Shown: positions 1-64,000 of the stretch, piece by piece
Layout: every line of letters starts with the position of its first letter
Position numbering within the stretch: position 1 is the stretch's first letter
Source: Nitrosomonas sp. Nm84
GTDB taxonomy: Bacteria > Pseudomonadota > Gammaproteobacteria > Burkholderiales > Nitrosomonadaceae
NCBI RefSeq assembly: GCF_003201565.1
Contig: NZ_QJJP01000003.1
Span: 102,418-166,417 of the forward strand
Reading direction: 5' to 3'
DNA length: 64,000 nt
Translations under genes and position numbers: made by a program
The notes under the pieces: generated by a model
What the model saw: the letters and a program-made list of their open reading frames with translations, nothing else
The model's database searches: none
Told to the model about the DNA's origin: nothing

Positions 1-786
1 AGGAATCAATCCTACGGACATCGCGGTTACTCGTGATACCAACAACCTATTTCTCGCATTAAAAAACACCAGTGAAAAGATCACAGTAACCAACTATTTT
101 TATCAAGATGCCACAACTTCGTATGTGCTCGATGCGATCGAATTCAGTGATGGCACCAGTTGGAATGCAACGACGCTTAAAGCCATGATACTCACTGGAA
201 CTGCAGGCAATGACACGCTGTACGGTTTCGCATCAGACGATACGATGAATGGATTGGGCGGCGATGATGCGCTAAATAGTGGTGAAGGTAACGATACCTT
301 ACTGGGTGGCGCCGGCAATGATTCCTTGTATGGAACAGGTGGAAACGATACATTGGATGGCGGAGACGGTAACGATACACTCATTGGTGGTGCCGGCAAT
401 GATACGTTGCGGGGAGGCGTTGGAGCCAACTACTTAACAGGCGATGATGGCAGCGATATTTATTTGTTTGCAATCGGAGATGGAAACACCAGTATCAACA
501 ACTATGAAGCCAGCAGTGCATCTCCTGATGTATTGCGGTTTATGCCAGGAATCAATCCTACGGACATCGCGGTTACTCGTGATACCAACAACCTATTTCT
601 CGCATTAAAAAACACCAGTGAAAAGATCACAGTAACCAACTATTTTTATCAAGATGCCACAACTTCGTATGTGCTCGATGCGATCGAATTCAGTGATGGC
701 ACCAGCTGGAATGCAACGATGCTTAAAACCATGATACTCACTGGAACCGCCGGCAATGACACGCTGTATGGTTTCACATCAGACGA
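1..786 (+). repeat. Tandem 546-bp (182-codon) repeat in the RTX gene
   Basis: The first ~240 bases of the window recur almost unchanged from position 547, a period of 546 bp, which is in frame. Both copies encode the segment from [15 protein letters not shown] through the SDGTSWN motif and on into the following nonapeptides. The first copy probably begins left of the window. Confidence 0.85.
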
Positions 787-2575
787 CACGATGAGCGGAT
801 TGGGCGGCGATGACACACTCAATGGTGGAGAAGGTAATGACACTTTGATAGGTGGCTTGGGGAACGACTATTTACAGGGTACAGGTGGGAATGATGTTCT
901 GGATGGTGGAAATGATAGTGACACACTCTTTGGCGGCGATGGCAATGACACCTTGCTGGGTGGAGATGGCCAGGATGCCCTGTATGGAAGCGCTGGCAAT
1001 GACATATTGGATGGCGGATTAGGCGCAGGTGATTATTTATCAGGCGATGCAGGCAATGACGTCTATTTATTCGCGACCGGAGACGGCAATACCACCATCA
1101 GTAACTATGACACGAGTGTTGGTCACAATGACGTTTTACGCTTTGCATCGGGTATTAATCCAAGTGGAGTTTTGGCGACGCGCTCAGGTAGTGATCTGAG
1201 GCTAACCGTACAAAGCACCGGCGAAATCATTACCGTACAGAATCACTTCGTAAGTAGCAACCAATATATGCTCAATGTCGTTGAGTTTACGGACGGTACC
1301 AGCTGGAACAGCACTGCATTGGCTTTGATGGTGCTGACTGGAACCGCGGGCGCTGACAATATCACTGGATTTACCACCGATGACACACTCAACGGTCTGG
1401 CTGGTAACGATGCGCTCTCTGGTGGCGACGGCAATGACACTTTGCTGGGCGGAGATGGTCAGGATTATCTATACGGCAACGCAGGCAATGACATATTGGA
1501 TGGCGGATTAGGCGCAGGTGATTATTTATCAGGCGATGCAGGCAATGACGTCTATTTATTCGCGACCGGAGACGGCAATACCACCATCAGTAACTATGAC
1601 ACGAGTGTTGGTCACAATGACGTTTTACGCTTTGCATCGGGTATTAATCCAAGTGGAGTTTTGGCGACGCGCTCAGGTAATGATTTGCGGTTAGCGGTAC
1701 AAAGCACCGGCGAAATCATTACCGTACAAAATCACTTCGTAAGTAGCAACCAATATATGCTCAACGCCGTTGAGTTTGCAGATGGCACCAGTTGGAATAG
1801 CGCCACACTTGCTCAAAAAGTATTGCAAGGTACCGCAGCTGCCGACAGCATCACCGGATTTGCTAGCGATGACACCATGAATGGCTTCGGTGGTAATGAC
1901 TATCTGTATGGTTTAGAAGGCAATGATATCTTAGACGGCGGTACAGGACAGGACTATCTATATGGTGGTACTGGTAACGACACATATTACGTGGATAGCG
2001 CCCTTGACATCGTTACTGAGAACCTTAATGAAGGTATGGACACGGTCAATATCAATCTAACCTATATATTACCAAATAATGTAGACAATCTTATTCTATC
2101 TGGCACATCGACTATCAATGGCACCGGTAATGATCTGGCAAACACTATTATTGGGAACACCGCCACTAACCAGCTTAGTGGTAATGCTGGTAATGATACG
2201 TTGGATGGTGGCATAGGCACAGATACACTAGACGGCGGATTAGGTGATGATGCATTAACCGGTGGTACAGGTAAAGATATCTTTAAATTCACTACGGCGG
2301 GTAATACTGACACGATTACTGACTTTGTTGTGATCGATGACACGATCAGACTAGAAAACGCTGTATTTAAGAAACTAACGACGACGGGCACTCTAGGGGC
2401 CAGTCGATTCAAGATCGGTACCCAAGCACTGGATGCTGATGATTACATTATTTACAACAATGTAACCGGCACATTGCTATACGATGCAGATGGCAATGGA
2501 GCAGGTGCTGCTGTTCAGTTTGCCGCAATAAGTGTTGGATTAGGCATGACCAATGCGGATTTTGTGGTGATCTAA
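2..2575 (+). CDS. RTX (hemolysin-type calcium-binding repeat) exoprotein, 3' part
   Basis: The reading frame is open to the left window edge, so only the last ~857 residues are seen. They contain many glycine/aspartate nonapeptides of the GGxGNDTL type, which form calcium-binding beta-rolls outside the cell. These alternate with ~90-residue beta-rich segments ending in EFSDGTSWN or EFTDGTSWN. Two larger units are tandemly repeated: one of 182 residues near the start and one of 163 residues in the middle. The last ~130 residues ([12 protein letters not shown] to the end) resemble the serralysin-type C-terminus that carries an uncleaved type I secretion signal. The likely role is a secreted or surface protein exported by an ABC/MFP/OMP system, none of which is in the window. 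The N-terminal domain is outside, so enzyme or adhesin cannot be decided. Confidence 0.9.
939..1916 (+). repeat. Tandem 489-bp (163-codon) repeat in the RTX gene
   Basis: Bases 939-1427 and 1428-1916 are two in-frame copies of a 489-bp unit. About 190 bp (roughly 1001-1192 against 1490-1681) look identical at the nucleotide level, including silent positions. That points to recent duplication or gene conversion rather than an old protein-level repeat. Confidence 0.85.
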
Positions 2576-2580
2576 ATTAA

Positions 2581-2713
2581 CAGGCTGTTGGAAAATGTTT
2601 TCGAAGCAGCCAATGCCCGAGAAAAACAGTCGAGAAAGCGTATGCGTAATAAATGAGCATTTGAGCTTGTTCTTAACACCGTAACGGCAATGCAGATAGT
2701 TTTCTTGCGCTTG
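2581..2713 (-). mobile_element. MITE-like dispersed element, copy 1 (reverse orientation)
   Basis: A 133-bp copy of the family described at 3695 and 44680, read in the opposite direction. It begins CAGGCTGTTG and contains the internal block GAGCTTGTTCTTAACACCGT. It is flanked on both sides by TTAA (2577-2580 and 2714-2717), a probable 4-bp target duplication. The right terminus has drifted. It starts 6 bp after the stop codon of the RTX gene. Confidence 0.7.
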
Positions 2714-2734
2714 TTAAGTAATTGTTAAGAAACA

Positions 2735-2759
2735 GAACGCCTGATTTAATCAGGCGTTC
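2735..2759. terminator. Bidirectional hairpin terminator between the RTX gene and rluB
   Basis: A perfect 11-bp inverted repeat (GAACGCCTGAT / ATCAGGCGTTC) with a 3-nt loop lies between two convergent genes. On the minus strand it is followed by a T-rich run, so it most likely ends rluB transcription. On the plus strand the following bases are AT-rich but not a T tract. Confidence 0.6.
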
Positions 2760-2816
2760 ATAATATCGCTCTCACATAGTGGTTTTTATGCCCACTCAAA
2801 GCAACAAAGAAACAAA

Positions 2817-3647
2817 TTACGCAATCAAACCCAACAATCGCCGAGTCTCTTTCTCATCCAATTCCAACCACTGTCCGCGTTTAATGCGTGGCGGCAAATT
2901 GATCGGACCAAAACGCACGCGCATTAAGCGGCTGACTGACAGTCCAACTGCTTCAAACATGCGTCGTACTTCACGATTCTTACCTTCTTTCAGGATGACG
3001 CGATACCAGTGATTGATCCCCTCGCCGCCTTGCTCGGCCAGATAAGAAAAAGCCGCGCGACCATCCGCCAAATCAACGCCCGTAGTCAGCTGCGCCATCT
3101 GCTCGTCAGTCAGTTTTCCCAATATCCTCACCGCGTATTCACGTTCCATTTCAAAACGTGGGTGCATTAGCCGGTTTGCCAGTGCACCGTCGGTGGTAAA
3201 AATGAGTAGACCGCTGGTATTAAAATCCAATCGCCCAATGGCAATCCATTTGGAAGACCGCAAATGCGGTAGCTTATCGAACACCGAAGGCCGGCCTTCC
3301 GGATCATGGCGACTGACGATTTCGCCTTCCGGCTTATGATACAGCAGAACCTTGGGCAAGCTTTCTTGCGGATTCAGCCGGATTACGCGTTTACCGATAC
3401 GCACGACATCACTCGCACCAACTCGATCGCCCACTATGGCAACTTTGCCGTTCACGCTGACTTCTCCGGTGGCAATCAATGCTTCCATTTCCCGCCGCGA
3501 CCCCAATCCTTTCTGCGCCAGGAGCTTTTGCAGCTTAACCGTGGCAGTTGTTAATACATTTGGGGATATGGGTGTTTGAACTATCGGTTTGGGTTGTGAA
3601 ACAGGTACTTTCTTCTTTACCGGCCTGGTTGGCCTCTTAACTTTCAT
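2817..3647 (-). CDS. rluB: 23S rRNA pseudouridine synthase, RluB family
   Basis: A 276-residue protein with a basic, proline-rich N-terminal tail, an S4 RNA-binding domain (about residues 36-90, KLLAQKGLGSRREMEALI) and an RsuA-type catalytic domain. The catalytic aspartate is in GRLDFNTSGLLI, and KNREVRRMFEAVG follows as expected. RluB isomerises one uridine (E. coli U2605) of 23S rRNA. Length is close to the E. coli enzyme. In relatives rluB often follows scpB; here nothing lies upstream except an intergenic element, so it appears monocistronic. RluB and the close relatives RluE/RluF/RsuA cannot be fully separated by eye, but the N-terminal extension and S4 domain favour RluB. Confidence 0.88.
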   Translation of the reverse strand: MKVKRPTRPVKKKVPVSQPKPIVQTPISPNVLTTATVKLQKLLAQKGLGSRREMEALIATGEVSVNGKVAIVGDRVGASDVVRIGKRVIRLNPQESLPKVLLYHKPEGEIVSRHDPEGRPSVFDKLPHLRSSKWIAIGRLDFNTSGLLIFTTDGALANRLMHPRFEMEREYAVRILGKLTDEQMAQLTTGVDLADGRAAFSYLAEQGGEGINHWYRVILKEGKNREVRRMFEAVGLSVSRLMRVRFGPINLPPRIKRGQWLELDEKETRRLLGLIA

Positions 3648-3694
3648 GGGTATGTCAATCCGGGAATATGCTCACAATAAAAACCACCATCTAA

Positions 3695-3833
3695 CAGGCC
3701 GATGAAAAACTATCTGCGTTGCCGCTACGATGTTAAGAACAAGCTCAAAATGCTCATCTATTATGCATAAACTGCACTTTTCTCCTGTTTCTGCCTTGTA
3801 TCGGCTGCCTCAAAAACGTTTTTCAACGGCCTG
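3695..3833 (+). mobile_element. MITE-like dispersed element, copy 2 (complete)
   Basis: A 139-bp non-coding element with inverted ends CAGGCCGATGAAAAAC and (from the other side) CAGGCCGTTGAAAAAC, 15 of 16 bases matching. It is flanked by direct CTAA repeats at 3691-3694 and 3834-3837. It lies in the otherwise gene-free 3648-4034 stretch between divergent rluB and the hydrolase gene. The rest of that stretch is AT-rich and probably holds both promoters; no other feature is clear. Confidence 0.8.
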
Positions 3834-4034
3834 CTAATAAAACCAAATAAGCAATTTTAAACTATTAAGTACCTCACCTTGCGCTTATCGTTAGCAATTG
3901 TTGAAATTCCGATACAAAAAGCCTATTTCAAACGAACACAACCATTATAAAATTGACGTCTTTCCGGGCATAATCCGGTGACAATAGATCCCAAAATACT
4001 GACCCATCGCTCAAGTGATTTTAAACAGAAAAAT

Positions 4035-5045
4035 ATGCCAGCAACTACAATCCCGCTTTGTACAAAGCCATATACAGCACCATCCTGGTTACCTGGAGGA
4101 AATGCCCAAACGCTTTACCCTTATTTCAATAAACCTGCGCAGCTTTTCACGTATCGACGTGAGCGCTGGGAACTCGATGACGGCGATTTTATCGACGTGG
4201 ATTGGGTGGATGGATCGACTGACGCGCCGCTGGTGATATTCTTCCATGGTCTCGAAGGCGGATCATCCAGTCACTATATTCTGAGCATCATCAATGACCT
4301 AAGAAATTATAACTGGCGCAGTGCCGTGATTCATTTCCGCGGTTGTTCCGGCATACCTAATCGGCTGTCGCGAGCTTATCATGCGGGTGATTCCGTTGAA
4401 ATTGACTGGATGTTGCAGCGACTCATAAACCAGACACAAGCAGTAAGCGCCACTCAGCCAATCTATGTCATTGGTGTATCGCTCGGCGGCAATGCACTGC
4501 TGAAATGGCTGGGTGAGAAAGGGGAACACGCCAAAGAAATAGTGGACGGTGTGGCTACTGTGTCCGTACCACTTGATCTGGCTGCTGCCGGTTCAGCATT
4601 AGACACTGGCTTCAACCAAGTGTATACACGCCATTTTCTGGATACTCTCAAGGACAAAGCATTCGATAAACTGGCGCAATTCCCTGGATTGTTTGATGCC
4701 AAAGCACTCAAAAAATGTTCATCGATTTATGATTTTGATAATTTGGTCACAGCACCGCTGCACGGTTTCAAGAATACCGATGAGTATTGGCGGCTATCGA
4801 GCAGTAAGCAATGGCTGGGACATATCAAAGTCCCCACGCTGGTGATTAATGCACGCAACGATCCTTTCATGTCGGCATCGGCATTACCGTCTCGGCACGA
4901 AGTATCCTCCGCTGTCACGCTGGAATTTCCACCAGAAGGCGGTCACGCCGGATTCATGCAAGGCCCATTCCCTGGAAAATTAAGTTGGCTGCCTAAAAAG
5001 ATACTCAGCTTCTTTTATCACAACTGCCAGCTAAATGGACGCTGA
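4035..5045 (+). CDS. YheT-family alpha/beta-hydrolase
   Basis: A 336-residue alpha/beta hydrolase. The N-terminus APSWLPGGNAQTLYP is typical of the YheT/ABHD1-3 family. The oxyanion region is HGLEGGSSSHY, the nucleophile serine is in GVSLGGNALLKWLG, the acid is in NARNDPF and the catalytic histidine is in EGGHAGF. The family is thought to act as lipid or ester hydrolases; the substrate here is unknown. An in-frame GTG at 3978 would add 19 residues unlike the family, so the ATG at 4035 is preferred, although neither has a strong ribosome-binding site. It is followed by 89 bp before the next gene on the same strand. Confidence 0.82.
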   Translation: MPATTIPLCTKPYTAPSWLPGGNAQTLYPYFNKPAQLFTYRRERWELDDGDFIDVDWVDGSTDAPLVIFFHGLEGGSSSHYILSIINDLRNYNWRSAVIHFRGCSGIPNRLSRAYHAGDSVEIDWMLQRLINQTQAVSATQPIYVIGVSLGGNALLKWLGEKGEHAKEIVDGVATVSVPLDLAAAGSALDTGFNQVYTRHFLDTLKDKAFDKLAQFPGLFDAKALKKCSSIYDFDNLVTAPLHGFKNTDEYWRLSSSKQWLGHIKVPTLVINARNDPFMSASALPSRHEVSSAVTLEFPPEGGHAGFMQGPFPGKLSWLPKKILSFFYHNCQLNGR

Positions 5046-5134
5046 TCGATACGTATGATGGAACTCGGTCATCGTGTTTTCCGGTAAAATGCATCAGAAA
5101 ATGCAAAAACGAAGCATTAAAACGGAGTGATGAA

Positions 5135-6160
5135 ATGATCGCTTATCCCCCCATTAACTATTTGAATGATCTTACGATTGATCAAATAAATTCTGCAATA
5201 CCACTTACTTTTGCACAGTACATACCGCCCATTAACGGTTTTGGCGATATGTTGAATTGGGATTTTAGAGCTTTCTTTTCTACATCAGTCAGCAATACCG
5301 GTGCGCGCAATATGTTTGCCTTTGAAGGCACCGCAGGCGCGACCTACGATATATTCAGCCAGAGCTTCTTTGATCCGTTTGTTTTGCAGCTTTTCGATGA
5401 GCAGGGCAGAATGATTGCGACAGACGATTCCAGCGGCGCTGCTGGCACTGACCACATTCGCTTTATGGCGTCCCATGACGGTATCTATTACGTTGATGCA
5501 TCATGGCGCCAAGGTTTTGCAGATATTGATAAGTATGCTGTCATTACTGCCTATGAAGATCTTGATACCATACCGTCAACTTTTCCAAGCTCATCCCCAT
5601 CAGTTTCTGTATTTAGCCCCACAAATTCTGCGACAGATGTATCCGTCGACAGCAACATTGTCCTGACATTTAGTGAAGCGATCCAAAGAGGTTCGGGATC
5701 GATTGCGTTAGTAACCGCTGACAATGTATTAGTAGAATCTTTTGACGCCGCATCCAGCAGTAATCTATCGATCTCGGACAAAACACTGACCATCAATCCA
5801 ACCAATAATCTATCCAACAATACGCAATACTTTGTCACGCTGGAGTCCAGTTCTATTAAAGACTTGACCGGTCACGGCAACGCTCAAATGGCATCCTATA
5901 GTTTCACCACCACAGCACAAACGCCTGGCACAAACGCCGACAGAATTTTTGACTGGGGAGAACGTCAATATCCAGATTTATTCTCAGATCACCCGGAATC
6001 GCAGGACGTATTTGGTTATCATGCCCGCATCTATTCCAATGGTAATGCGCTCGGCGAACAAAACGATCATATTTATTTTTATGATGGCGGCACGAGGGAT
6101 ATCATTCTGGTCGGCACGACAACCGATTTCCTGCCGCAGGCAATCGCAGCAGGCTACTAG
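5135..6160 (+). CDS. Surface-type protein with bacterial Ig-like domain and betaproteobacterial C-terminal module
   Basis: A 341-residue protein. Residues ~50-140 resemble a PPC-like beta domain (TYDIFSQSFFDPFVLQLFDE, YYVDASW). Residues ~160-255 form a Big_5/SbsA-like Ig domain (PTNSATDVSVDSNIVLTFSE ... YFVTLESSSIKDLTG). The last ~75 residues (DRIFDWGERQYPDLF ... DHIYFYDGG) match a module I recognise from exported proteins of Nitrosomonas and other betaproteobacteria. No cleavable signal peptide is visible at the N-terminus, which is odd for such domains; type I or another leaderless export is possible. A GGAG-type site precedes the ATG. The stop codon TAG forms part of the CTAG target of the following repeat element. 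Confidence 0.7.
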   Translation: MIAYPPINYLNDLTIDQINSAIPLTFAQYIPPINGFGDMLNWDFRAFFSTSVSNTGARNMFAFEGTAGATYDIFSQSFFDPFVLQLFDEQGRMIATDDSSGAAGTDHIRFMASHDGIYYVDASWRQGFADIDKYAVITAYEDLDTIPSTFPSSSPSVSVFSPTNSATDVSVDSNIVLTFSEAIQRGSGSIALVTADNVLVESFDAASSSNLSISDKTLTINPTNNLSNNTQYFVTLESSSIKDLTGHGNAQMASYSFTTTAQTPGTNADRIFDWGERQYPDLFSDHPESQDVFGYHARIYSNGNALGEQNDHIYFYDGGTRDIILVGTTTDFLPQAIAAGY

Positions 6161-6272
6161 TAGGCCGTATGGATTATTCTCGTTAAAAAAACTATCTACG
6201 TCGCCACTATCAAACAGGCTCAAAATGCTCATTGATCACACAGAAACTGCACTTTTTCGCCTGTTTTTGCCT
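6161..6272 (+). mobile_element. MITE-like dispersed element, copy 3 (right end missing)
   Basis: It starts TAGGCCGTATGG directly after CTAG (6157-6160), whose last three bases are the stop codon of the upstream gene. It retains the blocks ACTATCTACGTCGCCACTAT and GCTCAAAATGCTCATT. Similarity stops in TTTTTGCCT near 6272, and the next gene begins 38 bp later. Confidence 0.65.
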
Positions 6273-6310
6273 AACACCAACTGAAAAACAAAAAGATAGA
6301 GAAAACTGTA

Positions 6311-7561
6311 ATGACTCAACAAAATCTGAAATTATTCGGCATGGAAGCGGCAAAAGGCCGATGGATATTTGTGCTGGTTGGGCTGTTAATCAATGTTTGC
6401 CTGGGATCCATTTATGCCTTCAGTGTTTTCAGAAAACCTCTGGAAACTTTATGGGAAATCACGTCGAGCCAGAGCGGTTACCCGTTCATGGTTTTTCTGG
6501 CGGTATTTGCGATTACAATGCCGTTGGCAGGCAATCTGATCGCCCGATGGGGCCCGAAAAACACAGCGATGCTGGGCGGTTTATTGTCGGGAACCGGGTG
6601 GATTGCGGCAAGCTTTTCTGCGGATATTGCAACTTTGACTATCTTGTACGGCGTTATCGGTGGTGCCGGAGTCGGCATCGTGTACGGTTGCCCGATTGCC
6701 GTGGTCGCCAAATGGTTCCCGCAACAAAGCGGATTGGCAATCGGCTCAACTGTAATGGGCTTTGGCGTATCGGCATTGTTGATCGCGCCGCTTATGAAGG
6801 CAATGATCCATCATCCGGAAATTGGCATACTGCATACGTTTTTGTACCTAGGGATCGCGTTTGTAGTGATCGTCACGCTGTTGGCACAGCTATTGCGTTT
6901 TCCATCCGCCGAGTGGGCATCAGCGGAAATAACGACAACATCCACTGTAACGACTGCAATACCCTCCTTAAATCTCAGCCGGCAGGATATGCTCAAAAGC
7001 GGTAGCTTCTATGCGCTATGGGCAACATACACGATCGGTTGTTTGGCTGGATTGATGGCAATCGGCATTGCATCCCCGGTCGGAACCGAAATAGCGAAGC
7101 TGGACGCAACAATGACTGCATTTGCCGTTTCATTGTTTGCAGTATTTAATGGTCTCGGGCGACCGATATTTGGTGCTGTAACCGATAAGCTGGGGCCTAA
7201 GCATACCGCAATGGTTTCATTTGCCATGATTCTTGGCGTCTCGCTATTGATGTCATTTTTCGGGCAAGATAACGCCCTGCTATACTTATTTGCATTCTGT
7301 GTGCTGTGGATGTGCCTGGGCGGATGGTTAGCGATTGCGCCGACATCCACCGGTATATTCTTTGGAAAAAAGCATTATGCGCAGAATTACGGGCTGGTGT
7401 TTACCGCCTATGGTGCCGGTGCCATCCTGGGAACACTGCTATCCGGCAATATCAAAGATATCACCGGCAGCTATTTGAACACCTTTCCAATCGTCGCAGG
7501 GCTGTCAATACTTGGAATAATTATCGCCGCGATTGGATTAAATCCCGTCAAGCGCCAATAA
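6311..7561 (+). CDS. MFS transporter, oxalate/formate antiporter (OFA) family
   Basis: A 416-residue integral membrane protein with about 12 hydrophobic segments. The first, GRWIFVLVGLLINVCLG followed by SIYAFSVFRKPLE, is typical of the OFA group of the major facilitator superfamily. The loop motif FNGLGRPIFGAVTDKLGPKH also fits the family. OFA members exchange small carboxylates such as oxalate and formate, or lactate and pyruvate; the substrate cannot be read from the sequence. The gene stands alone between a repeat copy and a gene-poor stretch. The start ATG is followed by a short hydrophilic tail before the first membrane segment, as expected. Confidence 0.85.
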   Translation: MTQQNLKLFGMEAAKGRWIFVLVGLLINVCLGSIYAFSVFRKPLETLWEITSSQSGYPFMVFLAVFAITMPLAGNLIARWGPKNTAMLGGLLSGTGWIAASFSADIATLTILYGVIGGAGVGIVYGCPIAVVAKWFPQQSGLAIGSTVMGFGVSALLIAPLMKAMIHHPEIGILHTFLYLGIAFVVIVTLLAQLLRFPSAEWASAEITTTSTVTTAIPSLNLSRQDMLKSGSFYALWATYTIGCLAGLMAIGIASPVGTEIAKLDATMTAFAVSLFAVFNGLGRPIFGAVTDKLGPKHTAMVSFAMILGVSLLMSFFGQDNALLYLFAFCVLWMCLGGWLAIAPTSTGIFFGKKHYAQNYGLVFTAYGAGAILGTLLSGNIKDITGSYLNTFPIVAGLSILGIIIAAIGLNPVKRQ

Positions 7562-7566
7562 GCCAG

Positions 7567-7887
7567 CTACACTACAATGTTGGAGACCGTTATCATAATT
7601 AAGGTTGAAGTAAGGTAGCGAACTCCAGCGTAGCCGTTGACCGGAATGAATAAAAATGCCACTGCAATCGCTGCACGTCCGTCGATGGCTGGGTGAATAA
7701 ACGACTCCGCGCCAAGATCGCGGAGAATCACAAGTTCAGTATATTCGGTCAGTTGTGACTCGGATCGGACCATAAATAGACTGTCCACCCATACCTTCAG
7801 AGACCACAATGCATGATTAACAGCTATCCATTCTTCAAAGTTGGCATAACAAAAAAGCTGTTGTTGAGAGTGTTCAACTTCGCGCAT
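7567..7887 (-). CDS. Hypothetical protein (doubtful)
   Basis: A possible 106-residue protein on the minus strand, the only substantial frame in the 7562-7990 stretch. The middle (YTELVILRDLGAESFIHPAI) is mixed and the C-terminal third is hydrophobic, suggesting one membrane segment. No family is recognised and no ribosome-binding site is evident before the ATG. It converges head-on with the MFS gene, ending 5 bp from it. It may be a chance frame or a lineage-specific small protein. Confidence 0.25.
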   Translation of the reverse strand: MREVEHSQQQLFCYANFEEWIAVNHALWSLKVWVDSLFMVRSESQLTEYTELVILRDLGAESFIHPAIDGRAAIAVAFLFIPVNGYAGVRYLTSTLIMITVSNIVV

Positions 7888-7932
7888 AATCTATAAGATG
7901 CGTGGCTTTTATACAATTTGACCGAAGTGAGT

Positions 7933-7975
7933 GGTTTTTCAACAGCCATTTAACAGGCTGTGAATGATTTTTCAG
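7933..7975. repeat. Ends-only fragment of the dispersed element
   Basis: The right end of the element (GTTTTTCAACAGCC) is followed after 3 bp by TTAA and then a left end (CAGGCTGTGAATGATT) with no interior. This makes a short inverted repeat just upstream of the hemerythrin gene. It may be the scar of an excised or internally deleted copy, or the junction of two copies. Confidence 0.45.
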
Positions 7976-7990
7976 GGAAGACTATTTATT

Positions 7991-8416
7991 ATGCCTCGAA
8001 CTGGCGCTTTACTCCCGCTATCGCGTGAACACCATACATCATTAGTGATGGCGCGTGCCGCCCGGAAAGCGGCGGACAGCAATGACGGTGTTGCTTGTAC
8101 GGCGGTAATAGCGCGCATCGAAGCGCATTGGCATGCACTGATGGCAGCGCATTTTGAGCAGGAAGAGCAGCTCATTCGGCTTGCGGCAGAGATACTTGAT
8201 CCTGAGTCCGTAGCACGCATTCTTGCCGACCATGCAGAACTGCGCACGCTTGCCTGTGGGCCCTGTATGCTAGAGCCCATAGAGCGCTTATACCGGTTTG
8301 CCGATCTCGTCGTTGCTCATGTGCGTTATGAGGAGCGCGTGCTTTTCCCACAGCTGCAATTGCATCCTGGCATTGAATCTGCGGACATATTTAACTCGAT
8401 TAATTCAGAGAGGTAA
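7991..8416 (+). CDS. Hemerythrin-like (HHE) domain protein
   Basis: A 141-residue all-helical protein with hemerythrin-type metal-ligand motifs: REHH at residues 12-15, HFEQEE at 54-59, HAEL at 81-84 and HVRYEERVLFP at 110-120. Such cytoplasmic proteins bind a di-iron centre and sense or carry oxygen, nitric oxide or iron, or help repair iron centres. The ATG at 7991 is chosen because GGGAAG lies ~10 bp upstream; an upstream in-frame start at 7964 adds nine residues inside the repeat fragment. The next gene begins 5 bp downstream, so the two are almost certainly co-transcribed. Confidence 0.82.
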   Translation: MPRTGALLPLSREHHTSLVMARAARKAADSNDGVACTAVIARIEAHWHALMAAHFEQEEQLIRLAAEILDPESVARILADHAELRTLACGPCMLEPIERLYRFADLVVAHVRYEERVLFPQLQLHPGIESADIFNSINSER

Positions 8417-8421
8417 TACGT

Positions 8422-9036
8422 GTGAATTTTCCTGATTTTTACGAACAAGCCCCGGTCGTGCATACCTACGACGCATTTGCCGCTACGCTGGGCGCTGCCC
8501 ACAATGGTCTGCTCGATTATCATTACGTAGATGCCGTGCGTCTGGCTGGGCATTCTTGTCCTACTGTTGCCGGTGCATTTCTGATCGGACGCGCGGCACT
8601 GGCTGCACTTTATCCGGACGGCCCCGCGGAGCGCGGCAATATTGCTATACATATGCCGGCTCCACAAGATGAAGGTGTCACTGGAGTCATGGCGCAAGTG
8701 TTGACGCTGATCACCGGCGCTGCTGCCGACAATGGCTTCCAAGGCATGCGTGGGCGTTTCAAACGCCAAGGCTTACTCAGCTTTGCACAACACCGCGAAG
8801 GCGACGCGATTATTTTCAAGCGCCTTGACAACAACGCACGCGTGGCTGTAACACTCGATGTTTCTTTGATACCTGCCGACCCTGCTCAAGGAGAACGCTT
8901 GATGGCCATCTTGCAAGATTGCGCTGATGCCTCTCAACAAGCTGCTTTCGCCGATGCCTGGCAAGATCGCGTGCGGCGATTATTGCTCGAATTTTCCGAT
9001 GACCCACGCGTGATACGAATCACACCGATGAATTGA
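8422..9036 (+). CDS. FmdE-like domain protein
   Basis: A 204-residue protein starting at GTG with GAGAGG upstream, 5 bp after the hemerythrin gene. The N-terminal half looks like the FmdE domain (named after a subunit of archaeal molybdenum formylmethanofuran dehydrogenase): a hydrophobic run leads to AGHSCPTVAGAFLIGRAAL (residues ~42-60) with a His and a Cys as likely metal ligands. A further NIAIHMPAPQDEGVTG segment follows. The C-terminal ~50 residues are helical. Bacterial FmdE proteins are mostly uncharacterised metal-binding proteins. The tight pairing with a hemerythrin suggests a shared role in iron, oxygen or NO chemistry, but that is inference. Confidence 0.62.
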   Translation: MNFPDFYEQAPVVHTYDAFAATLGAAHNGLLDYHYVDAVRLAGHSCPTVAGAFLIGRAALAALYPDGPAERGNIAIHMPAPQDEGVTGVMAQVLTLITGAAADNGFQGMRGRFKRQGLLSFAQHREGDAIIFKRLDNNARVAVTLDVSLIPADPAQGERLMAILQDCADASQQAAFADAWQDRVRRLLLEFSDDPRVIRITPMN

Positions 9037-9176
9037 TCAATCGGAACTGCATTGGATTCTTTGAAGATACCTACTGAGCTATAATCCGCCGATATGGCGC
9101 TATAAAATGACTTTTATTATTTTCTGTTACGTGAATAACTGCTGTATATTTAAATTTTTGTCCGGAATATAAAACT

Positions 9177-10952
9177 ATGGGATGGCAAGGCTGGTTTACG
9201 CTGAGTTTATGTGTTGGAGTACTGGCAACACTCGTTTTTACACGGATTGGCCCTCATTTGGTCATGATCGGAGCGCTGACAATACTCAGTGTTACTGGAA
9301 TTCTGAGTAGCGCCGACGCGTTAAGCGGCTTCAGTAACTCGGGTTTGATTACAGTTGCAGGCATGTTTGTTGTGGCCGCAGGTATGCATGCCTCAGGCGC
9401 GATTGATTTGCTAGTAAACACGTTATTAGGCAGACCTAAAACGCCGCGTGCTGCACTTTCTCGAATGTTCTGGCCGGTTGCATTTTTAAGCAGCTTTCTT
9501 AATAACACCCCAGTTGTCGCTACGATGATTCCGGCTATTTATAGTTGGTCGCGCAAAATTGGCGTTCCACCGTCCAAGCTGATGATTCCGCTGAGTTATA
9601 CGGCTATCCTGGGCGGCACAGTAACATTGATTGGAACCAGCACCAATTTGATCGTCAATGGTCAATATCAGGTGCTTACCGGCGAGCCCGGTTTCTCTCT
9701 GTTTTCGATAACGGCTGTCGGTTTGCCCGTTGCCATTGCCGGTTTTATATTAATGTGGTTATTATTCCCTAAATTACTGCCAGACCGAACACAAGGCCAG
9801 GTTTTCTCCAATCTGCGCGAATTTACGCTGGAAGTTTCCATTGCACCCACTGGTCCTTTGGTCGGAAAAACGATCGAAAAAGCTGGATTAAGGCATTTGC
9901 AACGCGTTTATCTGATTGAAATTGAGAGGAATGGTACCGTACTTACGGCCGTTTCTCCTGAAGAAATATTGCAAGGAGATGATAGGCTGGTGTTTGCCGG
10001 CGATACCGATGCCATTTCGGATTTGCTGCGCATCAACGGCATTGTGCCGTCAGCTGAGGAAGGACAAGCACAGACATTCACCGAGCGGCATCCTGAGAGA
10101 CGCTTGGTTGAGGCTGTCGTATCACCGCACTGTACCGCAGTGGGATTTGCTATTCGCGATGCACGCTTTCGTGCCCGCTACGGTGCTGCGGTACTCGCTG
10201 TAGCGAGAAATGGCGAGCGTATCAAAGGCAATCTCGGTAGCATCATACTGCAAGCGGGTGATACGTTATTGCTGGAGGCACGGCCAGCTTTTGTTACTCG
10301 CCAACGCTACAACAAGGATTTTTTGCTAATTAATGATCTGAACACTGAAACGCCACGTCATGAACGCGCATATCTCGCCTGGGCTATTCTTCTGGGCATC
10401 ATTACAGCAGCCAGCTTTGAAGTGATCACCATGTTGAATGCTGCACTTGTTGGTGCTGGCCTAATGATCATTACGGGCTGCTGTTCGGCCAATCAGGCAG
10501 AAAAAAGCCTTGATTTGACAGTCATTATTACCATTGCAGCATCATTTGCTTTAGGTATGGCATTGGAAAAAACTGGGGTTGCTAAATATTTAGCGGAGAA
10601 TATCGTCGATTTGAGTGGCGGTACACCTTGGCTTCTGCTGATTCTGACCTATATCACCATTTCAATACTCACAGAACTCATTACCAATAATGCAGCGGCG
10701 CTTTTAATGCTGCCCATTGTGTTGGAGATCACTGAAAAAGCCGATTTAAATAATGTGCCTTTTGTATTTGCCATCATGATGGCTGCTTCCGCCAGCTTCG
10801 CAACCCCCTTGGGCTACCAGACTAACATGATGGTTTATGGCCCCGGTGAATATCGTTTTACGGATTTCCTGAAAGTAGGGATACCGATGAATACAGTAAC
10901 AGCCATCGTTACCATTACGGTACTGCTAATCGGTTGGCCGTTGACCAAGTAA
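9177..10952 (+). CDS. SLC13-type anion permease with two TrkA-C (RCK-C) domains
   Basis: A 591-residue membrane protein. Two hydrophobic halves (about residues 1-200 and 395-591) carry the hairpin motifs SFLNNTPVVATMIPAI and ITNNAAALLMLPIVLE, plus GTSTNLIVNG, as in the SLC13/DASS and ArsB/NhaD-like superfamily. Between them lie two TrkA-C ligand-binding domains (about 205-290 and 295-375). This bacterial arrangement is found in proteins annotated as sodium/sulfate or dicarboxylate symporters. The substrate is uncertain; sulfate or a di/tricarboxylate is most likely. It is monocistronic, with a hairpin ~110 bp downstream. Confidence 0.82.
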   Translation: MGWQGWFTLSLCVGVLATLVFTRIGPHLVMIGALTILSVTGILSSADALSGFSNSGLITVAGMFVVAAGMHASGAIDLLVNTLLGRPKTPRAALSRMFWPVAFLSSFLNNTPVVATMIPAIYSWSRKIGVPPSKLMIPLSYTAILGGTVTLIGTSTNLIVNGQYQVLTGEPGFSLFSITAVGLPVAIAGFILMWLLFPKLLPDRTQGQVFSNLREFTLEVSIAPTGPLVGKTIEKAGLRHLQRVYLIEIERNGTVLTAVSPEEILQGDDRLVFAGDTDAISDLLRINGIVPSAEEGQAQTFTERHPERRLVEAVVSPHCTAVGFAIRDARFRARYGAAVLAVARNGERIKGNLGSIILQAGDTLLLEARPAFVTRQRYNKDFLLINDLNTETPRHERAYLAWAILLGIITAASFEVITMLNAALVGAGLMIITGCCSANQAEKSLDLTVIITIAASFALGMALEKTGVAKYLAENIVDLSGGTPWLLLILTYITISILTELITNNAAALLMLPIVLEITEKADLNNVPFVFAIMMAASASFATPLGYQTNMMVYGPGEYRFTDFLKVGIPMNTVTAIVTITVLLIGWPLTK

Positions 10953-11060
10953 AGTTTGTTGTCATCAAATCAAACCGGATATTTTGCTGGGGCCTTCTGC
11001 AATCGCTATAGACTCCTTTGTCATGGTGACATGAATATGCTACGTGTGTATGCGTATTGC

Positions 11061-11087
11061 TGCGTCAACATTGCCTCTGTTGACGCA
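11061..11087. terminator. Hairpin downstream of the SLC13 gene
   Basis: A perfect 10-bp inverted repeat (TGCGTCAACA / TGTTGACGCA) with a 7-nt loop, followed by a short pyrimidine run. It lies 109 bp after the permease gene and ~180 bp before the IscR boxes, so it plausibly separates the two transcription units. A weaker hairpin (CGACTA / TAGTCG) lies at 11148-11166. The remaining part of 10953-11263 shows no gene. Confidence 0.5.
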
Positions 11088-11263
11088 TTCTTCCAACACC
11101 TGTTCCCTTTATAGAACTACACCTTCATATGAAAGCCAAATGATTATCGACTAAAGCCGATAGTCGTTTGGTCAGCAGCCTTTACTACACACTACTTCGT
11201 GCACTTCTACGCGATTAAAGCACTACAAGCACCTATTACGATTACGACACACGGCGCATTATA

Positions 11264-11288
11264 TTAGTTGACCAAATCAATCGGGTAT
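11264..11288 (+). promoter_or_regulatory. IscR type 1 box (distal) and suf promoter -35
   Basis: The 25 bases fit the E. coli type 1 IscR pattern (ATASYYGACT, then WWW, then AGTC and TAT) apart from a few positions. Inside it, TTGACC at 11268-11273 is a good -35, followed after a 17-bp spacer by TATAGT at 11291-11296 as -10. A repressor bound here would block this promoter. Confidence 0.72.
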
Positions 11289-11291
11289 TGT

Positions 11292-11316
11292 ATAGTTGAC
11301 TGAATTAATCGGGTAT
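11292..11316 (+). promoter_or_regulatory. IscR type 1 box (proximal)
   Basis: A second 25-base box, 28 bp downstream of the first, begins ATAGTTGACTG and ends TCGGGTAT; it matches the E. coli type 1 consensus at all but one position. It overlaps the -10 of the promoter in the first box. It also carries its own TTGACT with a possible TACAAT -10 at 11317-11322, though the spacer is only 15 bp. The cluster is probably autoregulated by its own first gene. Confidence 0.75.
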
Positions 11317-11368
11317 TACAATCCATTCTTTACAACCAACCCTACTCGATTTTTAATAGGAGCTAAAA

Positions 11369-11839
11369 ATGCGATTAACAACAAAAGGTAGATTTGCAGT
11401 AACAGCATTACTTGATCTTGCTTTGCAACAAAGTAGTCATCCAGTAACGTTAGCGGATATCAGCCAGCGGCAAAAAATTTCCTTGTCTTATTTAGAACAG
11501 TTATTTGCAAAACTGCGCCAATCCGAACTTGTTGATAGCGTGCGTGGCCCTGGAGGTGGTTATTGCCTTGCGAAAGAACTAGATAAAGTATCGATCGCAG
11601 ACATTATTCTTGCTGTTGACGAACCAATTGATGCAACACAATGTGGCGGCAAAGAGAATTGCCATAACGATGGAAAGTGTATGACACATGACTTGTGGGC
11701 AAAATTAAATGACCTGATTTTTGAATATCTCGGTGCGGTAACATTGAAGGAATTGGTTGATAATCAAATCAATCATCAAAATGAGTCCGTTGTGCCGCTT
11801 CTTGATATGCGGGAGTCGGCCGCTGCATATATCAATTAA
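11369..11839 (+). CDS. iscR: Rrf2-family Fe-S cluster regulator IscR
   Basis: A 156-residue Rrf2 regulator with an N-terminal winged helix (MRLTTKGRFAVTALLDLAL) and the 2Fe-2S ligand set Cys92, Cys98 and Cys104 in CGGKENCHNDGKC. These are the same residue numbers and spacing as in E. coli IscR, and THDLW follows. With its cluster bound it would repress from the two type 1 boxes just upstream; when clusters are scarce the operon is released. Strong AGGAG site before the ATG. It heads a suf-type rather than an isc-type operon. A suf-specific name could equally be used, but the cysteine pattern and boxes favour IscR. Confidence 0.92.
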   Translation: MRLTTKGRFAVTALLDLALQQSSHPVTLADISQRQKISLSYLEQLFAKLRQSELVDSVRGPGGGYCLAKELDKVSIADIILAVDEPIDATQCGGKENCHNDGKCMTHDLWAKLNDLIFEYLGAVTLKELVDNQINHQNESVVPLLDMRESAAAYIN

Positions 11840-11913
11840 AAACTCATATAGAATTACATTCAGGGATCTTGATAATTTTACACAAATGAAAAATATCGCG
11901 GTGGATTAATGTC

Positions 11914-12255
11914 ATGCCAATTACGTTAACTGAAAATGCCGCAAAGCACATCCAACAGCAACTCGTAAAACGAGGTAAAGGAAGTGCGTTTCGGATCGGA
12001 ATCAAGAAATCTGGTTGTTCAGGATTTTCTTATGTGTTTGATTATGCCGATGAGATTTTACCTGATGATCAATTATTTGAGTCCCATAAAACTAAAATTG
12101 TTGTAGATATAAACAGCCTTCCTTACGTGGATGGATCGCAAATTGATTTCGCCAAGGAAGGCCTCAACAGCGTTTTCAAGTTTATCAATCCCAATATTGA
12201 TAATACATGTGGCTGTGGTGATAGTTTCAGCGTAAAAGAATCTACTAAGATTTGA
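11914..12255 (+). CDS. sufA: A-type Fe-S carrier (SufA/IscA family)
   Basis: A 113-residue A-type carrier with the three conserved cysteines Cys35 (KKSGCSGFSY), Cys99 and Cys101 (CGCGDSF). It accepts Fe-S clusters from the SufBCD scaffold and delivers them to apoproteins. It starts 74 bp after iscR, with GGTGG upstream of the ATG. The position between the regulator and sufB is typical of suf operons. IscA or ErpA is possible by sequence alone; the context supports SufA. Confidence 0.88.
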   Translation: MPITLTENAAKHIQQQLVKRGKGSAFRIGIKKSGCSGFSYVFDYADEILPDDQLFESHKTKIVVDINSLPYVDGSQIDFAKEGLNSVFKFINPNIDNTCGCGDSFSVKESTKI

Positions 12256-12378
12256 TCAATAACAGGTTCTTTTGCGACATACTCTCTGTTTACAAATGGA
12301 ATAATCCGATTGTCGGACAATTAAGATTATAAGATATCTGCTCCAAACTAAAGATACTAAAATAAAGGAATAAACCAA

Positions 12379-13815
12379 ATGAGCGCAGTATTGCAAAGTC
12401 TGGTTAATCAACCGTATAAACATGGCTTCGTGACTGAAATTGAGTCTGACATTGCACCTAAAGGACTCAATGAAGATATTATTCGATTAATCTCGACCAA
12501 AAAGAATGAACCCGAGTGGCTCTTGTCATTTCGCCTGAAAGCCTACCAGAAGTGGCTGGCAATGACTGAACCCGAATGGCAGAATGTTCATTATCCCAAA
12601 ATTGATTTTCAGGCCATCAGTTATTATTCAGCACCGAAACCAAAGAAAAAATTGGCCAGCATGGATGAAGTTGATCCTGAATTGCTGCGCACATTCGAGA
12701 AGCTCGGCGTACCCATGCACGAGCGTGCAGCACTTGCCGGTGTGGCTGTTGACGTCATCTTTGATAGCGTTTCAGTGGCAACCACCTATAAGGAAAAACT
12801 CGCTGAAGTAGGTATTATTTTCTGCTCTATTTCGGAAGCAGTACAAACGCACCCTGAGCTTATCCAAAAATATTTAGGATCTGTTGTTCCAGTCGGTGAT
12901 AACTACTTTGCAGCATTGAATTCTGCAGTGTTTACCGATGGTTCTTTTTGTTTCATTCCCAAAGGTGTTAAATGCCCAATGGATTTATCCACCTATTTTC
13001 GTATCAATACGGAAGGATCCGGGCAATTTGAGCGAACATTGATTATTGCGGAAGAAGGTGCATCGGTCTCCTATCTCGAAGGCTGTACCGCGCCTAGATT
13101 TGACACGAATCAGCTGCATGCCGCCGTGGTTGAATTAATCGCATTGGATAACGCTGACATTAAATATTCAACCGTTCAGAATTGGTATGCCGGCGATGAA
13201 AATGGTGTTGGCGGCATATTCAATTTCGTCACCAAACGAGGATTGGCCAAAGGTGTTAATTCCAGAATTTCTTGGACACAAGTGGAAACCGGTTCGGCCA
13301 TTACTTGGAAATATCCATCGTGTATTTTACGAGGTGATAACTCGGTCGGTGAATTTTATTCGGTAGCCGTCACAAACAACCATCAACAGGCGGATACCGG
13401 CACCAAGATGATTCATCTTGGAAAAAACACGCGCAGCACTATCGTCAGTAAAGGCATTTCATCGGGACATTCGAACAGCAGCTATCGCGGTCTTGTACGC
13501 ATTGCTCCGACCGCAGAGAATGCGCGCAACTATTCACAATGTGATTCCATGCTGATCGGCGATCAATGCGGCGCGCATACCTTTCCATATATTCAAGTGC
13601 ATAACAACAGTGCCAAAGTTGAGCATGAAGCATCGACTTCCAAAATTGGTGAAGATCAGCTTTTTTATTTCTCTCAACGCGGTATTGATGCAGAGGAAGC
13701 GGTTTCAATGATTATTAATGGATTTTGTAAAGATGTGTTTCAACAATTGCCGATGGAATTTGCAGTTGAAGCCACAAAGTTACTGAGTTTCAAGCTGGAG
13801 GGCAGTGTCGGATGA
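12379..13815 (+). CDS. sufB: Fe-S cluster assembly scaffold SufB
   Basis: A 478-residue protein of normal SufB length. The N-terminal helical part includes [20 protein letters not shown], and the C-terminal beta-helix core includes [20 protein letters not shown] and [15 protein letters not shown]-like turns ([16 protein letters not shown] is present). The sequence ends in the usual [20 protein letters not shown]. SufB with SufC and SufD forms the SufBC2D complex on which clusters are built in the cytoplasm. AAGGAA precedes the ATG. A 123-bp gap separates it from sufA; the stop overlaps the sufC start by 4 bp (ATGA type), indicating coupled translation. Confidence 0.95.
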
Positions 13816-14606
13816 TTGATAAAAATAGTACAACCATTCTTTCTGTTCAAGGACTGCGCGCCAGTATCAACGGTACAGAAATTCTGAAAGGTATTGATCT
13901 TACGGTTAAAAGTGGAGAAATACACGCCATTATGGGTCTTAATGGATCTGGAAAAAGCACTTTTGCAAAAGTACTCGCTGGCCATTCAGCGTACGAAATC
14001 ACCGGAGGATCGGTTCAATTTGAAGGTAAAAACCTATTGGAACTGCCTCCTGAAGAACGCGCTCGCGCCGGGCTATTTTTGGCTTTCCAATATCCTATTG
14101 AAATTCCTGGGGTCGCTAACACGCAATTTCTTCGCCTTGCCTACAATACCGTACAAGGGCAGCGTGGCAAAGAAGAATTGGATCCACTTGAATTTGATGA
14201 TTTTGTGCGTGAAAAAATGAAATTACTGGACATGAAACCTGATTTCCTGGATCGCAGCGTCAATGAAGGTTTTTCCGGCGGTGAGAAAAAACGTAATGAA
14301 ATTTTGCAAATGGCATTACTGGAACCCAAGCTCAGCATTCTGGATGAAACCGATTCAGGATTGGACATTGACGCACTTAAAATTGTAGCCAATGGCGTCA
14401 ACCAAATCGCCAATCCAAGCAACGCAACGATTCTGGTGACGCATTATCAGCGCTTGCTGGATTATATCGTACCCGATTTTGTGCATGTCATGCAGGCAGG
14501 TCGTATCGTTATGACGGGTGGCAAGGAATTAGCACTGGAGCTGGAAACACGAGGTTATGACTGGATCAGTGCAAATAAACAATCCGTTGCCGGAGTCGTC
14601 GCATGA
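13812..14606 (+). CDS. sufC: Suf ATPase SufC
   Basis: A 264-residue ABC-type ATPase without membrane domain. Walker A is GLNGSGKST at residues 42-50; the signature is [13 protein letters not shown]; Walker B is [16 protein letters not shown], where the glutamate and TDSGLDID are the SufC hallmark; the H-loop is [13 protein letters not shown] binding drives rearrangement of SufB-SufD during cluster assembly. It overlaps sufB by 4 bp and sufD by 4 bp. Confidence 0.96.
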
Positions 14607-15904
14607 ATGGAATAGCCCACACCAATTACCTTGAGTGCTTGCTTAAATCATGGTCGACAAAACCCACCGAATCGCTATCCTGGTTGGGTCAATTACGCGC
14701 TCGGGCCATTGATCGTGTCAGTACGCAGAGACTACCCACTAAACGCGATGAAGAATGGCGCTTTACGGATATTTCATCATTAGTTGATTTGCCTTTTCAA
14801 CCGTCACAACCTGACAGTAACCTGCAAGTGCAGGATATTGAACATCTATGTGTGAAAGAAGTAAAAAACCGTCTGGTGTTTGTTGATGGCCATTATTCAC
14901 CGCAATTATCAACCGTTATCGACTCCACAGCACTTGTGATTGGCAACTTGCCGACATTCTTATCCACACATGCGTCGACTCTGGAATCCCACTTGGGACA
15001 ATATGCCAAATTTGACAACAATGTATTTACCGCATTGAACACAGCATTCCTGCGGGATGGCGCATTGATATGGATTCCAAAGAATGCTGTCATTGTTGAA
15101 CCCATCCACCTGTTATTCATTGCCACCCAAAATGAAGTCACCAGCTATCCGCGCTGTTTATTGGTTGGCGAGCCCGGCAGCAATGTAACGCTGATTGAAG
15201 ATTATGTAGCGCTTCAGCAAGGAGCCTACATCACCAACTCAGTGACAGAAATCAGTCTGGCTGCTAATGCACACGCCAAGCACATTCGCATTCAACGAGA
15301 AAGCACGCAAGCTTTTCATTTGGCAAATTGTGCAGTATCGCTGGCTCATGCCAGCAATTATCAATCTACCAGCATTACACTGGGATCGCAGATTTCCCGC
15401 TACAACCTGGATGTTCGATTAACGGATGAGGCGGCAGAATGTACTATTGACGGATTAACTCTGATTGCGGATCGTCAACTGGCCGATACGCACACCTGCA
15501 TCGACCATCTTAAGCCTAATGGCACCAGCCGGCAACAGCACAAATGCATCGTCGATGACGCAGCGCATGCTGTATTTAATGGAAAAATCATGGTGCGCCC
15601 GCATGCGCAACACACCAACTCATCGCAATCCAGTCGCAACCTGTTACTCAGTAAGACAGCGCAAGTGGACACTAAACCACAATTGGAAATTTTTGCCGAT
15701 GACGTTAAATGCGCACACGGCGCAACAGTCGGACAATTGGATCAAGAAGAGATTTTCTATCTAGAAAGTCGTGGCTTATCAGAAATAGCTGCGCGCAATT
15801 TATTAACATACGCATTTGGTGCAGAAATCATCAGTCGTATTCCCGTTACTTCGCTCAGGCAACAATTGGAACGGACTGTTCTTAGCCAAACCCAGAGTAA
15901 CTAA
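14603..15904 (+). CDS. sufD: Fe-S cluster assembly protein SufD
   Basis: A 433-residue SufB-like protein. The N-terminus has [12 protein letters not shown], which is standard for SufD. The C-terminal region carries [20 protein letters not shown] and LESRGLSE, including the conserved His equivalent to the functionally important SufD histidine. It partners SufB in the SufBC2D scaffold and is needed for iron entry. It overlaps sufC by 4 bp and ends 2 bp before sufS. Confidence 0.95.
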
Positions 15905-15906
15905 TC

Positions 15907-17166
15907 ATGAATCCAGTTAATGCTTCTCTGAAATCAGAAATATCTTCCGATTTTGATTGGGAAAAAATTCGCGCTGATTTTCCGATTCTTAAACTCAAAA
16001 TAGATGGCAAGCCGCTTGTTTTTCTCGACAATGCCGCATCCAGTCAAATGCCGCAACAAGTCATTGACCGTCTGGTGCGGTATCAGACCACGCAACATGC
16101 CAATATCAATCGCGCTGTCCATTATTTATCCGAAGTTGCCACGCTGGAATATCACAATGCGCGTTGCAAGCTTCAACAATTCATCAATGCGCGCGAAGAC
16201 AGGGAAGTCATTTTTACCAGCGGCACGACCGATTCCATCAATCTGGTCATGCACGGTTATGGACGTAAATTTATCAAAGCTGGCGATGAAATTATCCTGA
16301 CCACTTTGGAACATCATTCCAATATCGTACCGTGGCAGATGTTGGCAAATGAGAAAGGTGCAAAAATTCGCGTTGTCCCGATCAATGACAAGGGCGAACT
16401 GGAAGTGGATGAATATGAGAAATTGTTCAATGAACGCACCAAGTTTGTTGGCTTAATTCATGTATCGAATGCGCTCGGCACGATCAACCCCATCAAACGC
16501 ATGATTGACTTTGCCCATCAGCATGGTGTTCCTGTTCTGATCGATGGCGCACAGGCAGCGCCGCATATGGCGATTGATGTACAAGCACTGGACTGCGATT
16601 TCTACACCTTTTCTGCGCATAAACTCTGTGGCCCAACGGGAGTAGGCATACTCTATGGCAAAGCTACTTTACTGGAAGCCATGCAACCCTTTAAAGGCGG
16701 TGGCGATATGATCGCTTCCGTCACTTTTGAAAAAACCATCTACAATACCATTCCGCACAAATTTGAGGCCGGTACACCGCCTATCGCCGCCGCCATTGGT
16801 TTTGGCGCTGCTGTTGATTATTTGACAGCGATTGGTATCGAGAATATTGCTGCCTATGAATCCACCCTGCTTGATTATGCAACGGAATGTCTGAATGCGA
16901 TTCCAGGTGTCAAAATCATTGGCACGGCGGCAGAAAAAACAGCGGTCATTTCCTTCACCATCGACGGCATTCATCCGCATGATATCGGCACCATCCTGAA
17001 CCAGGATGGCATTGCAGTGCGCACCGGACACCATTGCGCACAACCTGTCATGCAGCGTTTTAATGTTCCAGCCACTTCCCGTGCCTCATTCGCCTTCTAC
17101 AATAAAAAAACAGAAGTAGACGCCTTAGTCGCCGGCATTAAAACTGTCCAAAAGGTTTTTTTATAA
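15907..17166 (+). CDS. sufS: Cysteine desulfurase SufS
   Basis: A 419-residue PLP enzyme of the group II desulfurases. The PLP-lysine is in FSAHKLCGPTGVG, the catalytic cysteine is in RTGHHCAQPVMQ, and the N-terminus has FLDNAASSQMP. It removes sulfur from cysteine as a persulfide, which is passed to SufU (next gene) or directly to SufB. It shares one base with the start of sufU. No sufE lies in the operon, consistent with SufU acting as sulfur acceptor. Confidence 0.95.
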   Translation: MNPVNASLKSEISSDFDWEKIRADFPILKLKIDGKPLVFLDNAASSQMPQQVIDRLVRYQTTQHANINRAVHYLSEVATLEYHNARCKLQQFINAREDREVIFTSGTTDSINLVMHGYGRKFIKAGDEIILTTLEHHSNIVPWQMLANEKGAKIRVVPINDKGELEVDEYEKLFNERTKFVGLIHVSNALGTINPIKRMIDFAHQHGVPVLIDGAQAAPHMAIDVQALDCDFYTFSAHKLCGPTGVGILYGKATLLEAMQPFKGGGDMIASVTFEKTIYNTIPHKFEAGTPPIAAAIGFGAAVDYLTAIGIENIAAYESTLLDYATECLNAIPGVKIIGTAAEKTAVISFTIDGIHPHDIGTILNQDGIAVRTGHHCAQPVMQRFNVPATSRASFAFYNKKTEVDALVAGIKTVQKVFL

Positions 17167-17651
17167 TGCACACCAATTCACTCTATCAGGAAGTCATACT
17201 CGACCATAACCGCAAGCCGCGTAATTATGGCAAACTGGATTGCGCCAGTCACCATGCAGTAGGTCATAACCCGTTATGTGGCGATCGTTTGGATATTACA
17301 CTACAGCTTGAAGCTGATCAGATCAATAACATCGCATTTCAGGGCGAGTCCTGCGCGATCTGCAAGGCATCCGCATCGATGATGACGGCTGCAGTGAAGG
17401 GTAAATCACGCTCGGATGCAGAAACACTGATTCATGAGTTTCGTGAATTGGCCATCGGCAAATTGGATATCAATCATCCGCACCACCTTGGACGCTTAAC
17501 AGTTTTTTCCGGTATACGTGATCTGCCAACACGCGTCAAATGTGCGATTTTGCCGTGGCATACCCTGCATGCCGCGCTCAATTCTATCGCCGATGCATCG
17601 ACTGAAGCCAATAACGATCCGGTACAGACGGTAGTACCAGGTAATTCCTAG
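17166..17651 (+). CDS. sufU: SufU-type zinc-dependent sulfur acceptor
   Basis: A 161-residue member of the IscU/SufU family. The conserved ligands are in NPLCGDRLDI, GESCAICKASASMMT and VKCAILPWHTL (three Cys and one Asp). The ~18-residue insertion between the second and third cysteine blocks (KGKSRSDAETLIHEFREL) is characteristic of SufU rather than IscU. In Gram-positive bacteria SufU swaps its zinc ligand with SufS to accept persulfide; the same pairing is inferred here from the overlap with sufS. The C-terminal ~25 residues are an unconserved tail. Confidence 0.88.
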   Translation: MHTNSLYQEVILDHNRKPRNYGKLDCASHHAVGHNPLCGDRLDITLQLEADQINNIAFQGESCAICKASASMMTAAVKGKSRSDAETLIHEFRELAIGKLDINHPHHLGRLTVFSGIRDLPTRVKCAILPWHTLHAALNSIADASTEANNDPVQTVVPGNS

Positions 17652-17766
17652 TTTACGAAAAATAACACCCGATATTGGATTTGCGCATATCTATTTATCC
17701 ATTCAGTCTTATATGTAAATAATAATTTTCCTGATAACTTTTTCATAATTCAGTATTAAAACTAAA

Positions 17767-18327
17767 ATGCCAAAAATTGCTGATATTGAAGGAACACCGA
17801 ACAAAAACGCTTTAAAGTTTATCCTCAAAGAACCATTAACCTGGGGAGTTGCACGATCGTACGACAATGCCGAAGCCGCCAAAGATGACCCGTTGGCGTC
17901 TGCACTCTTTGATATCGACCATGTCACCAACGTGTTTTACATTGACCAATGGATCACCGTCACCCAGGATGGCGATGCCAATTGGCAAGACCTGGCGCGT
18001 GAAATTGCCGATCCCATTCGCGCAGCACCCGCCGCTTCAGCGCAATCTGCTGAAACAGTTGCTGCCGCCAGCAATGCACTTTCCGACTTAAGTCCGGAAG
18101 ATCAATTACGCCTGGAAAGAATCAATGTGCTGTTGGATGATGAAGTGCGCCCCTACCTGCAACATGATGGCGGCGATTTACATGTCTTAGGACTCGAAGG
18201 CAATATCTTACGTATCCATTACCAAGGCGCCTGCGGCACTTGTCCCAGTTCCATATCGGGGACGCTCAGAGGCATTGAAAATATGTTAAAAACCATCGAA
18301 CCTGATATACAAGTCATTGCCAGCTAG
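17767..18327 (+). CDS. Nfu-type Fe-S carrier (Nfu_N plus NifU C-terminal domain)
   Basis: A 186-residue protein. Residues ~5-85 are the Nfu_N domain (TPNKNALKFIL ... FYIDQWITVTQD); an alanine-rich linker follows (~86-105); residues ~110-186 are the NifU-like domain with the cluster motif CGTC at Cys156 and Cys159. Such proteins carry 4Fe-4S clusters to client enzymes such as aconitase, whose gene acnA is also in the window. A 115-bp AT-rich gap separates it from sufU, so it may have its own promoter, but the orientation and position suggest it closes the suf cluster. Confidence 0.88.
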   Translation: MPKIADIEGTPNKNALKFILKEPLTWGVARSYDNAEAAKDDPLASALFDIDHVTNVFYIDQWITVTQDGDANWQDLAREIADPIRAAPAASAQSAETVAAASNALSDLSPEDQLRLERINVLLDDEVRPYLQHDGGDLHVLGLEGNILRIHYQGACGTCPSSISGTLRGIENMLKTIEPDIQVIAS

Positions 18328-18532
18328 GCCGCGATTAACTTCAGAGGATCAATCAGGGCAAAGCTTAGCTTCAAGAAATTCCTTTGCATTTTCGGTCAAG
18401 TCGGACAAAGTAAACATGCTTTCTAGTGGTATTTGTATGGATTGCCATTGATACACTTTGATGAGTGGCTATTCGCAGCTTTCTTAAAAGGACTGTTTAT
18501 GACTGTAGCTATAAGAAAAAGTACGCAGGATC

Positions 18533-20663
18533 TCAATCAACGAAAGCGGTTCCTGCGCCAGCAATTACGGCTTCATCCCTAACCGAACAGGTCCGCAAGA
18601 TTCGTTTTAATCTCATTTTAGTCATACCTAACTCCTGCAGAGAGACGATGTAATTATTCATGACGGTGCGTGAGTATGGATGCTCCGCACCTACGCTTTC
18701 GATGAGTATTACCAACGCACGTCGCATCAACGGTTCGGCATCAGCCAGCCTGTTAGTTGCCTTAAGCAGTTGCGCCAGGTTGTTGAGGACACTTGCAACG
18801 TTCGGATGATCCTCCCCGAAGCTCGCCTCATCAATGGCCAGCGCGCGGCGCATCAGCGGTTCGGCTTCTCTATAAAGAGACTTGGTAAGATACATCAAAC
18901 CCATCTGATTCATTAGTCGGGCGGTGGGTGTTGTCATCCCAGCGGCATCGGCGTATTCGACCACTGCTTGTGCATGCGGTAGCAGTGGATTTAGGACCGG
19001 CCAATCCCGCACATCCTGAGGATCACCAATGAATGCGGCATCAAGCCATCGCAGCGTTTCGGTTAATCGGATATGTTCCGGATCCTTGTATTGGCGCCGC
19101 GTGACATCCTGCACTAAGCGGTGTACGCTGAAGCTATCATTGGTACGTGTAACTAATGAATAGGACTCCAGTTCGGCCAGCGCAGTAAATGGATCGGTTT
19201 CAATCCTGCCATCCGGTATCGGCATCTCAAGCAGTGATTCCGGGATCGGTGCAGGGCTTATCCATGCCACATGTTGCAGCAATTGCTGAGCAGATTCAAT
19301 GAGTTGGTCAAAGCTAGTTTGCCACGTCACAGCAACACTTTTCGGATATTGCATCAGGCGTGAATCACTCCAAGTCAGAACGATTTCACGCTGGCTATGC
19401 CATTTCTTCAGATAGTCGGCAATGGAGAGACGATTTCGCAAGATATATGCGCTTGCCTGCTCCAGCGCCAAAGCTAGCCCATCGAGCGTTTCTGCTAGAA
19501 CGCTAGCTTGAACATTGTCATCCGATTGTTGGCGTCGCCTGGCAGCGGTGCGATCCAACAGAAACTCAGTGGCAGCATTGACGGATAGAGTATCCACAGG
19601 CAAAACCACCAAACTACCGCTCCAGTTAATCTGTCGGCTGGTTACCAGCAAGTGCCCGCCAGATAATTGCGACAGCAGGTTTTCAACCGCAATTGCGGCT
19701 TCTTCCGTATCGACGTTATCAAAAATCAACAGCCAGCCAGGATTTTGCCGCAGCCATTTGAGGGCGGCATCGCGCTGCCTGTTTTCATCGGTCTCAATCC
19801 GCTCATCCAGTTCGAGGAGTCGGCATAACCCTGCGAGATTGCGATGCAAGGCTTCCGCACTATCAGCCACTACAAACAAATCGACAAGAATAGTCCTCAG
19901 CATGACACCAGGCATATTCTATAGCGATGCGGGTCTTACCAATACCGCCAAGACCACTCAGCACTCGCGCAACAGCCATTTTATTAGCAGAATCCGGAAC
20001 GGGACCGAAACTGCGATTCAAGTCGTCAAGCAAAGCTTCTCTGCCTTTGAATAATCCGCCAATGCTGGCCAAAGGAAGATTACTAGGTTTCTTGAATGAG
20101 CCTACTTTTGCAAGAATTTCATGCAGTTTTGAGCGAAGTATTTCTACTGCCAGTCGATCAGCGCTGACAAACTTGATTTCAGGATAGCGCTCAATAGCTG
20201 CCAGGCGCTCGAGGTGTTGCTGTTGATGGTTGCGTTGCTCTTCAATCAACACATACTTCTCATCACGCATGGTGCCCGGTTCGGGTACTGCGATGATCAA
20301 CATTTTGCGGTGATACAATGCCAACCAAGCTTCCCATTGCGTATAAGAAAGTGACTCGACGCCAGACCCAAGAAAAGGACTTAGCGGTGGCAATCGTTTA
20401 CCAATATCAGGGTAACGTTGATTTATGATACTTAGCGAGGGGCTTTGCGCCATTGCACCGGTCATGTCACCGATCAAATGAACTATCGCATCACATTGAT
20501 TAATGTAATCATCAAGCTTATCCAGAGTCTCCGTGCCGGTTGCGATGAAGTCCTCCTGCACTTTGACCGTAACGTTGGGGCGCTCAAGATCGTGCCGCAA
20601 AGCGTCACGGTAGCTGCGGAATTCCGCGCTAACAGTGGATAGAAAAATGCGAATTTGCGTCAT
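18533..20663 (-). pseudogene. DUF4062 - NB-ARC - TPR STAND ATPase, frameshifted
   Basis: Two overlapping minus-strand frames are parts of one gene. The upstream part (20663 to 19863) has a DUF4062 domain (IRIFLSTVSAEFRSYRDALR, residues ~1-150) and the P-loop LSGLGGIGKTRIAIEYAW. The downstream part (to 18533) resumes at LFVVADSAEALHRNLAGL and contains the Walker B-like WLLIFDNVD, the ARC region, and C-terminal TPRs (RLMNQMGLMYLTKSLYREAE and related). Removing one base near 19881, in CGATTTG, joins them as YSCRLFVVADS. So a single inserted base disrupts the ATPase just after Walker A. STAND proteins of this build sense ligands, and several relatives act in phage defence or signalling. A sequencing error is the alternative. 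Confidence 0.78.
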
Positions 20664-20819
20664 AGTATTTCGCTTTGTGTCAGCTATGGATAGCCCGATT
20701 AATTCTTACAGTTTATTAATCATACTAAGAGATAACAAATAGTCGGGCAATACTGCAAATGCATACATCTTATTCAGTTTAATGCCATCTTCACCCCGAA
20801 CATGATATTTTTCATCCAT

Positions 20820-21191
20820 TCACAAGCGCCCGCTTCTTTTCAAGCGGCGATTGACCATCTTGTGGTAGAGCGATGCCAGCAATGGTCGAATCACCGGTAG
20901 ACCGATCAGCCAGGCCAGCGGTTTTAGTAGGAATACCCGCGACATCAATAAGATGTAAGCATCGAGTTCGGAAACTATCTGTTGGTGTTCATCGCGAACA
21001 TGTAATTCAGATAAGGCCTTGTGAGGATCAATACCGATGTCGCGTAGATGGGTATCCTGTCCGCTGATATCGAACCAGCAGACGTCTTCTCCACTTTTCC
21101 CCGCCAGCTTCTCATAGTTTTCCCGATCCTGGATGCAACTGGGGCATGCGCCATCATAATAGACAGTGATCTTTTGCTTTTCTTCCTTCAT
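20820..21191 (-). CDS. DCC-family (DUF393) thiol-disulfide oxidoreductase-like protein
   Basis: A 123-residue protein beginning with a short lysine-rich tail, then ITVYYDGACPSCIQDRENYE; the CPSC and YDGxC pattern are the hallmark of the DCC1-like thioredoxin-fold family. WFDISGQD and YILLMSRVFLLKPLAWL also fit. The hydrophobic C-terminal third may associate with the membrane. The family is predicted to carry out redox reactions, but partners are unknown. AAGGGG lies upstream of the ATG. Confidence 0.8.
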   Translation of the reverse strand: MKEEKQKITVYYDGACPSCIQDRENYEKLAGKSGEDVCWFDISGQDTHLRDIGIDPHKALSELHVRDEHQQIVSELDAYILLMSRVFLLKPLAWLIGLPVIRPLLASLYHKMVNRRLKRSGRL

Positions 21192-21269
21192 TATCAGCCC
21201 CTTTTGATCAAGCGCTGAAACTCAATGATTGTTGCCGCAGATTGACCCGGTCAGCCGAAGTTTCTAAGC

Positions 21270-22256
21270 TTATTTAACTGCGGGTGGTGTAAAGACTTCA
21301 TTGACTTGACTGAAAGAACCGCCCGGTGCCGGACCGCCGCTGATTACGTACAGGCGTTCGGCAACGACAGCTGATCCCAATCCATGGCGCGCGGTAGGCA
21401 TCGGAGCCATGGTGCGCCACTGATCAGTGGCAGGGTGGTAGGCTTCATTGGTGGCAAACGTGCCCTCTTTCGCTTCGCCACCGACGACATAAATCCAATC
21501 GTTGATGGTGCCTGCGGAAATGCCGCTACGAGGCGTTGGTAGATTCGAGCGTGGGCGCCATTGATCAGTATCCGGATCATATTCTTCAACAGTTCCCATA
21601 TTGCGGTGATAATTCAGCTTAGGCCGGCCGCCGATGGCATAGATTCGGTTTCCAGCGATTGCGGCTGCCAGATGGTCCCGTGGAGTCGGCATAGAGGCGC
21701 CGGATGACCAAGTATTCGTTTGCGGATCAAAAATTTCCACGGCACCGGAATTATGTTCGCCATCATACCCGCCGATTGCATATAAGCGATTCTGATACAC
21801 CGCAACACCGAGCGCTCCGCGTGCGGTTGGCATTGGTGCAAGTTCGCGCCATTCTTGAGTCGCAGGATTATATTGATACACTGTGGCAACCGCGTGCCAG
21901 ACTGACAAATAAGCTTTTGTAAACCCGCCCACGATATACAACAAGCCATTAATAGCAGCGATTCCAGCATGGTGCCGACCTTCTGGCAGTGGCGTAGTGA
22001 GCGACCAGGAATCTGCAGCAGTATCGTATACCTGCACTTCGCTACTGATGGCAAATTTCAAGGCATTGTTAAAATTTGGTTTATTAAAACCTCCCACCAC
22101 ATAAATTTTACCGTCAATGGCGGCTGCGGCCACCTCTGTGCGCGGCGCGGGCGCCGACGCAGCTACTGCCCATGTTCCTGTGGAAACATCAGCAAGTGCC
22201 GGACTGATATGAATTAAGGTGAGAAAAAAAATAATGAATAGTCTTAAAATCAACAT
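21270..22256 (-). CDS. Exported kelch-repeat protein
   Basis: A 328-residue protein with a signal peptide (MLILRLFIIFFLTLIHI followed by SPALA). Six kelch blades follow, each with the pattern PMPTARGALGVAVYQNRLYA then IGG, so it should fold as a beta-propeller in the periplasm or outside. The start is fixed by the signal peptide and a perfect GGAGGA site at 22262-22267; a longer in-frame extension to 22544 runs into IS debris and is not credible. Kelch propellers bind proteins or sugars; a NanM-like mutarotase role is possible but unsupported. The gene lies immediately downstream of two transposase remnants. Confidence 0.83.
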   Translation of the reverse strand: MLILRLFIIFFLTLIHISPALADVSTGTWAVAASAPAPRTEVAAAAIDGKIYVVGGFNKPNFNNALKFAISSEVQVYDTAADSWSLTTPLPEGRHHAGIAAINGLLYIVGGFTKAYLSVWHAVATVYQYNPATQEWRELAPMPTARGALGVAVYQNRLYAIGGYDGEHNSGAVEIFDPQTNTWSSGASMPTPRDHLAAAIAGNRIYAIGGRPKLNYHRNMGTVEEYDPDTDQWRPRSNLPTPRSGISAGTINDWIYVVGGEAKEGTFATNEAYHPATDQWRTMAPMPTARHGLGSAVVAERLYVISGGPAPGGSFSQVNEVFTPPAVK

Positions 22257-22300
22257 AGAAATCCTCCGAGACTGTAAATTTAACTGTGTAACTGTCTGAA

Positions 22301-22378
22301 TTAGACATACGCAATCAGTCGTTCTTCGAATTCGATCATAAAACGATTCAAAGCCGCTTTCCAGTTTTTTATTGGCAT
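22301..22378 (-). pseudogene. IS256-family transposase C-terminal remnant
   Basis: A 25-codon tail on the minus strand reads MPIKNWKAALNRFMIEFEER and ends shortly after at TAA. This matches the usual last residues of IS256-type transposases. Nothing else of the element is present, so it is a fossil squeezed between the kelch gene and the IS3 remnant. Confidence 0.6.
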
Positions 22379-22446
22379 AGCCCAGTTTCGAGATGCTCCC
22401 TGTACCGCTAGGAAAATGATGTGTCAACACTTTAGTGGACACAAAG

Positions 22447-22880
22447 TTAAGCAGCATTTTGCAGCAACTCGAAATTAACGGGCGATATATACCCATTAGC
22501 TGAATGTAATCGCTCCCGGTTGTAAAACACTTCGATATATTCAAACACAGCCAGTTTAGTTTCTTCCCGAGAATGAAACGTTTGCTGATGGATCAATTCA
22601 GTTTTTAAGGATTGGAAGAAGCTTTCCGACACGGCATTAACACTCGGGGAATACTGGATTAGATCGACAGGTCAATGCAAAGGCAATAACGCCAATCCCA
22701 GCACGGGTCAGACCAAGTCAGCGGCTTTTTTCAAATGCATTTTTACAATACCACTGAGTTGCCCATCTTCTCGTTCCCTGAATGAAGGAATTCGATGCAG
22801 CCAACCATAGTAGGCGCTCTGTGAGACCTGTAAAACCGGCACATCGATAACACAGCGAATTCATCCCGATGCTGTCTGAT
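22447..22880 (-). pseudogene. IS3-family orfB transposase remnant
   Basis: After orfA the minus strand reads VKYAWIRQHRDEFAVLSMCR, then changes frame to VSQSAYYGWLHRIPSFRE, the normal N-terminus of IS3 orfB. It then jumps to SPSVNAVSESFFQSLKTEL and the C-terminal IEVFYNRERLHSANGYISP. The integrase core with its first two acidic residues is missing, and at least one frameshift and stops are present. Confidence 0.75.
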
Positions 22881-22891
22881 CCAGGCGTACT

Positions 22892-23185
22892 TCACCTTTG
22901 TCCCTGGGCAAAGTACGCCGCCTTTTTTAATAGGTCACGCTCCTCGGTCAGTTGGGCAACCTCTTTCTTTAACTGCTTTAACTCTTCATAGAGATGTGCG
23001 TCAGTGCGCACGGCCTTTATGTTATCTACCGGTCGACTGTATTTATTAATCCATGTATGCAAGGTGTTTTCATTGACACCAATATCCCGGGCGGTTTGAG
23101 CCACCAATTTATCCGATTCAATGGCTAACTTTACTGATGATTCCCTAAATTCAGCTGTATAAACTTTGGGTTTCTCTTGGTTCAT
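22892..23185 (-). CDS. IS3-family orfA (HTH transposase subunit)
   Basis: 97 residues with the helix-turn-helix SDKLVAQTARDIGVNENTLH and a C-terminal leucine-zipper coiled coil (LYEELKQLKKEVAQLTEERD), ending FAQGQR. It is apparently intact, but its orfB partner is destroyed. Alone it could at most bind the element ends. Confidence 0.8.
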   Translation of the reverse strand: MNQEKPKVYTAEFRESSVKLAIESDKLVAQTARDIGVNENTLHTWINKYSRPVDNIKAVRTDAHLYEELKQLKKEVAQLTEERDLLKKAAYFAQGQR

Positions 23186-23394
23186 TTGGATACACTCCTT
23201 TTTTCAGTTATTTTAAGAAATGTGTCCAGTTTAGTGTCGCCACATCATCACTCGGCCCCATATTCTGGAGCTTTTCTGAGTTGCCCGTTACATTATTACA
23301 CGCAATGGGCAATGGCTTTTTATTTTTCCTCTGGCAGTGTCTAATCAGGATTTCTCATCATCCTTTTCCGCGATTATTGTCGCAAAGCCCCGGA

Positions 23395-23877
23395 TCACTG
23401 CCCCGAGATAAAGCAGATTTCACCCTCGATTCCAGCCTGGAAGGTTGCTCCGCCATCAGTTGTCTGACCACTGATGAAGAGAACACCTGTCGCTCCTGCA
23501 AAATCTCCTGTACTGGCATCTGGAACAATTCGTGCAATTTCACTGAATAATCCCCTCCCAGTATCGTAGATTGCAACATTACTGGTCGCCAAGATTCCTT
23601 TTTGGGTCGTGACTGAGAAGTTATCTATATAAGAAATGGTGCTCGCGTCTGGCGTAGGAATCGGGGTACTACTGAAAGTGGCTCTTGTTGTTCCGTTTAG
23701 CTTTTCCCCTCCCGTAATTGTTCCACTCGTCGTGCCGTCGAAGTTATTGACAACACTTAGATTGCCTTTCAAGTTCTTACAATTGCCATCCGCCAATGCT
23801 AATTGTGGCAATAAAAATAAACCGACGGTAGCTGTTACCATTGCGAGCATCGCCAATACCTTGATCCTTTTGCTCAT
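23395..23877 (-). CDS. Small exported protein, possibly an allene-oxide-cyclase-like barrel
   Basis: 160 residues with a clear signal peptide (VLAMLAMVTATVGLFLLPQL followed by ALA). The mature part (~135 residues) is rich in Thr, Gly and Ser and begins ADGNCKNLKGNLS. The pattern of alternating strands with GTISGGEKLNG-like turns (GTITGGEKLNGTT here) and FAGATGVLFISGQT resembles the small barrel of allene oxide cyclase-like proteins. Two cysteines (one at each end of the mature chain, GNCK and EICF) could form a disulfide. AGGAGA lies before the ATG at 23877; the longer frame to 23943 has no such support. Function unknown. Confidence 0.68.
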   Translation of the reverse strand: MSKRIKVLAMLAMVTATVGLFLLPQLALADGNCKNLKGNLSVVNNFDGTTSGTITGGEKLNGTTRATFSSTPIPTPDASTISYIDNFSVTTQKGILATSNVAIYDTGRGLFSEIARIVPDASTGDFAGATGVLFISGQTTDGGATFQAGIEGEICFISGQ

Positions 23878-24348
23878 AATCTTTCTCCTTTCGTTTGAAC
23901 TGAATGCCTTAGTCGGGCAATATTCTGTATCGCCCCCCTTCACAAGCGATAGCTACCCACCAATGAATCCGTAGATTTCCTTTTCCTCTCCCTTCACAGA
24001 TCAGAATAACATATCGTGTGCCTGGATGTACTGGAAAGCAGATGGAACGTCAAACACATAAAAAAAACACAACAAGCAGAAACTTAGATATGCTGATTCT
24101 CAAGGAACCAAAGCTTCATGATTCACACAACACATAATTTTTTGCCGTTAATTGCACCAGGTATCAAACTGAAATATTAATAAACCAGCACCCGGTGTTT
24201 ATCCGATTCGGTGAGGCATAAACTGCTGGAACTGGCCTACGTGCTTGATCGGTTTAATACGCATAGTTGATTATCTCCAGTATAGTTTGCTGCAAAATAC
24301 CAATAAATATTACCAGCAAATATTGGCAAGTTTTACTTGGAGATTTTT
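23878..24348. other. Gene-free AT-rich stretch before parDE
   Basis: No convincing gene. A 21-codon minus-strand frame at 24199-24264 (MRIKPIKHVGQFQQF...) has a well-placed TGGAG site and could be the start of a decayed gene divergent from parD. The right end holds the parDE operator. Confidence 0.4.
24300..24326. promoter_or_regulatory. Probable ParD operator
   Basis: An inverted repeat CCAATA / TATTGG with 15-bp spacing, 23 bp before the parD start. Each half is followed by an AATATT-like core. ParD antitoxins usually bind such palindromes to repress their own operon; the assignment is inferred from position. Confidence 0.45.
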
Positions 24349-24591
24349 ATGCCTGTACAAAAAAATACCAGTGTGACGCTGGGCGAACATTTTGAGAAAT
24401 TTCTGGCGCATCAGATTGAAACCGGGCGTTATGGTTCGGCCAGCGAGGCCATACGGGCGGGGTTGCGTTTGCTTCAGGAGTGTGAAATCAAGTTGGAAGC
24501 ATTACGCCATGCTTTGATTGAAGGTGAACAAAGTGGCGCATCAGACTATTCTTTGCAAAGCATTCTAGATGAATTGGAAAGTGACGGTTAG
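24349..24591 (+). CDS. parD: ParD-type antitoxin (ribbon-helix-helix)
   Basis: 80 residues starting at the ATG at 24349, which has GGAG just upstream. The N-terminal ribbon-helix-helix reads KNTSVTLGEHFEKFLAHQIE and is followed by GRYGSASEAIRAGLRLLQE, the classic ParD sequence. The acidic C-terminus (LQSILDELESDG) is the toxin-binding tail. It would neutralise the ParE encoded directly downstream and repress the operon. Confidence 0.9.
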   Translation: MPVQKNTSVTLGEHFEKFLAHQIETGRYGSASEAIRAGLRLLQECEIKLEALRHALIEGEQSGASDYSLQSILDELESDG

Positions 24592-24885
24592 ATGGGGTCA
24601 TTCACCCTCACCCAGAAGGCAAGATCCGATATGCTCTTGATAGGCCGTCATACCCGGAAACAATGGGGAAAGACACAGCAAAAGCGCTGCCTGAGTCAAC
24701 TCGATACAGCCTTTCATGATCTCGCTGATAAACCGGATATAGGACGCGCATGCAATGATATTCGTGAAGGTTATTATAAATATGGTGTTGGCAAGCATTT
24801 GATCTTTTATCGTCGCACAAGCGAAGATCAGATTGAAATTGTACGTATTCTGCATGGACACATGGATACAGAGCAACATTTATAA
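24592..24885 (+). CDS. parE: ParE-type toxin (RelE/ParE superfamily)
   Basis: 97 residues, starting on the base after the parD stop. The sequence FTLTQKARSDMLLIGRHTRK and the C-terminal YGVGKHLIFYRR followed by IEIVRILHGHMD are typical of ParE, which poisons DNA gyrase. Both genes look intact, so the module is probably functional. Confidence 0.9.
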   Translation: MGSFTLTQKARSDMLLIGRHTRKQWGKTQQKRCLSQLDTAFHDLADKPDIGRACNDIREGYYKYGVGKHLIFYRRTSEDQIEIVRILHGHMDTEQHL

Positions 24886-25122
24886 ATCGTATATTTGGGT
24901 GTGGAATCCATCGTCCATAAAGCACTTAAGCCCTGCACTACCGACTATATGGCTACGGTATAAAGTAATAATCAAATTCGCTACGAATTTTAATAAAAAG
25001 AAACCGAGAATCATGTAGACATTCTCCCCGCAACAAAAAATCTGAGCTGAGTAATAAGCGTTGCATTTGGTAGTAAAATACCGCTTTATATGCTCTGACA
25101 AATTACATGAGGAGATAGAATC

Positions 25123-25425
25123 ATGCATGTAACCATCGTCTATGCTTTTGTCAAACCGGAGAAAATCGAAGCATTCAAGGAAGCCTGCCGGTTGAATCAC
25201 GAAAGCTCCATCCGCGAACCCGGTAATGTTCGTTTTGATATTCTGCAATCCGCAGATGATCCGGCAAAATTTGTATTTTACGAAGCCTACAAAACCCAAC
25301 AGGACGCTGCCGCCCATAAACAAACCGCACATTACCTGGCATGGCGGGATACCGTGGCGGATTGGATGGCCGAATCCCGGTATGGTGTCCCCTATCACGG
25401 ATTGTTCCCGAAAGTTGCCGACTGA
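25123..25425 (+). CDS. LsrG-like antibiotic-biosynthesis-monooxygenase (ABM) domain protein
   Basis: 100 residues forming a single dimeric alpha/beta-barrel domain: HVTIVYAFVKPEKIEAFKEA, NHESSIREPGNVRFDILQS, FVFYEAYKTQQDAAAHKQT. It closely follows the LsrG/YgiN pattern of cofactor-free monooxygenases or isomerases. AGGAG precedes the ATG. Its stop codon overlaps the start of the alcohol dehydrogenase gene by one base (TGATG), indicating translational coupling and probably one pathway acting on a small carbonyl compound. The substrate is unknown. Confidence 0.82.
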   Translation: MHVTIVYAFVKPEKIEAFKEACRLNHESSIREPGNVRFDILQSADDPAKFVFYEAYKTQQDAAAHKQTAHYLAWRDTVADWMAESRYGVPYHGLFPKVAD

Positions 25426-26609
25426 TGTTTAATTTCTCCATCGCGCGATTACCGCGCATCGAATTTGGCACGGGTGCCTTAAAAAAACTGCCGGATATTA
25501 TTGCGGGATATGGCTCCTGCATTTTATTGGTAACAGGCGCCCGCTCATTCACCGGTACCGAGCATTGGCAGTCATTCGTTGATCAACTCAAACAACGCGG
25601 AATCAGCTGGCAACTTTGTACGATTACCGAAGAACCCTCCCCCGTTGTGGTGGATAATCTCGTCAAGACCTACGCAGATCAATCATTTGACGCCGTAGTC
25701 GGCATCGGTGGGGGCAGCGCACTGGATGCCGCCAAAGCAATTGCGGGGTTATTGAAAGTACAACATTCCGTGATGGATTACCTGGAAGGCGTCGGACCGG
25801 AATTGCCCTACGCAGGCCCTGCTACCCCGTTTATCGCGGTGCCGACGACCGCCGGCACCGGCAGCGAGGCAACCAAGAATGCGGTACTGAGCATCCAAGG
25901 AGAACACGGCTTTAAGAAATCTTTCCGCCACGATAAACTGGTGGCCGAGTACGCTATTGTCGATCCGGATTTATTGCACAGCTGTCCGCCCAGCGTAATT
26001 GCCGCCAATGGCATGGATGCATTGACGCAATTGCTGGAATCCTATGTTTCCACCAAATCCAATGCATTCACCGACGCACTGGCGATCAGCGGCTTGCAAG
26101 CCGTCCGGGATGCATTGATTCCGCTCTACCGCCAGGACGGACAATTGCAAGAACACCGCGAAAAAATGGCCTACGCCGCACTGCTGTCCGGTATCACACT
26201 GGCGCAAGTGGGTTTGGGCTCGGTGCACGGCCTGGCATCTCCATTGGGCGCTTTTTACCCGATTCCACACGGCGCGGTATGCGGCACCCTGGTCGCATCG
26301 GCCACCCGCATCAACATTCGCAGCATGTTGGCGCGGGAACCTAACAACCAAGCGCTGGCAAAATACTTGCATGTCGCCGAGATTCTCTGCCAAAAACGCT
26401 TTATTGATCCGCAAGCGGCTTTCAATGCATTAGTCGATCTGTTAGTGGACTGGACCACAGAACTTGCACTACCGCGCCTATCGCATTACGGTTTGCAAGA
26501 AATCGCATTGGATAAAGTCATCGCCAATTGCCGCGGCAGCAGCATAAAAACCAATCCCATCGTACTGGACGATGAAGAAATCAGGCAGATCTTGCTTGAG
26601 CGTTTGTAG
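25425..26609 (+). CDS. Iron-containing (group III) alcohol dehydrogenase
   Basis: 394 residues. The NAD(P)-binding half has GIGGGSALDAAKAIAG and PTTAGTGSEATKNAV. The metal half has AANGMDALTQLLESYVS, VHGLASPLGAFYPIPHGAVCG. Of the usual ligands (Asp, His, His, His) the first His of DALTH is Gln here, while the Asp and the other two histidines remain; I recall this Gln from a subgroup of the family. The ATG at 25425 is chosen because it overlaps the ABM stop and gives the family N-terminus FSIARLPRIEFGTGAL. It reduces or oxidises a small alcohol or aldehyde together with the LsrG-like partner. Confidence 0.86.
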   Translation: MFNFSIARLPRIEFGTGALKKLPDIIAGYGSCILLVTGARSFTGTEHWQSFVDQLKQRGISWQLCTITEEPSPVVVDNLVKTYADQSFDAVVGIGGGSALDAAKAIAGLLKVQHSVMDYLEGVGPELPYAGPATPFIAVPTTAGTGSEATKNAVLSIQGEHGFKKSFRHDKLVAEYAIVDPDLLHSCPPSVIAANGMDALTQLLESYVSTKSNAFTDALAISGLQAVRDALIPLYRQDGQLQEHREKMAYAALLSGITLAQVGLGSVHGLASPLGAFYPIPHGAVCGTLVASATRINIRSMLAREPNNQALAKYLHVAEILCQKRFIDPQAAFNALVDLLVDWTTELALPRLSHYGLQEIALDKVIANCRGSSIKTNPIVLDDEEIRQILLERL

Positions 26610-26632
26610 CAATAATTTGTGACTGGCATCGC

Positions 26633-27928
26633 TCATTCCTTTATGTGCTTGCTGTTCGCATTTTCCAACGCGGGAAATTCCAGTCCATCGATCTGCTGCA
26701 ACGATTTCCCCGCAATTCCCTGTAAATCGCCGTACATGCCGACGGTCGCCGTCATCACCCGCTCAATTTGTTCTTCGCGCTTGGCCCATTGTTTCATGAT
26801 GACTTTGCGCTCTTTATCGAGATCTTCCTGCATGGTAGAAAACGCCTCGACAATCGCTTCCACGCGTTGACGGAAACGTGGGCCGGTGAGGTATTGGTAG
26901 ACCATTTCTGTCTTGGTTTGCTGGCCTTCCGAGGATTGGCGCGCCACAGCGACTTCCAGCAAGGATTGACGCAGAATCATGGCCACCGGCAAGGCGACAC
27001 GGGGGTGTGTGACCCAGACGCCCTCGATCAATTCAAAGGTCTCAACGCCTTTTGGCAATACTTGACTCACGATCACGGCGATTTCCGCTTTTGCAGTGCG
27101 CTGATCATCGCGCAGTTTTACCAGCCAGGGATCGCTCCAGTTCTTGGTACGCTTGAATTCCCACAAAATAGTGCCACCGGCCTGACCACCTGCACCGACC
27201 ACTCGGTGCAGTACATCCCCGCCGTACTCACCTTTGGGTACCGGTTCGATCGCATCAAAAGGAAATTTCATGCGCAACAGGTTTTCCAGTTCCAGTTCCT
27301 GCACTTCTCCTTGTAGTTGCTGCGAGCCCTGCTCGGCTCTGCGTTTAAGATCCTCTATCTGCTTCTGCATCGCAGCAATGGTTTGCTCTTTCTCCATCAC
27401 TTTGAGTTTCTGTTCATCCTCGGCTTCTTTCCTGGCAAGCACACGAACTTCGGTCAATCCGTCCTGCACCCGCTTTTCTACCGTGAGTTCCAGTTCACGC
27501 CTGGCATCGTCGAGTTCGCGTTGTTTCTTGATCAGCTCGGCTTGCGCCTTTTGCGCTTCAGCTAATTTTTCATCGCGGGATTTAAGCACTTCCTGTAATT
27601 CGGTCAGTTCACGTGCCTTATTTTCCAGCTCGGCAGCACTGGCCAACTTGGCTTTGCGAGACTCTTCCGCAATCACTCGCGCACGCTCCGCTTTCAACTG
27701 CTCCGCTACCTGACTGGCAACCTGATCGTCGAGCTTGCGCTTATCTTCTGTTAATTGCTTTTCCTTGTCGCGCATGGCTTGTTCGCGCTGAATGATCTCG
27801 CTGTCTTTCTGCGCCAGCCGCTGCTCAAACTGCCTGCGTGTGGATTCAATCAGCGGTGCCGCCAATGATTCAGTCAGTTTGATTTCCGTTTTACAGTTCG
27901 AACAAGTAATCGTTGGTTCTGTTATCAC
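26633..27928 (-). CDS. DUF2130 protein with long coiled coil
   Basis: About 431 residues: a short N-terminal zinc-ribbon-like CSNCKTEI, a charged coiled coil from ~25 to ~215 (rich in Glu, Lys, Gln, Ala), and the DUF2130 domain in the C-terminal half (MKFPFDAIEPVPKGEYGGDV, WEFKRTKNWSDPWLVKLRDD). The DUF2130 core looks like a restriction-endonuclease-type fold: GGTILWEFKRTK would hold the acidic and Lys residues. The GTG at 27928 with GGAAAA upstream is preferred over a TTG at 27943. It converges with the dehydrogenase gene, 23 bp apart. Function unknown; a nucleic-acid role is inferred. Confidence 0.78.
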   Translation of the reverse strand: MITEPTITCSNCKTEIKLTESLAAPLIESTRRQFEQRLAQKDSEIIQREQAMRDKEKQLTEDKRKLDDQVASQVAEQLKAERARVIAEESRKAKLASAAELENKARELTELQEVLKSRDEKLAEAQKAQAELIKKQRELDDARRELELTVEKRVQDGLTEVRVLARKEAEDEQKLKVMEKEQTIAAMQKQIEDLKRRAEQGSQQLQGEVQELELENLLRMKFPFDAIEPVPKGEYGGDVLHRVVGAGGQAGGTILWEFKRTKNWSDPWLVKLRDDQRTAKAEIAVIVSQVLPKGVETFELIEGVWVTHPRVALPVAMILRQSLLEVAVARQSSEGQQTKTEMVYQYLTGPRFRQRVEAIVEAFSTMQEDLDKERKVIMKQWAKREEQIERVMTATVGMYGDLQGIAGKSLQQIDGLEFPALENANSKHIKE

Positions 27929-28112
27929 AATTTTTCCATTCAATTAATGCGGCAATATTTGCCGGTATGACCGCTTCTCCGTGATAAAAAATCAAGTAAA
28001 GAAAGCGCCAACACAGCCAGCACAAGCCTTGCCATCAATTGGCATGATCATTGCTGTTGCCATTGTTAGTCATTCATTATAAACCGGCAGTACTCAACAT
28101 TCAGGAGTCCCT

Positions 28113-29075
28113 ATGCAAAATAAATTTGAGAGTTTGGAGCTCGGTCAATTCATTCCGCTGCATTACCATCACAATATGTTGAACGACACTATCCGTATGC
28201 AAGGCTTTAAAGAAGCGATTGACTGGGTGGTCAAGCCCGGCGCCAAGGTTCTGGAGCTTGGTGGCGGTACCGGCGTGCAATCGTTTTTTGCCGCGCAAAA
28301 AGCGCAAAAGGTTTATTGTGTCGAGCGCAACCCGGAACTAGTCAATGCTGCACGCAGTCTCCTCGCGCAGAACACCAACGGAGACAAAGTTGAAGTGATT
28401 CAGGCTGATGCGCTGCATTACCTACCACCAGAGCCAGTCGATGTCGTGATCTGCGAAATGTTGCACACCGGCTTGTTACGTGAAAAACAGATGCCTGTTA
28501 TCGATTCGTTTAAAAAACGCTACTTGGAAAGATTTGGCGACCCATTGCCTGTCTTTGTGCCGGAAGCCAGTATTCAAGCCATTCAGCCGATACAGCAAGA
28601 TTTCCATTTTGAAGGGTTTTATGCACCGACAATTTTATTTCAAGATCCCTGCGCCATTCAGGAAAGAAGTAAAAACCTCGGCGATCCTGAGATATTTCAA
28701 TTGCTGTCTTATGCTGAACCATTTGACCAAACCTGCCAATGGGACGGAGAAATTCTCATTACCGAGCATGGTCAACTCAATGCGTTACGGCTCATCACCA
28801 AAAATATACTGGCCATTAATATGCATACCTGCAACATCGTCGATTGGCATACGCAATATATCATTGTTCCGTTAGCCGCACCAATCGCCGTTTCCAAAGG
28901 CGACCATATTTCCATACGTTTTAGTTACCAAGGCGGCGCACCGCTTAGCGCACTGTCGGATTCATTGGAAGTTTGCCTTGTCAATAAGCAGATTCCAGTC
29001 TTGGAATTGGCACTCGAAGCTTTAAATAGCACAGCAGAGTCTCAGTCAAACACCCCTCAAATGCACCATTACTGA
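28113..29075 (+). CDS. SAM-dependent methyltransferase, PRMT-like
   Basis: 320 residues. The N-terminal Rossmann domain has motif I VLELGGGTGVQSFFAA, the acidic adenosine-binding residue in YCVERNPELV, and the VDVVICEMLHTGLLREKQ segment resembling the double-E loop of protein arginine methyltransferases. The C-terminal half is a beta-barrel (HISIRFSYQGGAPLSALSDS), also as in PRMTs. Bacterial members are uncharacterised; the methyl acceptor is unknown. AGGAG before the ATG; monocistronic. Confidence 0.8.
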   Translation: MQNKFESLELGQFIPLHYHHNMLNDTIRMQGFKEAIDWVVKPGAKVLELGGGTGVQSFFAAQKAQKVYCVERNPELVNAARSLLAQNTNGDKVEVIQADALHYLPPEPVDVVICEMLHTGLLREKQMPVIDSFKKRYLERFGDPLPVFVPEASIQAIQPIQQDFHFEGFYAPTILFQDPCAIQERSKNLGDPEIFQLLSYAEPFDQTCQWDGEILITEHGQLNALRLITKNILAINMHTCNIVDWHTQYIIVPLAAPIAVSKGDHISIRFSYQGGAPLSALSDSLEVCLVNKQIPVLELALEALNSTAESQSNTPQMHHY

Positions 29076-29090
29076 TCCATTCATCACGAA

Positions 29091-29117
29091 TAGTGTACAT
29101 CGCCTCTGTGTACACTA
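29091..29117. promoter_or_regulatory. Solo palindromic operator of a decayed toxin-antitoxin locus
   Basis: A perfect 9-bp inverted repeat TAGTGTACA / TGTACACTA with a 9-bp spacer, 16 bp after the methyltransferase stop and 19 bp before an antitoxin-like fragment. GTGTACAC-type palindromes are common upstream of small antitoxin genes. Confidence 0.5.
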
Positions 29118-29136
29118 TATCAAACGAGGTCAACCG

Positions 29137-29236
29137 ATGAAAAATTACCTTAAGCGCGATTGAAGCCGCTCGTAAGCGCGCACGCACCGAACAAACCACA
29201 CTCAATGAATACACGGAATCAGTGAAGCCAGCCTAA
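29137..29236 (+). pseudogene. Frameshifted antitoxin-like gene fragment
   Basis: From the ATG at 29137 the first codons give MK; after a one-base shift the frame reads ITLSAIEAARKRARTEQTTL and then NEYTES, like the N-terminus of VapB/RHH-type antitoxins. It ends at a stop within ~100 bp and no toxin gene follows. Together with the palindrome just upstream it looks like the fossil of a TA operon. The rest of 29237-29614 shows no gene apart from a fragment of the dispersed element. Confidence 0.45.
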
Positions 29237-29449
29237 TCTGAATTACTGCATATCAATTGCATCGAACAACTTAGGTACGATGCGCTTCGCTTTTTGATAC
29301 TTTGCGTATTTGTTTCAGTTTCATATGAAGCACCTTCTGTTTAATTTCACATGGCTCCAGCAAGAGCTGCATGGATTCTCTTTTTGATTGATCGATTTTC
29401 CAACTTTCAATATGGCGCATTTGAGACCACTGGAAGGAGAATCCATTTC

Positions 29450-29489
29450 ATTCGTTGAAAAACGTTTTCGAGACAACCATACACGGCAT
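29450..29489 (-). repeat. Fragment of the dispersed element, copy 5
   Basis: GTTGAAAAACGTTTTCGAGA followed by a weakly matching ACAACCATACACGG corresponds to the terminal ~40 bp of the element read from its right end. The rest is missing. It lies ~125 bp upstream of dnaE. Confidence 0.5.
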
Positions 29490-29614
29490 CGGCGCCGAAC
29501 GCATATACCTGCGCGTTTTCTCCAAAGAACCGGCAGGAAGTGGTTTCAACATCATGTAGAATAGCGCTCGATTGTATAAATTACAGAGTTACCGCAGACT
29601 CGAATTGTCACATC

Positions 29615-32600
29615 ATGCCAACCCATCCTGCTTTTATTCATTTACGCTTGCACAGCGAATATTCCATTCTGGACGGCACGATCCGTATTCCCGAAGTGGT
29701 TGCAAAAGCGGTGGCAGATCAAATGCCCGCACTCGCGTTAACCGATCTTGCCAATTTGTTTGGTCTGGTAAAATTCTATCAAACTGCCAATAAAAACGGC
29801 ATCAAACCGATTCTCGGGTGCGATGTCTGGATCGCCAATGAATCTGACCGCAACAAGCCGATCCGGCTGCTGCTGCTATGCCAATCCCACGCCGGTTATT
29901 TGTTGTTATCCCGCCTGCTATCACGCGCCTATCGTGAAAATCAACATCATGGCAGAGCAGAAATCAAACCATCCTGGCTACAGCCTGCTGAATGGGGATC
30001 GCAAGGACTCATCGCGTTATCAGGTGCCCGCTTGGGCGATATCGGATCAGCCATTTTGCAAAACAATCTGCAGCAAGCTGAAACTCAAGCGCAAAAGTGG
30101 GCTGACCTGTTTCCCGATCGCTTTTATATTGAAATCCAGCGCGATGGCCATGCGCATGAAGCCATGCTGGTACAACAATCGCTGGTGCTCGCCCAGAAAT
30201 TTGATCTACCCGTTGTCGCCACGCAAGCGGTGCAATATCTGAATGCTGACGAATACCGCGCACATGAAGCGCGTGTCTGTATCGCCGAAGGGTATATTCT
30301 GGGAGACAAGCGTCGTCCCAAAAGTTTTACCGAACAGCAGTATTTCAAAACCCAAGCGGAAATGGCGCAATTGTTTGCCGATATTCCCAGTGCATTAACG
30401 AATACCATAGAAATTGCCAAACGCTGCAACCTGACGCTGGAATTGGGCGTGAACCGGCTTCCGCTGTTTCCCACACCCAATAACGAGAGTTTAGAGCAAT
30501 ATTTGCGCGATCAGGCTGCAGCAGGACTGGAGCAGCGCATGTTGCAACTGTTTCCGGATGTCGAGATACGCACTGGCAAACTGCACCAATACCAATCTCG
30601 CCTCGAGTTTGAAGTGAACACCATCATCCAGATGGGATTTGCCGGGTATTTTTTGATCGTCGCTGATTTTATCAACTGGGCCAAGCACAACAATGTGCCG
30701 GTGGGACCTGGGCGCGGCTCCGGTGCTGGCTCACTGGTGGCGTATTCATTGGGAATCACCGATCTCGACCCGCTGCGTTACGATTTATTGTTTGAACGCT
30801 TTCTAAATCCCGAACGCATATCCATGCCCGATTTTGACATCGATTTCTGCCAGGATCGGCGCGAATTGGTGATCGAATACGTCAAGCAACGTTATGGCAC
30901 GGGAAAAGTCTCGCAAATCGCCACCTTCGGCACAATGGCGGCCAAGGCGGTGATCCGCGATATCGGCCGGGTGCTGGATTTGCCGTACAACTTTGTCGAC
31001 CAGTTGGCCAAACTGGTACCGTTTGAACTCGGCATGACGTTAAAAAAAGCGCGCCAGCTCGAACCACAACTCAATCAGCGTGCGGAAGCTGAAGAAGATG
31101 TGCGCAATTTGCTGGAACTGGCGGAAAGCCTCGAAGGCATCACGCGCAATATCGGCATGCATGCCGGCGGCGTGCTCATCGCCTCCAGTGAAATCACCGA
31201 TTTTTGTCCGATCTACTGCACGGAATCGGCTGATTCGGTTGTCAGCCAACTAGACAAGGACGATGTCGAGAAAATCGGTCTGGTAAAATTCGACTTTCTG
31301 GGGCTGCGCACGCTGACCACCTTGGATCGCGCTGTCGGCTATATCCGCCAATCGCGTCAAAACGCCAAGCCTGCTACTAAAACCGATCCAGCTGCGCAAC
31401 TTTTCTCGCTGGAGACGCTGCCGCTTGACGATGCACTCACCTACGCATTGATGCGCAAAGGCAATGCAGTCGGCATTTTTCAGTTTGAATCGCGCGGCAT
31501 GATCGATTTATTACAGAAAGCAAAACCCGATTGTTTTGAGGATATCATCGCCTTAGTAGCGCTATATCGTCCCGGCCCGATGGATCTGATTCCGGAATTC
31601 ATCGACCGCAAGCATGGCAAGAAAATGATTGAATATCTGGATCCGCGCCTGGAACCGATATTGGGTCCAACGTATGGCATCATGATTTATCAGGAACAAG
31701 TCATGCAGATTGCGCAGGTGATCGGCGGCTACAGCCTCGGCAGTGCCGATTTATTGCGCCGTGCCATGGGCAAGAAGAAAGTCGAAGAAATGGCGCAACA
31801 ACGCGATATCTTCGTTGCCGGTGCGATTAACAATGGCTTGGGTAAGAATCAGGCCACCGAACTGTTCGGTCTAATGGAAAAATTTGCGGGCTACGGCTTC
31901 AACAAATCTCATGCCGCCGCATATGCGCTGATCGCGTTTCAAACGGCCTATCTGAAAGCGCACTACCCGTCTGAATTTATGGCCGCGTGTTTGTCCGCCG
32001 ACATGGACGACACCGACAAAGTGCATATTTTTGTTGAAGATAGCAACGCCAACGGCTTGACGATTCTGCCTCCCGATATCAATCACTCCGGCTACCGTTT
32101 CATCCCGGTCGATAACCAAACCATCCGTTTCGGTCTCGGTGCGGTGAAAGGCACCGGGGAATCCGCAATCAGCTCGATCATCGCCGTGCGCGAACAAATG
32201 GGACCTTTTACTGATTTATTCGATTTCTGTAACCGAGTCGACCGGCGCATCGCCAATCGCCGCGTGATGGAATCATTGATCCGCGTCGGCGCATTTGACG
32301 CCATTAATCCTAACCGCGCCAGCCTGCTGGCTTCTGTCGGTTTGGCGATAGAATCCGCCGAACAAATCAGTCAATCCGTCAGTCAGGCCAATTTATTCGG
32401 CGAAGCTGAGGATCAGTCGCACATGCAACCACAACTGATTCCTGCGAATGTATGGTCTGACCGGGAAAAACTGCGCCATGAGAAAATCAGCCTGGGCTAC
32501 TATTTCAGCGGACACCCTTTTGATACCTACGCCGTAGAACTGAAGCGCTTCATCCGCACCCGCTTGGATCAGTTGTACCCAAACCGCGAACCGCAACTGC

Positions 32601-33124
32601 TCGCCGGAATCATTCATTCCATTCGGGTCCAAATGACGCGCCGCGGTAGAATGGGTGTCATCAATCTGGACGATGGCAAAGCGCGCGTCGAGCTGGTTAT
32701 TTTCAGCGAATTGTTCGATGCCAATCGTGCATGGTTAAAAGAAGATCAGCTTCTGATCGCAGAAGCGAAAGTCAGCAACCGTGGATACGGTGGCGAAGAA
32801 AGCGACGAATTACGAATTACCGCCGAGCAGCTCTACGATTTCGCCGGAATACGCTCGCGCTTTGCCAAGCAAATCAGAATTCATTGCAATCCCTCTACCC
32901 TCGACCAGGTTTCCAGCCTCAAAACATTACTGGCACCCTTCACCAGCCAAACGCAAAAATCCGGTAATAATCTCCCAGCCTGCCCGGTGACACTTATCTA
33001 TCACAATGACTCTGCCAGCGGCGAGCTGGAATTGGGGAACGACTGGCGGGTGAATCTGCATGATGATTTGCTGCAATCGTTAACTGCGCATTTTAAAACT
33101 GAAAATATTGAGATCGTTTATTGA
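29615..33124 (+). CDS. dnaE: DNA polymerase III alpha subunit
   Basis: 1169 residues, close to E. coli DnaE (1160). In order: PHP domain (FIHLRLHSEYSILDG; the metal-site residues are partly replaced, LTDLANLFG, so proofreading must come from a separate epsilon subunit), palm with GPGRGSGAGSLVAYS and the catalytic MPDFDIDFCQDRR, thumb and fingers, helix-hairpin-helix region (FGLGAVKGTGESAI), OB fold (~1000-1080) and C-terminal tau-binding part. The ATG at 29615 begins MPTHPAFIHL as in relatives; an upstream in-frame start at 29540 adds 25 unlikely residues. No strong ribosome-binding site is visible. This is the replicative polymerase. Confidence 0.96.
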   Translation: MPTHPAFIHLRLHSEYSILDGTIRIPEVVAKAVADQMPALALTDLANLFGLVKFYQTANKNGIKPILGCDVWIANESDRNKPIRLLLLCQSHAGYLLLSRLLSRAYRENQHHGRAEIKPSWLQPAEWGSQGLIALSGARLGDIGSAILQNNLQQAETQAQKWADLFPDRFYIEIQRDGHAHEAMLVQQSLVLAQKFDLPVVATQAVQYLNADEYRAHEARVCIAEGYILGDKRRPKSFTEQQYFKTQAEMAQLFADIPSALTNTIEIAKRCNLTLELGVNRLPLFPTPNNESLEQYLRDQAAAGLEQRMLQLFPDVEIRTGKLHQYQSRLEFEVNTIIQMGFAGYFLIVADFINWAKHNNVPVGPGRGSGAGSLVAYSLGITDLDPLRYDLLFERFLNPERISMPDFDIDFCQDRRELVIEYVKQRYGTGKVSQIATFGTMAAKAVIRDIGRVLDLPYNFVDQLAKLVPFELGMTLKKARQLEPQLNQRAEAEEDVRNLLELAESLEGITRNIGMHAGGVLIASSEITDFCPIYCTESADSVVSQLDKDDVEKIGLVKFDFLGLRTLTTLDRAVGYIRQSRQNAKPATKTDPAAQLFSLETLPLDDALTYALMRKGNAVGIFQFESRGMIDLLQKAKPDCFEDIIALVALYRPGPMDLIPEFIDRKHGKKMIEYLDPRLEPILGPTYGIMIYQEQVMQIAQVIGGYSLGSADLLRRAMGKKKVEEMAQQRDIFVAGAINNGLGKNQATELFGLMEKFAGYGFNKSHAAAYALIAFQTAYLKAHYPSEFMAACLSADMDDTDKVHIFVEDSNANGLTILPPDINHSGYRFIPVDNQTIRFGLGAVKGTGESAISSIIAVREQMGPFTDLFDFCNRVDRRIANRRVMESLIRVGAFDAINPNRASLLASVGLAIESAEQISQSVSQANLFGEAEDQSHMQPQLIPANVWSDREKLRHEKISLGYYFSGHPFDTYAVELKRFIRTRLDQLYPNREPQLLAGIIHSIRVQMTRRGRMGVINLDDGKARVELVIFSELFDANRAWLKEDQLLIAEAKVSNRGYGGEESDELRITAEQLYDFAGIRSRFAKQIRIHCNPSTLDQVSSLKTLLAPFTSQTQKSGNNLPACPVTLIYHNDSASGELELGNDWRVNLHDDLLQSLTAHFKTENIEIVY

Positions 33125-33144
33125 TTGATCACATTTGACGTCAT

Positions 33145-33354
33145 ATGACACGCCATCTAGACGATCTAATGATGGCAGCGTATCTTGAAACGTGTCTTGA
33201 GGAGGCTAATGGAGATGCTGCCTTCATTGCCAAGGCATCGAGAGACGTCATGTATTATGCCAAGAGTGTGTCACAAATAGCTCATGATGCAAGCATACCC
33301 ATTCACTTAACACACAATAAATTGATAGCGCTCAATTGCCAAACCCAAGCGTGA
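33145..33354 (+). CDS. Degenerate addiction-module antidote (HigA-like) fragment
   Basis: 69 residues, 20 bp after dnaE. The segment AAYLETCLEEANGDAAFIAK and the SVSQIAHDASI that follows match the N-terminal two thirds of the putative addiction-module antidote family (usually ~95-100 residues, partner of a HigB/RelE-like toxin). The helix-turn-helix is interrupted, the usual C-terminus is missing and no toxin gene is adjacent. It is probably a relic that may still be expressed from the dnaE transcript. Confidence 0.5.
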   Translation: MTRHLDDLMMAAYLETCLEEANGDAAFIAKASRDVMYYAKSVSQIAHDASIPIHLTHNKLIALNCQTQA

Positions 33355-33435
33355 CTTTGTTCGCTCAAAAATATATATTAGCGGCAAGACAATGTATTTA
33401 TCCGCTAATCTGCACTTTTCTTCAGGAACATTACC

Positions 33436-36369
33436 ATGAACCACAATCTATTCAATAGCCTGCATGAATTATCCATTGCACCGGGCAACAGCGCGAAATA
33501 CTATTCGCTTCCGGCGTTGGAAAAAAGTGGGGTTGGCAAGATTTCCTGTCTGCCGGTTTCGATTCGAATCATATTAGAATCAGTTCTACGCAATTATGAC
33601 GACAAAAAGATTACCGAAGCGCATATCCGGCAATTGGCAAATTGGCAGCCCAACGCCGATAGAGTCGACGAAATACCGTTTGTCGTTTCGCGCATCGTTT
33701 TGCAGGATTTCACCGGTGTACCGCTGCTGGTGGATCTGGCTGCCATGCGCAGTGCAGCGGTAAAACTGGGAAAAGATCCTAAGCGGATAGAACCATTGGT
33801 ACCGGTTGATCTGGTCGTTGATCATTCTATTCAGATTGATTATTACGGAACGGAAGATGCGCTGGAGCGCAACATGGAAATCGAATTTTCCCGTAATAAC
33901 GAACGCTATCAATTTATTAAATGGGGAATGCAAGCCTTTGACACGTTCAAAGTGATACCGCCTGGAATTGGTATCATACATCAGGTCAACCTCGAATATC
34001 TTGCCCGGGGCGTACATCATAAGGATGGAATAGTCTTTCCTGATACTTTGGTAGGCACCGACTCGCATACCACGATGATTAACGGTATCGGTGTCGTCGG
34101 TTGGGGTGTTGGCGGCATTGAGGCTGAGGCCGGCATGCTGGGGCAGCCGGTTTATTTCCTGACACCCGATGTCGTGGGTGTCAACTTGACCGGTCACCTA
34201 CGTGAGGGCGTCACCGCAACGGACCTGGTTTTAACGATCACCGAAATGCTGCGCAAAGCCAATGTGGTCGGCAAATTCGTTGAGTTTTTCGGGGAAGGAA
34301 CGGCTTCGCTGACATTACCTGATCGCGCCACGATTGCCAATATGGCGCCTGAATATGGCGCAACCATGGGTTTCTTTCCGGTTGATGACGTCACCATTGA
34401 ATATTTCAGAGGTACGGGGCGTAGCCAGGAAGAAATTACCGCATTCCAGGCTTATTTCAAAGCGCAGGGGATGTATGGCATTCCACGCCAGGGAGATATT
34501 AATTACACCCGCGAGCTAGCGCTTGATTTAGGCTCAGTCACAACGTCATTGGCAGGCCCCAAGCGCCCACAGGACCGCATTGAACTCGCTGCAATCCAAT
34601 CCAAGTTCACTGAACTCTTTAATAAGCCTGTCACGGAAAGCGGCTATGGGAAACATGATGATGATATCAATCAACGCTATTTGACGCGTGATATCCATAC
34701 TCAGGATCCTGATGTTTGCACGCACATCGGTCCTGACAATATCGATGAAAATCGACGATCACCGTCCGGCCCGCACAATGCTGCACCTGCGACGAACAAT
34801 AATCGGCCAGCGAAAAAAACTGCGCCGGCAGAACGACGCATGGTCTCGCGCAACATCACGGAAATGACCAGTAATCGCCCGACACCTCACGCCATTGATT
34901 TACCCGTTGATGAAAGCAGCTCCCACATTAATTTGGGTCATGGTGATGTATTGATTGCTGCCATTACGTCCTGCACCAACACATCCAATCCAAGCGTTCT
35001 CCTCGCGGCAGGATTATTGGCCAAAAAAGCGGTTGAAAAAGGATTGTCGGTGAAACACTATATCAAAACATCGCTGGCGCCCGGTTCGCGTGTGGTCACC
35101 GATTATCTGACCGTCACGGGACTGCTGCCCTATCTTGATCAACTTGGTTTTGATGTGGCCGGTTATGGATGCACGACATGCATCGGCAATGCAGGGCCAC
35201 TGGCGGACCCAATTGAAGAGGCTATTGTTAAGAATGACTTGGTTTGTGCGGCTGTACTGTCAGGAAATCGCAATTTCGAAGCCCGCATTCACCCGAATAT
35301 TCGCGCCAATTTCTTAGCCTCACCGCCGCTGGTTGTCGCCTATGCCATCGCGGGCAGTATTTTAAAAGATCTTACCAGCGAGCCTTTAGGTATCGGCAAA
35401 AATAATCAGCCTGTGTGGCTTAAAGATGTCTGGCCCAGCAGCGCAGAAATCCATGCACTGCTGAAATTTGCCACCAACGCAGACACTTACCGGCAACTCT
35501 ACAGCAACCTGACCAAGGATTATCAACTGTGGAATGATGTCACTTCCGTCACCGGACAAACTTACAATTGGCCGCAATCCACGTATATCGCGGAACCGCC
35601 TTTTTTCCAGGATTTTTCACTGCAGCCGGCGGCTTCCAATGGTACGATTAGCATCCAAAATGCCTACGCACTGGGCATTTTTGGTGATTCTGTTACAACC
35701 GACCATATCAGTCCGGCTGGCTCCATCAAGGATACTTCGCCGGCTGGACGTTATCTGCTGGATCATGATGTCGCCAAAACCGATTTTAATAGCTACGGTG
35801 CCCGTCGAGGCAACCATGAAGTGATGATGCGCGGCACATTTGCCAATGTTCGCATCAAGAATCTCATGATTCCCGGTAGTGAAGGCGGTGTCACGTTATA
35901 TCAAGGTGCCACCGATGCTGAGCCTGTGCAAATGAGCATTTATGATGCCGCCATGCAATACCAATCACATGGTATTCCCACCGTTGTTTTTGGCGGTAAG
36001 GAATATGGCACCGGCTCCAGTCGCGACTGGGCTGCCAAGGGAACACAGTTACTGGGCGTCAAGGCGGTCATTGCAGTTAGTTTTGAACGCATACACCGCA
36101 GCAATCTGCTCGGCATGGGTGTGCTGCCATTACAATTTAAAGATAACGACAACGTTAATTCATTGGGTATTCAAGGTAACGAGCGGTTTGACATTATGGA
36201 TTTGGATAACATCCAACCACAAAAAGATGTCACCTTGGTCATTCGAAGGAAAGACGGCACCAGCAAATCGGTTCAGCTGCTCTGCCGCATTGATACCGCC
36301 ATCGAGGTCGATTATTACCGGAGTGGCGGCATTTTGCCTTATGTACTTAGAGAACTCATGAATCATTAA
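33436..36369 (+). CDS. acnA: Aconitate hydratase A
   Basis: 977 residues of the AcnA/IRP type. The 4Fe-4S ligands are the Cys of [18 protein letters not shown] and the two in [15 protein letters not shown]; active-site motifs [20 protein letters not shown] and [20 protein letters not shown] are intact. It interconverts citrate and isocitrate in the TCA cycle. It is ~85 residues longer than E. coli AcnA (891) because of a low-complexity insertion (about residues 400-500, e.g. [20 protein letters not shown]) in front of the SCTNTSN motif. AGGA before the ATG. The stop TAA forms part of the TTAA target of the following repeat copy. Confidence 0.95.
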
Positions 36370-36424
36370 CAGGCTTTGAAAAACGATCTGCGTTGTCGCT
36401 ACCGTGTTAAAAACAGGCTCAAGT
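36370..36424 (+). repeat. MITE-like dispersed element, copy 6 (left half)
   Basis: It starts CAGGCTTTGAAAAACGATC directly after TTAA (36366-36369), of which TAA is the acnA stop codon. It keeps the TCTGCGTTGTCGCTACCGTG block and ends soon after GCTC. The right half is absent. Confidence 0.65.
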
Positions 36425-36457
36425 GGGTCAAAACGCATCAGTCATCTGTAACAAACA

Positions 36458-36487
36458 ACAACAGCTATTTTGCTAATTAGCTGTTGT
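36458..36487. terminator. Bidirectional terminator between acnA and galU
   Basis: A perfect 10-bp inverted repeat ACAACAGCTA / TAGCTGTTGT with a 10-nt loop, placed between two convergent genes. T-rich bases follow on the minus strand (TTGTTTGTTA) and CTTATTC on the plus strand. Confidence 0.6.
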
Positions 36488-36538
36488 CTTATTCATCCAA
36501 TTCTATTGGGATTTATTTCGTTACATTTCTCAGCATGT

Positions 36539-37414
36539 TTAACTCTTTATTAAATCGTGCAAGTATTCTTCAAACTCTTTTTTTAGATCCGGATGTTGTA
36601 AAGCAAATTCCACAGTCGCCTTTAAATAACCGGATTTACTACCACAATCGAAACGTTTGCCTTCAAATTCATAGCCGAGTACTGTTTCTTCTTTTAACAG
36701 CTTTGCGATTGCATCGGTAAGTTGAATTTCATTGCCGGCGCCGCGTTGTGTTTGCTCCAGAAGCCTGAAAATGCGCGGCGTCAGGATATAGCGACCGACC
36801 ACAGCCAGATTGGAAGGCGCTTTATCAATGGCGGGTTTCTCAACAATCGCATTGACCTTGGACAAACGCTCAGCCGTCGGTGAGCCATCGATAATGCCGT
36901 ATCGATTGACTGTCTCATGAGGCACCTGCTCGATTCCCAGCACCGAGCAATGATGGTGACTATAAACATCGACCATTTGGTTCAAACAGGTTCTTTCACC
37001 GGCATCGATCAAATCGTCGGCTAGCAATACTGCAAAAGGCTCATCGCCCACAACGGATTGTGCACATAAAACGGCATGCCCAAGTCCCAGCGCCTCTGCT
37101 TGTCGGATATACACGCAATCAATATGCGATGGCAGAATATTACGAACAATGTCGAGCATTTCCTGTTTATCGCCTGCTTCCAGATTTGCCTCCAGTTCAA
37201 AGGCTTTATCAAAGTGATCGGGAATTGAACTCTTGTTACGCCCTATAATGAAAATTAATACATCAATTCCTGCGGCCACGGCTTCTTCTGCGGCAAACTG
37301 AATCAGCGGCTTATCAACGATGGGAAGCATTTCCTTTGGATTGGCCTTGGTCGCCGGCAAAAAACGCGTTCCCAATCCAGCAACAGGAAAAACAGCTTTT
37401 CGTATCGCTTTCAT
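36539..37414 (-). CDS. galU: UTP-glucose-1-phosphate uridylyltransferase
   Basis: 291 residues. The nucleotide-binding motif [20 protein letters not shown] is at residues ~13-32; [18 protein letters not shown] and the later [14 protein letters not shown] are also diagnostic. It makes UDP-glucose, the precursor for cell-surface glycans. AAGGAG lies upstream of the ATG. It ends a five-gene minus-strand series and follows galE by 78 bp, so UDP-glucose and UDP-galactose supply are probably co-expressed. Confidence 0.95.
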
Positions 37415-37492
37415 TTGAAGCTCTCCTTAATTGTGAATGTATTATGATCAGACTTCATGCAGTTACTGATAAATCAGGAAGAATAATCCCGA

Positions 37493-38527
37493 TCAACTTT
37501 GATAACCCTTGGGATTGGTACTCTGCCAATGCCAGCTACTCGCACACATCTCTTCCAATCCAAGTTTTGCTTGCCACCCCATCAACTCGAAAGCACGCCC
37601 TGGATCAGCATAAAAGCACGCAATATCACCGGAACGCCTGGGTGCAATCTGGCATGGAATAGACCGCTTGCTCGCTTGCTCATAAGCATGTACGACATCC
37701 AAAACACTATAGCCCCGGCCAGTCCCCAGATTTACAGTCAGGCAACCTGCATATTTGTTAGCTTGTGCATCCTGTGAAGCTTTTAGTGCTTCCAATGCTT
37801 TGAGATGTCCGAGTGCTAAGTCAACCACATGAATATAATCTCGTACGCCAGTGCCATCCGGGGTAGGATAATCATTGCCCCATACGTTCAGCGCTTCTCG
37901 TCGTCCTACCGCAACTTGCGCTACAAAAGGCATTAAATTATTTGGCACTCCTTGCGGATCTTCGCCGATCAATCCGCTGGGATGCGCACCTACAGGGTTG
38001 AAGTAACGCAATATGCTGATGCGGAATGAATGATCGCTATGTTGCAGATCACGCAGTATCTCCTCGATCATCAACTTGCTACGTCCGTACGGGCTGGTAG
38101 GTGAAAGTGGATGATTTTCTGTCAATGGCAACTGCACCGGATCACCATAAACAGTCGCAGAAGAACTGAACACCAGCGTTTTAACACTGCATTCCTGCAT
38201 GGCCTCCAGTAGGCGCAACGTACCCACCACATTATTGTCGTAATACCAAAGTGGTTGCTCAACCGATTCGCCTACCGCTTTAAGACCGGCAAAGTGAATG
38301 ACAGCAATGGCTTGGCTTTGCTTAAGCGCAGCTACCAGGGCAGCACGATCACGGCAATCACCTTGTATCAATTCCAGTTTCTTACCGGTAATTTGCTCTA
38401 CGCGCGCCAGTGCTTCAGGATTACTGTTACAGAAATTATCAAAGACTGTCACATTAAAGCCCGCATTCAGCAATTCAACACACGTATGCGATCCAATATA
38501 ACCGGCACCACCAGTAACAAGAATCAT
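37493..38527 (-). CDS. galE: UDP-glucose 4-epimerase
   Basis: 344 residues of the extended short-chain dehydrogenase type. The NAD motif is VTGGAGYIGSHTCVELL at the N-terminus; the catalytic Ser is in VFSSSATVYGDP and the Tyr/Lys pair in YGRSKLMIEE; GTGVRDYIHVVDLALGH is the usual substrate segment. It interconverts UDP-glucose and UDP-galactose and sits directly before galU. Confidence 0.95.
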   Translation of the reverse strand: MILVTGGAGYIGSHTCVELLNAGFNVTVFDNFCNSNPEALARVEQITGKKLELIQGDCRDRAALVAALKQSQAIAVIHFAGLKAVGESVEQPLWYYDNNVVGTLRLLEAMQECSVKTLVFSSSATVYGDPVQLPLTENHPLSPTSPYGRSKLMIEEILRDLQHSDHSFRISILRYFNPVGAHPSGLIGEDPQGVPNNLMPFVAQVAVGRREALNVWGNDYPTPDGTGVRDYIHVVDLALGHLKALEALKASQDAQANKYAGCLTVNLGTGRGYSVLDVVHAYEQASKRSIPCQIAPRRSGDIACFYADPGRAFELMGWQAKLGLEEMCASSWHWQSTNPKGYQS

Positions 38528-38605
38528 CGTTATAAGCCTCGGTAAGGAAAGGTAGATCGATTCAATTGCTTTGAAATTCGCTCAAACTTTGAGAGTTCTG
38601 CCAAA

Positions 38606-39565
38606 TTAATCGTGAAAATGCTGCTTAAAATTCGTCACAAAATAATCAAGAGAATCGATGGGTAAATGATTGATTCCCGCTGCGGCCTTACGCCCTCCAC
38701 CGGTATCAAATTGCAAGCACAACACATCAGCTCCCTGTGGGTTTACCAATGAAGCTCGCACACTCACCGTGTAGTTTCCACTCTGATTGCGCGTAATCAC
38801 CGCATGTGCGCGTTTTGGATTCTCATTGGCTAATTTGTTGGCAAAAATACCACTGACACGTCTTGCCCAGGGTGCATCCGGCAATAAATAAGCGGCGCCG
38901 TGATCGTCACTTACCAATGGTTGTAATGAGTTCGCATGATTCATATCATCTTTAAACCCCGCAGCAAGCCTGGTAAAAGCAGTCGACTGGGCGATGAAAT
39001 CGAAGGGACTGGTATAAGGCTTTATTTCTTCGTACAAATCTTCCGGATGAAAATGCAGATCCGCCACACTATCACCGTAACCGTTGTAATTCAGGTATTC
39101 ACCCAGACACGCAAGCTGTTCTATTTCCACTTCCGTGAGCCCTGCCGAGCTTGCAAGCTGTCGGGCTTTTTGTATGAGATTATCGCCAAAAGCAGCCGTA
39201 ATTGCCCATAAATGAAACCTTCCCTTCAGATGTTGATCAACCAGAAGACTGGTGCATACGTCTGCCGACAGATCGATATGCGTGGTCAGATTGTGATGTT
39301 GCGGTATTTCTCCGGCATGATGATGATCAAAATATTCAACGATGACACCGGCTTCCAGCAAGCGCATTAATCCTTTGCGATTGCTGTCCAAAGAAATATC
39401 CAGTACCGTCACCCGGTCTCCCGCATGCGCTTCTACCCGATCTAGCAACTTGATATCGCGCTTGACTCCGGTAACCAGACTGGCAGTTGCTGGATCTGCC
39501 AACCTCAGCTGATGCAATGCACATAATCCATCTGCATCGCCATTAAATACATAATAATGATTCAT
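38606..39565 (-). CDS. DHH-family phosphoesterase
   Basis: 319 residues with the DHH motifs FNGDADGLCALHQL near the start, LDISLDSN, and YFDHHHAGEIP, plus a C-terminal DHHA1-type segment with FDTGGGRKAAAGIN. These residues bind manganese in phosphoesterases such as RecJ, oligoribonucleases and pAp phosphatases. The next gene upstream makes APS/PAPS, whose by-product is pAp, so a pAp- or short-oligonucleotide-hydrolysing role is an attractive inference from context, though not proven. It lies 73 bp after cysNC. Confidence 0.82.
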   Translation of the reverse strand: MNHYYVFNGDADGLCALHQLRLADPATASLVTGVKRDIKLLDRVEAHAGDRVTVLDISLDSNRKGLMRLLEAGVIVEYFDHHHAGEIPQHHNLTTHIDLSADVCTSLLVDQHLKGRFHLWAITAAFGDNLIQKARQLASSAGLTEVEIEQLACLGEYLNYNGYGDSVADLHFHPEDLYEEIKPYTSPFDFIAQSTAFTRLAAGFKDDMNHANSLQPLVSDDHGAAYLLPDAPWARRVSGIFANKLANENPKRAHAVITRNQSGNYTVSVRASLVNPQGADVLCLQFDTGGGRKAAAGINHLPIDSLDYFVTNFKQHFHD

Positions 39566-39638
39566 ATTGATAGGATGAGTGATTTATTCGTGGATATTGG
39601 CTAATCGAGATCCTTCATGTCATTGGCACATACCGACA

Positions 39639-41549
39639 TCAAGGCTGACCCAGTGCGCCGGCATTCGTGAGATGGTTGATAATCTGCTCAACAGCCTGCT
39701 CCGGAGTTTGCGTCATGGTATTAATGTGAACTTCCGCATTCTCTGGCGTCTCATAAGGTGAATCAATGCCGGTAAAGTTTTTTAACTCCCCGCGGCGCAT
39801 TTTTTTGTATAACCCTTTGGGATCGCGTTCTTCCGCCACGTGAATCGGTGTATCGATGAATATTTCAAAGAATTCACCCTGCTCTACCAGCTCCCGTGCC
39901 ATCCTTCGTTCAGAACGAAATGGTGAAATAAACGATACTAGAACGATTTGTCCCGCATCAACCATCAATTTGGCAACTTCGGCAATGCGGCGAATATTTT
40001 CAACCCGGTCAGTATCGGTAAAGCCGAGATCCTTATTAAGACCGTGGCGCACATTATCGCCATCCAGCAGATAGGTGTGTTTACCCAGCGAATAGAGCTT
40101 CTTCTCAACCAGATTGGCAATGGTCGATTTACCGCTACCGGATAATCCGGTAAACCAAAGTATGAAAGGTTTCTGTCCTTTAATGGCGGCATGTGCCTGT
40201 TTATTGATATTGATGGCCTGCCAATGAATATTTTGCGACCGGCGTAAAGCAAAATGCAGCATGCCGGCACCAACCGTATTATTGGTCAAACGATCAATCA
40301 TGATAAAACCACCGGTATCACGATCTTCTTTGTAGGGATCAAACGCAAGCAACTGATCGGAACTCAGATTACAAATCCCGATTTCATTGAGTTCCAGTTT
40401 CGTGACAGCAACATGTTCGAGTGTATTGACGTTCACCTTATATTTCAGCATTGAAACATTGGCTGTTACCGTTCTCGTTCCAATCTTCATTAAATAAGGT
40501 CTACCGGGAAGCATCGGCTCATCGGACATCCATACGATGGTCGCTTCGAATTGATCAGCCACACTCGGCGGTGAATCAGTCGCTGCAAGAATATCACCCC
40601 GACTGATATCGATTTCATCAGTCAGCGTCAGTGTGATGGATTGCCCTGAAATTGCTTGCTTAAGATCTCCATCGCTGGTTACGATGCGTGCAACACGACT
40701 TTCCTTACCTGCGGGCAGAACTCGAACAGGATCACCAGGTCTGATGTTGCCACGAACAACGATACCGGAATAACCGCGAAAATCTAAATTGGGGCGATTG
40801 ACCCATTGCACAGGCATACGAAAAACCCCAGGTTCCTCCCCTACATCCTCAACTTGAACATTCTCCAGATGCCCCATCAACGTTACCCCATGATACCAGG
40901 GCGTGTTCGCACTCAGTGCGGTAATATTATCGCCTTTCAGAGCGGACATCGGAATTGTTACGATATTCTGCAGACCTACTTCTTTAGCAAAGATACGATA
41001 ATCTCGATCAATCTGATTATAAATCTCTTCAGAGTACGCCACCATATCCAGCTTATTGATCGCCAGTACCACATGCCGAATTCCAATCAATGAGACCAAA
41101 TAGCTATGCCGCCGAGTCTGCGTCAATACACCTTTACGCGCATCGATCAAAATAATCGCAACATCGGCGGTTGAAGCGCCGGTGATCATATTACGCGTAT
41201 ATTGTTCATGCCCCGGCGTATCCGCTACGATAAATTTACGTTTATCCGTCGAAAAAAAACGATACGCCACATCAATGGTAATGCCTTGCTCGCGCTCTGC
41301 CGAAAGCCCATCCACCAAAAGTGCGAAATCGAGATCACCTGCTTGCGTACCCACTTTCTTGGAGTCTACTTCCAACTGAGCCAGTTGATCTTCAAACAAC
41401 ATCTTAGATTCATACAGCATGCGTCCGATCAGTGTACTTTTTCCATCATCAACACTGCCGCAGGTGATAAAACGCAATAAGCTCTTATTCTCATGAGTCT
41501 TTAAGTACAACTCAATATCTTCGGCGATCAAATCAGATACATGTGCCAT
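39639..41549 (-). CDS. cysNC: Bifunctional ATP sulfurylase large subunit / APS kinase
   Basis: 636 residues, a fusion. Residues ~1-430 are an EF-Tu-like GTPase: P-loop GSVDDGKSTLIGR, DTPGHEQYTRN, NKLD, then two beta-barrel domains. Residues ~440-636 are APS kinase with WFTGLSGSGKSTIANLVEK, DGDNVRHGLNKDLGF and DPKGLYKKMRRGEL. With CysD it forms APS from sulfate, and the fused kinase turns APS into PAPS. The NodQ-like fusion is common in proteobacteria. The start codon overlaps the cysD stop by one base. Confidence 0.95.
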   Translation of the reverse strand: MAHVSDLIAEDIELYLKTHENKSLLRFITCGSVDDGKSTLIGRMLYESKMLFEDQLAQLEVDSKKVGTQAGDLDFALLVDGLSAEREQGITIDVAYRFFSTDKRKFIVADTPGHEQYTRNMITGASTADVAIILIDARKGVLTQTRRHSYLVSLIGIRHVVLAINKLDMVAYSEEIYNQIDRDYRIFAKEVGLQNIVTIPMSALKGDNITALSANTPWYHGVTLMGHLENVQVEDVGEEPGVFRMPVQWVNRPNLDFRGYSGIVVRGNIRPGDPVRVLPAGKESRVARIVTSDGDLKQAISGQSITLTLTDEIDISRGDILAATDSPPSVADQFEATIVWMSDEPMLPGRPYLMKIGTRTVTANVSMLKYKVNVNTLEHVAVTKLELNEIGICNLSSDQLLAFDPYKEDRDTGGFIMIDRLTNNTVGAGMLHFALRRSQNIHWQAININKQAHAAIKGQKPFILWFTGLSGSGKSTIANLVEKKLYSLGKHTYLLDGDNVRHGLNKDLGFTDTDRVENIRRIAEVAKLMVDAGQIVLVSFISPFRSERRMARELVEQGEFFEIFIDTPIHVAEERDPKGLYKKMRRGELKNFTGIDSPYETPENAEVHINTMTQTPEQAVEQIINHLTNAGALGQP

Positions 41550-42445
41550 TAGAAGTACCCCTCCTGTTTCTTTTTCTCCATCGAACCTGTGGAATCATGA
41601 TCGATCAATCGACCTTGTCGCTCGGATGTTTTTGTCAGCAGCATTTCTTGAATGATGGCCGTCAAAGAGCTCGCCTCACTCTCAATCGCCCCGGTTAATG
41701 GATAACAACCCAGTGTGCGAAAGCGTACTTTCTTCATCATCGGAACTTCGCCTTTGTGCATCGGCAAACGATCGTCATCCACCATAATCAATGTGCCATC
41801 GCGTTCTACAACAGGACGTTCTTTGGCAAAATACAGCGGTACGATGGGAATATTATTCAGGTAGATATATTGCCAAATATCGAGCTCGGTCCAATTCGAT
41901 AAAGGAAACACCCGAATACTTTCGCCTTTATTTTTACGCGTGTTATACAAACGCCACAGTTCAGGACGCTGCAATTTGGGGTCCCATCGATGCTGCGCCG
42001 AGCGGATTGAAAAAATGCGTTCCTTAGCGCGCGATTTCTCTTCATCCCGACGTGCGCCGCCGAATGCCACATCAAAACCATATTTATCCAGCGCCTGTTT
42101 CAGGCCTTCTGTTTTCCAGATATCCGTATGAACTGCGGAGCCATGCGTAAATGGATTAATTCCCTTTGCAACTCCTTCAGGATTAATGTGCACAATTAGA
42201 TCCAGCCCAAGTTTTTTTGCCATCACGTCACGAAATTCAATCATTTCTCTGAATTTCCATGTTGTGTCAACATGCAGTAGTGGAAAAGGCGGTTTTGAAG
42301 GATAAAATGCCTTGACTGCAAGATGCAGCATCACTGCACTATCTTTGCCGATGGAATAGAGCATCACCGGATGCTCGCACTCCGCAACAACCTCCCGCAT
42401 GATTTGTATACTTTCCGCTTCAAGGCGTTGTAAATGTGTCAACAT
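41549..42445 (-). CDS. cysD: Sulfate adenylyltransferase small subunit
   Basis: 298 residues of the PP-loop ATP pyrophosphatase type: [19 protein letters not shown] is the PP-loop, [15 protein letters not shown] follows, and [18 protein letters not shown] is the conserved CysD block. The C-terminus [19 protein letters not shown] is also typical. It adenylates sulfate with the CysN GTPase. The ATG at 42445 with AAGGAAA at the proper distance is preferred over a TTG two codons earlier. The 283 bp upstream are AT-rich and probably hold the operon promoter. Confidence 0.95.
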
Positions 42446-42734
42446 TGTCAATAATTTCCTTAATTATTAGAACTTAGCAGGGTTATGTTAATACAATTTC
42501 GGATTCTTAAAATTGCGAAATAAGCTATTTTATTGCTGCAATCTTTAATTTTTATTACATCGGAGGGCGTAACTTATAATCCGTTAGAATTGTGTAATTT
42601 TAGTAGGTTAAATATATAAATTAGGACTTGATTCTTAGCACATTATAGATTAATTCCATGTCTCCTGTAAGGCACAACATTCATTCAATTCGCTAGCAAT
42701 TACCGCGCCACACACAAAATATATTGATTTATAA

Positions 42735-44336
42735 TCACAAAAGGCTAATCAACACCTCAAAGTATAAAAAATCGGTATTGCCCGAACGTTGATCAATATG
42801 GGTTGGCTGTGCCGCTATTCGTTTTTTTACAAATTCCCCAGCAAAGAAATGGGTGTAGCCCAATATCGTGCTAATTCTGGGTGTGACTTGATAGCGAATG
42901 CGTCCTTCAAATGCACTACCTGCATGATCGCCGCTTTGTCCAGTTTTATCCCGATTAAATCCGGGATCCGGCAGAGTATTACTAATATTGCCGTTGAGGA
43001 TATCGAACATGCGATCGGTACTGCTGGCCAACCAAAACCAAGCGTATGTGGCTTCAAAACCTAGCTTCTGCGTTGGCTGAAGGTCAAATCTGACTTTTGG
43101 GGTCTCGATATTCTCATAAACCATATAATGGTCTGCCGACCAGGGCCGTGCAAAACCAAAAAAACGATCAAAGCGATTATCGACATTGTCATTAGGGTTG
43201 CGGTCACCGGTGGCATAACCGTAAAAACCCATAACCCGAGGTTTCCACGGGTGATTGAAAGTTCGACCTACTTCGGCAGTATAGCCATAGGCATCTTGAC
43301 GTTGGGTACCGCTATAACCGAGTTGATAATTGAAACTGGCATCAAAATCCAGAATATTTCCAACTTTGCCATAGGCGCGAAACCCTGGCATATGAATTTC
43401 CCGATCCAGTTTGTTGGTTGCAGTAAAACCATTGGGGTCGGCCGTTTGCTTTTGACCCATGTAGTACGGCTGTATCGTGATGATATCAGACCACCTACGC
43501 CAATAACCGATTGTACCAAAAACCCACAAATGATCATTGGCTTCATCGAATCTGGTTTGCAAGCGCCGAACCGGTTGCATACCAAACATTTCAACTTCCC
43601 AATCATTGGCTTCTCGACCTATATTCAGACGAAAGCCTTCAAATGAATTAGTGGTGTTGCGCCATTCGTTACGCGCAATAAAACGCCGGTCTGTTGTTTC
43701 ATAAGCCATACGTCCTACGCGAAAACGAATCGGACGATTCTGATCGCGATCATCCGCGCCCAGTGCATTTTTGAAATATAACTCGCCATACGCATTGATC
43801 AGGTCGTATTCATTTCTTTCCTGATCAGTGATTGCGTGTCTATTGTTATATACCCGCGAATCTTGAAATTCCACAGCAAAACGGAAAGGATCGAGAATAT
43901 CTCTTATCCCCAGCCAAGCGCGCGAACGCAGAAAAAAAGGATCATTATTCCCACCTTCGACATACCGTATATCGTTATGGCGATGCTCGTAACGTGTGCG
44001 CCATTCAAAGCCGACATCCAACCAGGTGATATCCTTAAATGCCTTCACACCGATATCGCTTAACCGACGTACATACCGTGGCGGATCTGATTCCGGATTG
44101 GTAGCATAGCTATCAGAACGTCGATAATAGCTCGTCGATTGCTTGTTGGCTTCCGGCACGATGGCAGGTAACGATTTGGCGGAATCTGATGACGCGCCTC
44201 CCACTGCTTTTTTTGCATCCAGTGCCTCTGCTTGCACTGTTCGAGTGACACCCGATTCCATCATTTGAGACTTGGCGGAATGAGCAGTAAATGCACTCAA
44301 CACCACAATGTGTAACAAGAACCACAGAAACTTCAC
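42735..44336 (-). CDS. Alginate-export-type outer-membrane porin
   Basis: 533 residues with a signal peptide (FLWFLLHIVVLSAFTAHSA), a ~80-residue low-complexity part, then an alginate_exp-type beta-barrel: WLDVGFEWRTRYEHRHND, FFLRSRAWLGIRDILDPFRF, VGRMAYETTDRRFIARNEWR. The GTG start has AGGAG upstream. Members make outer-membrane channels for anionic polysaccharides or other solutes. No alginate genes are near, so export of another polymer or a general porin role is more likely. It lies upstream of cysD on the same strand, separated by 283 bp. Confidence 0.78.
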   Translation of the reverse strand: MKFLWFLLHIVVLSAFTAHSAKSQMMESGVTRTVQAEALDAKKAVGGASSDSAKSLPAIVPEANKQSTSYYRRSDSYATNPESDPPRYVRRLSDIGVKAFKDITWLDVGFEWRTRYEHRHNDIRYVEGGNNDPFFLRSRAWLGIRDILDPFRFAVEFQDSRVYNNRHAITDQERNEYDLINAYGELYFKNALGADDRDQNRPIRFRVGRMAYETTDRRFIARNEWRNTTNSFEGFRLNIGREANDWEVEMFGMQPVRRLQTRFDEANDHLWVFGTIGYWRRWSDIITIQPYYMGQKQTADPNGFTATNKLDREIHMPGFRAYGKVGNILDFDASFNYQLGYSGTQRQDAYGYTAEVGRTFNHPWKPRVMGFYGYATGDRNPNDNVDNRFDRFFGFARPWSADHYMVYENIETPKVRFDLQPTQKLGFEATYAWFWLASSTDRMFDILNGNISNTLPDPGFNRDKTGQSGDHAGSAFEGRIRYQVTPRISTILGYTHFFAGEFVKKRIAAQPTHIDQRSGNTDFLYFEVLISLL

Positions 44337-44675
44337 GTCATTCTCCTAAGCAAACTCTCCGGTGTTCCGGTTGAGTCATTCAAGCAATTTTGGCTGTTTT
44401 ACTGCGCACTTAATTTTTAATATATATCAACACTCTCTCCTAAATAGGATCCTGATACATAGGGAGTTTTCTATAGATGTGCTATCAAAAACAACTTGAT
44501 AACGATTGGGTAACATGATTCTTTATAGCAGCACTTCGAATTTTATTTGTCGATGAAATAGTAATCTGTACTTACATCCTGGAATCAGACAGTAAACGCC
44601 ACGATTCTCGCCTTCCTTGCCCAGGATCTATAGATATTCTTACTGGACTGGCTTGAGACACGTTGTTACCACTCT
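44337..44675. other. Intergenic stretch upstream of the porin
   Basis: AT-rich, without a credible frame. It should contain the porin promoter on the minus strand; no single motif stands out by eye. Confidence 0.4.
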
Positions 44676-44679
44676 CTAG

Positions 44680-44819
44680 CAGGCCGTTGAAGAACTATCT
44701 GCGTTGCCGCTACGGTGTTAAAAACAAGCTCAAAATCCTCATTTATTACGCATAAACTGCGCTTTCTCGCCTGTTTTTGCCTTGTATCGGCTGCCTCGAA
44801 AACGTTTTTCAACGACCTA
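44680..44819 (+). mobile_element. MITE-like dispersed element, copy 7 (complete)
   Basis: A 140-bp copy, nearly identical to copy 2. Ends are CAGGCCGTTGAAGAAC and, read from the right, TAGGTCGTTGAAAAAC. It is flanked by direct CTAG at 44676-44679 and 44820-44823. The stop codon of the small lipoprotein gene lies 8 bp beyond the right-hand CTAG. Confidence 0.8.
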
Positions 44820-44830
44820 CTAGTGAATTT

Positions 44831-45202
44831 TTATTGATTGGACCAGTGCTTAAGTGTTCCATTACTATCAAAGAACAAATAAATTCCCTTTCCGATACCG
44901 ATAATATCAGATCCATTAATCGGTAAATTAGATCCAAAAAGAACGTATTCCCAGGTATCTCCACTTGGGCTCTTGCGCGTTCCATAGCACCATTTACAAG
45001 GAAGTCCCCAGGAGGCAATGACTTGCTCTTTTGTCATACCAGCAACCAACTCTTTCTGATCGATGGCTTTGCGTATTTCAGCCGACATATTGGCATCCGC
45101 CAGCACTTCTTGCCTGATTCGGTTTTCTCGCACCGCTCCACATCCGTGCAGCAGTAAGATTGCTACTATCACTATTGAGGTAATAAATAATCTGTTATTC
45201 AT
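44831..45202 (-). CDS. Small lipoprotein, SmpA/OmlA-like
   Basis: 123 residues from the ATG at 45202: a lipoprotein signal with lipobox LLLHGCGAV (Cys ~20). The segment VAGMTKEQVIASWGLPCKWC matches the start of SmpA/BamE-like domains (GMTxxQVxxxLGxP), and DTWEYVLFG continues it. Two extra cysteines in the CKWC motif are unusual. In-frame starts at 45214 and 45274 exist, but the signal peptide fits 45202 best. Probably an envelope protein; not BamE itself, which has other neighbours. Confidence 0.68.
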   Translation of the reverse strand: MNNRLFITSIVIVAILLLHGCGAVRENRIRQEVLADANMSAEIRKAIDQKELVAGMTKEQVIASWGLPCKWCYGTRKSPSGDTWEYVLFGSNLPINGSDIIGIGKGIYLFFDSNGTLKHWSNQ

Positions 45203-45622
45203 GGGGGAAGTCATTTGCAGTGTAGCCGGTTCTGATAAATCTACTTTGTATATAATGGTTTGCTCGTACTTCAATAATACTTTATCTTCTATCCCAATAA
45301 CAATGAATTATGCTGCGTTGTACCAAAGTCTGCGCAAAGCATCTACCTAGTGGACAGGAGCTCGCGAATATTAACAGTTTTTATCATGAGCTGACGATAT
45401 TCAGATCTTTATAACATAAGGCAGCCCTGAGTCATTGCCAGATTTCAGCTACTTTCTTCAATAAATTGTCAAACTGGATGCAATGTCGTCAGCAATGAAT
45501 CTTTTCTGATTGAAACCAAGCTCGCACTATTTTTTCTGACCTTTTATGCAAAAATCTTATCAAATTTCCCGCGTCACATAGTTACACTCCCCCAATCTTT
45601 TACATAATCCGAAGGAGAAACA

Positions 45623-45718
45623 ATGTCTACACTCGTCACTCGTCACTCGTCACTCGCCCCGCTCTCGATTTTACTAGACCTGCCGTTTTACCGGGCGGTA
45701 ATTTCGTGTAGTAAATGA
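45623..45718 (+). CDS. Orphan 31-residue frame with strong ribosome-binding site (relic?)
   Basis: ATG at 45623 is preceded by GAAGGAG at ideal spacing. The peptide begins MSTLVTRHSSLAPLSILLDL and stops at a TGA that belongs to the start of a dispersed-element fragment. The DNA has a short tandem repeat (CGTCACT three times). It looks like the 5' end of a gene cut off by the element or by deletion; no family is recognised. Confidence 0.3.
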   Translation: MSTLVTRHSSLAPLSILLDLPFYRAVISCSK

Positions 45719-45776
45719 ATATCCTGAGCCTGTTTTAATACCATAGCAGCAACGTAGATAGTTTTTCGACGGCCTG
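45716..45776 (-). repeat. MITE-like dispersed element, copy 8 (half)
   Basis: The blocks GAGCCTGTTTTAATACC, AGCAGCAACGTAGATAG and TTTTTCGACGGCCTG match the left half of the element in reverse orientation. The other half is missing, and the flank at the intact end (TGAA) does not fit the YTAR target. Confidence 0.6.
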
Positions 45777-45869
45777 TGAATAAAAACTAATAGGAAGAAC
45801 ATATGGGTCTACTGTGGCATTACTGAATCAAATGATGGAACTCGAACTTGTCGGGTAGTACGGTACACG

Positions 45870-45919
45870 CACTACGCTCTGATGGTATGCGGGTATAACC
45901 GCATTTCCATCGTAGAGTG
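45870..45919. other. Strong 50-nt imperfect hairpin
   Basis: Nested inverted repeats: outer arms CACTACGCTCTGATGG and CCATCGTAGAGTG, inner perfect 6-bp stem ATGCGG / CCGCAT with a 6-nt loop. The structure is much stronger than the AT-rich surroundings. It may be part of a small RNA or a leader, ending at the terminator near 46013. Confidence 0.45.
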
Positions 45920-46012
45920 ATTAAACAAACAAGTCCAGGAAATGCATGAGCGAGAAAATAATCATGATTGCCAGCTTGAAATACAATATCACCAAACCGG
46001 AATTAATCGACC

Positions 46013-46038
46013 AACCCTCCCTTGTAGCGGGTTTTTTA
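46013..46038 (+). terminator. Rho-independent-type terminator without an upstream gene
   Basis: AACCC / GGGTT arms around an 11-nt loop, followed by TTTTTTATT. No protein gene precedes it on the plus strand for more than 1 kb, so it may end a small RNA. Confidence 0.45.
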
Positions 46039-46392
46039 TTGTTGATATTTTCCCATCCGCTATAGAACTATCGATAGGATAAAATAGAATCGATATTTCT
46101 CAGACTGTAAAATAATGCTATTGGGCGGATTTGAGCTAATTTAAACCGGATTCTTTACAGATCTTGTGTAACATAAGGCCAGAGATTGTCGCGTTCATAC
46201 CGCACGACACGTTTATTCGGCTTTTTAATAAAGCATGAAATTGATTGGATTAATTATCAATTGGAATAGAAATTTTGAAAGGTATGCGACTGTCAGGAAT
46301 AACGCGCAAAAGCTAATAAAATTGACGATCTAATTCGCTATTTTGTTAACTTATTCATGCAGTTGATAGATTAGTTAAAGAGTGATAACAAT

Positions 46393-47808
46393 ATGAGTGA
46401 TGAATTGCCAGGAAGTTTTTCCAAACTGTACAAATACGTCAGGCAAATGGAACGTCGTATCATCAAATTACGACACATGACACTTTTTCACCGACCAATT
46501 CTGAGAGTTGTAAGTTTTGTGTTGATTTTTGTACTACTTATACCTCTCATTACTGCTGGGATCTTGCTGATCAACCGCACTCACACACAGTATGTTCTTC
46601 TCACGGGACCGGTGGGGAGCACAACAGCTTATATAGCTCCCCGAATCCAATCAATCCTTGAAGCGCCGGAATCGATTGAACAACTGCTCCACATCAATAT
46701 CGTGCCTAATTTTGAGTTGCGCCCATCTTGTGGAGGTCTTGATACCAATGCGCAGATAAATGCTGGTGTGGCTCACCTTGGGTTTGCTGAGGATGGTTTT
46801 ATCGGAAACTCGACCTCGTTTTCGTATTGCTCATCAGGTTCAAAACAGATTCAAGCAAATACGGAGAATACGGGAGAAACCAAGAAAGTCCGTGTATTGC
46901 TGAATTTATATAAATCCCCTCTCCATGTAATCGTACGTTCAAAGCTGAAACTCAATGATCTTCAAGAAATTCCATCCGGTACTAAGGCCTATCTTGGCGG
47001 AGACGGAAGTTCGACGTATTCTGTTACCCAATTAATCGTGGAACATTTTGGCCTGAATATTGATCGGAAAGGCCATGCGTTGAATTTCAATCAAGCTGCA
47101 CAAGCACTTGTCGATGGGGAGTTCGACGTCGCTTTCTTTCTAGCCGGACTCCATAACGAAGTTTTAAAATCCCTTCTACAACAAGGTAGTGAGTTCCAGC
47201 TATTGCCTATCGCAAAAACCGAGAGCTTGCGAACACTCTTCCCATACCTTGAATCACTGCAAATTCCGCCCGCAGTTTATACGAATGTTCAGAGTGAGGT
47301 CGAAACCATTGGCACTCATACCGTTCTGGTGGCATCAACTGCACTCAGAGATTACGAAGCTTACGAAATAACAAAGAAAATAGCTGTGCATATCCAGGAC
47401 CTCCTCTGGGATGTGCCTCTCAATTCAGCACGCATTATTGATAATGATCCCTCAAAGGACTTATTTTATCCAATTCATGATGGTGCTCGCCGCTTTTTTA
47501 CTCATAACCCACCATTTTTCCTGGATATAGCCATGCTAACGGGCATTGGCGCTTATTTCTCAGTGATCTACGCTTTCTATGTCATGTTAATTGAATTCGT
47601 CAAAGGCTATCGCATGTATCGATTCCAAACAACCATTGATTTGATCACGGAGCATGCGCAAATACTTGGAGATTCAACAAAATCGACGCTACTTGATACA
47701 CATCTTCAGAAGTTCCGACGTGTCGCACTGCGGCTTATGCGGCATAAGAAGATCACATACGAAGAATTCAATTATATTGAGGATTATATAAAAGCGTACA
47801 AACTCTAA
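46393..47808 (+). CDS. Membrane-anchored TAXI-family solute-binding protein
   Basis: 471 residues. A membrane segment at ~38-60 (VVSFVLIFVLLIPLITAGIL) follows a basic cytoplasmic tail. Residues ~65-360 match the TAXI family of TRAP-transporter binding proteins (AYIAPRIQ, GGLDTNAQINAGVAHLGFAE, GTKAYLGGDGSSTYSVTQL, FDVAFFLAGL). A second membrane segment at ~378-398 is followed by a basic, helical C-terminal cytoplasmic domain. The two anchors and the absence of TRAP permease genes suggest a sensor or scaffold role rather than simple uptake. Long low-GC leader upstream; only a weak AGAG site. Confidence 0.75.
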   Translation: MSDELPGSFSKLYKYVRQMERRIIKLRHMTLFHRPILRVVSFVLIFVLLIPLITAGILLINRTHTQYVLLTGPVGSTTAYIAPRIQSILEAPESIEQLLHINIVPNFELRPSCGGLDTNAQINAGVAHLGFAEDGFIGNSTSFSYCSSGSKQIQANTENTGETKKVRVLLNLYKSPLHVIVRSKLKLNDLQEIPSGTKAYLGGDGSSTYSVTQLIVEHFGLNIDRKGHALNFNQAAQALVDGEFDVAFFLAGLHNEVLKSLLQQGSEFQLLPIAKTESLRTLFPYLESLQIPPAVYTNVQSEVETIGTHTVLVASTALRDYEAYEITKKIAVHIQDLLWDVPLNSARIIDNDPSKDLFYPIHDGARRFFTHNPPFFLDIAMLTGIGAYFSVIYAFYVMLIEFVKGYRMYRFQTTIDLITEHAQILGDSTKSTLLDTHLQKFRRVALRLMRHKKITYEEFNYIEDYIKAYKL

Positions 47809-47902
47809 AATAAGATATACAGAATTTTGAGATGCGTTGTCAAAAATGGAGTCTACACGCTTATTCACCTAGTCAGTTTTCAATCGGCACAGATGTTCAA
47901 TT

Positions 47903-48106
47903 TTAAATCGGTATCAACACCCACCCCGTCTGTGTTGCCGCCAGGATAGCCAACGTGGTGGCATAACCGAAAAAAGCACCCGCCAGAAAGCCGCGGATCA
48001 GTAGCTGTTTAACTGGCAAACACGCTTTCTTGGCGCCTGCCTGCAACATATTTTCGACGATTTCTTCCGGTTTCATATATGCCACGTCATACACTCCCTG
48101 GGTCAC
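47903..48106 (-). pseudogene. Formate/nitrite transporter (FNT) family, N-terminal fragment
   Basis: 67 residues. YMKPEEIVENMLQAGAKKAC and LLIRGFLAGAFFGYATTLAI are the start of FNT channels (FocA/NirC type, ~270-290 residues): the N-terminal helix and first membrane segment. The frame stops after TGWVLIPI, exactly where similarity would continue into the second membrane segment. The truncation point abuts a sequence with a repeated TTCAAT/AATCGG motif, perhaps a lost IS end. It cannot form a channel. Confidence 0.62.
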
Positions 48107-48182
48107 AAGTTCTCAAATCCGAGGCATGCGATTTGAGCGCATAATCAGGCTGAATTCGCTTCTGAATGCATGGAAAGTCGTG

Positions 48183-49400
48183 TTACCTCGAATCTATTTC
48201 AGGCAAGAAAATTTGCAGCAGATCATTGAGAAAACGTCTGCCCAGCACAGTAGGTTTGATACGGTGATAATCGTGCACCAGCAGGCCGCGATGTTCGGCT
48301 TCGTCCAATTGTTGCTGCACGACAGTGATGGGCAAGCCCGTGCGTTCCTGAAACAGCGTCGTATCAAACCCGCCATTAAGCCGCAGTGCGTTCATCATAA
48401 ATTCAAAACCACGATCACTAGGCGTCAATTCATGCTGCGTTTGGGCCAGTGATTCGTGTGCATTCGCTTTGGCCAGATATTCTTTGGGCTGCTTGTAGCG
48501 CATCTGGCGCACGATTTTATCGGCAAAGCTGATTTTGCTGTGCGCACCCGCACCAATGCCCAGATAATCCCCAAATAACCAATAATTCAGGTTATGGCGT
48601 GATTCCTTTCCTGCCTGCGCAAATGCTGACGTTTCATAGTGACGGTACTGATGGCGCGCGGTGGTTTGCTCGATCATGTCCTGCATTGCCGCCGCCTGCT
48701 CGTCATCGGGCAAATTGGGTGGAAAGCGATGAAACAGCGTATTGGGTTCCAGCGTTAAATGATAGGCTGAAATATGCGTAACTCCCAGACTGCACGCGGT
48801 TTCAATATCCGCCTGTGCTGCCGTCAGTGTTTGCCCGGGCAATGCATACATCAGATCAAGATTGATATTGTCAAAATTCTTGAGCGCGATTTCCACCGCA
48901 CGATGCGCTTCCTGATCATCGTGCACACGGCCTAATGCCCTCAAGTGTTGCGGATTAAAGCTTTGTATGCCGATCGACAAGCGATTGATGCCAGCCGCAC
49001 GAAAATCGGCAAATTTTTGCGCTTCAAAGGTGCCGGGATTGGCTTCCATTGTGACTTCGGCAAAATGTTCCAGCGGCAACAATGTGCGCACTGCCGTCAA
49101 GATCGTATCAATCGCTTTGGCACTGAATAAACTGGGTGTGCCGCCACCAAAAAATACGCTGCTCAAGCGCCGTCCCCAAACATCTGCCAACGCGAATTCG
49201 AGATCGCGTATCAGTGCCGCAACATATTCATCCTCGGGTGCTTGACTGCCCTCCCCGCGAATTTCATGCGAATTAAAATCACAATAGGGGCATTTTTTTA
49301 AGCACCACGGAATATGAATATACAAACTCAGTGGCGGCAGTGATTTGAGCTTAGGCGATTGCAAGTCCAATGATATCGTACCCGGAAATGGCTTACCCAA
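48183..49400 (-). CDS. hemW: Radical SAM heme chaperone HemW
   Basis: 405 residues. LYIHIPWCLKKCPYCDFNSH has the radical-SAM CxxxCxxC motif; SVFFGGGTPSLFSAKAIDTI, EANPGTFEAQKF and RLSIGIQSFNPQHLRALGR follow the HemW/HemN-like pattern, and the C-terminal HemN_C domain is present. HemW binds heme and delivers it to respiratory enzymes; it does not oxidise coproporphyrinogen. The only plausible start is TTG, at 49400 or ~25 bp later, overlapping the end of the upstream permease gene by 8 bp. Confidence 0.9.
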   Translation of the reverse strand: MGKPFPGTISLDLQSPKLKSLPPLSLYIHIPWCLKKCPYCDFNSHEIRGEGSQAPEDEYVAALIRDLEFALADVWGRRLSSVFFGGGTPSLFSAKAIDTILTAVRTLLPLEHFAEVTMEANPGTFEAQKFADFRAAGINRLSIGIQSFNPQHLRALGRVHDDQEAHRAVEIALKNFDNINLDLMYALPGQTLTAAQADIETACSLGVTHISAYHLTLEPNTLFHRFPPNLPDDEQAAAMQDMIEQTTARHQYRHYETSAFAQAGKESRHNLNYWLFGDYLGIGAGAHSKISFADKIVRQMRYKQPKEYLAKANAHESLAQTQHELTPSDRGFEFMMNALRLNGGFDTTLFQERTGLPITVVQQQLDEAEHRGLLVHDYHRIKPTVLGRRFLNDLLQIFLPEIDSR

Positions 49401-51903
49401 CCTTGCGCAAGGTCAATAGCGGCGGGCTTGACAGCGCCGAACGCGTACCCAGCAAGCCGGCCAGCAAAACGCCGATCACGCCGACAACTGTACCGATTAG
49501 CCAGATCCAGGGATTAAACGTGTAGTCGAGATGCAAAATATGTTTACCGATCACATAACCAAGCGCGCTGGCGCCTGCCGAAGCAAATAATCCGGATAAC
49601 CCGCCCAATATCACAAATTCAGCCGCCCAGGCGCGCGATAATTGCTCACGTCTGGCACCCAGCGCTCTGAAAATAGCTGCTTCATAAATGCGCTCATCCT
49701 GCGTGGAAGCAATCGCCGCATACAGCACGGCAAAACCGGCCAGCATGGTAAACAGGAAAACAAATTCAATGGCTTGGGAAACTTGCCGAATCATTTGCTG
49801 CACTTGATTGATGACCACGGCCACATCAACCACCAGAATATTCGGGAAAGTCCTGACAAGCTCATGAATCATGTCGACTTCTGTCGGCGGCACATAAAAA
49901 CTGGTGATATAACTGGCCGGAAAATTCTCCAGCAAGCCGGGTGGCACTACAACAAAAAAATTAACCCGGAAAGTATCCCAGTCTACTTTTCTCACGCTGG
50001 TGATTCTGGCCGAAAAATGACTGCCCGCAACATCGTAAGTCAATTCATCGCCCAGCTTGACACCAATCGTTTTGGCAATACCCTCTTCAATCGACAACAC
50101 GGCCTCGCGCGTATCTTCTTTCCACCAGGAGCCCTGAACAATCTGATTATCCAATGCCAACCGGTCCGCCCATGACAGGTTGAACTCGCGTCGGATATGC
50201 CTTTCAGCATGCGGATCATCAGTATAATCTTCCGGCGACACATTCTTGCCATTGATCTTGATCAGACGGCCCCTGACCATTGGAAACATGGGCGGATGCG
50301 CAATGGCATATTGCTGAAAAAATTCTTCCAGCGGTTCCAATTGGTCTGCTTGGATATTCACCAGAAAATGATTGGGTGCATCAGGCGGTAAGCTGGCATG
50401 CCAATCCTTAATCAGATCATCCTGAATCAGCGTCAACACCAGCAATGCCATCAAACCCAGTCCCAGTGCCACCGCTTGCAATACACTTGAAGCCGCACGG
50501 CGGCGAATGCTGGCCAAGCCGTACCGCCAAGCACCACCGGCTTGATGGCGCAAGCTCGATAAGACTTTGATCAACAACCAGCCCAGACCGCTAAAAATGG
50601 CAATAGCCGATATAAATCCCGCAACGATATATAGCCCCAATTTCAGGTCTTGCGCTTTCCAGATGAACAACAGCGACAAAGCTGCCAATCCCAACAAGTA
50701 GCCCGCCATACTATGCGCGTTCGATAAGCCGATATCTCTGCGCAATACCCGTAACGCGGGAACGCTGCGTAAATTGAGTACCGGCGGCAACGCAAAACCT
50801 ACCAATAATACCAAGCCAACCAGCAGGCCGTGCAGTGCTGGCAACCATGTAGGCCAAGGCAGTGCGGTGTCGACAAGACCCGTCAACCAATGTGTCAGAA
50901 TTTCCTGCGCTGCAAAACCGATCAAACAACCGATACTGCTGGCGATAATACCGAGTGCAATAAAATAATATAAATACAGACGAAACAATTGCTGCTGGCT
51001 GGCTCCCAGACTGCGCATCACTGCGCACCCATCCAGATGGCGCTGGGTAAACCGACGCACTGCTAATGCAATCGCCGCCGCAGCCAAGACAACACTGGCC
51101 AGCGCCGCCAGACTCAAGAATTTTTCCGCACGTTCCAATGCGGCCTTAATCTCAGGACGCGCATCCCGGATACCTTCGATTCTCTGCGTTTTGGTCAGCT
51201 GGGTTTTTGCCCAGTCGCGAAATTGCTGGACTCCCTTAACTTCGCCGGCTACCAGTAAATTATAAGAAATGCGACTGCCCTGTTGTATTAATTCAGTTTC
51301 CGGCAAGTCGACTGCATTCATCATGACGCGCGGCCCCATATTGATGAATCCCACCGAATGGTCCGGTTCACGCACAACTAATTCGGTTACGGTCAATTGT
51401 GTGGCACCGACATCAACTACGTCACCGCCTTTAAGATCGAGCCGTGTCATGACTTTCTCATCCACCCAGATAGTGCCTGGTTGTGGAATTCCGGTCGCCG
51501 CTTGAATTTGCGGTTGCGACATCAGATTTCTTGATGATCTGCTGGCCAGGTGAACGCGCCCACGCAATGGATAGCCTTCCGTGACTGCTTTAATCTCAGT
51601 CAGCAGATTGTTATCTCCATTGGAAACCATGCTGGGAAATTTGGTCATGGATGAAACCGTCAATCCAAGTTGACTGGCTTTATCAGCATAATGCTCAGGG
51701 AGGGGCTGGCTCGAGATAACCAGTAAATCTGCTCCCAACAGTTGATTGCTCTCGCGAGCAAGTGCCATTTCTACGCGATCCGCAAAAAATCCTACCGTCG
51801 TCAATCCGCTAATTGCGATGATCAACGCCAAGACCAAAACATTGAGTTCACCTGCGCGCCAATCACGACGGAGCATGCGAAACGAAAGCTTAAAATAACT
51901 CAT
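49393..51903 (-). CDS. ABC transporter permease, YbbP/FtsX family
   Basis: 836 residues with about ten membrane segments and large periplasmic domains after the first. The N-terminus SYFKLSFRMLRRDWRAGELN, the RFTQRHLDGCAVMRSLGASQ segment and the C-terminal FtsX domain (FRALGARREQLSRAWAAEFV) are typical of E. coli YbbP. ATG at 51903 is preferred over TTG at 51909. With the ATPase gene just upstream it forms the YbbAP complex, a MacB-like or Lol-like mechanotransmitter of uncertain substrate. tesA lies beyond, as in E. coli. Confidence 0.87.
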   Translation of the reverse strand: MSYFKLSFRMLRRDWRAGELNVLVLALIIAISGLTTVGFFADRVEMALARESNQLLGADLLVISSQPLPEHYADKASQLGLTVSSMTKFPSMVSNGDNNLLTEIKAVTEGYPLRGRVHLASRSSRNLMSQPQIQAATGIPQPGTIWVDEKVMTRLDLKGGDVVDVGATQLTVTELVVREPDHSVGFINMGPRVMMNAVDLPETELIQQGSRISYNLLVAGEVKGVQQFRDWAKTQLTKTQRIEGIRDARPEIKAALERAEKFLSLAALASVVLAAAAIALAVRRFTQRHLDGCAVMRSLGASQQQLFRLYLYYFIALGIIASSIGCLIGFAAQEILTHWLTGLVDTALPWPTWLPALHGLLVGLVLLVGFALPPVLNLRSVPALRVLRRDIGLSNAHSMAGYLLGLAALSLLFIWKAQDLKLGLYIVAGFISAIAIFSGLGWLLIKVLSSLRHQAGGAWRYGLASIRRRAASSVLQAVALGLGLMALLVLTLIQDDLIKDWHASLPPDAPNHFLVNIQADQLEPLEEFFQQYAIAHPPMFPMVRGRLIKINGKNVSPEDYTDDPHAERHIRREFNLSWADRLALDNQIVQGSWWKEDTREAVLSIEEGIAKTIGVKLGDELTYDVAGSHFSARITSVRKVDWDTFRVNFFVVVPPGLLENFPASYITSFYVPPTEVDMIHELVRTFPNILVVDVAVVINQVQQMIRQVSQAIEFVFLFTMLAGFAVLYAAIASTQDERIYEAAIFRALGARREQLSRAWAAEFVILGGLSGLFASAGASALGYVIGKHILHLDYTFNPWIWLIGTVVGVIGVLLAGLLGTRSALSSPPLLTLRKVG

Positions 51904-52005
51904 GAACAAAAACGCCGCCTTGTTGAGAATATATGATGATGTTTATTATAGATGCTGCGATTCTGTGCCGCACCCAATTCGATCGCGATTGTTCACAACG
52001 ATTGC

Positions 52006-52692
52006 CTATTTCACCAGCTTACCATCCGCCAATCGAATTTGCCGCGAACATCGCTGCGACAATGTTTCATCATGGGTAACCAGAACCAATGTCGTGCCAT
52101 GTTCACGATTGAGTTCGAACATCAGTTCGATAATTTGTATACCGGTTGCCGAATCAAGATTTCCGGTCGGCTCATCCGCCAGCAACAATTTGGGATCCGT
52201 CGCAAAAGCCCGTGCAATCGCAACCCGCTGTTGCTCACCACCGGACAACTGTTTGGGGTAATGATGTAAACGCAGCGCCAATCCAACACGGTCCAGCAGT
52301 CGCCGCGCTGTCGCTTCAGCATTGCTGGCAGCAGTGAGTTCCAGCGGCAACATCACATTTTCAATGGCTGTCAGCGCAGGAAGCAATTGGAACGATTGGA
52401 ATACAAACCCCAGAATCTTACCTCGTAAAGCGGCTCGGCTATCTTCATCCAAGGTAAAAATATCGATATCATCCAACTGAACTTTCCCTGATGTCGGCAA
52501 ATCCAACCCAGCAAGTAGTCCCAACAAAGTTGACTTACCTGAACCCGATGCACCTATAATCGCAACCGCTTCACCTGCATTCACCTGCAAATCGATATCC
52601 TGTAATATCGTTAACTGTTTGTCGCCCGTATTGACTTGTTTGGTAAGTGCCTGAGTCCAGAGAATCGGTTGTTTAACAAGATGATCTAACAT
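52006..52692 (-). CDS. ABC transporter ATPase, YbbA/LolD family
   Basis: 228 residues: Walker A GASGSGKSTLLGLLAG, Q-loop FVFQSFQLLPALTAIENVML, signature LSGGEQQRVAIARAFATDP, Walker B LLLADEPTGNLDS, H-loop VTHDETLSQRC. The ATG at 52692 has AAGGAAA at a good distance and gives the family N-terminus; a longer frame to 52800 would run through the tesA signal peptide region. Its start codon overlaps that of divergent tesA by two bases (CATG). It powers the YbbP-like permease encoded next. Confidence 0.9.
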   Translation of the reverse strand: MLDHLVKQPILWTQALTKQVNTGDKQLTILQDIDLQVNAGEAVAIIGASGSGKSTLLGLLAGLDLPTSGKVQLDDIDIFTLDEDSRAALRGKILGFVFQSFQLLPALTAIENVMLPLELTAASNAEATARRLLDRVGLALRLHHYPKQLSGGEQQRVAIARAFATDPKLLLADEPTGNLDSATGIQIIELMFELNREHGTTLVLVTHDETLSQRCSRQIRLADGKLVK

Positions 52693-53338
52693 GAAAAAAA
52701 ATTTCCTTATTATTCTGATTTTCTTTTTTACTTTCACTACCCCTGTCGCAGCAACGACGACAAAAACCGTTATGGTTTTTGGTGATAGTCTATCTGCCAA
52801 CTATGGCATACCAATCGAAGCTGGCTGGGTTGCATTATTGACACAGCGACTTCAGCCTGAATTCGCTGATTATCAAATCATCAATGCAAGTATCAGCGGT
52901 GAAACAACGCTTGGAGGGCGCAAGCGAATCGAACAAGCGCTTGAGAAACACCGCCCTGAGATTGTTATTCTTGAGCTTGGCGCTAATGATGGTTTGCGCG
53001 GTGCATCTATAAAATCTATCTACGAGAATCTGGAAGCCATTATTAAAATATGTCAAAAAAATAATGCATTGGTTTTACTTGCCGGTATGCAGCTACCTCC
53101 CAATTATGGTATTACCTACACACAAAAGTTCCAAGCAATTTTTCCGCAGTTAGCTGAAAATTATCACATCAAACTAATACCATTTCTACTCGCTGGTTTC
53201 GGTGACAAGAACGATTTTTTTCAATCTGACGGTATTCACCCTAATGAAATCGCACAGAAGAAAATTGCAGAAAATGTTTGGGAAGTTTTGCAAACCATGT
53301 TTAAAAATGAACAGGTTGCCGCCACACCCGATATATGA
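52691..53338 (+). CDS. tesA: Periplasmic GDSL esterase / thioesterase I / lysophospholipase L1
   Basis: 215 residues with a signal peptide (FLIILIFFFTFTTPVAA). The SGNH blocks are VFGDSLSANYGI (Ser), ISGETTLGG (Gly), LGANDGLRG (Asn) and DGIHPNEIAQ (Asp/His). It hydrolyses acyl thioesters and esters in the periplasm. The divergent tesA - ybbAP layout is the same as in E. coli. The ATG overlaps the ATPase start codon on the other strand, and no clear ribosome-binding site precedes it. Confidence 0.9.
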   Translation: MKKNFLIILIFFFTFTTPVAATTTKTVMVFGDSLSANYGIPIEAGWVALLTQRLQPEFADYQIINASISGETTLGGRKRIEQALEKHRPEIVILELGANDGLRGASIKSIYENLEAIIKICQKNNALVLLAGMQLPPNYGITYTQKFQAIFPQLAENYHIKLIPFLLAGFGDKNDFFQSDGIHPNEIAQKKIAENVWEVLQTMFKNEQVAATPDI

Positions 53339-53381
53339 CTCGCGATAATTATATCACTTCATTTTCTTAAGGCTAACCCAA

Positions 53382-54377
53382 TCAAGCTTGCAATGAATGA
53401 TCCAATTGATCCACAAATTTCTGCAGATCTTTCGATAAAGGGGATTGTAGTATCATGCGTTCCATTGAAACCGGGTGTGTTATTTGCAGCGTATGCGCAT
53501 GTAGAAACATTCGCGTTAAATGATTTCGACCATTTGCTTTCGCAAGTTGCTTGTTCATCTCAAAATTGCCATATTTATCATCACCAATGATAGGAAATCC
53601 AAGATGGGCAAGATGAACACGAATTTGATGTGTGCGACCGGTTTTCAATTCGGCGTCAAGTAAACTGAAATCCTTCCACGATTTCTGTAGCTTAAATATG
53701 GTGTGCGCCGGCATTGCTTTTGTGCCTGTATTCTCACCGTTTGATATCGCAACACGCCGTTCACCTGTAGCAGTTACATATTTATTTAAAGCCAGTGTGA
53801 CATGTTGTTTGGCGTTATGCCACTCTCCTTGGACCATCACCCAATAATGCTTCTCTGTTAAACCTTCGCGAATTTGCCGATGCAGTTCAACGAGTGCACT
53901 ACGTTTCTTTGCAAGCAACAAGACACCAGATGTTTCTCTGTCAAGACGATGTACCAATTCAAGGAATTTCCAGGATGGATTTTGTGCGCGTAATTGCTCG
54001 ATGACACCAAAACTGATGCCACTTCCGCCATGAACAGCCATACCACCAGGCTTTTCAATTACCAGCACCGCATCATCTTCAAATATTTTCTTGAATGTAA
54101 AAAAATTTGCCGCAACCACGGAAGGTTTATGAGAAATACTTCTTTCAGCAATTTTAATCGGTGGGATTCTTACCATATCACCTAATTTCAAACGATAACT
54201 GGCATCTATTCGCTTACCATTAATACGCACCTGTCCACTTCTAAGCAACTGGTATATATGACTTTTTGGCACATCTTTATAACGCTTAAATAAAAAATTA
54301 TCAACCCGCTGATCCCATACCTCCTCTTCGATGTATATTTTTTCTACTGAGCGCATTGAGAAGTTTCTTGTGTGCAT
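53382..54377 (-). CDS. rluC: 23S rRNA pseudouridine synthase, RluC family
   Basis: 331 residues: N-terminal S4 domain (DNFLFKRYKDVPKSHIYQLL ... SGQVRINGKRIDASYRLKLG) and RluA-type catalytic domain with the Asp in ELVHRLDRETSGVLLLAKKR; LKTGRTHQIRVHLAHLGFPI is the C-terminal RNA-site motif. The position divergent from rne is the same as in E. coli, where rluC lies next to rne, supporting RluC (U955, U2504, U2580) over RluD. Confidence 0.92.
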   Translation of the reverse strand: MHTRNFSMRSVEKIYIEEEVWDQRVDNFLFKRYKDVPKSHIYQLLRSGQVRINGKRIDASYRLKLGDMVRIPPIKIAERSISHKPSVVAANFFTFKKIFEDDAVLVIEKPGGMAVHGGSGISFGVIEQLRAQNPSWKFLELVHRLDRETSGVLLLAKKRSALVELHRQIREGLTEKHYWVMVQGEWHNAKQHVTLALNKYVTATGERRVAISNGENTGTKAMPAHTIFKLQKSWKDFSLLDAELKTGRTHQIRVHLAHLGFPIIGDDKYGNFEMNKQLAKANGRNHLTRMFLHAHTLQITHPVSMERMILQSPLSKDLQKFVDQLDHSLQA

Positions 54378-54817
54378 AATTGTTGTTTTATTTATAATTT
54401 GTGCATTAATTTTAGTAAAAATTTGATTCTGCTTGTTTCTTTTTAGAACTCATACTGTAAAATTCATGTGTTAGTCAAAAATTGGACTTTGTTTATTTTG
54501 AAGTTCTATGACGTATCAATAAAATTGACGTAACGCAAAGTTCTATTTGGAATTTTATGTAAAATCTGTTACCTTAAACGAATAAATAAAGCAAGCACAA
54601 AAGATTCCCCTAGCCCAGGCATTAACAAAATAAAAATTCTCTACAAAAATAAATAGCAAAACAATATCCTAACAAAAAGAAATACATAATTGACAAACAA
54701 ATATTATAATAAAACTGCAAAACCTAAACCTCGTCATTACAACTACGTATACCACAAAAATCTATCCGATAATTTCATGGATAGTGTACTTATAAATAGA
54801 ACACGTAAGGTTTGTAA
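54378..54817 (+). promoter_or_regulatory. Long AT-rich leader and promoter region between rluC and rne
   Basis: 440 bp, strongly AT-rich (about 70 percent by eye), without a frame. It serves both divergent genes. In E. coli the ~360-nt rne leader lets RNase E control its own mRNA; a long leader in the same place suggests the same control here, but no conserved hairpin could be matched by eye. Confidence 0.5.
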
Positions 54818-57400
54818 ATGAAACGAATGTTATTTAACGCGACACAACCCGAAGAATTACGAGTCGCTATAGTCAACGGTCAAACATTGGTTGATCTCGA
54901 CATAGAATCTATCAGCAAAGAACAACGTAAAAGCAATATTTATAAAGCTGTTATCACACGTATAGAACCTAGTCTGGAAGCTGCATTTATAGATTATGGT
55001 TGTGAGCGCCACGGCTTCTTACCATTTAAAGAAATATCCGCATCATGCTTTGGTGAAAATGCCAACTCCACAAACAGCCGTATTCAAGACCTGATCCAAG
55101 AAGGTCAAGAACTCATCGTTCAAGTTGATAAGGATGAACGTGGCAATAAAGGCGCCGCACTTACAACTTATATTTCACTCGCAGGTCGATATTTGGTTTT
55201 AATACACAATAATCCCAATAGCGGTGGTGTATCACGTCGCATAACCGGCGAAGAGCGCAACGACCTGCGCGAAGTCATTGCAAAACTTGAAGTTCCTGAA
55301 GGCATGAGCATTATCGCCAGAACCGCGGGAATTGGTCGCAGTGCAGAAGAATTGCAGTGGGATTTGAATTATTTGACACAGCTATGGTATGCCATTGAAG
55401 AAGCTGCCAATAATCAGGATGGGGTTTTCTTAATCTATCAAGAGAGTAGCTTAGTTATTCGCGCCATTCGCGATTACTTTAACCAAGAAATTGGTGAAAT
55501 CCTGATCGATAGCCGTGACATCTATGAGCAAGCCAGCCAGTTTATGGCCCATGTCATGCCTGCAAATGTGGATCGCCTCAAGTTCTATCATGATGATGTG
55601 CCGTTATTTTCACGCTTTCAGATCGAACATCAGATAGAAACTGCTTATTCAAGGCAAGTTTCGCTACCATCAGGTGGCGCAATTGTTATTGATCATACAG
55701 AAGCGTTAGTATCCGTTGATGTCAACTCAGCACGCGCCATCCGGGGATTGGATATTGAACACACCGCACTGAATACCAATCTTGAAGCGGCGGATGAAAT
55801 CGCGCGTCAATTGAGGTTACGTGACTTAGGCGGACTCATTGTCATTGATTTTATCGACATGGATGTACAGCGTAATCAACGTGAAGTCGAAGCCAGATTA
55901 CACGAGGCATTACGTCAGGATCGCGCGCGCATTCAGGTAGGAAAAATTTCGCGCTTTGGCCTGCTTGAATTATCGCGTCAACGATTGCGCCCTTCGCTGG
56001 GTGAAAGTAACTATATCTCATGTACGCGCTGCAGCGGCACAGGATTTATTCGAGGAACCGATTCTTCGGCACTGCACGTATTAAGAATCGTCCAAGAAGA
56101 GGCAATGAAAGAAAACACCAGTGCATTGCATGTTCAGCTTCCAGTCGACGTAGCGACCTACCTGCTCAATGAGAAACGCGCGGAAATCTATGATATTGAA
56201 GTACGGCAAAGAATAAATATCATTCTTATACCTAATATTCACATAGAAACGCCAAATTACAGCATCACGCGCCTACGTCATGAAGATATAAGACCCAATG
56301 AATCAGTAGCCAGCTATAAAATGGTTGAGAGAAATACTGAAGAAAATAATTTAGTATTTACCGAACAAAAAGCCAAGCCTGTGCGCCCTCAAGCTGCGGT
56401 CCAAGGTATAACACCCGCTCAACCGGCACCTAATCGAGAGGATAAATTACGCGACACATCTTTATTGGATAAGTTTTTTAGTTGGTTTAAACCTGCCAGC
56501 ACAGAAGAAACAAAAACCGACACGGAAGCCAAACAACTCAGCGACAAATCCAAGGCATCGCAGGATCGCGGGCGTACACGCAGCCGTCGCGGACGCAATA
56601 GAAATGAGCGCCCTAAAGATACTTCAGCTAGTAAGCAAACTAAACAAAACAATTCCGCCGATACAATTATCAGCGCCAATGTTCACAATAATGCTGCTTC
56701 TGAACAGTCTTCTCACCCAGTGGGCGCTACAGAGCAGATAAGCACAGCAAGAAAATCTGTACAACGACTTGACTCGAGTCGACAGGACACAGCATTGACA
56801 GAAGATTTGCCAGTAATAGAAAAAGACGATCCGACTTCTCAAAGCAGTTTATCAAGACCGGATGGGCAAAGGCGTGTACGTAGACATCGTGGTGGTAATA
56901 AAAACAGAGAACAATCCACCCGCGATAAAAGCGCTACTGAAAGTCAGGATGTAGAATTTAAGCACGCATCAAGCAGTACTGCTGACCGTGACAATGATTC
57001 GCTAAGTTCTCTACCAAGCACAGAAAAACTGCTATCGAATAGCGCCACAAGAAATGATACGATTTCTGAACAACCCATCGAACATAGCGATTCAACAGAA
57101 ATTACTACTAAAAAACATCAAAGTAAGAAAACCAGAACTGAAGCGCCACTTGTTGATCATCATTCGGATACCGCTGACCAGCCGATCGCTATTGCCCCTA
57201 CACCGTCAATACCTAAGCCCAGTCTTATTCAAGAGCCTCCTGATCTGCAGAAAAGCGGGCTCGTGATGATAGAAACGCCACCTGAAAAGGTTGAAGTGGC
57301 TACAGAAGATACCATCACCCCTAAGCGTCCCAGAAGAAAAGCCAAGGAAGCTGCTGCGACTGAAGCTGAACCTTTAATGCAAGTCGAAACACGCGAATAA
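54818..57400 (+). CDS. rne: Ribonuclease E
   Basis: 860 residues. The catalytic half (~1-500) begins [20 protein letters not shown], has the S1 domain (~35-120), the 5'-sensor ([18 protein letters not shown]), catalytic aspartates in [13 protein letters not shown] and [20 protein letters not shown], and the Zn-link CTRCSGTGF. The C-terminal ~360 residues are disordered, with arginine-rich patches ([29 protein letters not shown]) that would bind RNA and degradosome partners. It cuts single-stranded AU-rich RNA in mRNA decay and rRNA processing. Shorter than the E. coli protein (1061) through its tail. Confidence 0.94.
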
Positions 57401-57437
57401 TCTGCTCGCAACACTGCCGCGGAGTACACGATATAAT

Positions 57438-57464
57438 CAGGCGCATGTCATCTCAATGTGCCTG
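57438..57464. terminator. Hairpin between convergent rne and polA
   Basis: CAGGCGCAT / ATGTGCCTG, a 9-bp stem with one G-U pair and a 9-nt loop; it overlaps the polA stop codon. It may end transcription from both sides, although no long T tract follows. Confidence 0.4.
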
Positions 57465-60179
57465 CTCCCAATTATCTCCGACACCGACCTGTATCAATAG
57501 TGGCACATCCAACTGCATTACCTGACTCATATAGTTAGGTAATGCATTCTTAATTAACGTAATTTCATCATCAGGTACCTCCAGCACCAGCTCATCGTGA
57601 ACCTGCATGATCAACTTACTGTGCAATTGCTCCTTGTGTAGCCAATTACGTACGGCGATCATCGCCAGCTTGATAATATCCGCTGCTGTTCCCTGCATCG
57701 GCGCATTGATGGCAGCCCGCTCCGCGCCTTGTCGGCGATTTCCATTGGCATTATTGATCTCAGGCAACCATAATCTGCGTCCCAGAACGGTTTCAACATA
57801 CCCCAGTTGCTTGGCTTTTTCCCGGGTTTGCTGCATATATTTTTCTACCCCCGGATAACGCGCAAAATACCGTTCCATATAAGCGCGGGCAGCACTGCGC
57901 TCAATACCTAATTGTGCCGCCAGGCCAAATTCCGACATACCGTAAATCAAGCCAAAATTAATCACTTTTGCGTAGCGGCGCTGTTCTTGGTCCACTTGAT
58001 CCAGCGGAATTCCAAACACTTCCGCAGCAGTCGCCCGATGGATATCCTCACCGGCCGCGAAAGCTTTCAGAAGACCGTCATCTTGGGAAATATGCGCCAT
58101 GATTCGTAACTCAATTTGCGAATAGTCAGCTGAAATAATCCTGTAACCAGGCTGCGCAATAAAAGCTTCCCGGATTCTCCGTCCTTCACTGGTACGCACC
58201 GGAATATTTTGCAAATTAGGATCCGAGCTGGCTAAACGTCCTGTTACCGCCACTGCTTGCGCATAGTTGGTATGTACACGTCCAGTATTGCGGTCCATCA
58301 TTAATGGCAATTTGTCGGTATACGTCGACTTCAGTTTGGCGAGGCTACGATAATCAAGCAATAACTTGGGTAATGGATAATCTAACGACAATTGCTGCAA
58401 TACATCTTCATCGGTAGAAGGAACACCGGTCGGTGTTTTCTTGATGATAGGCAATTTGAGCCGGTTAAACAGGATTTCCTGTATCTGTTTGGGCGAATTC
58501 AGATTGAATGGTTGTTCTGCGATGACATAAGCCTGTTGCTCCAGTACGTGCAATTTCTCACCCAATTCATGGCTCTGCTTCTGCAACAGCTTGTAGTCCA
58601 GCAACACGCCGTTGCGCTCAATTTCAAATAACACATCCAGAGTCGGCATTTCTATTTCGCGGTAGATATAATGCAGTCGCTCATCACTCTGGATACTGGG
58701 ATACAAGGCCTGATGCAATTGTAATGTGATGTCCGCATCCTCCGCGGCATAACGGGTCGCGGTATCAATCGCCACTTCGTCAAAACCGATGCGGTTAACG
58801 CCTTTCCCCGTGACCTCATCATAGCTGATTGTTTTAATATCCAGATGGCGCAGCGCCATACTATCCATATTGTGCGGGCGATGGGATTCCAGCACGTAAG
58901 ATTGAAGCAGCGTATCATGCACAATGCCATTCAATTGAATCCCATGATTGGCAAATACATGCTTATCGTATTTTAAATTCTGCCCCAGTTTAGGTTTCGT
59001 CGCATCTTCCAGCCATGGCTTAAGTTTGCTTAATACCATTTCCAACGGAAGTTGCTGCGGCACGCCGGCATAACTGTGCATCAACGGAAGATATACTGCA
59101 TGCTGGCTTTCAATGCACAATGAAATGCCCACCAGTTTTGCCTGCATCGGATTTAGGCTGGTTGTTTCAGTATCGACTGATACCAGTTGCGCCGCATCCA
59201 GTCGGACTAACCAATCATTCAGTTCGGCTTCTGTAAGGATCGTCTGGTAAGTACCTGCATGGGTGTTTTCGTTATTCGCCGACGTCGTTTGACTGTCGCT
59301 CGAGATCATTACTGCGGATTGATCTGTGGTTATCTGCTGGCGCAATTCACGCAACGATGTTTTCATATCGAGCTGTTCGTACAACCGGATAAGTTGCTCG
59401 GTATCCTGAGGCTGATGCTCAAGATCGGTTATTTTAACCGGCAGATTCACATCACATTTAATCGTGATCAACTGACGCGCTGTATCAAACCAATCTAACG
59501 CTGCGCGCAAATGCTCACCCACAGTTCCTTTAATCTCATCGGCATGCGCAATAATATTATCCAGTGATCCGTACTGTGTAAGCCATTTGACGGCAGTCTT
59601 AGGCCCCACTTTCTGTACACCCGGAACATTGTCGGCCGTATCACCAACCAGCATCAGGTAATCCAGCATACGAACCGGCGGCACGCCAAACTTGGCAAGT
59701 ACATTGGCTTCGTCCAGCATTTCATTGCTCATGGTATTTACCAGCGCAATATTTGCGTTTACCAATTGCGCAATATCTTTGTCGCCAGTTGAAATGATGC
59801 AGCGCATACCCGCTTTGGCTGCTTGTTGCGCCAAGGTACCAATGACATCGTCTGCTTCCACGCCGTCAATAATCAACATCGGCCAGCCCATTGCGCGAAT
59901 ACAAGCGTGCAAAGGCTCAATCTGCACAGCCAGATCATGCGGCATGGCAGGCCTGTGCGCTTTATATTCAGGATATAGCACATCGCGGAAAGTTTTACCT
60001 TTTGCATCAAACACACACGCGCTATAATCAGCGTGGTAATCCTTGTGCAAACGTCGTAGCATATTGAGTACGCCATGAATTGCACCCGTCGGTTCGTTGT
60101 TACGATTACGTAAATCGGGCAATGCATGAAAAGCGCGATATAAATAGGACGAACCATCAACCAACAACAATGTTTTCAT
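57453..60179 (-). CDS. polA: DNA polymerase I
   Basis: 908 residues. The 5'-nuclease domain (~1-290) has LVDGSSYLYRAFHALP and the helix-hairpin-helix VGPKTAVKWLTQYG. The 3'-5' exonuclease domain has the DxE pair in SVDTETTSLNP and the later YAAEDADITLQL, so proofreading looks active. The polymerase has motif A DYSQIELRIMAHISQD, motif B RYAKVINFGLIYGMS and motif C QVHDELVLEVP. It fills gaps in repair and removes primers. TAGGAA lies upstream of the ATG. Only 15 bp separate its start from the divergent LOG gene. Confidence 0.96.
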   Translation of the reverse strand: MKTLLLVDGSSYLYRAFHALPDLRNRNNEPTGAIHGVLNMLRRLHKDYHADYSACVFDAKGKTFRDVLYPEYKAHRPAMPHDLAVQIEPLHACIRAMGWPMLIIDGVEADDVIGTLAQQAAKAGMRCIISTGDKDIAQLVNANIALVNTMSNEMLDEANVLAKFGVPPVRMLDYLMLVGDTADNVPGVQKVGPKTAVKWLTQYGSLDNIIAHADEIKGTVGEHLRAALDWFDTARQLITIKCDVNLPVKITDLEHQPQDTEQLIRLYEQLDMKTSLRELRQQITTDQSAVMISSDSQTTSANNENTHAGTYQTILTEAELNDWLVRLDAAQLVSVDTETTSLNPMQAKLVGISLCIESQHAVYLPLMHSYAGVPQQLPLEMVLSKLKPWLEDATKPKLGQNLKYDKHVFANHGIQLNGIVHDTLLQSYVLESHRPHNMDSMALRHLDIKTISYDEVTGKGVNRIGFDEVAIDTATRYAAEDADITLQLHQALYPSIQSDERLHYIYREIEMPTLDVLFEIERNGVLLDYKLLQKQSHELGEKLHVLEQQAYVIAEQPFNLNSPKQIQEILFNRLKLPIIKKTPTGVPSTDEDVLQQLSLDYPLPKLLLDYRSLAKLKSTYTDKLPLMMDRNTGRVHTNYAQAVAVTGRLASSDPNLQNIPVRTSEGRRIREAFIAQPGYRIISADYSQIELRIMAHISQDDGLLKAFAAGEDIHRATAAEVFGIPLDQVDQEQRRYAKVINFGLIYGMSEFGLAAQLGIERSAARAYMERYFARYPGVEKYMQQTREKAKQLGYVETVLGRRLWLPEINNANGNRRQGAERAAINAPMQGTAADIIKLAMIAVRNWLHKEQLHSKLIMQVHDELVLEVPDDEITLIKNALPNYMSQVMQLDVPLLIQVGVGDNWEQAH

Positions 60180-60194
60180 TTATAAGATATTCCT

Positions 60195-60914
60195 ATGAGT
60201 CTACAAGATAAACCAGCCACTCACTTATCTGTAGATAAATCCTGGTCAGCAAAAGAGTCATGGCGCTTATTCAGAATTATGGCAGAGTTTGTCGAAGGAA
60301 CGGAGCGTCTTGATGCTATTCAACCCGCCGTAAGTATTTTTGGCAGTGCGCGCACTACGCCCGATAGTCCGTACTATCAGTTAGCCGAGCAAATTGCCAA
60401 GCAACTCTCTGATGCCGGATTCGCGGTCATTTCCGGTGGTGGTCCCGGCATCATGGAAGCTGCCAATAAAGGCGCCTACTTCGGCAAATCACCCAGTATC
60501 GGTCTAAATATTCAACTACCTCACGAGCAGCATCGTAACGCTTATCAAGACATCAGTCAGACGTTCAGGCATTTCTTTGCACGTAAATACATGTTTGTTA
60601 AATTTGCTACTGCTTACGTGGTATTACCAGGTGGTTTCGGCACATTGGACGAACTGATGGAAGCGCTGACATTGGTACAAACCGGAAAAACTCGCAAAAT
60701 GCCCATCATTCTGGTCTACTCGCAATTTTGGCAGGGATTACTCGACTGGTTTCAGCAGATGCTGATTTCCGAAGGTTGCATCTCACAGGCAGACATGAGC
60801 CTCATTCAAGTCATTGATGAACCCGATCAAGTAGTCAATGCAATTTTTCAATATTATGAAACCAGTGGATTTGAACCCACTGTCGCTGAAAAAGAAGTTC
60901 AGCTCAATCTTTAA
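60195..60914 (+). CDS. LOG-family (TIGR00730) Rossmann-fold protein
   Basis: 239 residues with the LOG motifs SGGGPGIMEAANKGAYFGKS and PGGFGTLDELMEALTLVQ. Related proteins are cytokinin-activating phosphoribohydrolases or nucleotide 5'-monophosphate nucleosidases (PpnN-like). The start is 15 bp from the divergent polA start, so the promoters must overlap or lie inside the neighbouring genes. It is followed closely by DUF2782, as in other betaproteobacteria. Confidence 0.88.
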   Translation: MSLQDKPATHLSVDKSWSAKESWRLFRIMAEFVEGTERLDAIQPAVSIFGSARTTPDSPYYQLAEQIAKQLSDAGFAVISGGGPGIMEAANKGAYFGKSPSIGLNIQLPHEQHRNAYQDISQTFRHFFARKYMFVKFATAYVVLPGGFGTLDELMEALTLVQTGKTRKMPIILVYSQFWQGLLDWFQQMLISEGCISQADMSLIQVIDEPDQVVNAIFQYYETSGFEPTVAEKEVQLNL

Positions 60915-60971
60915 CCGTCATCTATGATTTTAGGTAGAATACAAAATAATCCTGACTCACCGGGAATCGAC

Positions 60972-61364
60972 ATGTACCAACTTATTCTTATATTGTTCCT
61001 CAGCGCTGTGATCCCTGCTATGGCGCAATCCGATCCTCCCAAGCAGTCGAAAAAGTCTTCGCGGCCGGATAATTTGATACCGTTACCCGAAATACCTGAG
61101 TTACCACCGGATCCGGATCAGCCGCCGATTCCGCCGGATATTCAACCCGACCCTGAGCTGGAAACACAAGTCACCATCATAAAACGTGGAGAAGACACGA
61201 TTGAAGAACACCGCATCGACGGCGAATTAATCATGATTAAAGTTATTCCACGTATTGGCCCACCCTACTATCTGAAAAAAAATACCGTTGGAAGCAATCC
61301 TGTACACACGGACGAAGCTGGTATCAATGTCAGTCCACCGATGTGGCAGTTTTTGAAATTCTAA
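60972..61364 (+). CDS. DUF2782 periplasmic protein
   Basis: 130 residues from the ATG at 60972, which begins a signal peptide (MYQLILILFLSAVIPAMAQS). A strongly proline-rich stretch follows (PLPEIPELPPDPDQPPIPPD). The C-terminal ~70 residues are the DUF2782 domain (VTIIKRGEDTIEEHRIDGEL, MIKVIPRIGPPYYL). A longer frame from 60924 lacks the signal at its start. The function is unknown; the gene regularly sits between polA and thrB in this group. Confidence 0.8.
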   Translation: MYQLILILFLSAVIPAMAQSDPPKQSKKSSRPDNLIPLPEIPELPPDPDQPPIPPDIQPDPELETQVTIIKRGEDTIEEHRIDGELIMIKVIPRIGPPYYLKKNTVGSNPVHTDEAGINVSPPMWQFLKF

Positions 61365-61444
61365 TGTCAATAAAGCGCGCAACAACACACGGCATAATGA
61401 AATTTCTCTGTTTCCATTTTTACGCTTTCTTATCCTGCTAATAC

Positions 61445-62395
61445 ATGTCTGTTTTCACACCCGTTACCGATAGCCAGCTCGCAACTTGGTTAACAGATTA
61501 CGCACTGGGCCAATTGATCAATTTACAGGGCATCTCCTCTGGTATTGAAAATACCAATTATTTTGTCACGACGACGCAAGGCAAGTTTGTATTGACGTTA
61601 TTTGAAAAATTGACCAACCGTGAATTGCCTTATTATCTGAATCTGATGGCGCATCTATCGCGGCATGGTATTCCTTGCCCTGCGCCGATTCCCAGGGTCG
61701 ATCATACATTACTGGGCACACTGAACAATAAGCCGGCCACGATTGTTACTTGTTTACCCGGACAATCAGTCACACACCCAACCGTAACACAATGCACAGA
61801 AGTCGGCACAATATTGGCCAAAATGCACCTAGCAGGAAGCTCTTATCACGCCACAATGGATAATCCGCGCGGCTTAACATGGTGGCAGGCCAAAGCCCCC
61901 GAAATCATCCCTTTCTTGTCAGCCGATGAAAAATCGCTACTGACCGCCGAATTGAATTTTCAGGCATCGCGACAATCCATTGTGCTACCTCATGGTGTTA
62001 TCCATGCCGACTTATTCCGCGACAATGTCTTGCTCACAGACGACACAATCGGTGGCATCATCGATTTTTATTTTGCCTGTAACGACACTTTCTTATACGA
62101 TCTGGCAATTACTGTGAATGATTGGTGTATGACTGAAGGCAAAATGTTGGATGAAACCTATACACTTGCACTGATCAAGGCGTATCATGCCGTTCGACCG
62201 TTATCTTCAATCGAACACGGCGCGTGGTCGGCCATGTTGCGTGCCGGCGCTTTACGTTTCTGGATTTCCCGATTATATGACTATCATTTGCCGCGCCCGG
62301 GAGAACTAACGCATGCCAAAGACCCAACGCATTTCAGAGAAGTATTAAAAAATCATGCTACAGACATAGCCAATATAGAGAAACTGTGGATTTGA
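61445..62395 (+). CDS. thrB: Homoserine kinase (APH-fold type)
   Basis: 316 residues of the aminoglycoside-phosphotransferase fold: [20 protein letters not shown] at the N-terminus, the Brenner-type catalytic loop [14 protein letters not shown] and metal site [12 protein letters not shown]. This is the ThrB form used by betaproteobacteria and many pseudomonads instead of the GHMP kinase of E. coli. It phosphorylates homoserine in threonine synthesis. It lies 80 bp after DUF2782. Confidence 0.93.
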
Positions 62396-62440
62396 ATCAT
62401 TATTAGAAGCTGTTCTGTCGATTTAACTGGAGAAATATTC

Positions 62441-63304
62441 ATGGAAATTCATCAAGTCAACGCCAAACAGGGATTGCAATGGATCCTAAGCGGCTTCTAC
62501 CTGTTCCGTAAAGCACCATTGGCTTGGATAATGGTTTGCTTCACACTGGTATTGATCGCCATGAGCATGTCGTTCATACCGTTACTTGGGAAATTTGTTT
62601 TTACTTTAATCTCTCCAGCATTCTTGGCCGGAATCATGCTGGGCTGCAAAGATATGGAACAAGGCAAGCCGCTTGAGATTGCGCATTTACTGGCTGCTTT
62701 CAGAACCAGTCCGGCACCACTCATTACGATTGGCGGTGTCTATCTGATCGGGCAAATTTTAATCATCGGACTGGTCATGTTGATCGGCGGCTCGCAGATG
62801 ACCGACATGTTATTATATGGAAAAAGAGTCGACGAAAGTGAACTGATGGGCGTAATGAGCAACATGCTGACATCCTCATTGATTGCACTGACACTCTCCA
62901 TCCCGTTGATGATGGCCTCCTGGTTTTCTCCCCTGTTGGTGATATTTCATAACGTTCCGCCGATCGTTGCCATGCAAAGAAGCTTTTTTGCCTGCTTGAG
63001 AAACTTCATCCCATTCCAAATCTATGGCATTACGCTTATCGTGTTAACAATCCTTTGCCTGATGCCCTATGGCATTGGTTTGATCGTTCTGATTCCCGTC
63101 ATGTTTGCCTCCATTTACGTCAGTTACAAAGATATTTTTCTAGCTGAGCGGCTTCAGTTCAAATACAACCAAGCTGATCAGGATTATCAAAAAGCCAACT
63201 GGAGTAATGGCGACGAAACATCTGCCCGGAGTGAAAACGAAACAAAACCGGATGCCATCACCACAGAAGACAAACCAAAAGATTCGAGCGAACGCGATAA
63301 ATGA
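62441..63304 (+). CDS. BPSS1780-family membrane protein
   Basis: 287 residues: N-terminal VNAKQGLQWILSGFYLFRKA, then about six membrane segments to ~residue 235, and a charged hydrophilic C-terminal tail. The pattern matches the BPSS1780/YciC-like family that follows thrB in betaproteobacteria. GGAG before the ATG. The last codons (ERDK and stop) run into a copy of the dispersed element, whose ATAAATGAGC sequence supplies the TGA, so the native C-terminus may have been replaced. Confidence 0.82.
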   Translation: MEIHQVNAKQGLQWILSGFYLFRKAPLAWIMVCFTLVLIAMSMSFIPLLGKFVFTLISPAFLAGIMLGCKDMEQGKPLEIAHLLAAFRTSPAPLITIGGVYLIGQILIIGLVMLIGGSQMTDMLLYGKRVDESELMGVMSNMLTSSLIALTLSIPLMMASWFSPLLVIFHNVPPIVAMQRSFFACLRNFIPFQIYGITLIVLTILCLMPYGIGLIVLIPVMFASIYVSYKDIFLAERLQFKYNQADQDYQKANWSNGDETSARSENETKPDAITTEDKPKDSSERDK

Positions 63305-63362
63305 GCATTTTGAGCCCGTTTTTAATACCGTAGCAGCAACGCAGATAGTTTCTCAACACCTG
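63296..63362 (-). repeat. MITE-like dispersed element, copy 9 (half)
   Basis: Left half of the element in reverse orientation: GAGCCCGTTTTTAATACCG, AGCAGCAACGCAGATAG and TTTCTCAACACCTG, followed by CTAG at 63363-63366. Read on the minus strand, that CTAG contains the uvrD stop codon. The other side supplies the stop of the BPSS1780-family gene. Confidence 0.7.
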
Positions 63363-64000
63363 CTAGACTGCGGTCAATTTTGCATATTCAAGCAACAACC
63401 ACTTCGTTCCAGCATCGTTAAAATTGACTTGTACACGCGCTTCGCTGCCACTGCCTTCATAATTGATGATGACGCCCGTACCAAACTTGGCATGCAGCAC
63501 AGTTTGTCCGATTCTCCACGCACCGCCGGCAGGTCTCTTCTGGCTATCGGTTGTGGTTCTTAGCGTAGCTGCTGCGGCTTGATTAGCGGTATTTGCATAG
63601 TAGGGATGCAGACTCATTCCAGGCGCCGATTGCAGCCATTTCAAACAGCTTTCCGGAATTTCATCTAGAAAACGTGATGCGATGTTATAGCGGGTTTGAC
63701 CATGCAGCATGCGGCTTTGCGCAAAGCTTACATATAACCGTCGGCGGGCGCGTGTCATGGCTACGTACATCAGGCGTCTTTCCTCCGCGATGCCGTTCGC
63801 TTCATTTAAGCTGTTCTCATGCGGAAAAAGACCTTCTTCCAATCCACTCAGAAATACGCTATGAAATTCCAGTCCTTTGGCCGCATGAACCGTCATCAGT
63901 TGCAGCGCATCCTGACCGTTGCCGGCTTGATGCTCACCGGCTTCCAGCGAAGCATGCGCAAGAAATTCCGCCAAACTGTCATTTTCTGCTTCATGTACAA
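63363..64000 (-). CDS. uvrD: DNA helicase II UvrD, C-terminal part
   Basis: The frame is open to the right window edge; 212 residues are seen. QLMTVHAAKGLEFHSVFLSG is helicase motif V, and RRLMYVAMTRARRRLYVS is motif VI. The tail ends in the UvrD/PcrA C-terminal Tudor-like module (VLHAKFGTGVIINYEGSGSE, RVQVNFNDAGTKWLLLEYAK) that binds RNA polymerase. It unwinds DNA in mismatch and excision repair. Its TAG stop is part of the CTAG site beside repeat copy 9. Confidence 0.93.
   Translation of the reverse strand, partial: VHEAENDSLAEFLAHASLEAGEHQAGNGQDALQLMTVHAAKGLEFHSVFLSGLEEGLFPHENSLNEANGIAEERRLMYVAMTRARRRLYVSFAQSRMLHGQTRYNIASRFLDEIPESCLKWLQSAPGMSLHPYYANTANQAAAATLRTTTDSQKRPAGGAWRIGQTVLHAKFGTGVIINYEGSGSEARVQVNFNDAGTKWLLLEYAKLTAV

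What the first reader, a model, noticed from the sequence alone, without database searches (positions are those of the whole stretch)
2577..63366. A ~140-bp MITE-like element in nine copies, with YTAR target duplications
Two complete copies (3695-3833 and 44680-44819) share inverted ends (CAGGCCGTTGAAAAAC) and are bounded by perfect 4-bp direct repeats, CTAA and CTAG. A third (2581-2713) is bounded by TTAA. Partial copies lie at 6161, 7933, 29450, 36370, 45716 and 63296. None codes for a protein. Inverted ends plus a fixed 4-bp duplication are the signature of a non-autonomous element moved by a transposase in trans. A YTAR target is reported for part of the IS5 family, and similar TTGAAAAAC ends occur in other families, so the parent is open. 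Nine copies in 64 kb suggests hundreds per genome.
Basis: partly seen in the sequence, partly recalled or inferred. Interest (0 to 1): 0.72.

Follow-up and report, generated by a model that had tools for sequence, protein, structure and literature searches.

The report
Hairpin-cored mini-transposon with swappable ends
The repeat is a small piece of DNA with no genes of its own, most likely moved by the enzyme of an IS5-type jumping gene, and it belongs to a wider family, seen in three bacterial phyla, whose nearly unchanging hairpin centre is found joined to many different jumping-gene ends.

Summary
The window has two complete copies (CTAA and CTAG duplications), one full-length copy with a decayed end (TTAA), and five partial copies; the claimed copy at 7933 is only an end-like remnant. 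The genome has 67 scored core matches, not hundreds.

The new part is inside. A core, CTCAAAATGCTCATTTA-loop-TAAACTNCGCTTTTTCG, occurs in Pseudomonadota, Thermodesulfobacteriota and Bacteroidota, joined to many different terminal repeats. The flanking stem covaries strongly (215 double-change cells against 32-70 in slid controls). Among this genome's own copies, core and arms differ about equally; between genera the arms differ seven times more than the core. I infer that the core is kept because it helps the element propagate, not because it serves the host. What the core does is unknown. None of my text searches of open papers found it.

The parts
3691..3694 (.). target duplication CTAA, left (right partner 3834-3837)
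   Evidence: read directly
3695..3833 (+). complete copy with both terminal inverted repeats; core model match 3719-3808 (64.5 bits)
44676..44679 (.). target duplication CTAG, left (right partner 44820-44823)
   Evidence: read directly
44680..44819 (+). complete copy; core model match 44704-44794 (88 bits)
2581..2713 (-). full-length copy with one decayed end, bounded by TTAA (2577-2580 and 2714-2717), just after the end of ORF 125-2575
   Evidence: (core 2606-2690, 42.5 bits)
6187..6282 (+). partial copy between ORFs ending at 6160 and starting at 6311; core model match 6195-6284 (47.9 bits)
29452..29488 (-). fragment upstream of a DNA polymerase III alpha gene (29540-33124)
36372..36428 (+). 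fragment starting 3 bases after the end of the aconitase gene (33436-36369)
45705..45776 (-). fragment (half element with one end)
63293..63359 (-). fragment (half element)
7931..7947 (-). lone end-like stretch; claimed as a copy, not significant (E=9)

Best explanation
The repeat is a non-autonomous element (MITE) of about 140 bp. An IS5-family transposase supplied in trans cuts at its CAGGCYGTTGAAAAAC ends and inserts it into YTAR, which is duplicated (ends, duplications and matching IS: shown; action in trans: inferred). Its inside is a long imperfect palindrome. At its centre lies an asymmetric hairpin core with fixed mismatches, CTCAAAATGCTCATTTA / TAAACTNCGCTTTTTCG, held by a Watson-Crick stem whose letters change in pairs (shown). 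The same core occurs in three phyla joined to different terminal repeats, some like those of other insertion sequences, so the core rather than one transposase is the lasting lineage and ends are replaced now and then (shared core with different ends: shown; replacement as the history: inferred). Copies in this genome drift about evenly in core and arms, yet between genera the core is nearly fixed. From this I infer that the core acts in cis in propagation, most likely as a DNA hairpin exposed in single-stranded DNA at replication or excision that a host or replication factor recognises and that raises the chance that a copy is made or survives. That last step is a hypothesis.
For: Ends and duplications: in the fetched own-genome loci and the window, 17 of 34 paired copies have identical YTAR on both sides and 20 have YTAR on both sides; chance of two equal YTAR about 2.5e-5 per copy. 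IS with these ends and YTAR duplications. Interiors 93-95% identical over 114 positions (about a third of them the core) with ends alike at only 6-7 of 13: L163/L183, L235/L356. Covariation: 88.0% of cells paired against 36-52% slid; 215 double-change cells against 32-70 slid and 67.7 shuffled. Own genome, 35 near-full copies, mean pairwise difference: core 0.126/0.129, arms 0.125/0.165, p 0.10. Other genera, 24 of 27 loci, no filter on the core: core 0.048/0.083, arms 0.466/0.474, p 7e-13.
Against: No transposition was observed. No intact matching IS was found in the window's own genome, so mobilisation there is past or the IS was missed in a draft of 89 contigs. Of 34 copies, 12 have YTAR on one side only and 2 on neither. 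A cruder ungapped count with a filter on the core showed a lower core difference in own copies too (core 0.064/0.107, arms 0.187/0.219); the gap-aware count without that filter does not, but a weak effect at home is not excluded. The 35 own copies are the better preserved ones. Loci have an exact core by construction. Ends mostly follow the interior lineage (27 label changes against 56 shuffled, minimum 22), so exchange is rare, and that grouping merges end types. No partner IS was sought for the Bacteroidota ends. Paired changes can also arise by template-switch repair of palindromes. No factor that binds the core is known to me.
Confidence: 0.75

Rival explanations
1. An ordinary MITE: an internally deleted IS whose inner sequence is an inert remnant, and the shared core is simply recent common ancestry spread by horizontal transfer.
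For: Ends and duplications are typical of IS5. Plasmid copies exist.
Against: The core motif is absent from both IS with matching ends. Between genera the arms differ about seven times more than the core. The same core comes with unrelated ends.
Confidence: 0.12
2. A host-serving regulatory or REP-type repeat (terminator, protein-binding site or interspersed palindrome) kept by selection on each copy.
For: Palindromic; some window copies lie just behind gene ends. A crude count hinted at a better kept core in own copies.
Against: In the gap-aware count, own copies differ about equally in core and arms. Target-site duplications and matching IS ends. YTAR contains TAA and TAG, which by itself can place insertions at stop codons (inference).
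Confidence: 0.08
3. The core encodes a structured small RNA, or acts as RNA (most likely from the minus strand, where the TC/TC mismatch becomes tandem G-A).
For: The minus strand folds better than the plus: z -6.58 against -3.86 for the window copy, -2.86 against -1.74 for a stretch holding most of a Pseudomonas copy. A.C outnumber G.T mismatches 18 to 6. MITE-derived small RNAs are reported in Coxiella (PMC10969869, passage seen).
Against: Wobble pairs are not enriched: 24 of 79 non-Watson-Crick cells in the five inner pairs. No Rfam match at gathering score in the window or at E<=10 for 44660-44840; only sub-threshold plant, animal and viral families for L203 and L187, the best a plant microRNA precursor at E 0.00085.
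Confidence: 0.2
4. The paired changes come from template-switch correction of palindromes, not from selection for a stem.
For: Pairs are almost all Watson-Crick; short inserts recur near the same core places.
Against: The internal mismatches (TC/TC, T bulge, TCA/CTSC) stay uncorrected across distant genera, so something opposes full correction.
Confidence: 0.25

Closest known systems
MITEPsy1 of Pseudomonas syringae pv. phaseolicola (PMC3189936; passages seen)
   Same: Small element without genes; ends like those of the IS5-family ISPsy2, whose transposase the authors think moves it; 4-nt CTAG or YTAA duplication; shown to transpose (10 of 460 trapped events). The authors suspect similar sequences are widespread.
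   Different: 100 nt with ends GGAAGGTCTGAAAAAGCC / GTATCCTCTGAAAAAGCC. Its interior sequence was not in the passages seen and was not compared here, so a shared core is untested. No shared core, end exchange or spread across phyla is described in those passages.
IS5 family, YTAR-targeting members
   Same: YTAR duplication (stated for IS5 in PMC10359306, passage seen); ends and transposase family of the G263 and G006 elements.
   Different: The repeat has no transposase, and its core motif is absent from these two IS.
IS1182 family
   Same: An element in the genome of L204 (P. oleovorans), 457 aa, ends CAGCCTGTCGGACTT, CTAG duplication, resembles part of the ends.
   Different: Weaker end match than the IS5-family elements.
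REP/REPIN and ERIC-type palindromic repeats
   Same: Short palindromic repeats in many copies, mostly between genes (recalled for REP; ERIC as a MITE in PMC10969869, section seen).
   Different: Here there are 4-bp target duplications and IS ends. REP features are recalled, not tested by alignment.

Membership tests
MITE mobilised by an IS5-family transposase | terminal inverted repeats matching an autonomous IS | tested here: met
   G263 IS ends 0-1 mismatch to CAGGCTGTTGAAAAA; G006 IS ends 2 mismatches to CAGGCCGTTGAAAAA
MITE mobilised by an IS5-family transposase | fixed-length target duplication of the same kind as the IS | tested here: met
   identical YTAR in 17 of 34 copies; TTAA, TTAG and CTAG in the IS copies
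MITE mobilised by an IS5-family transposase | no transposase gene, under about 300 bp | tested here: met
   complete copies are 139-140 bp, too short for a transposase gene
MITE mobilised by an IS5-family transposase | intact partner IS in the same genome | tested here: not met
   only a decayed fragment in G000. Among 10 PF05598 and 12 PF01609 matches of G000 no convincing IS with these ends: one locus, L039, has a weak facing pair (4 and 3 mismatches), but its left member lies in an upstream gene that aligns with a congener. A partner is present in congener G006. Not required of a relic family.
MITE mobilised by an IS5-family transposase | presence/absence at orthologous places | tested here: inconclusive
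   one orthologous spacer filled in G012 and empty in G000; spacer too diverged to read the empty target
MITE mobilised by an IS5-family transposase | transposition observed | not testable with these tools
   needs a laboratory assay
MITE as an internal-deletion derivative of one IS | interior derived from the parent IS | tested here: not met
   core motif absent from both IS with matching ends; other IS not tested
Rfam RNA families | covariance-model match at gathering score | tested here: not met
   none in the window; none at E<=10 for 44660-44840; sub-threshold only for L203 and L187

The most novel reading that the evidence does not exclude
A portable DNA hairpin module that parasitises insertion sequences in general: it outlives any one transposase by exchanging its ends, has spread across at least three phyla, and its strand-asymmetric mismatched core acts in cis to raise copy gain whichever IS5- or IS1182-like transposase is served.
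Probability: 0.4. Interest if true: 0.87.

Novelty: new variant of a known kind. Interest (0 to 1): 0.72.

Why it matters
Bacterial MITEs are usually described as scraps of one insertion sequence. Here the lasting part is the inside, kept nearly letter for letter across phyla while the ends differ. That makes a testable claim: something in the host or in the transposition cycle recognises a specific mismatched hairpin. It also gives a model (R1) for annotating a common repeat: 71 of 299 sampled Pseudomonadota genomes have a match at E<=1e-6, though 38 of those 71 belong to one family (f211) with weaker matches that I did not inspect.

Tried and rejected
IS701 as parent: its transposase domain has no match in this genome; the G006 element with that domain sits in CTAG but ends TTCTACTTTGTCAGAT. 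PF05598 and PF01609 transposases of this genome: no convincing IS with these ends; L039 has a weak facing pair, rejected because its left member lies in an aligned upstream gene. Other IS in the 13 genomes mostly had other ends, some with 7-9 bp duplications. Rfam: nothing credible. Phages (window copy) and E. coli genomes (Pseudomonas copy): no match. Exact empty sites through plasmids: no record covering the site without the element was found. Text searches in open PMC papers: two papers hold one of the end strings, unrelated by title (listing only), none holds the core strings; topic searches listed no title or abstract start on such a core. Figures, supplements and closed papers were not searched. 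Tree of interiors against end type: weak, because single-linkage grouping merges end types. Pairs at the top that differ only by the phase of the end were set aside.
Full report
What is there. The window lies in a draft genome of 3.47 Mb in 89 contigs; two named Nitrosomonas records carry the same element (L191, L219), so the host is probably Nitrosomonas (inference). Two complete copies and one full-length copy with a decayed end are bounded by perfect CTAA, CTAG and TTAA repeats. Five partial copies are significant; the one claimed at 7933 is not. In the fetched own-genome loci plus the window, 34 distinct copies with both ends were found: 17 have identical YTAR on both sides, 20 YTAR on both sides, 12 on one side, 2 on none. 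The core model finds 67 copies in the genome at E<=1e-5 and 4 in the window, so the window is denser than the genome average.

Relatives. By DNA, 15 of 19 genomes of the genus (own included) and 0 of 12 genomes of other genera of the order have a match; the core model later found one match in one of those 12, G025. A class sample gave 29 of 276 genomes in 26 of 216 genera. Two Pseudomonas plasmids carry it: one full length with TTAA on both sides, one with extra inner bases.

Parent. A pattern for the ends not followed by the element's own C matched in 23 of 369 class genomes. Among the 30 loci fetched, two copies of a 1,298-bp element in G263 have such ends and TTAA duplications. It encodes a 363-aa IS5-family transposase found four times at 100% identity. 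In congener G006 a 58% identical transposase lies in two identical 1,313-bp elements ending CAGGCTGCTGAAAAAC with TTAG and CTAG duplications. In the window's genome that search found only a decayed fragment of a relative. Other MITE-like elements with the same kind of ends but unrelated interiors also exist (L321-L323, L327, L334).

The core. Many distant hits covered only the middle of the element, and their sequences showed the same core with different ends. A shorter pattern gave 4 stretches in viral contigs. Contamination is an unlikely cause of the Bacteroidota hits: four such genomes hold 17-45 copies each, with arms of their own. The core model matched in 71 of 299 phylum genomes, 29 of 153 genera, at E<=1e-6; 38 of the 71 are in one family with weaker matches that I did not inspect. 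Ends group into 23 single-linkage clusters among 169 elements; some boundaries are probably wrong, and the largest cluster (112) merges several end types. Elements with interiors 93-95% identical over 114 positions can have unrelated ends. In 13 genomes behind named loci, 7 had PF01609 matches; of 30 loci examined, three elements in three genomes are IS5- or IS1182-family with YTAR duplications and ends partly like those of core elements (L284, L293, L286); most others had different ends.

Structure. From 159 places (loop of 7) I dereplicated to 72; the five pairs next to the core are Watson-Crick in 281 of 360 cells against 152 +/- 7 in column shuffles. An alignment of 50 sequences (49 of these 72 plus L104) gives 27 pairs, 88.0% paired, 19 pairs and 215 cells changed on both sides; slid versions give 32-70 cells. 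G.T wobbles are rare. The internal mismatches TC/TC, a bulged T and TCA/CTSC are almost fixed; on the other strand the first becomes tandem G-A. Since many of these sequences were collected by an exact core pattern, constancy of the core itself must be judged on other sets.

Selection. I aligned 24 of the 27 loci from other genera without any filter on the core: mean pairwise difference is 0.048 and 0.083 in the two core halves, 0.466 and 0.474 in the arms and 0.50 and 0.47 at the ends (p 7e-13, core against arms). Among 35 near-full copies of this genome the same count gives core 0.126 and 0.129, arms 0.125 and 0.165, ends 0.123 and 0.166 (p 0.10; divergence from consensus agrees). An earlier ungapped count with a core filter showed a lower core difference in own copies as well; I trust the gap-aware count more, but a weak effect is not excluded. 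So inserted copies seem not to be maintained for their core, while the lineage that spreads keeps it. The most economical reading is that the core matters for propagation. I favour a DNA hairpin because wobble pairs are not enriched (24 of 79 non-Watson-Crick cells), but RNA is not excluded, and palindrome correction could make part of the covariation.

Presence/absence. An orthologous spacer between the same two genes holds an element with GATCCTCTGAAAAAC ends in G012 and none in G000 (L106 against L039). The spacers are too diverged to read the empty target.

Known relatives. MITEPsy1 (PMC3189936, passages seen) is a close functional analogue: IS5-type ends, CTAG/YTAA duplication, active in vivo. 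Its interior was not available to compare. The review PMC10969869 (section 3 and passages) does not mention Nitrosomonas or MITEPsy1. IS5 with YTAR: PMC10359306 (passages).

Noticed in passing
L085 (G013:C4) and L024 (G000:C42): 3,140 bases are 100% identical between two species of the genus, on a 12.6-kb contig of this genome: a shared recent plasmid or other transfer, or contamination.
   Followed up: no
L221, L224; L170, L269, L270: The same short insert (14 or about 19 bases) sits at the same place beside the core in elements with different ends.
   Followed up: partly
L321, L322, L323, L327, L334: MITE-like elements with CAGGCTGTTGAAAAA-type ends (some imperfect), each with YTAR on at least one side, but unrelated interiors.
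   Followed up: no
L110, L113, L115-L121 (G006): Element with a PF13546 transposase in nine copies; the boundaries read from the copies compared show CTAG at both sides and ends TTCTACTTTGTCAGAT.
   Followed up: partly
L083/L097 (G016:C9): Two near-identical copies about 1.4 kb apart, each with YTAR on both sides, forming a composite-like unit.
   Followed up: no
L310 (G257): A 213-bp form with extra sequence in both arms but a nearly intact core.
   Followed up: no
L387, L388: Elements with GCTCTGTACG ends lie near coronafacic acid genes on Pseudomonas plasmids.
   Followed up: no
window 125-2575: RTX calcium-binding repeat protein directly before one copy.
   Followed up: no
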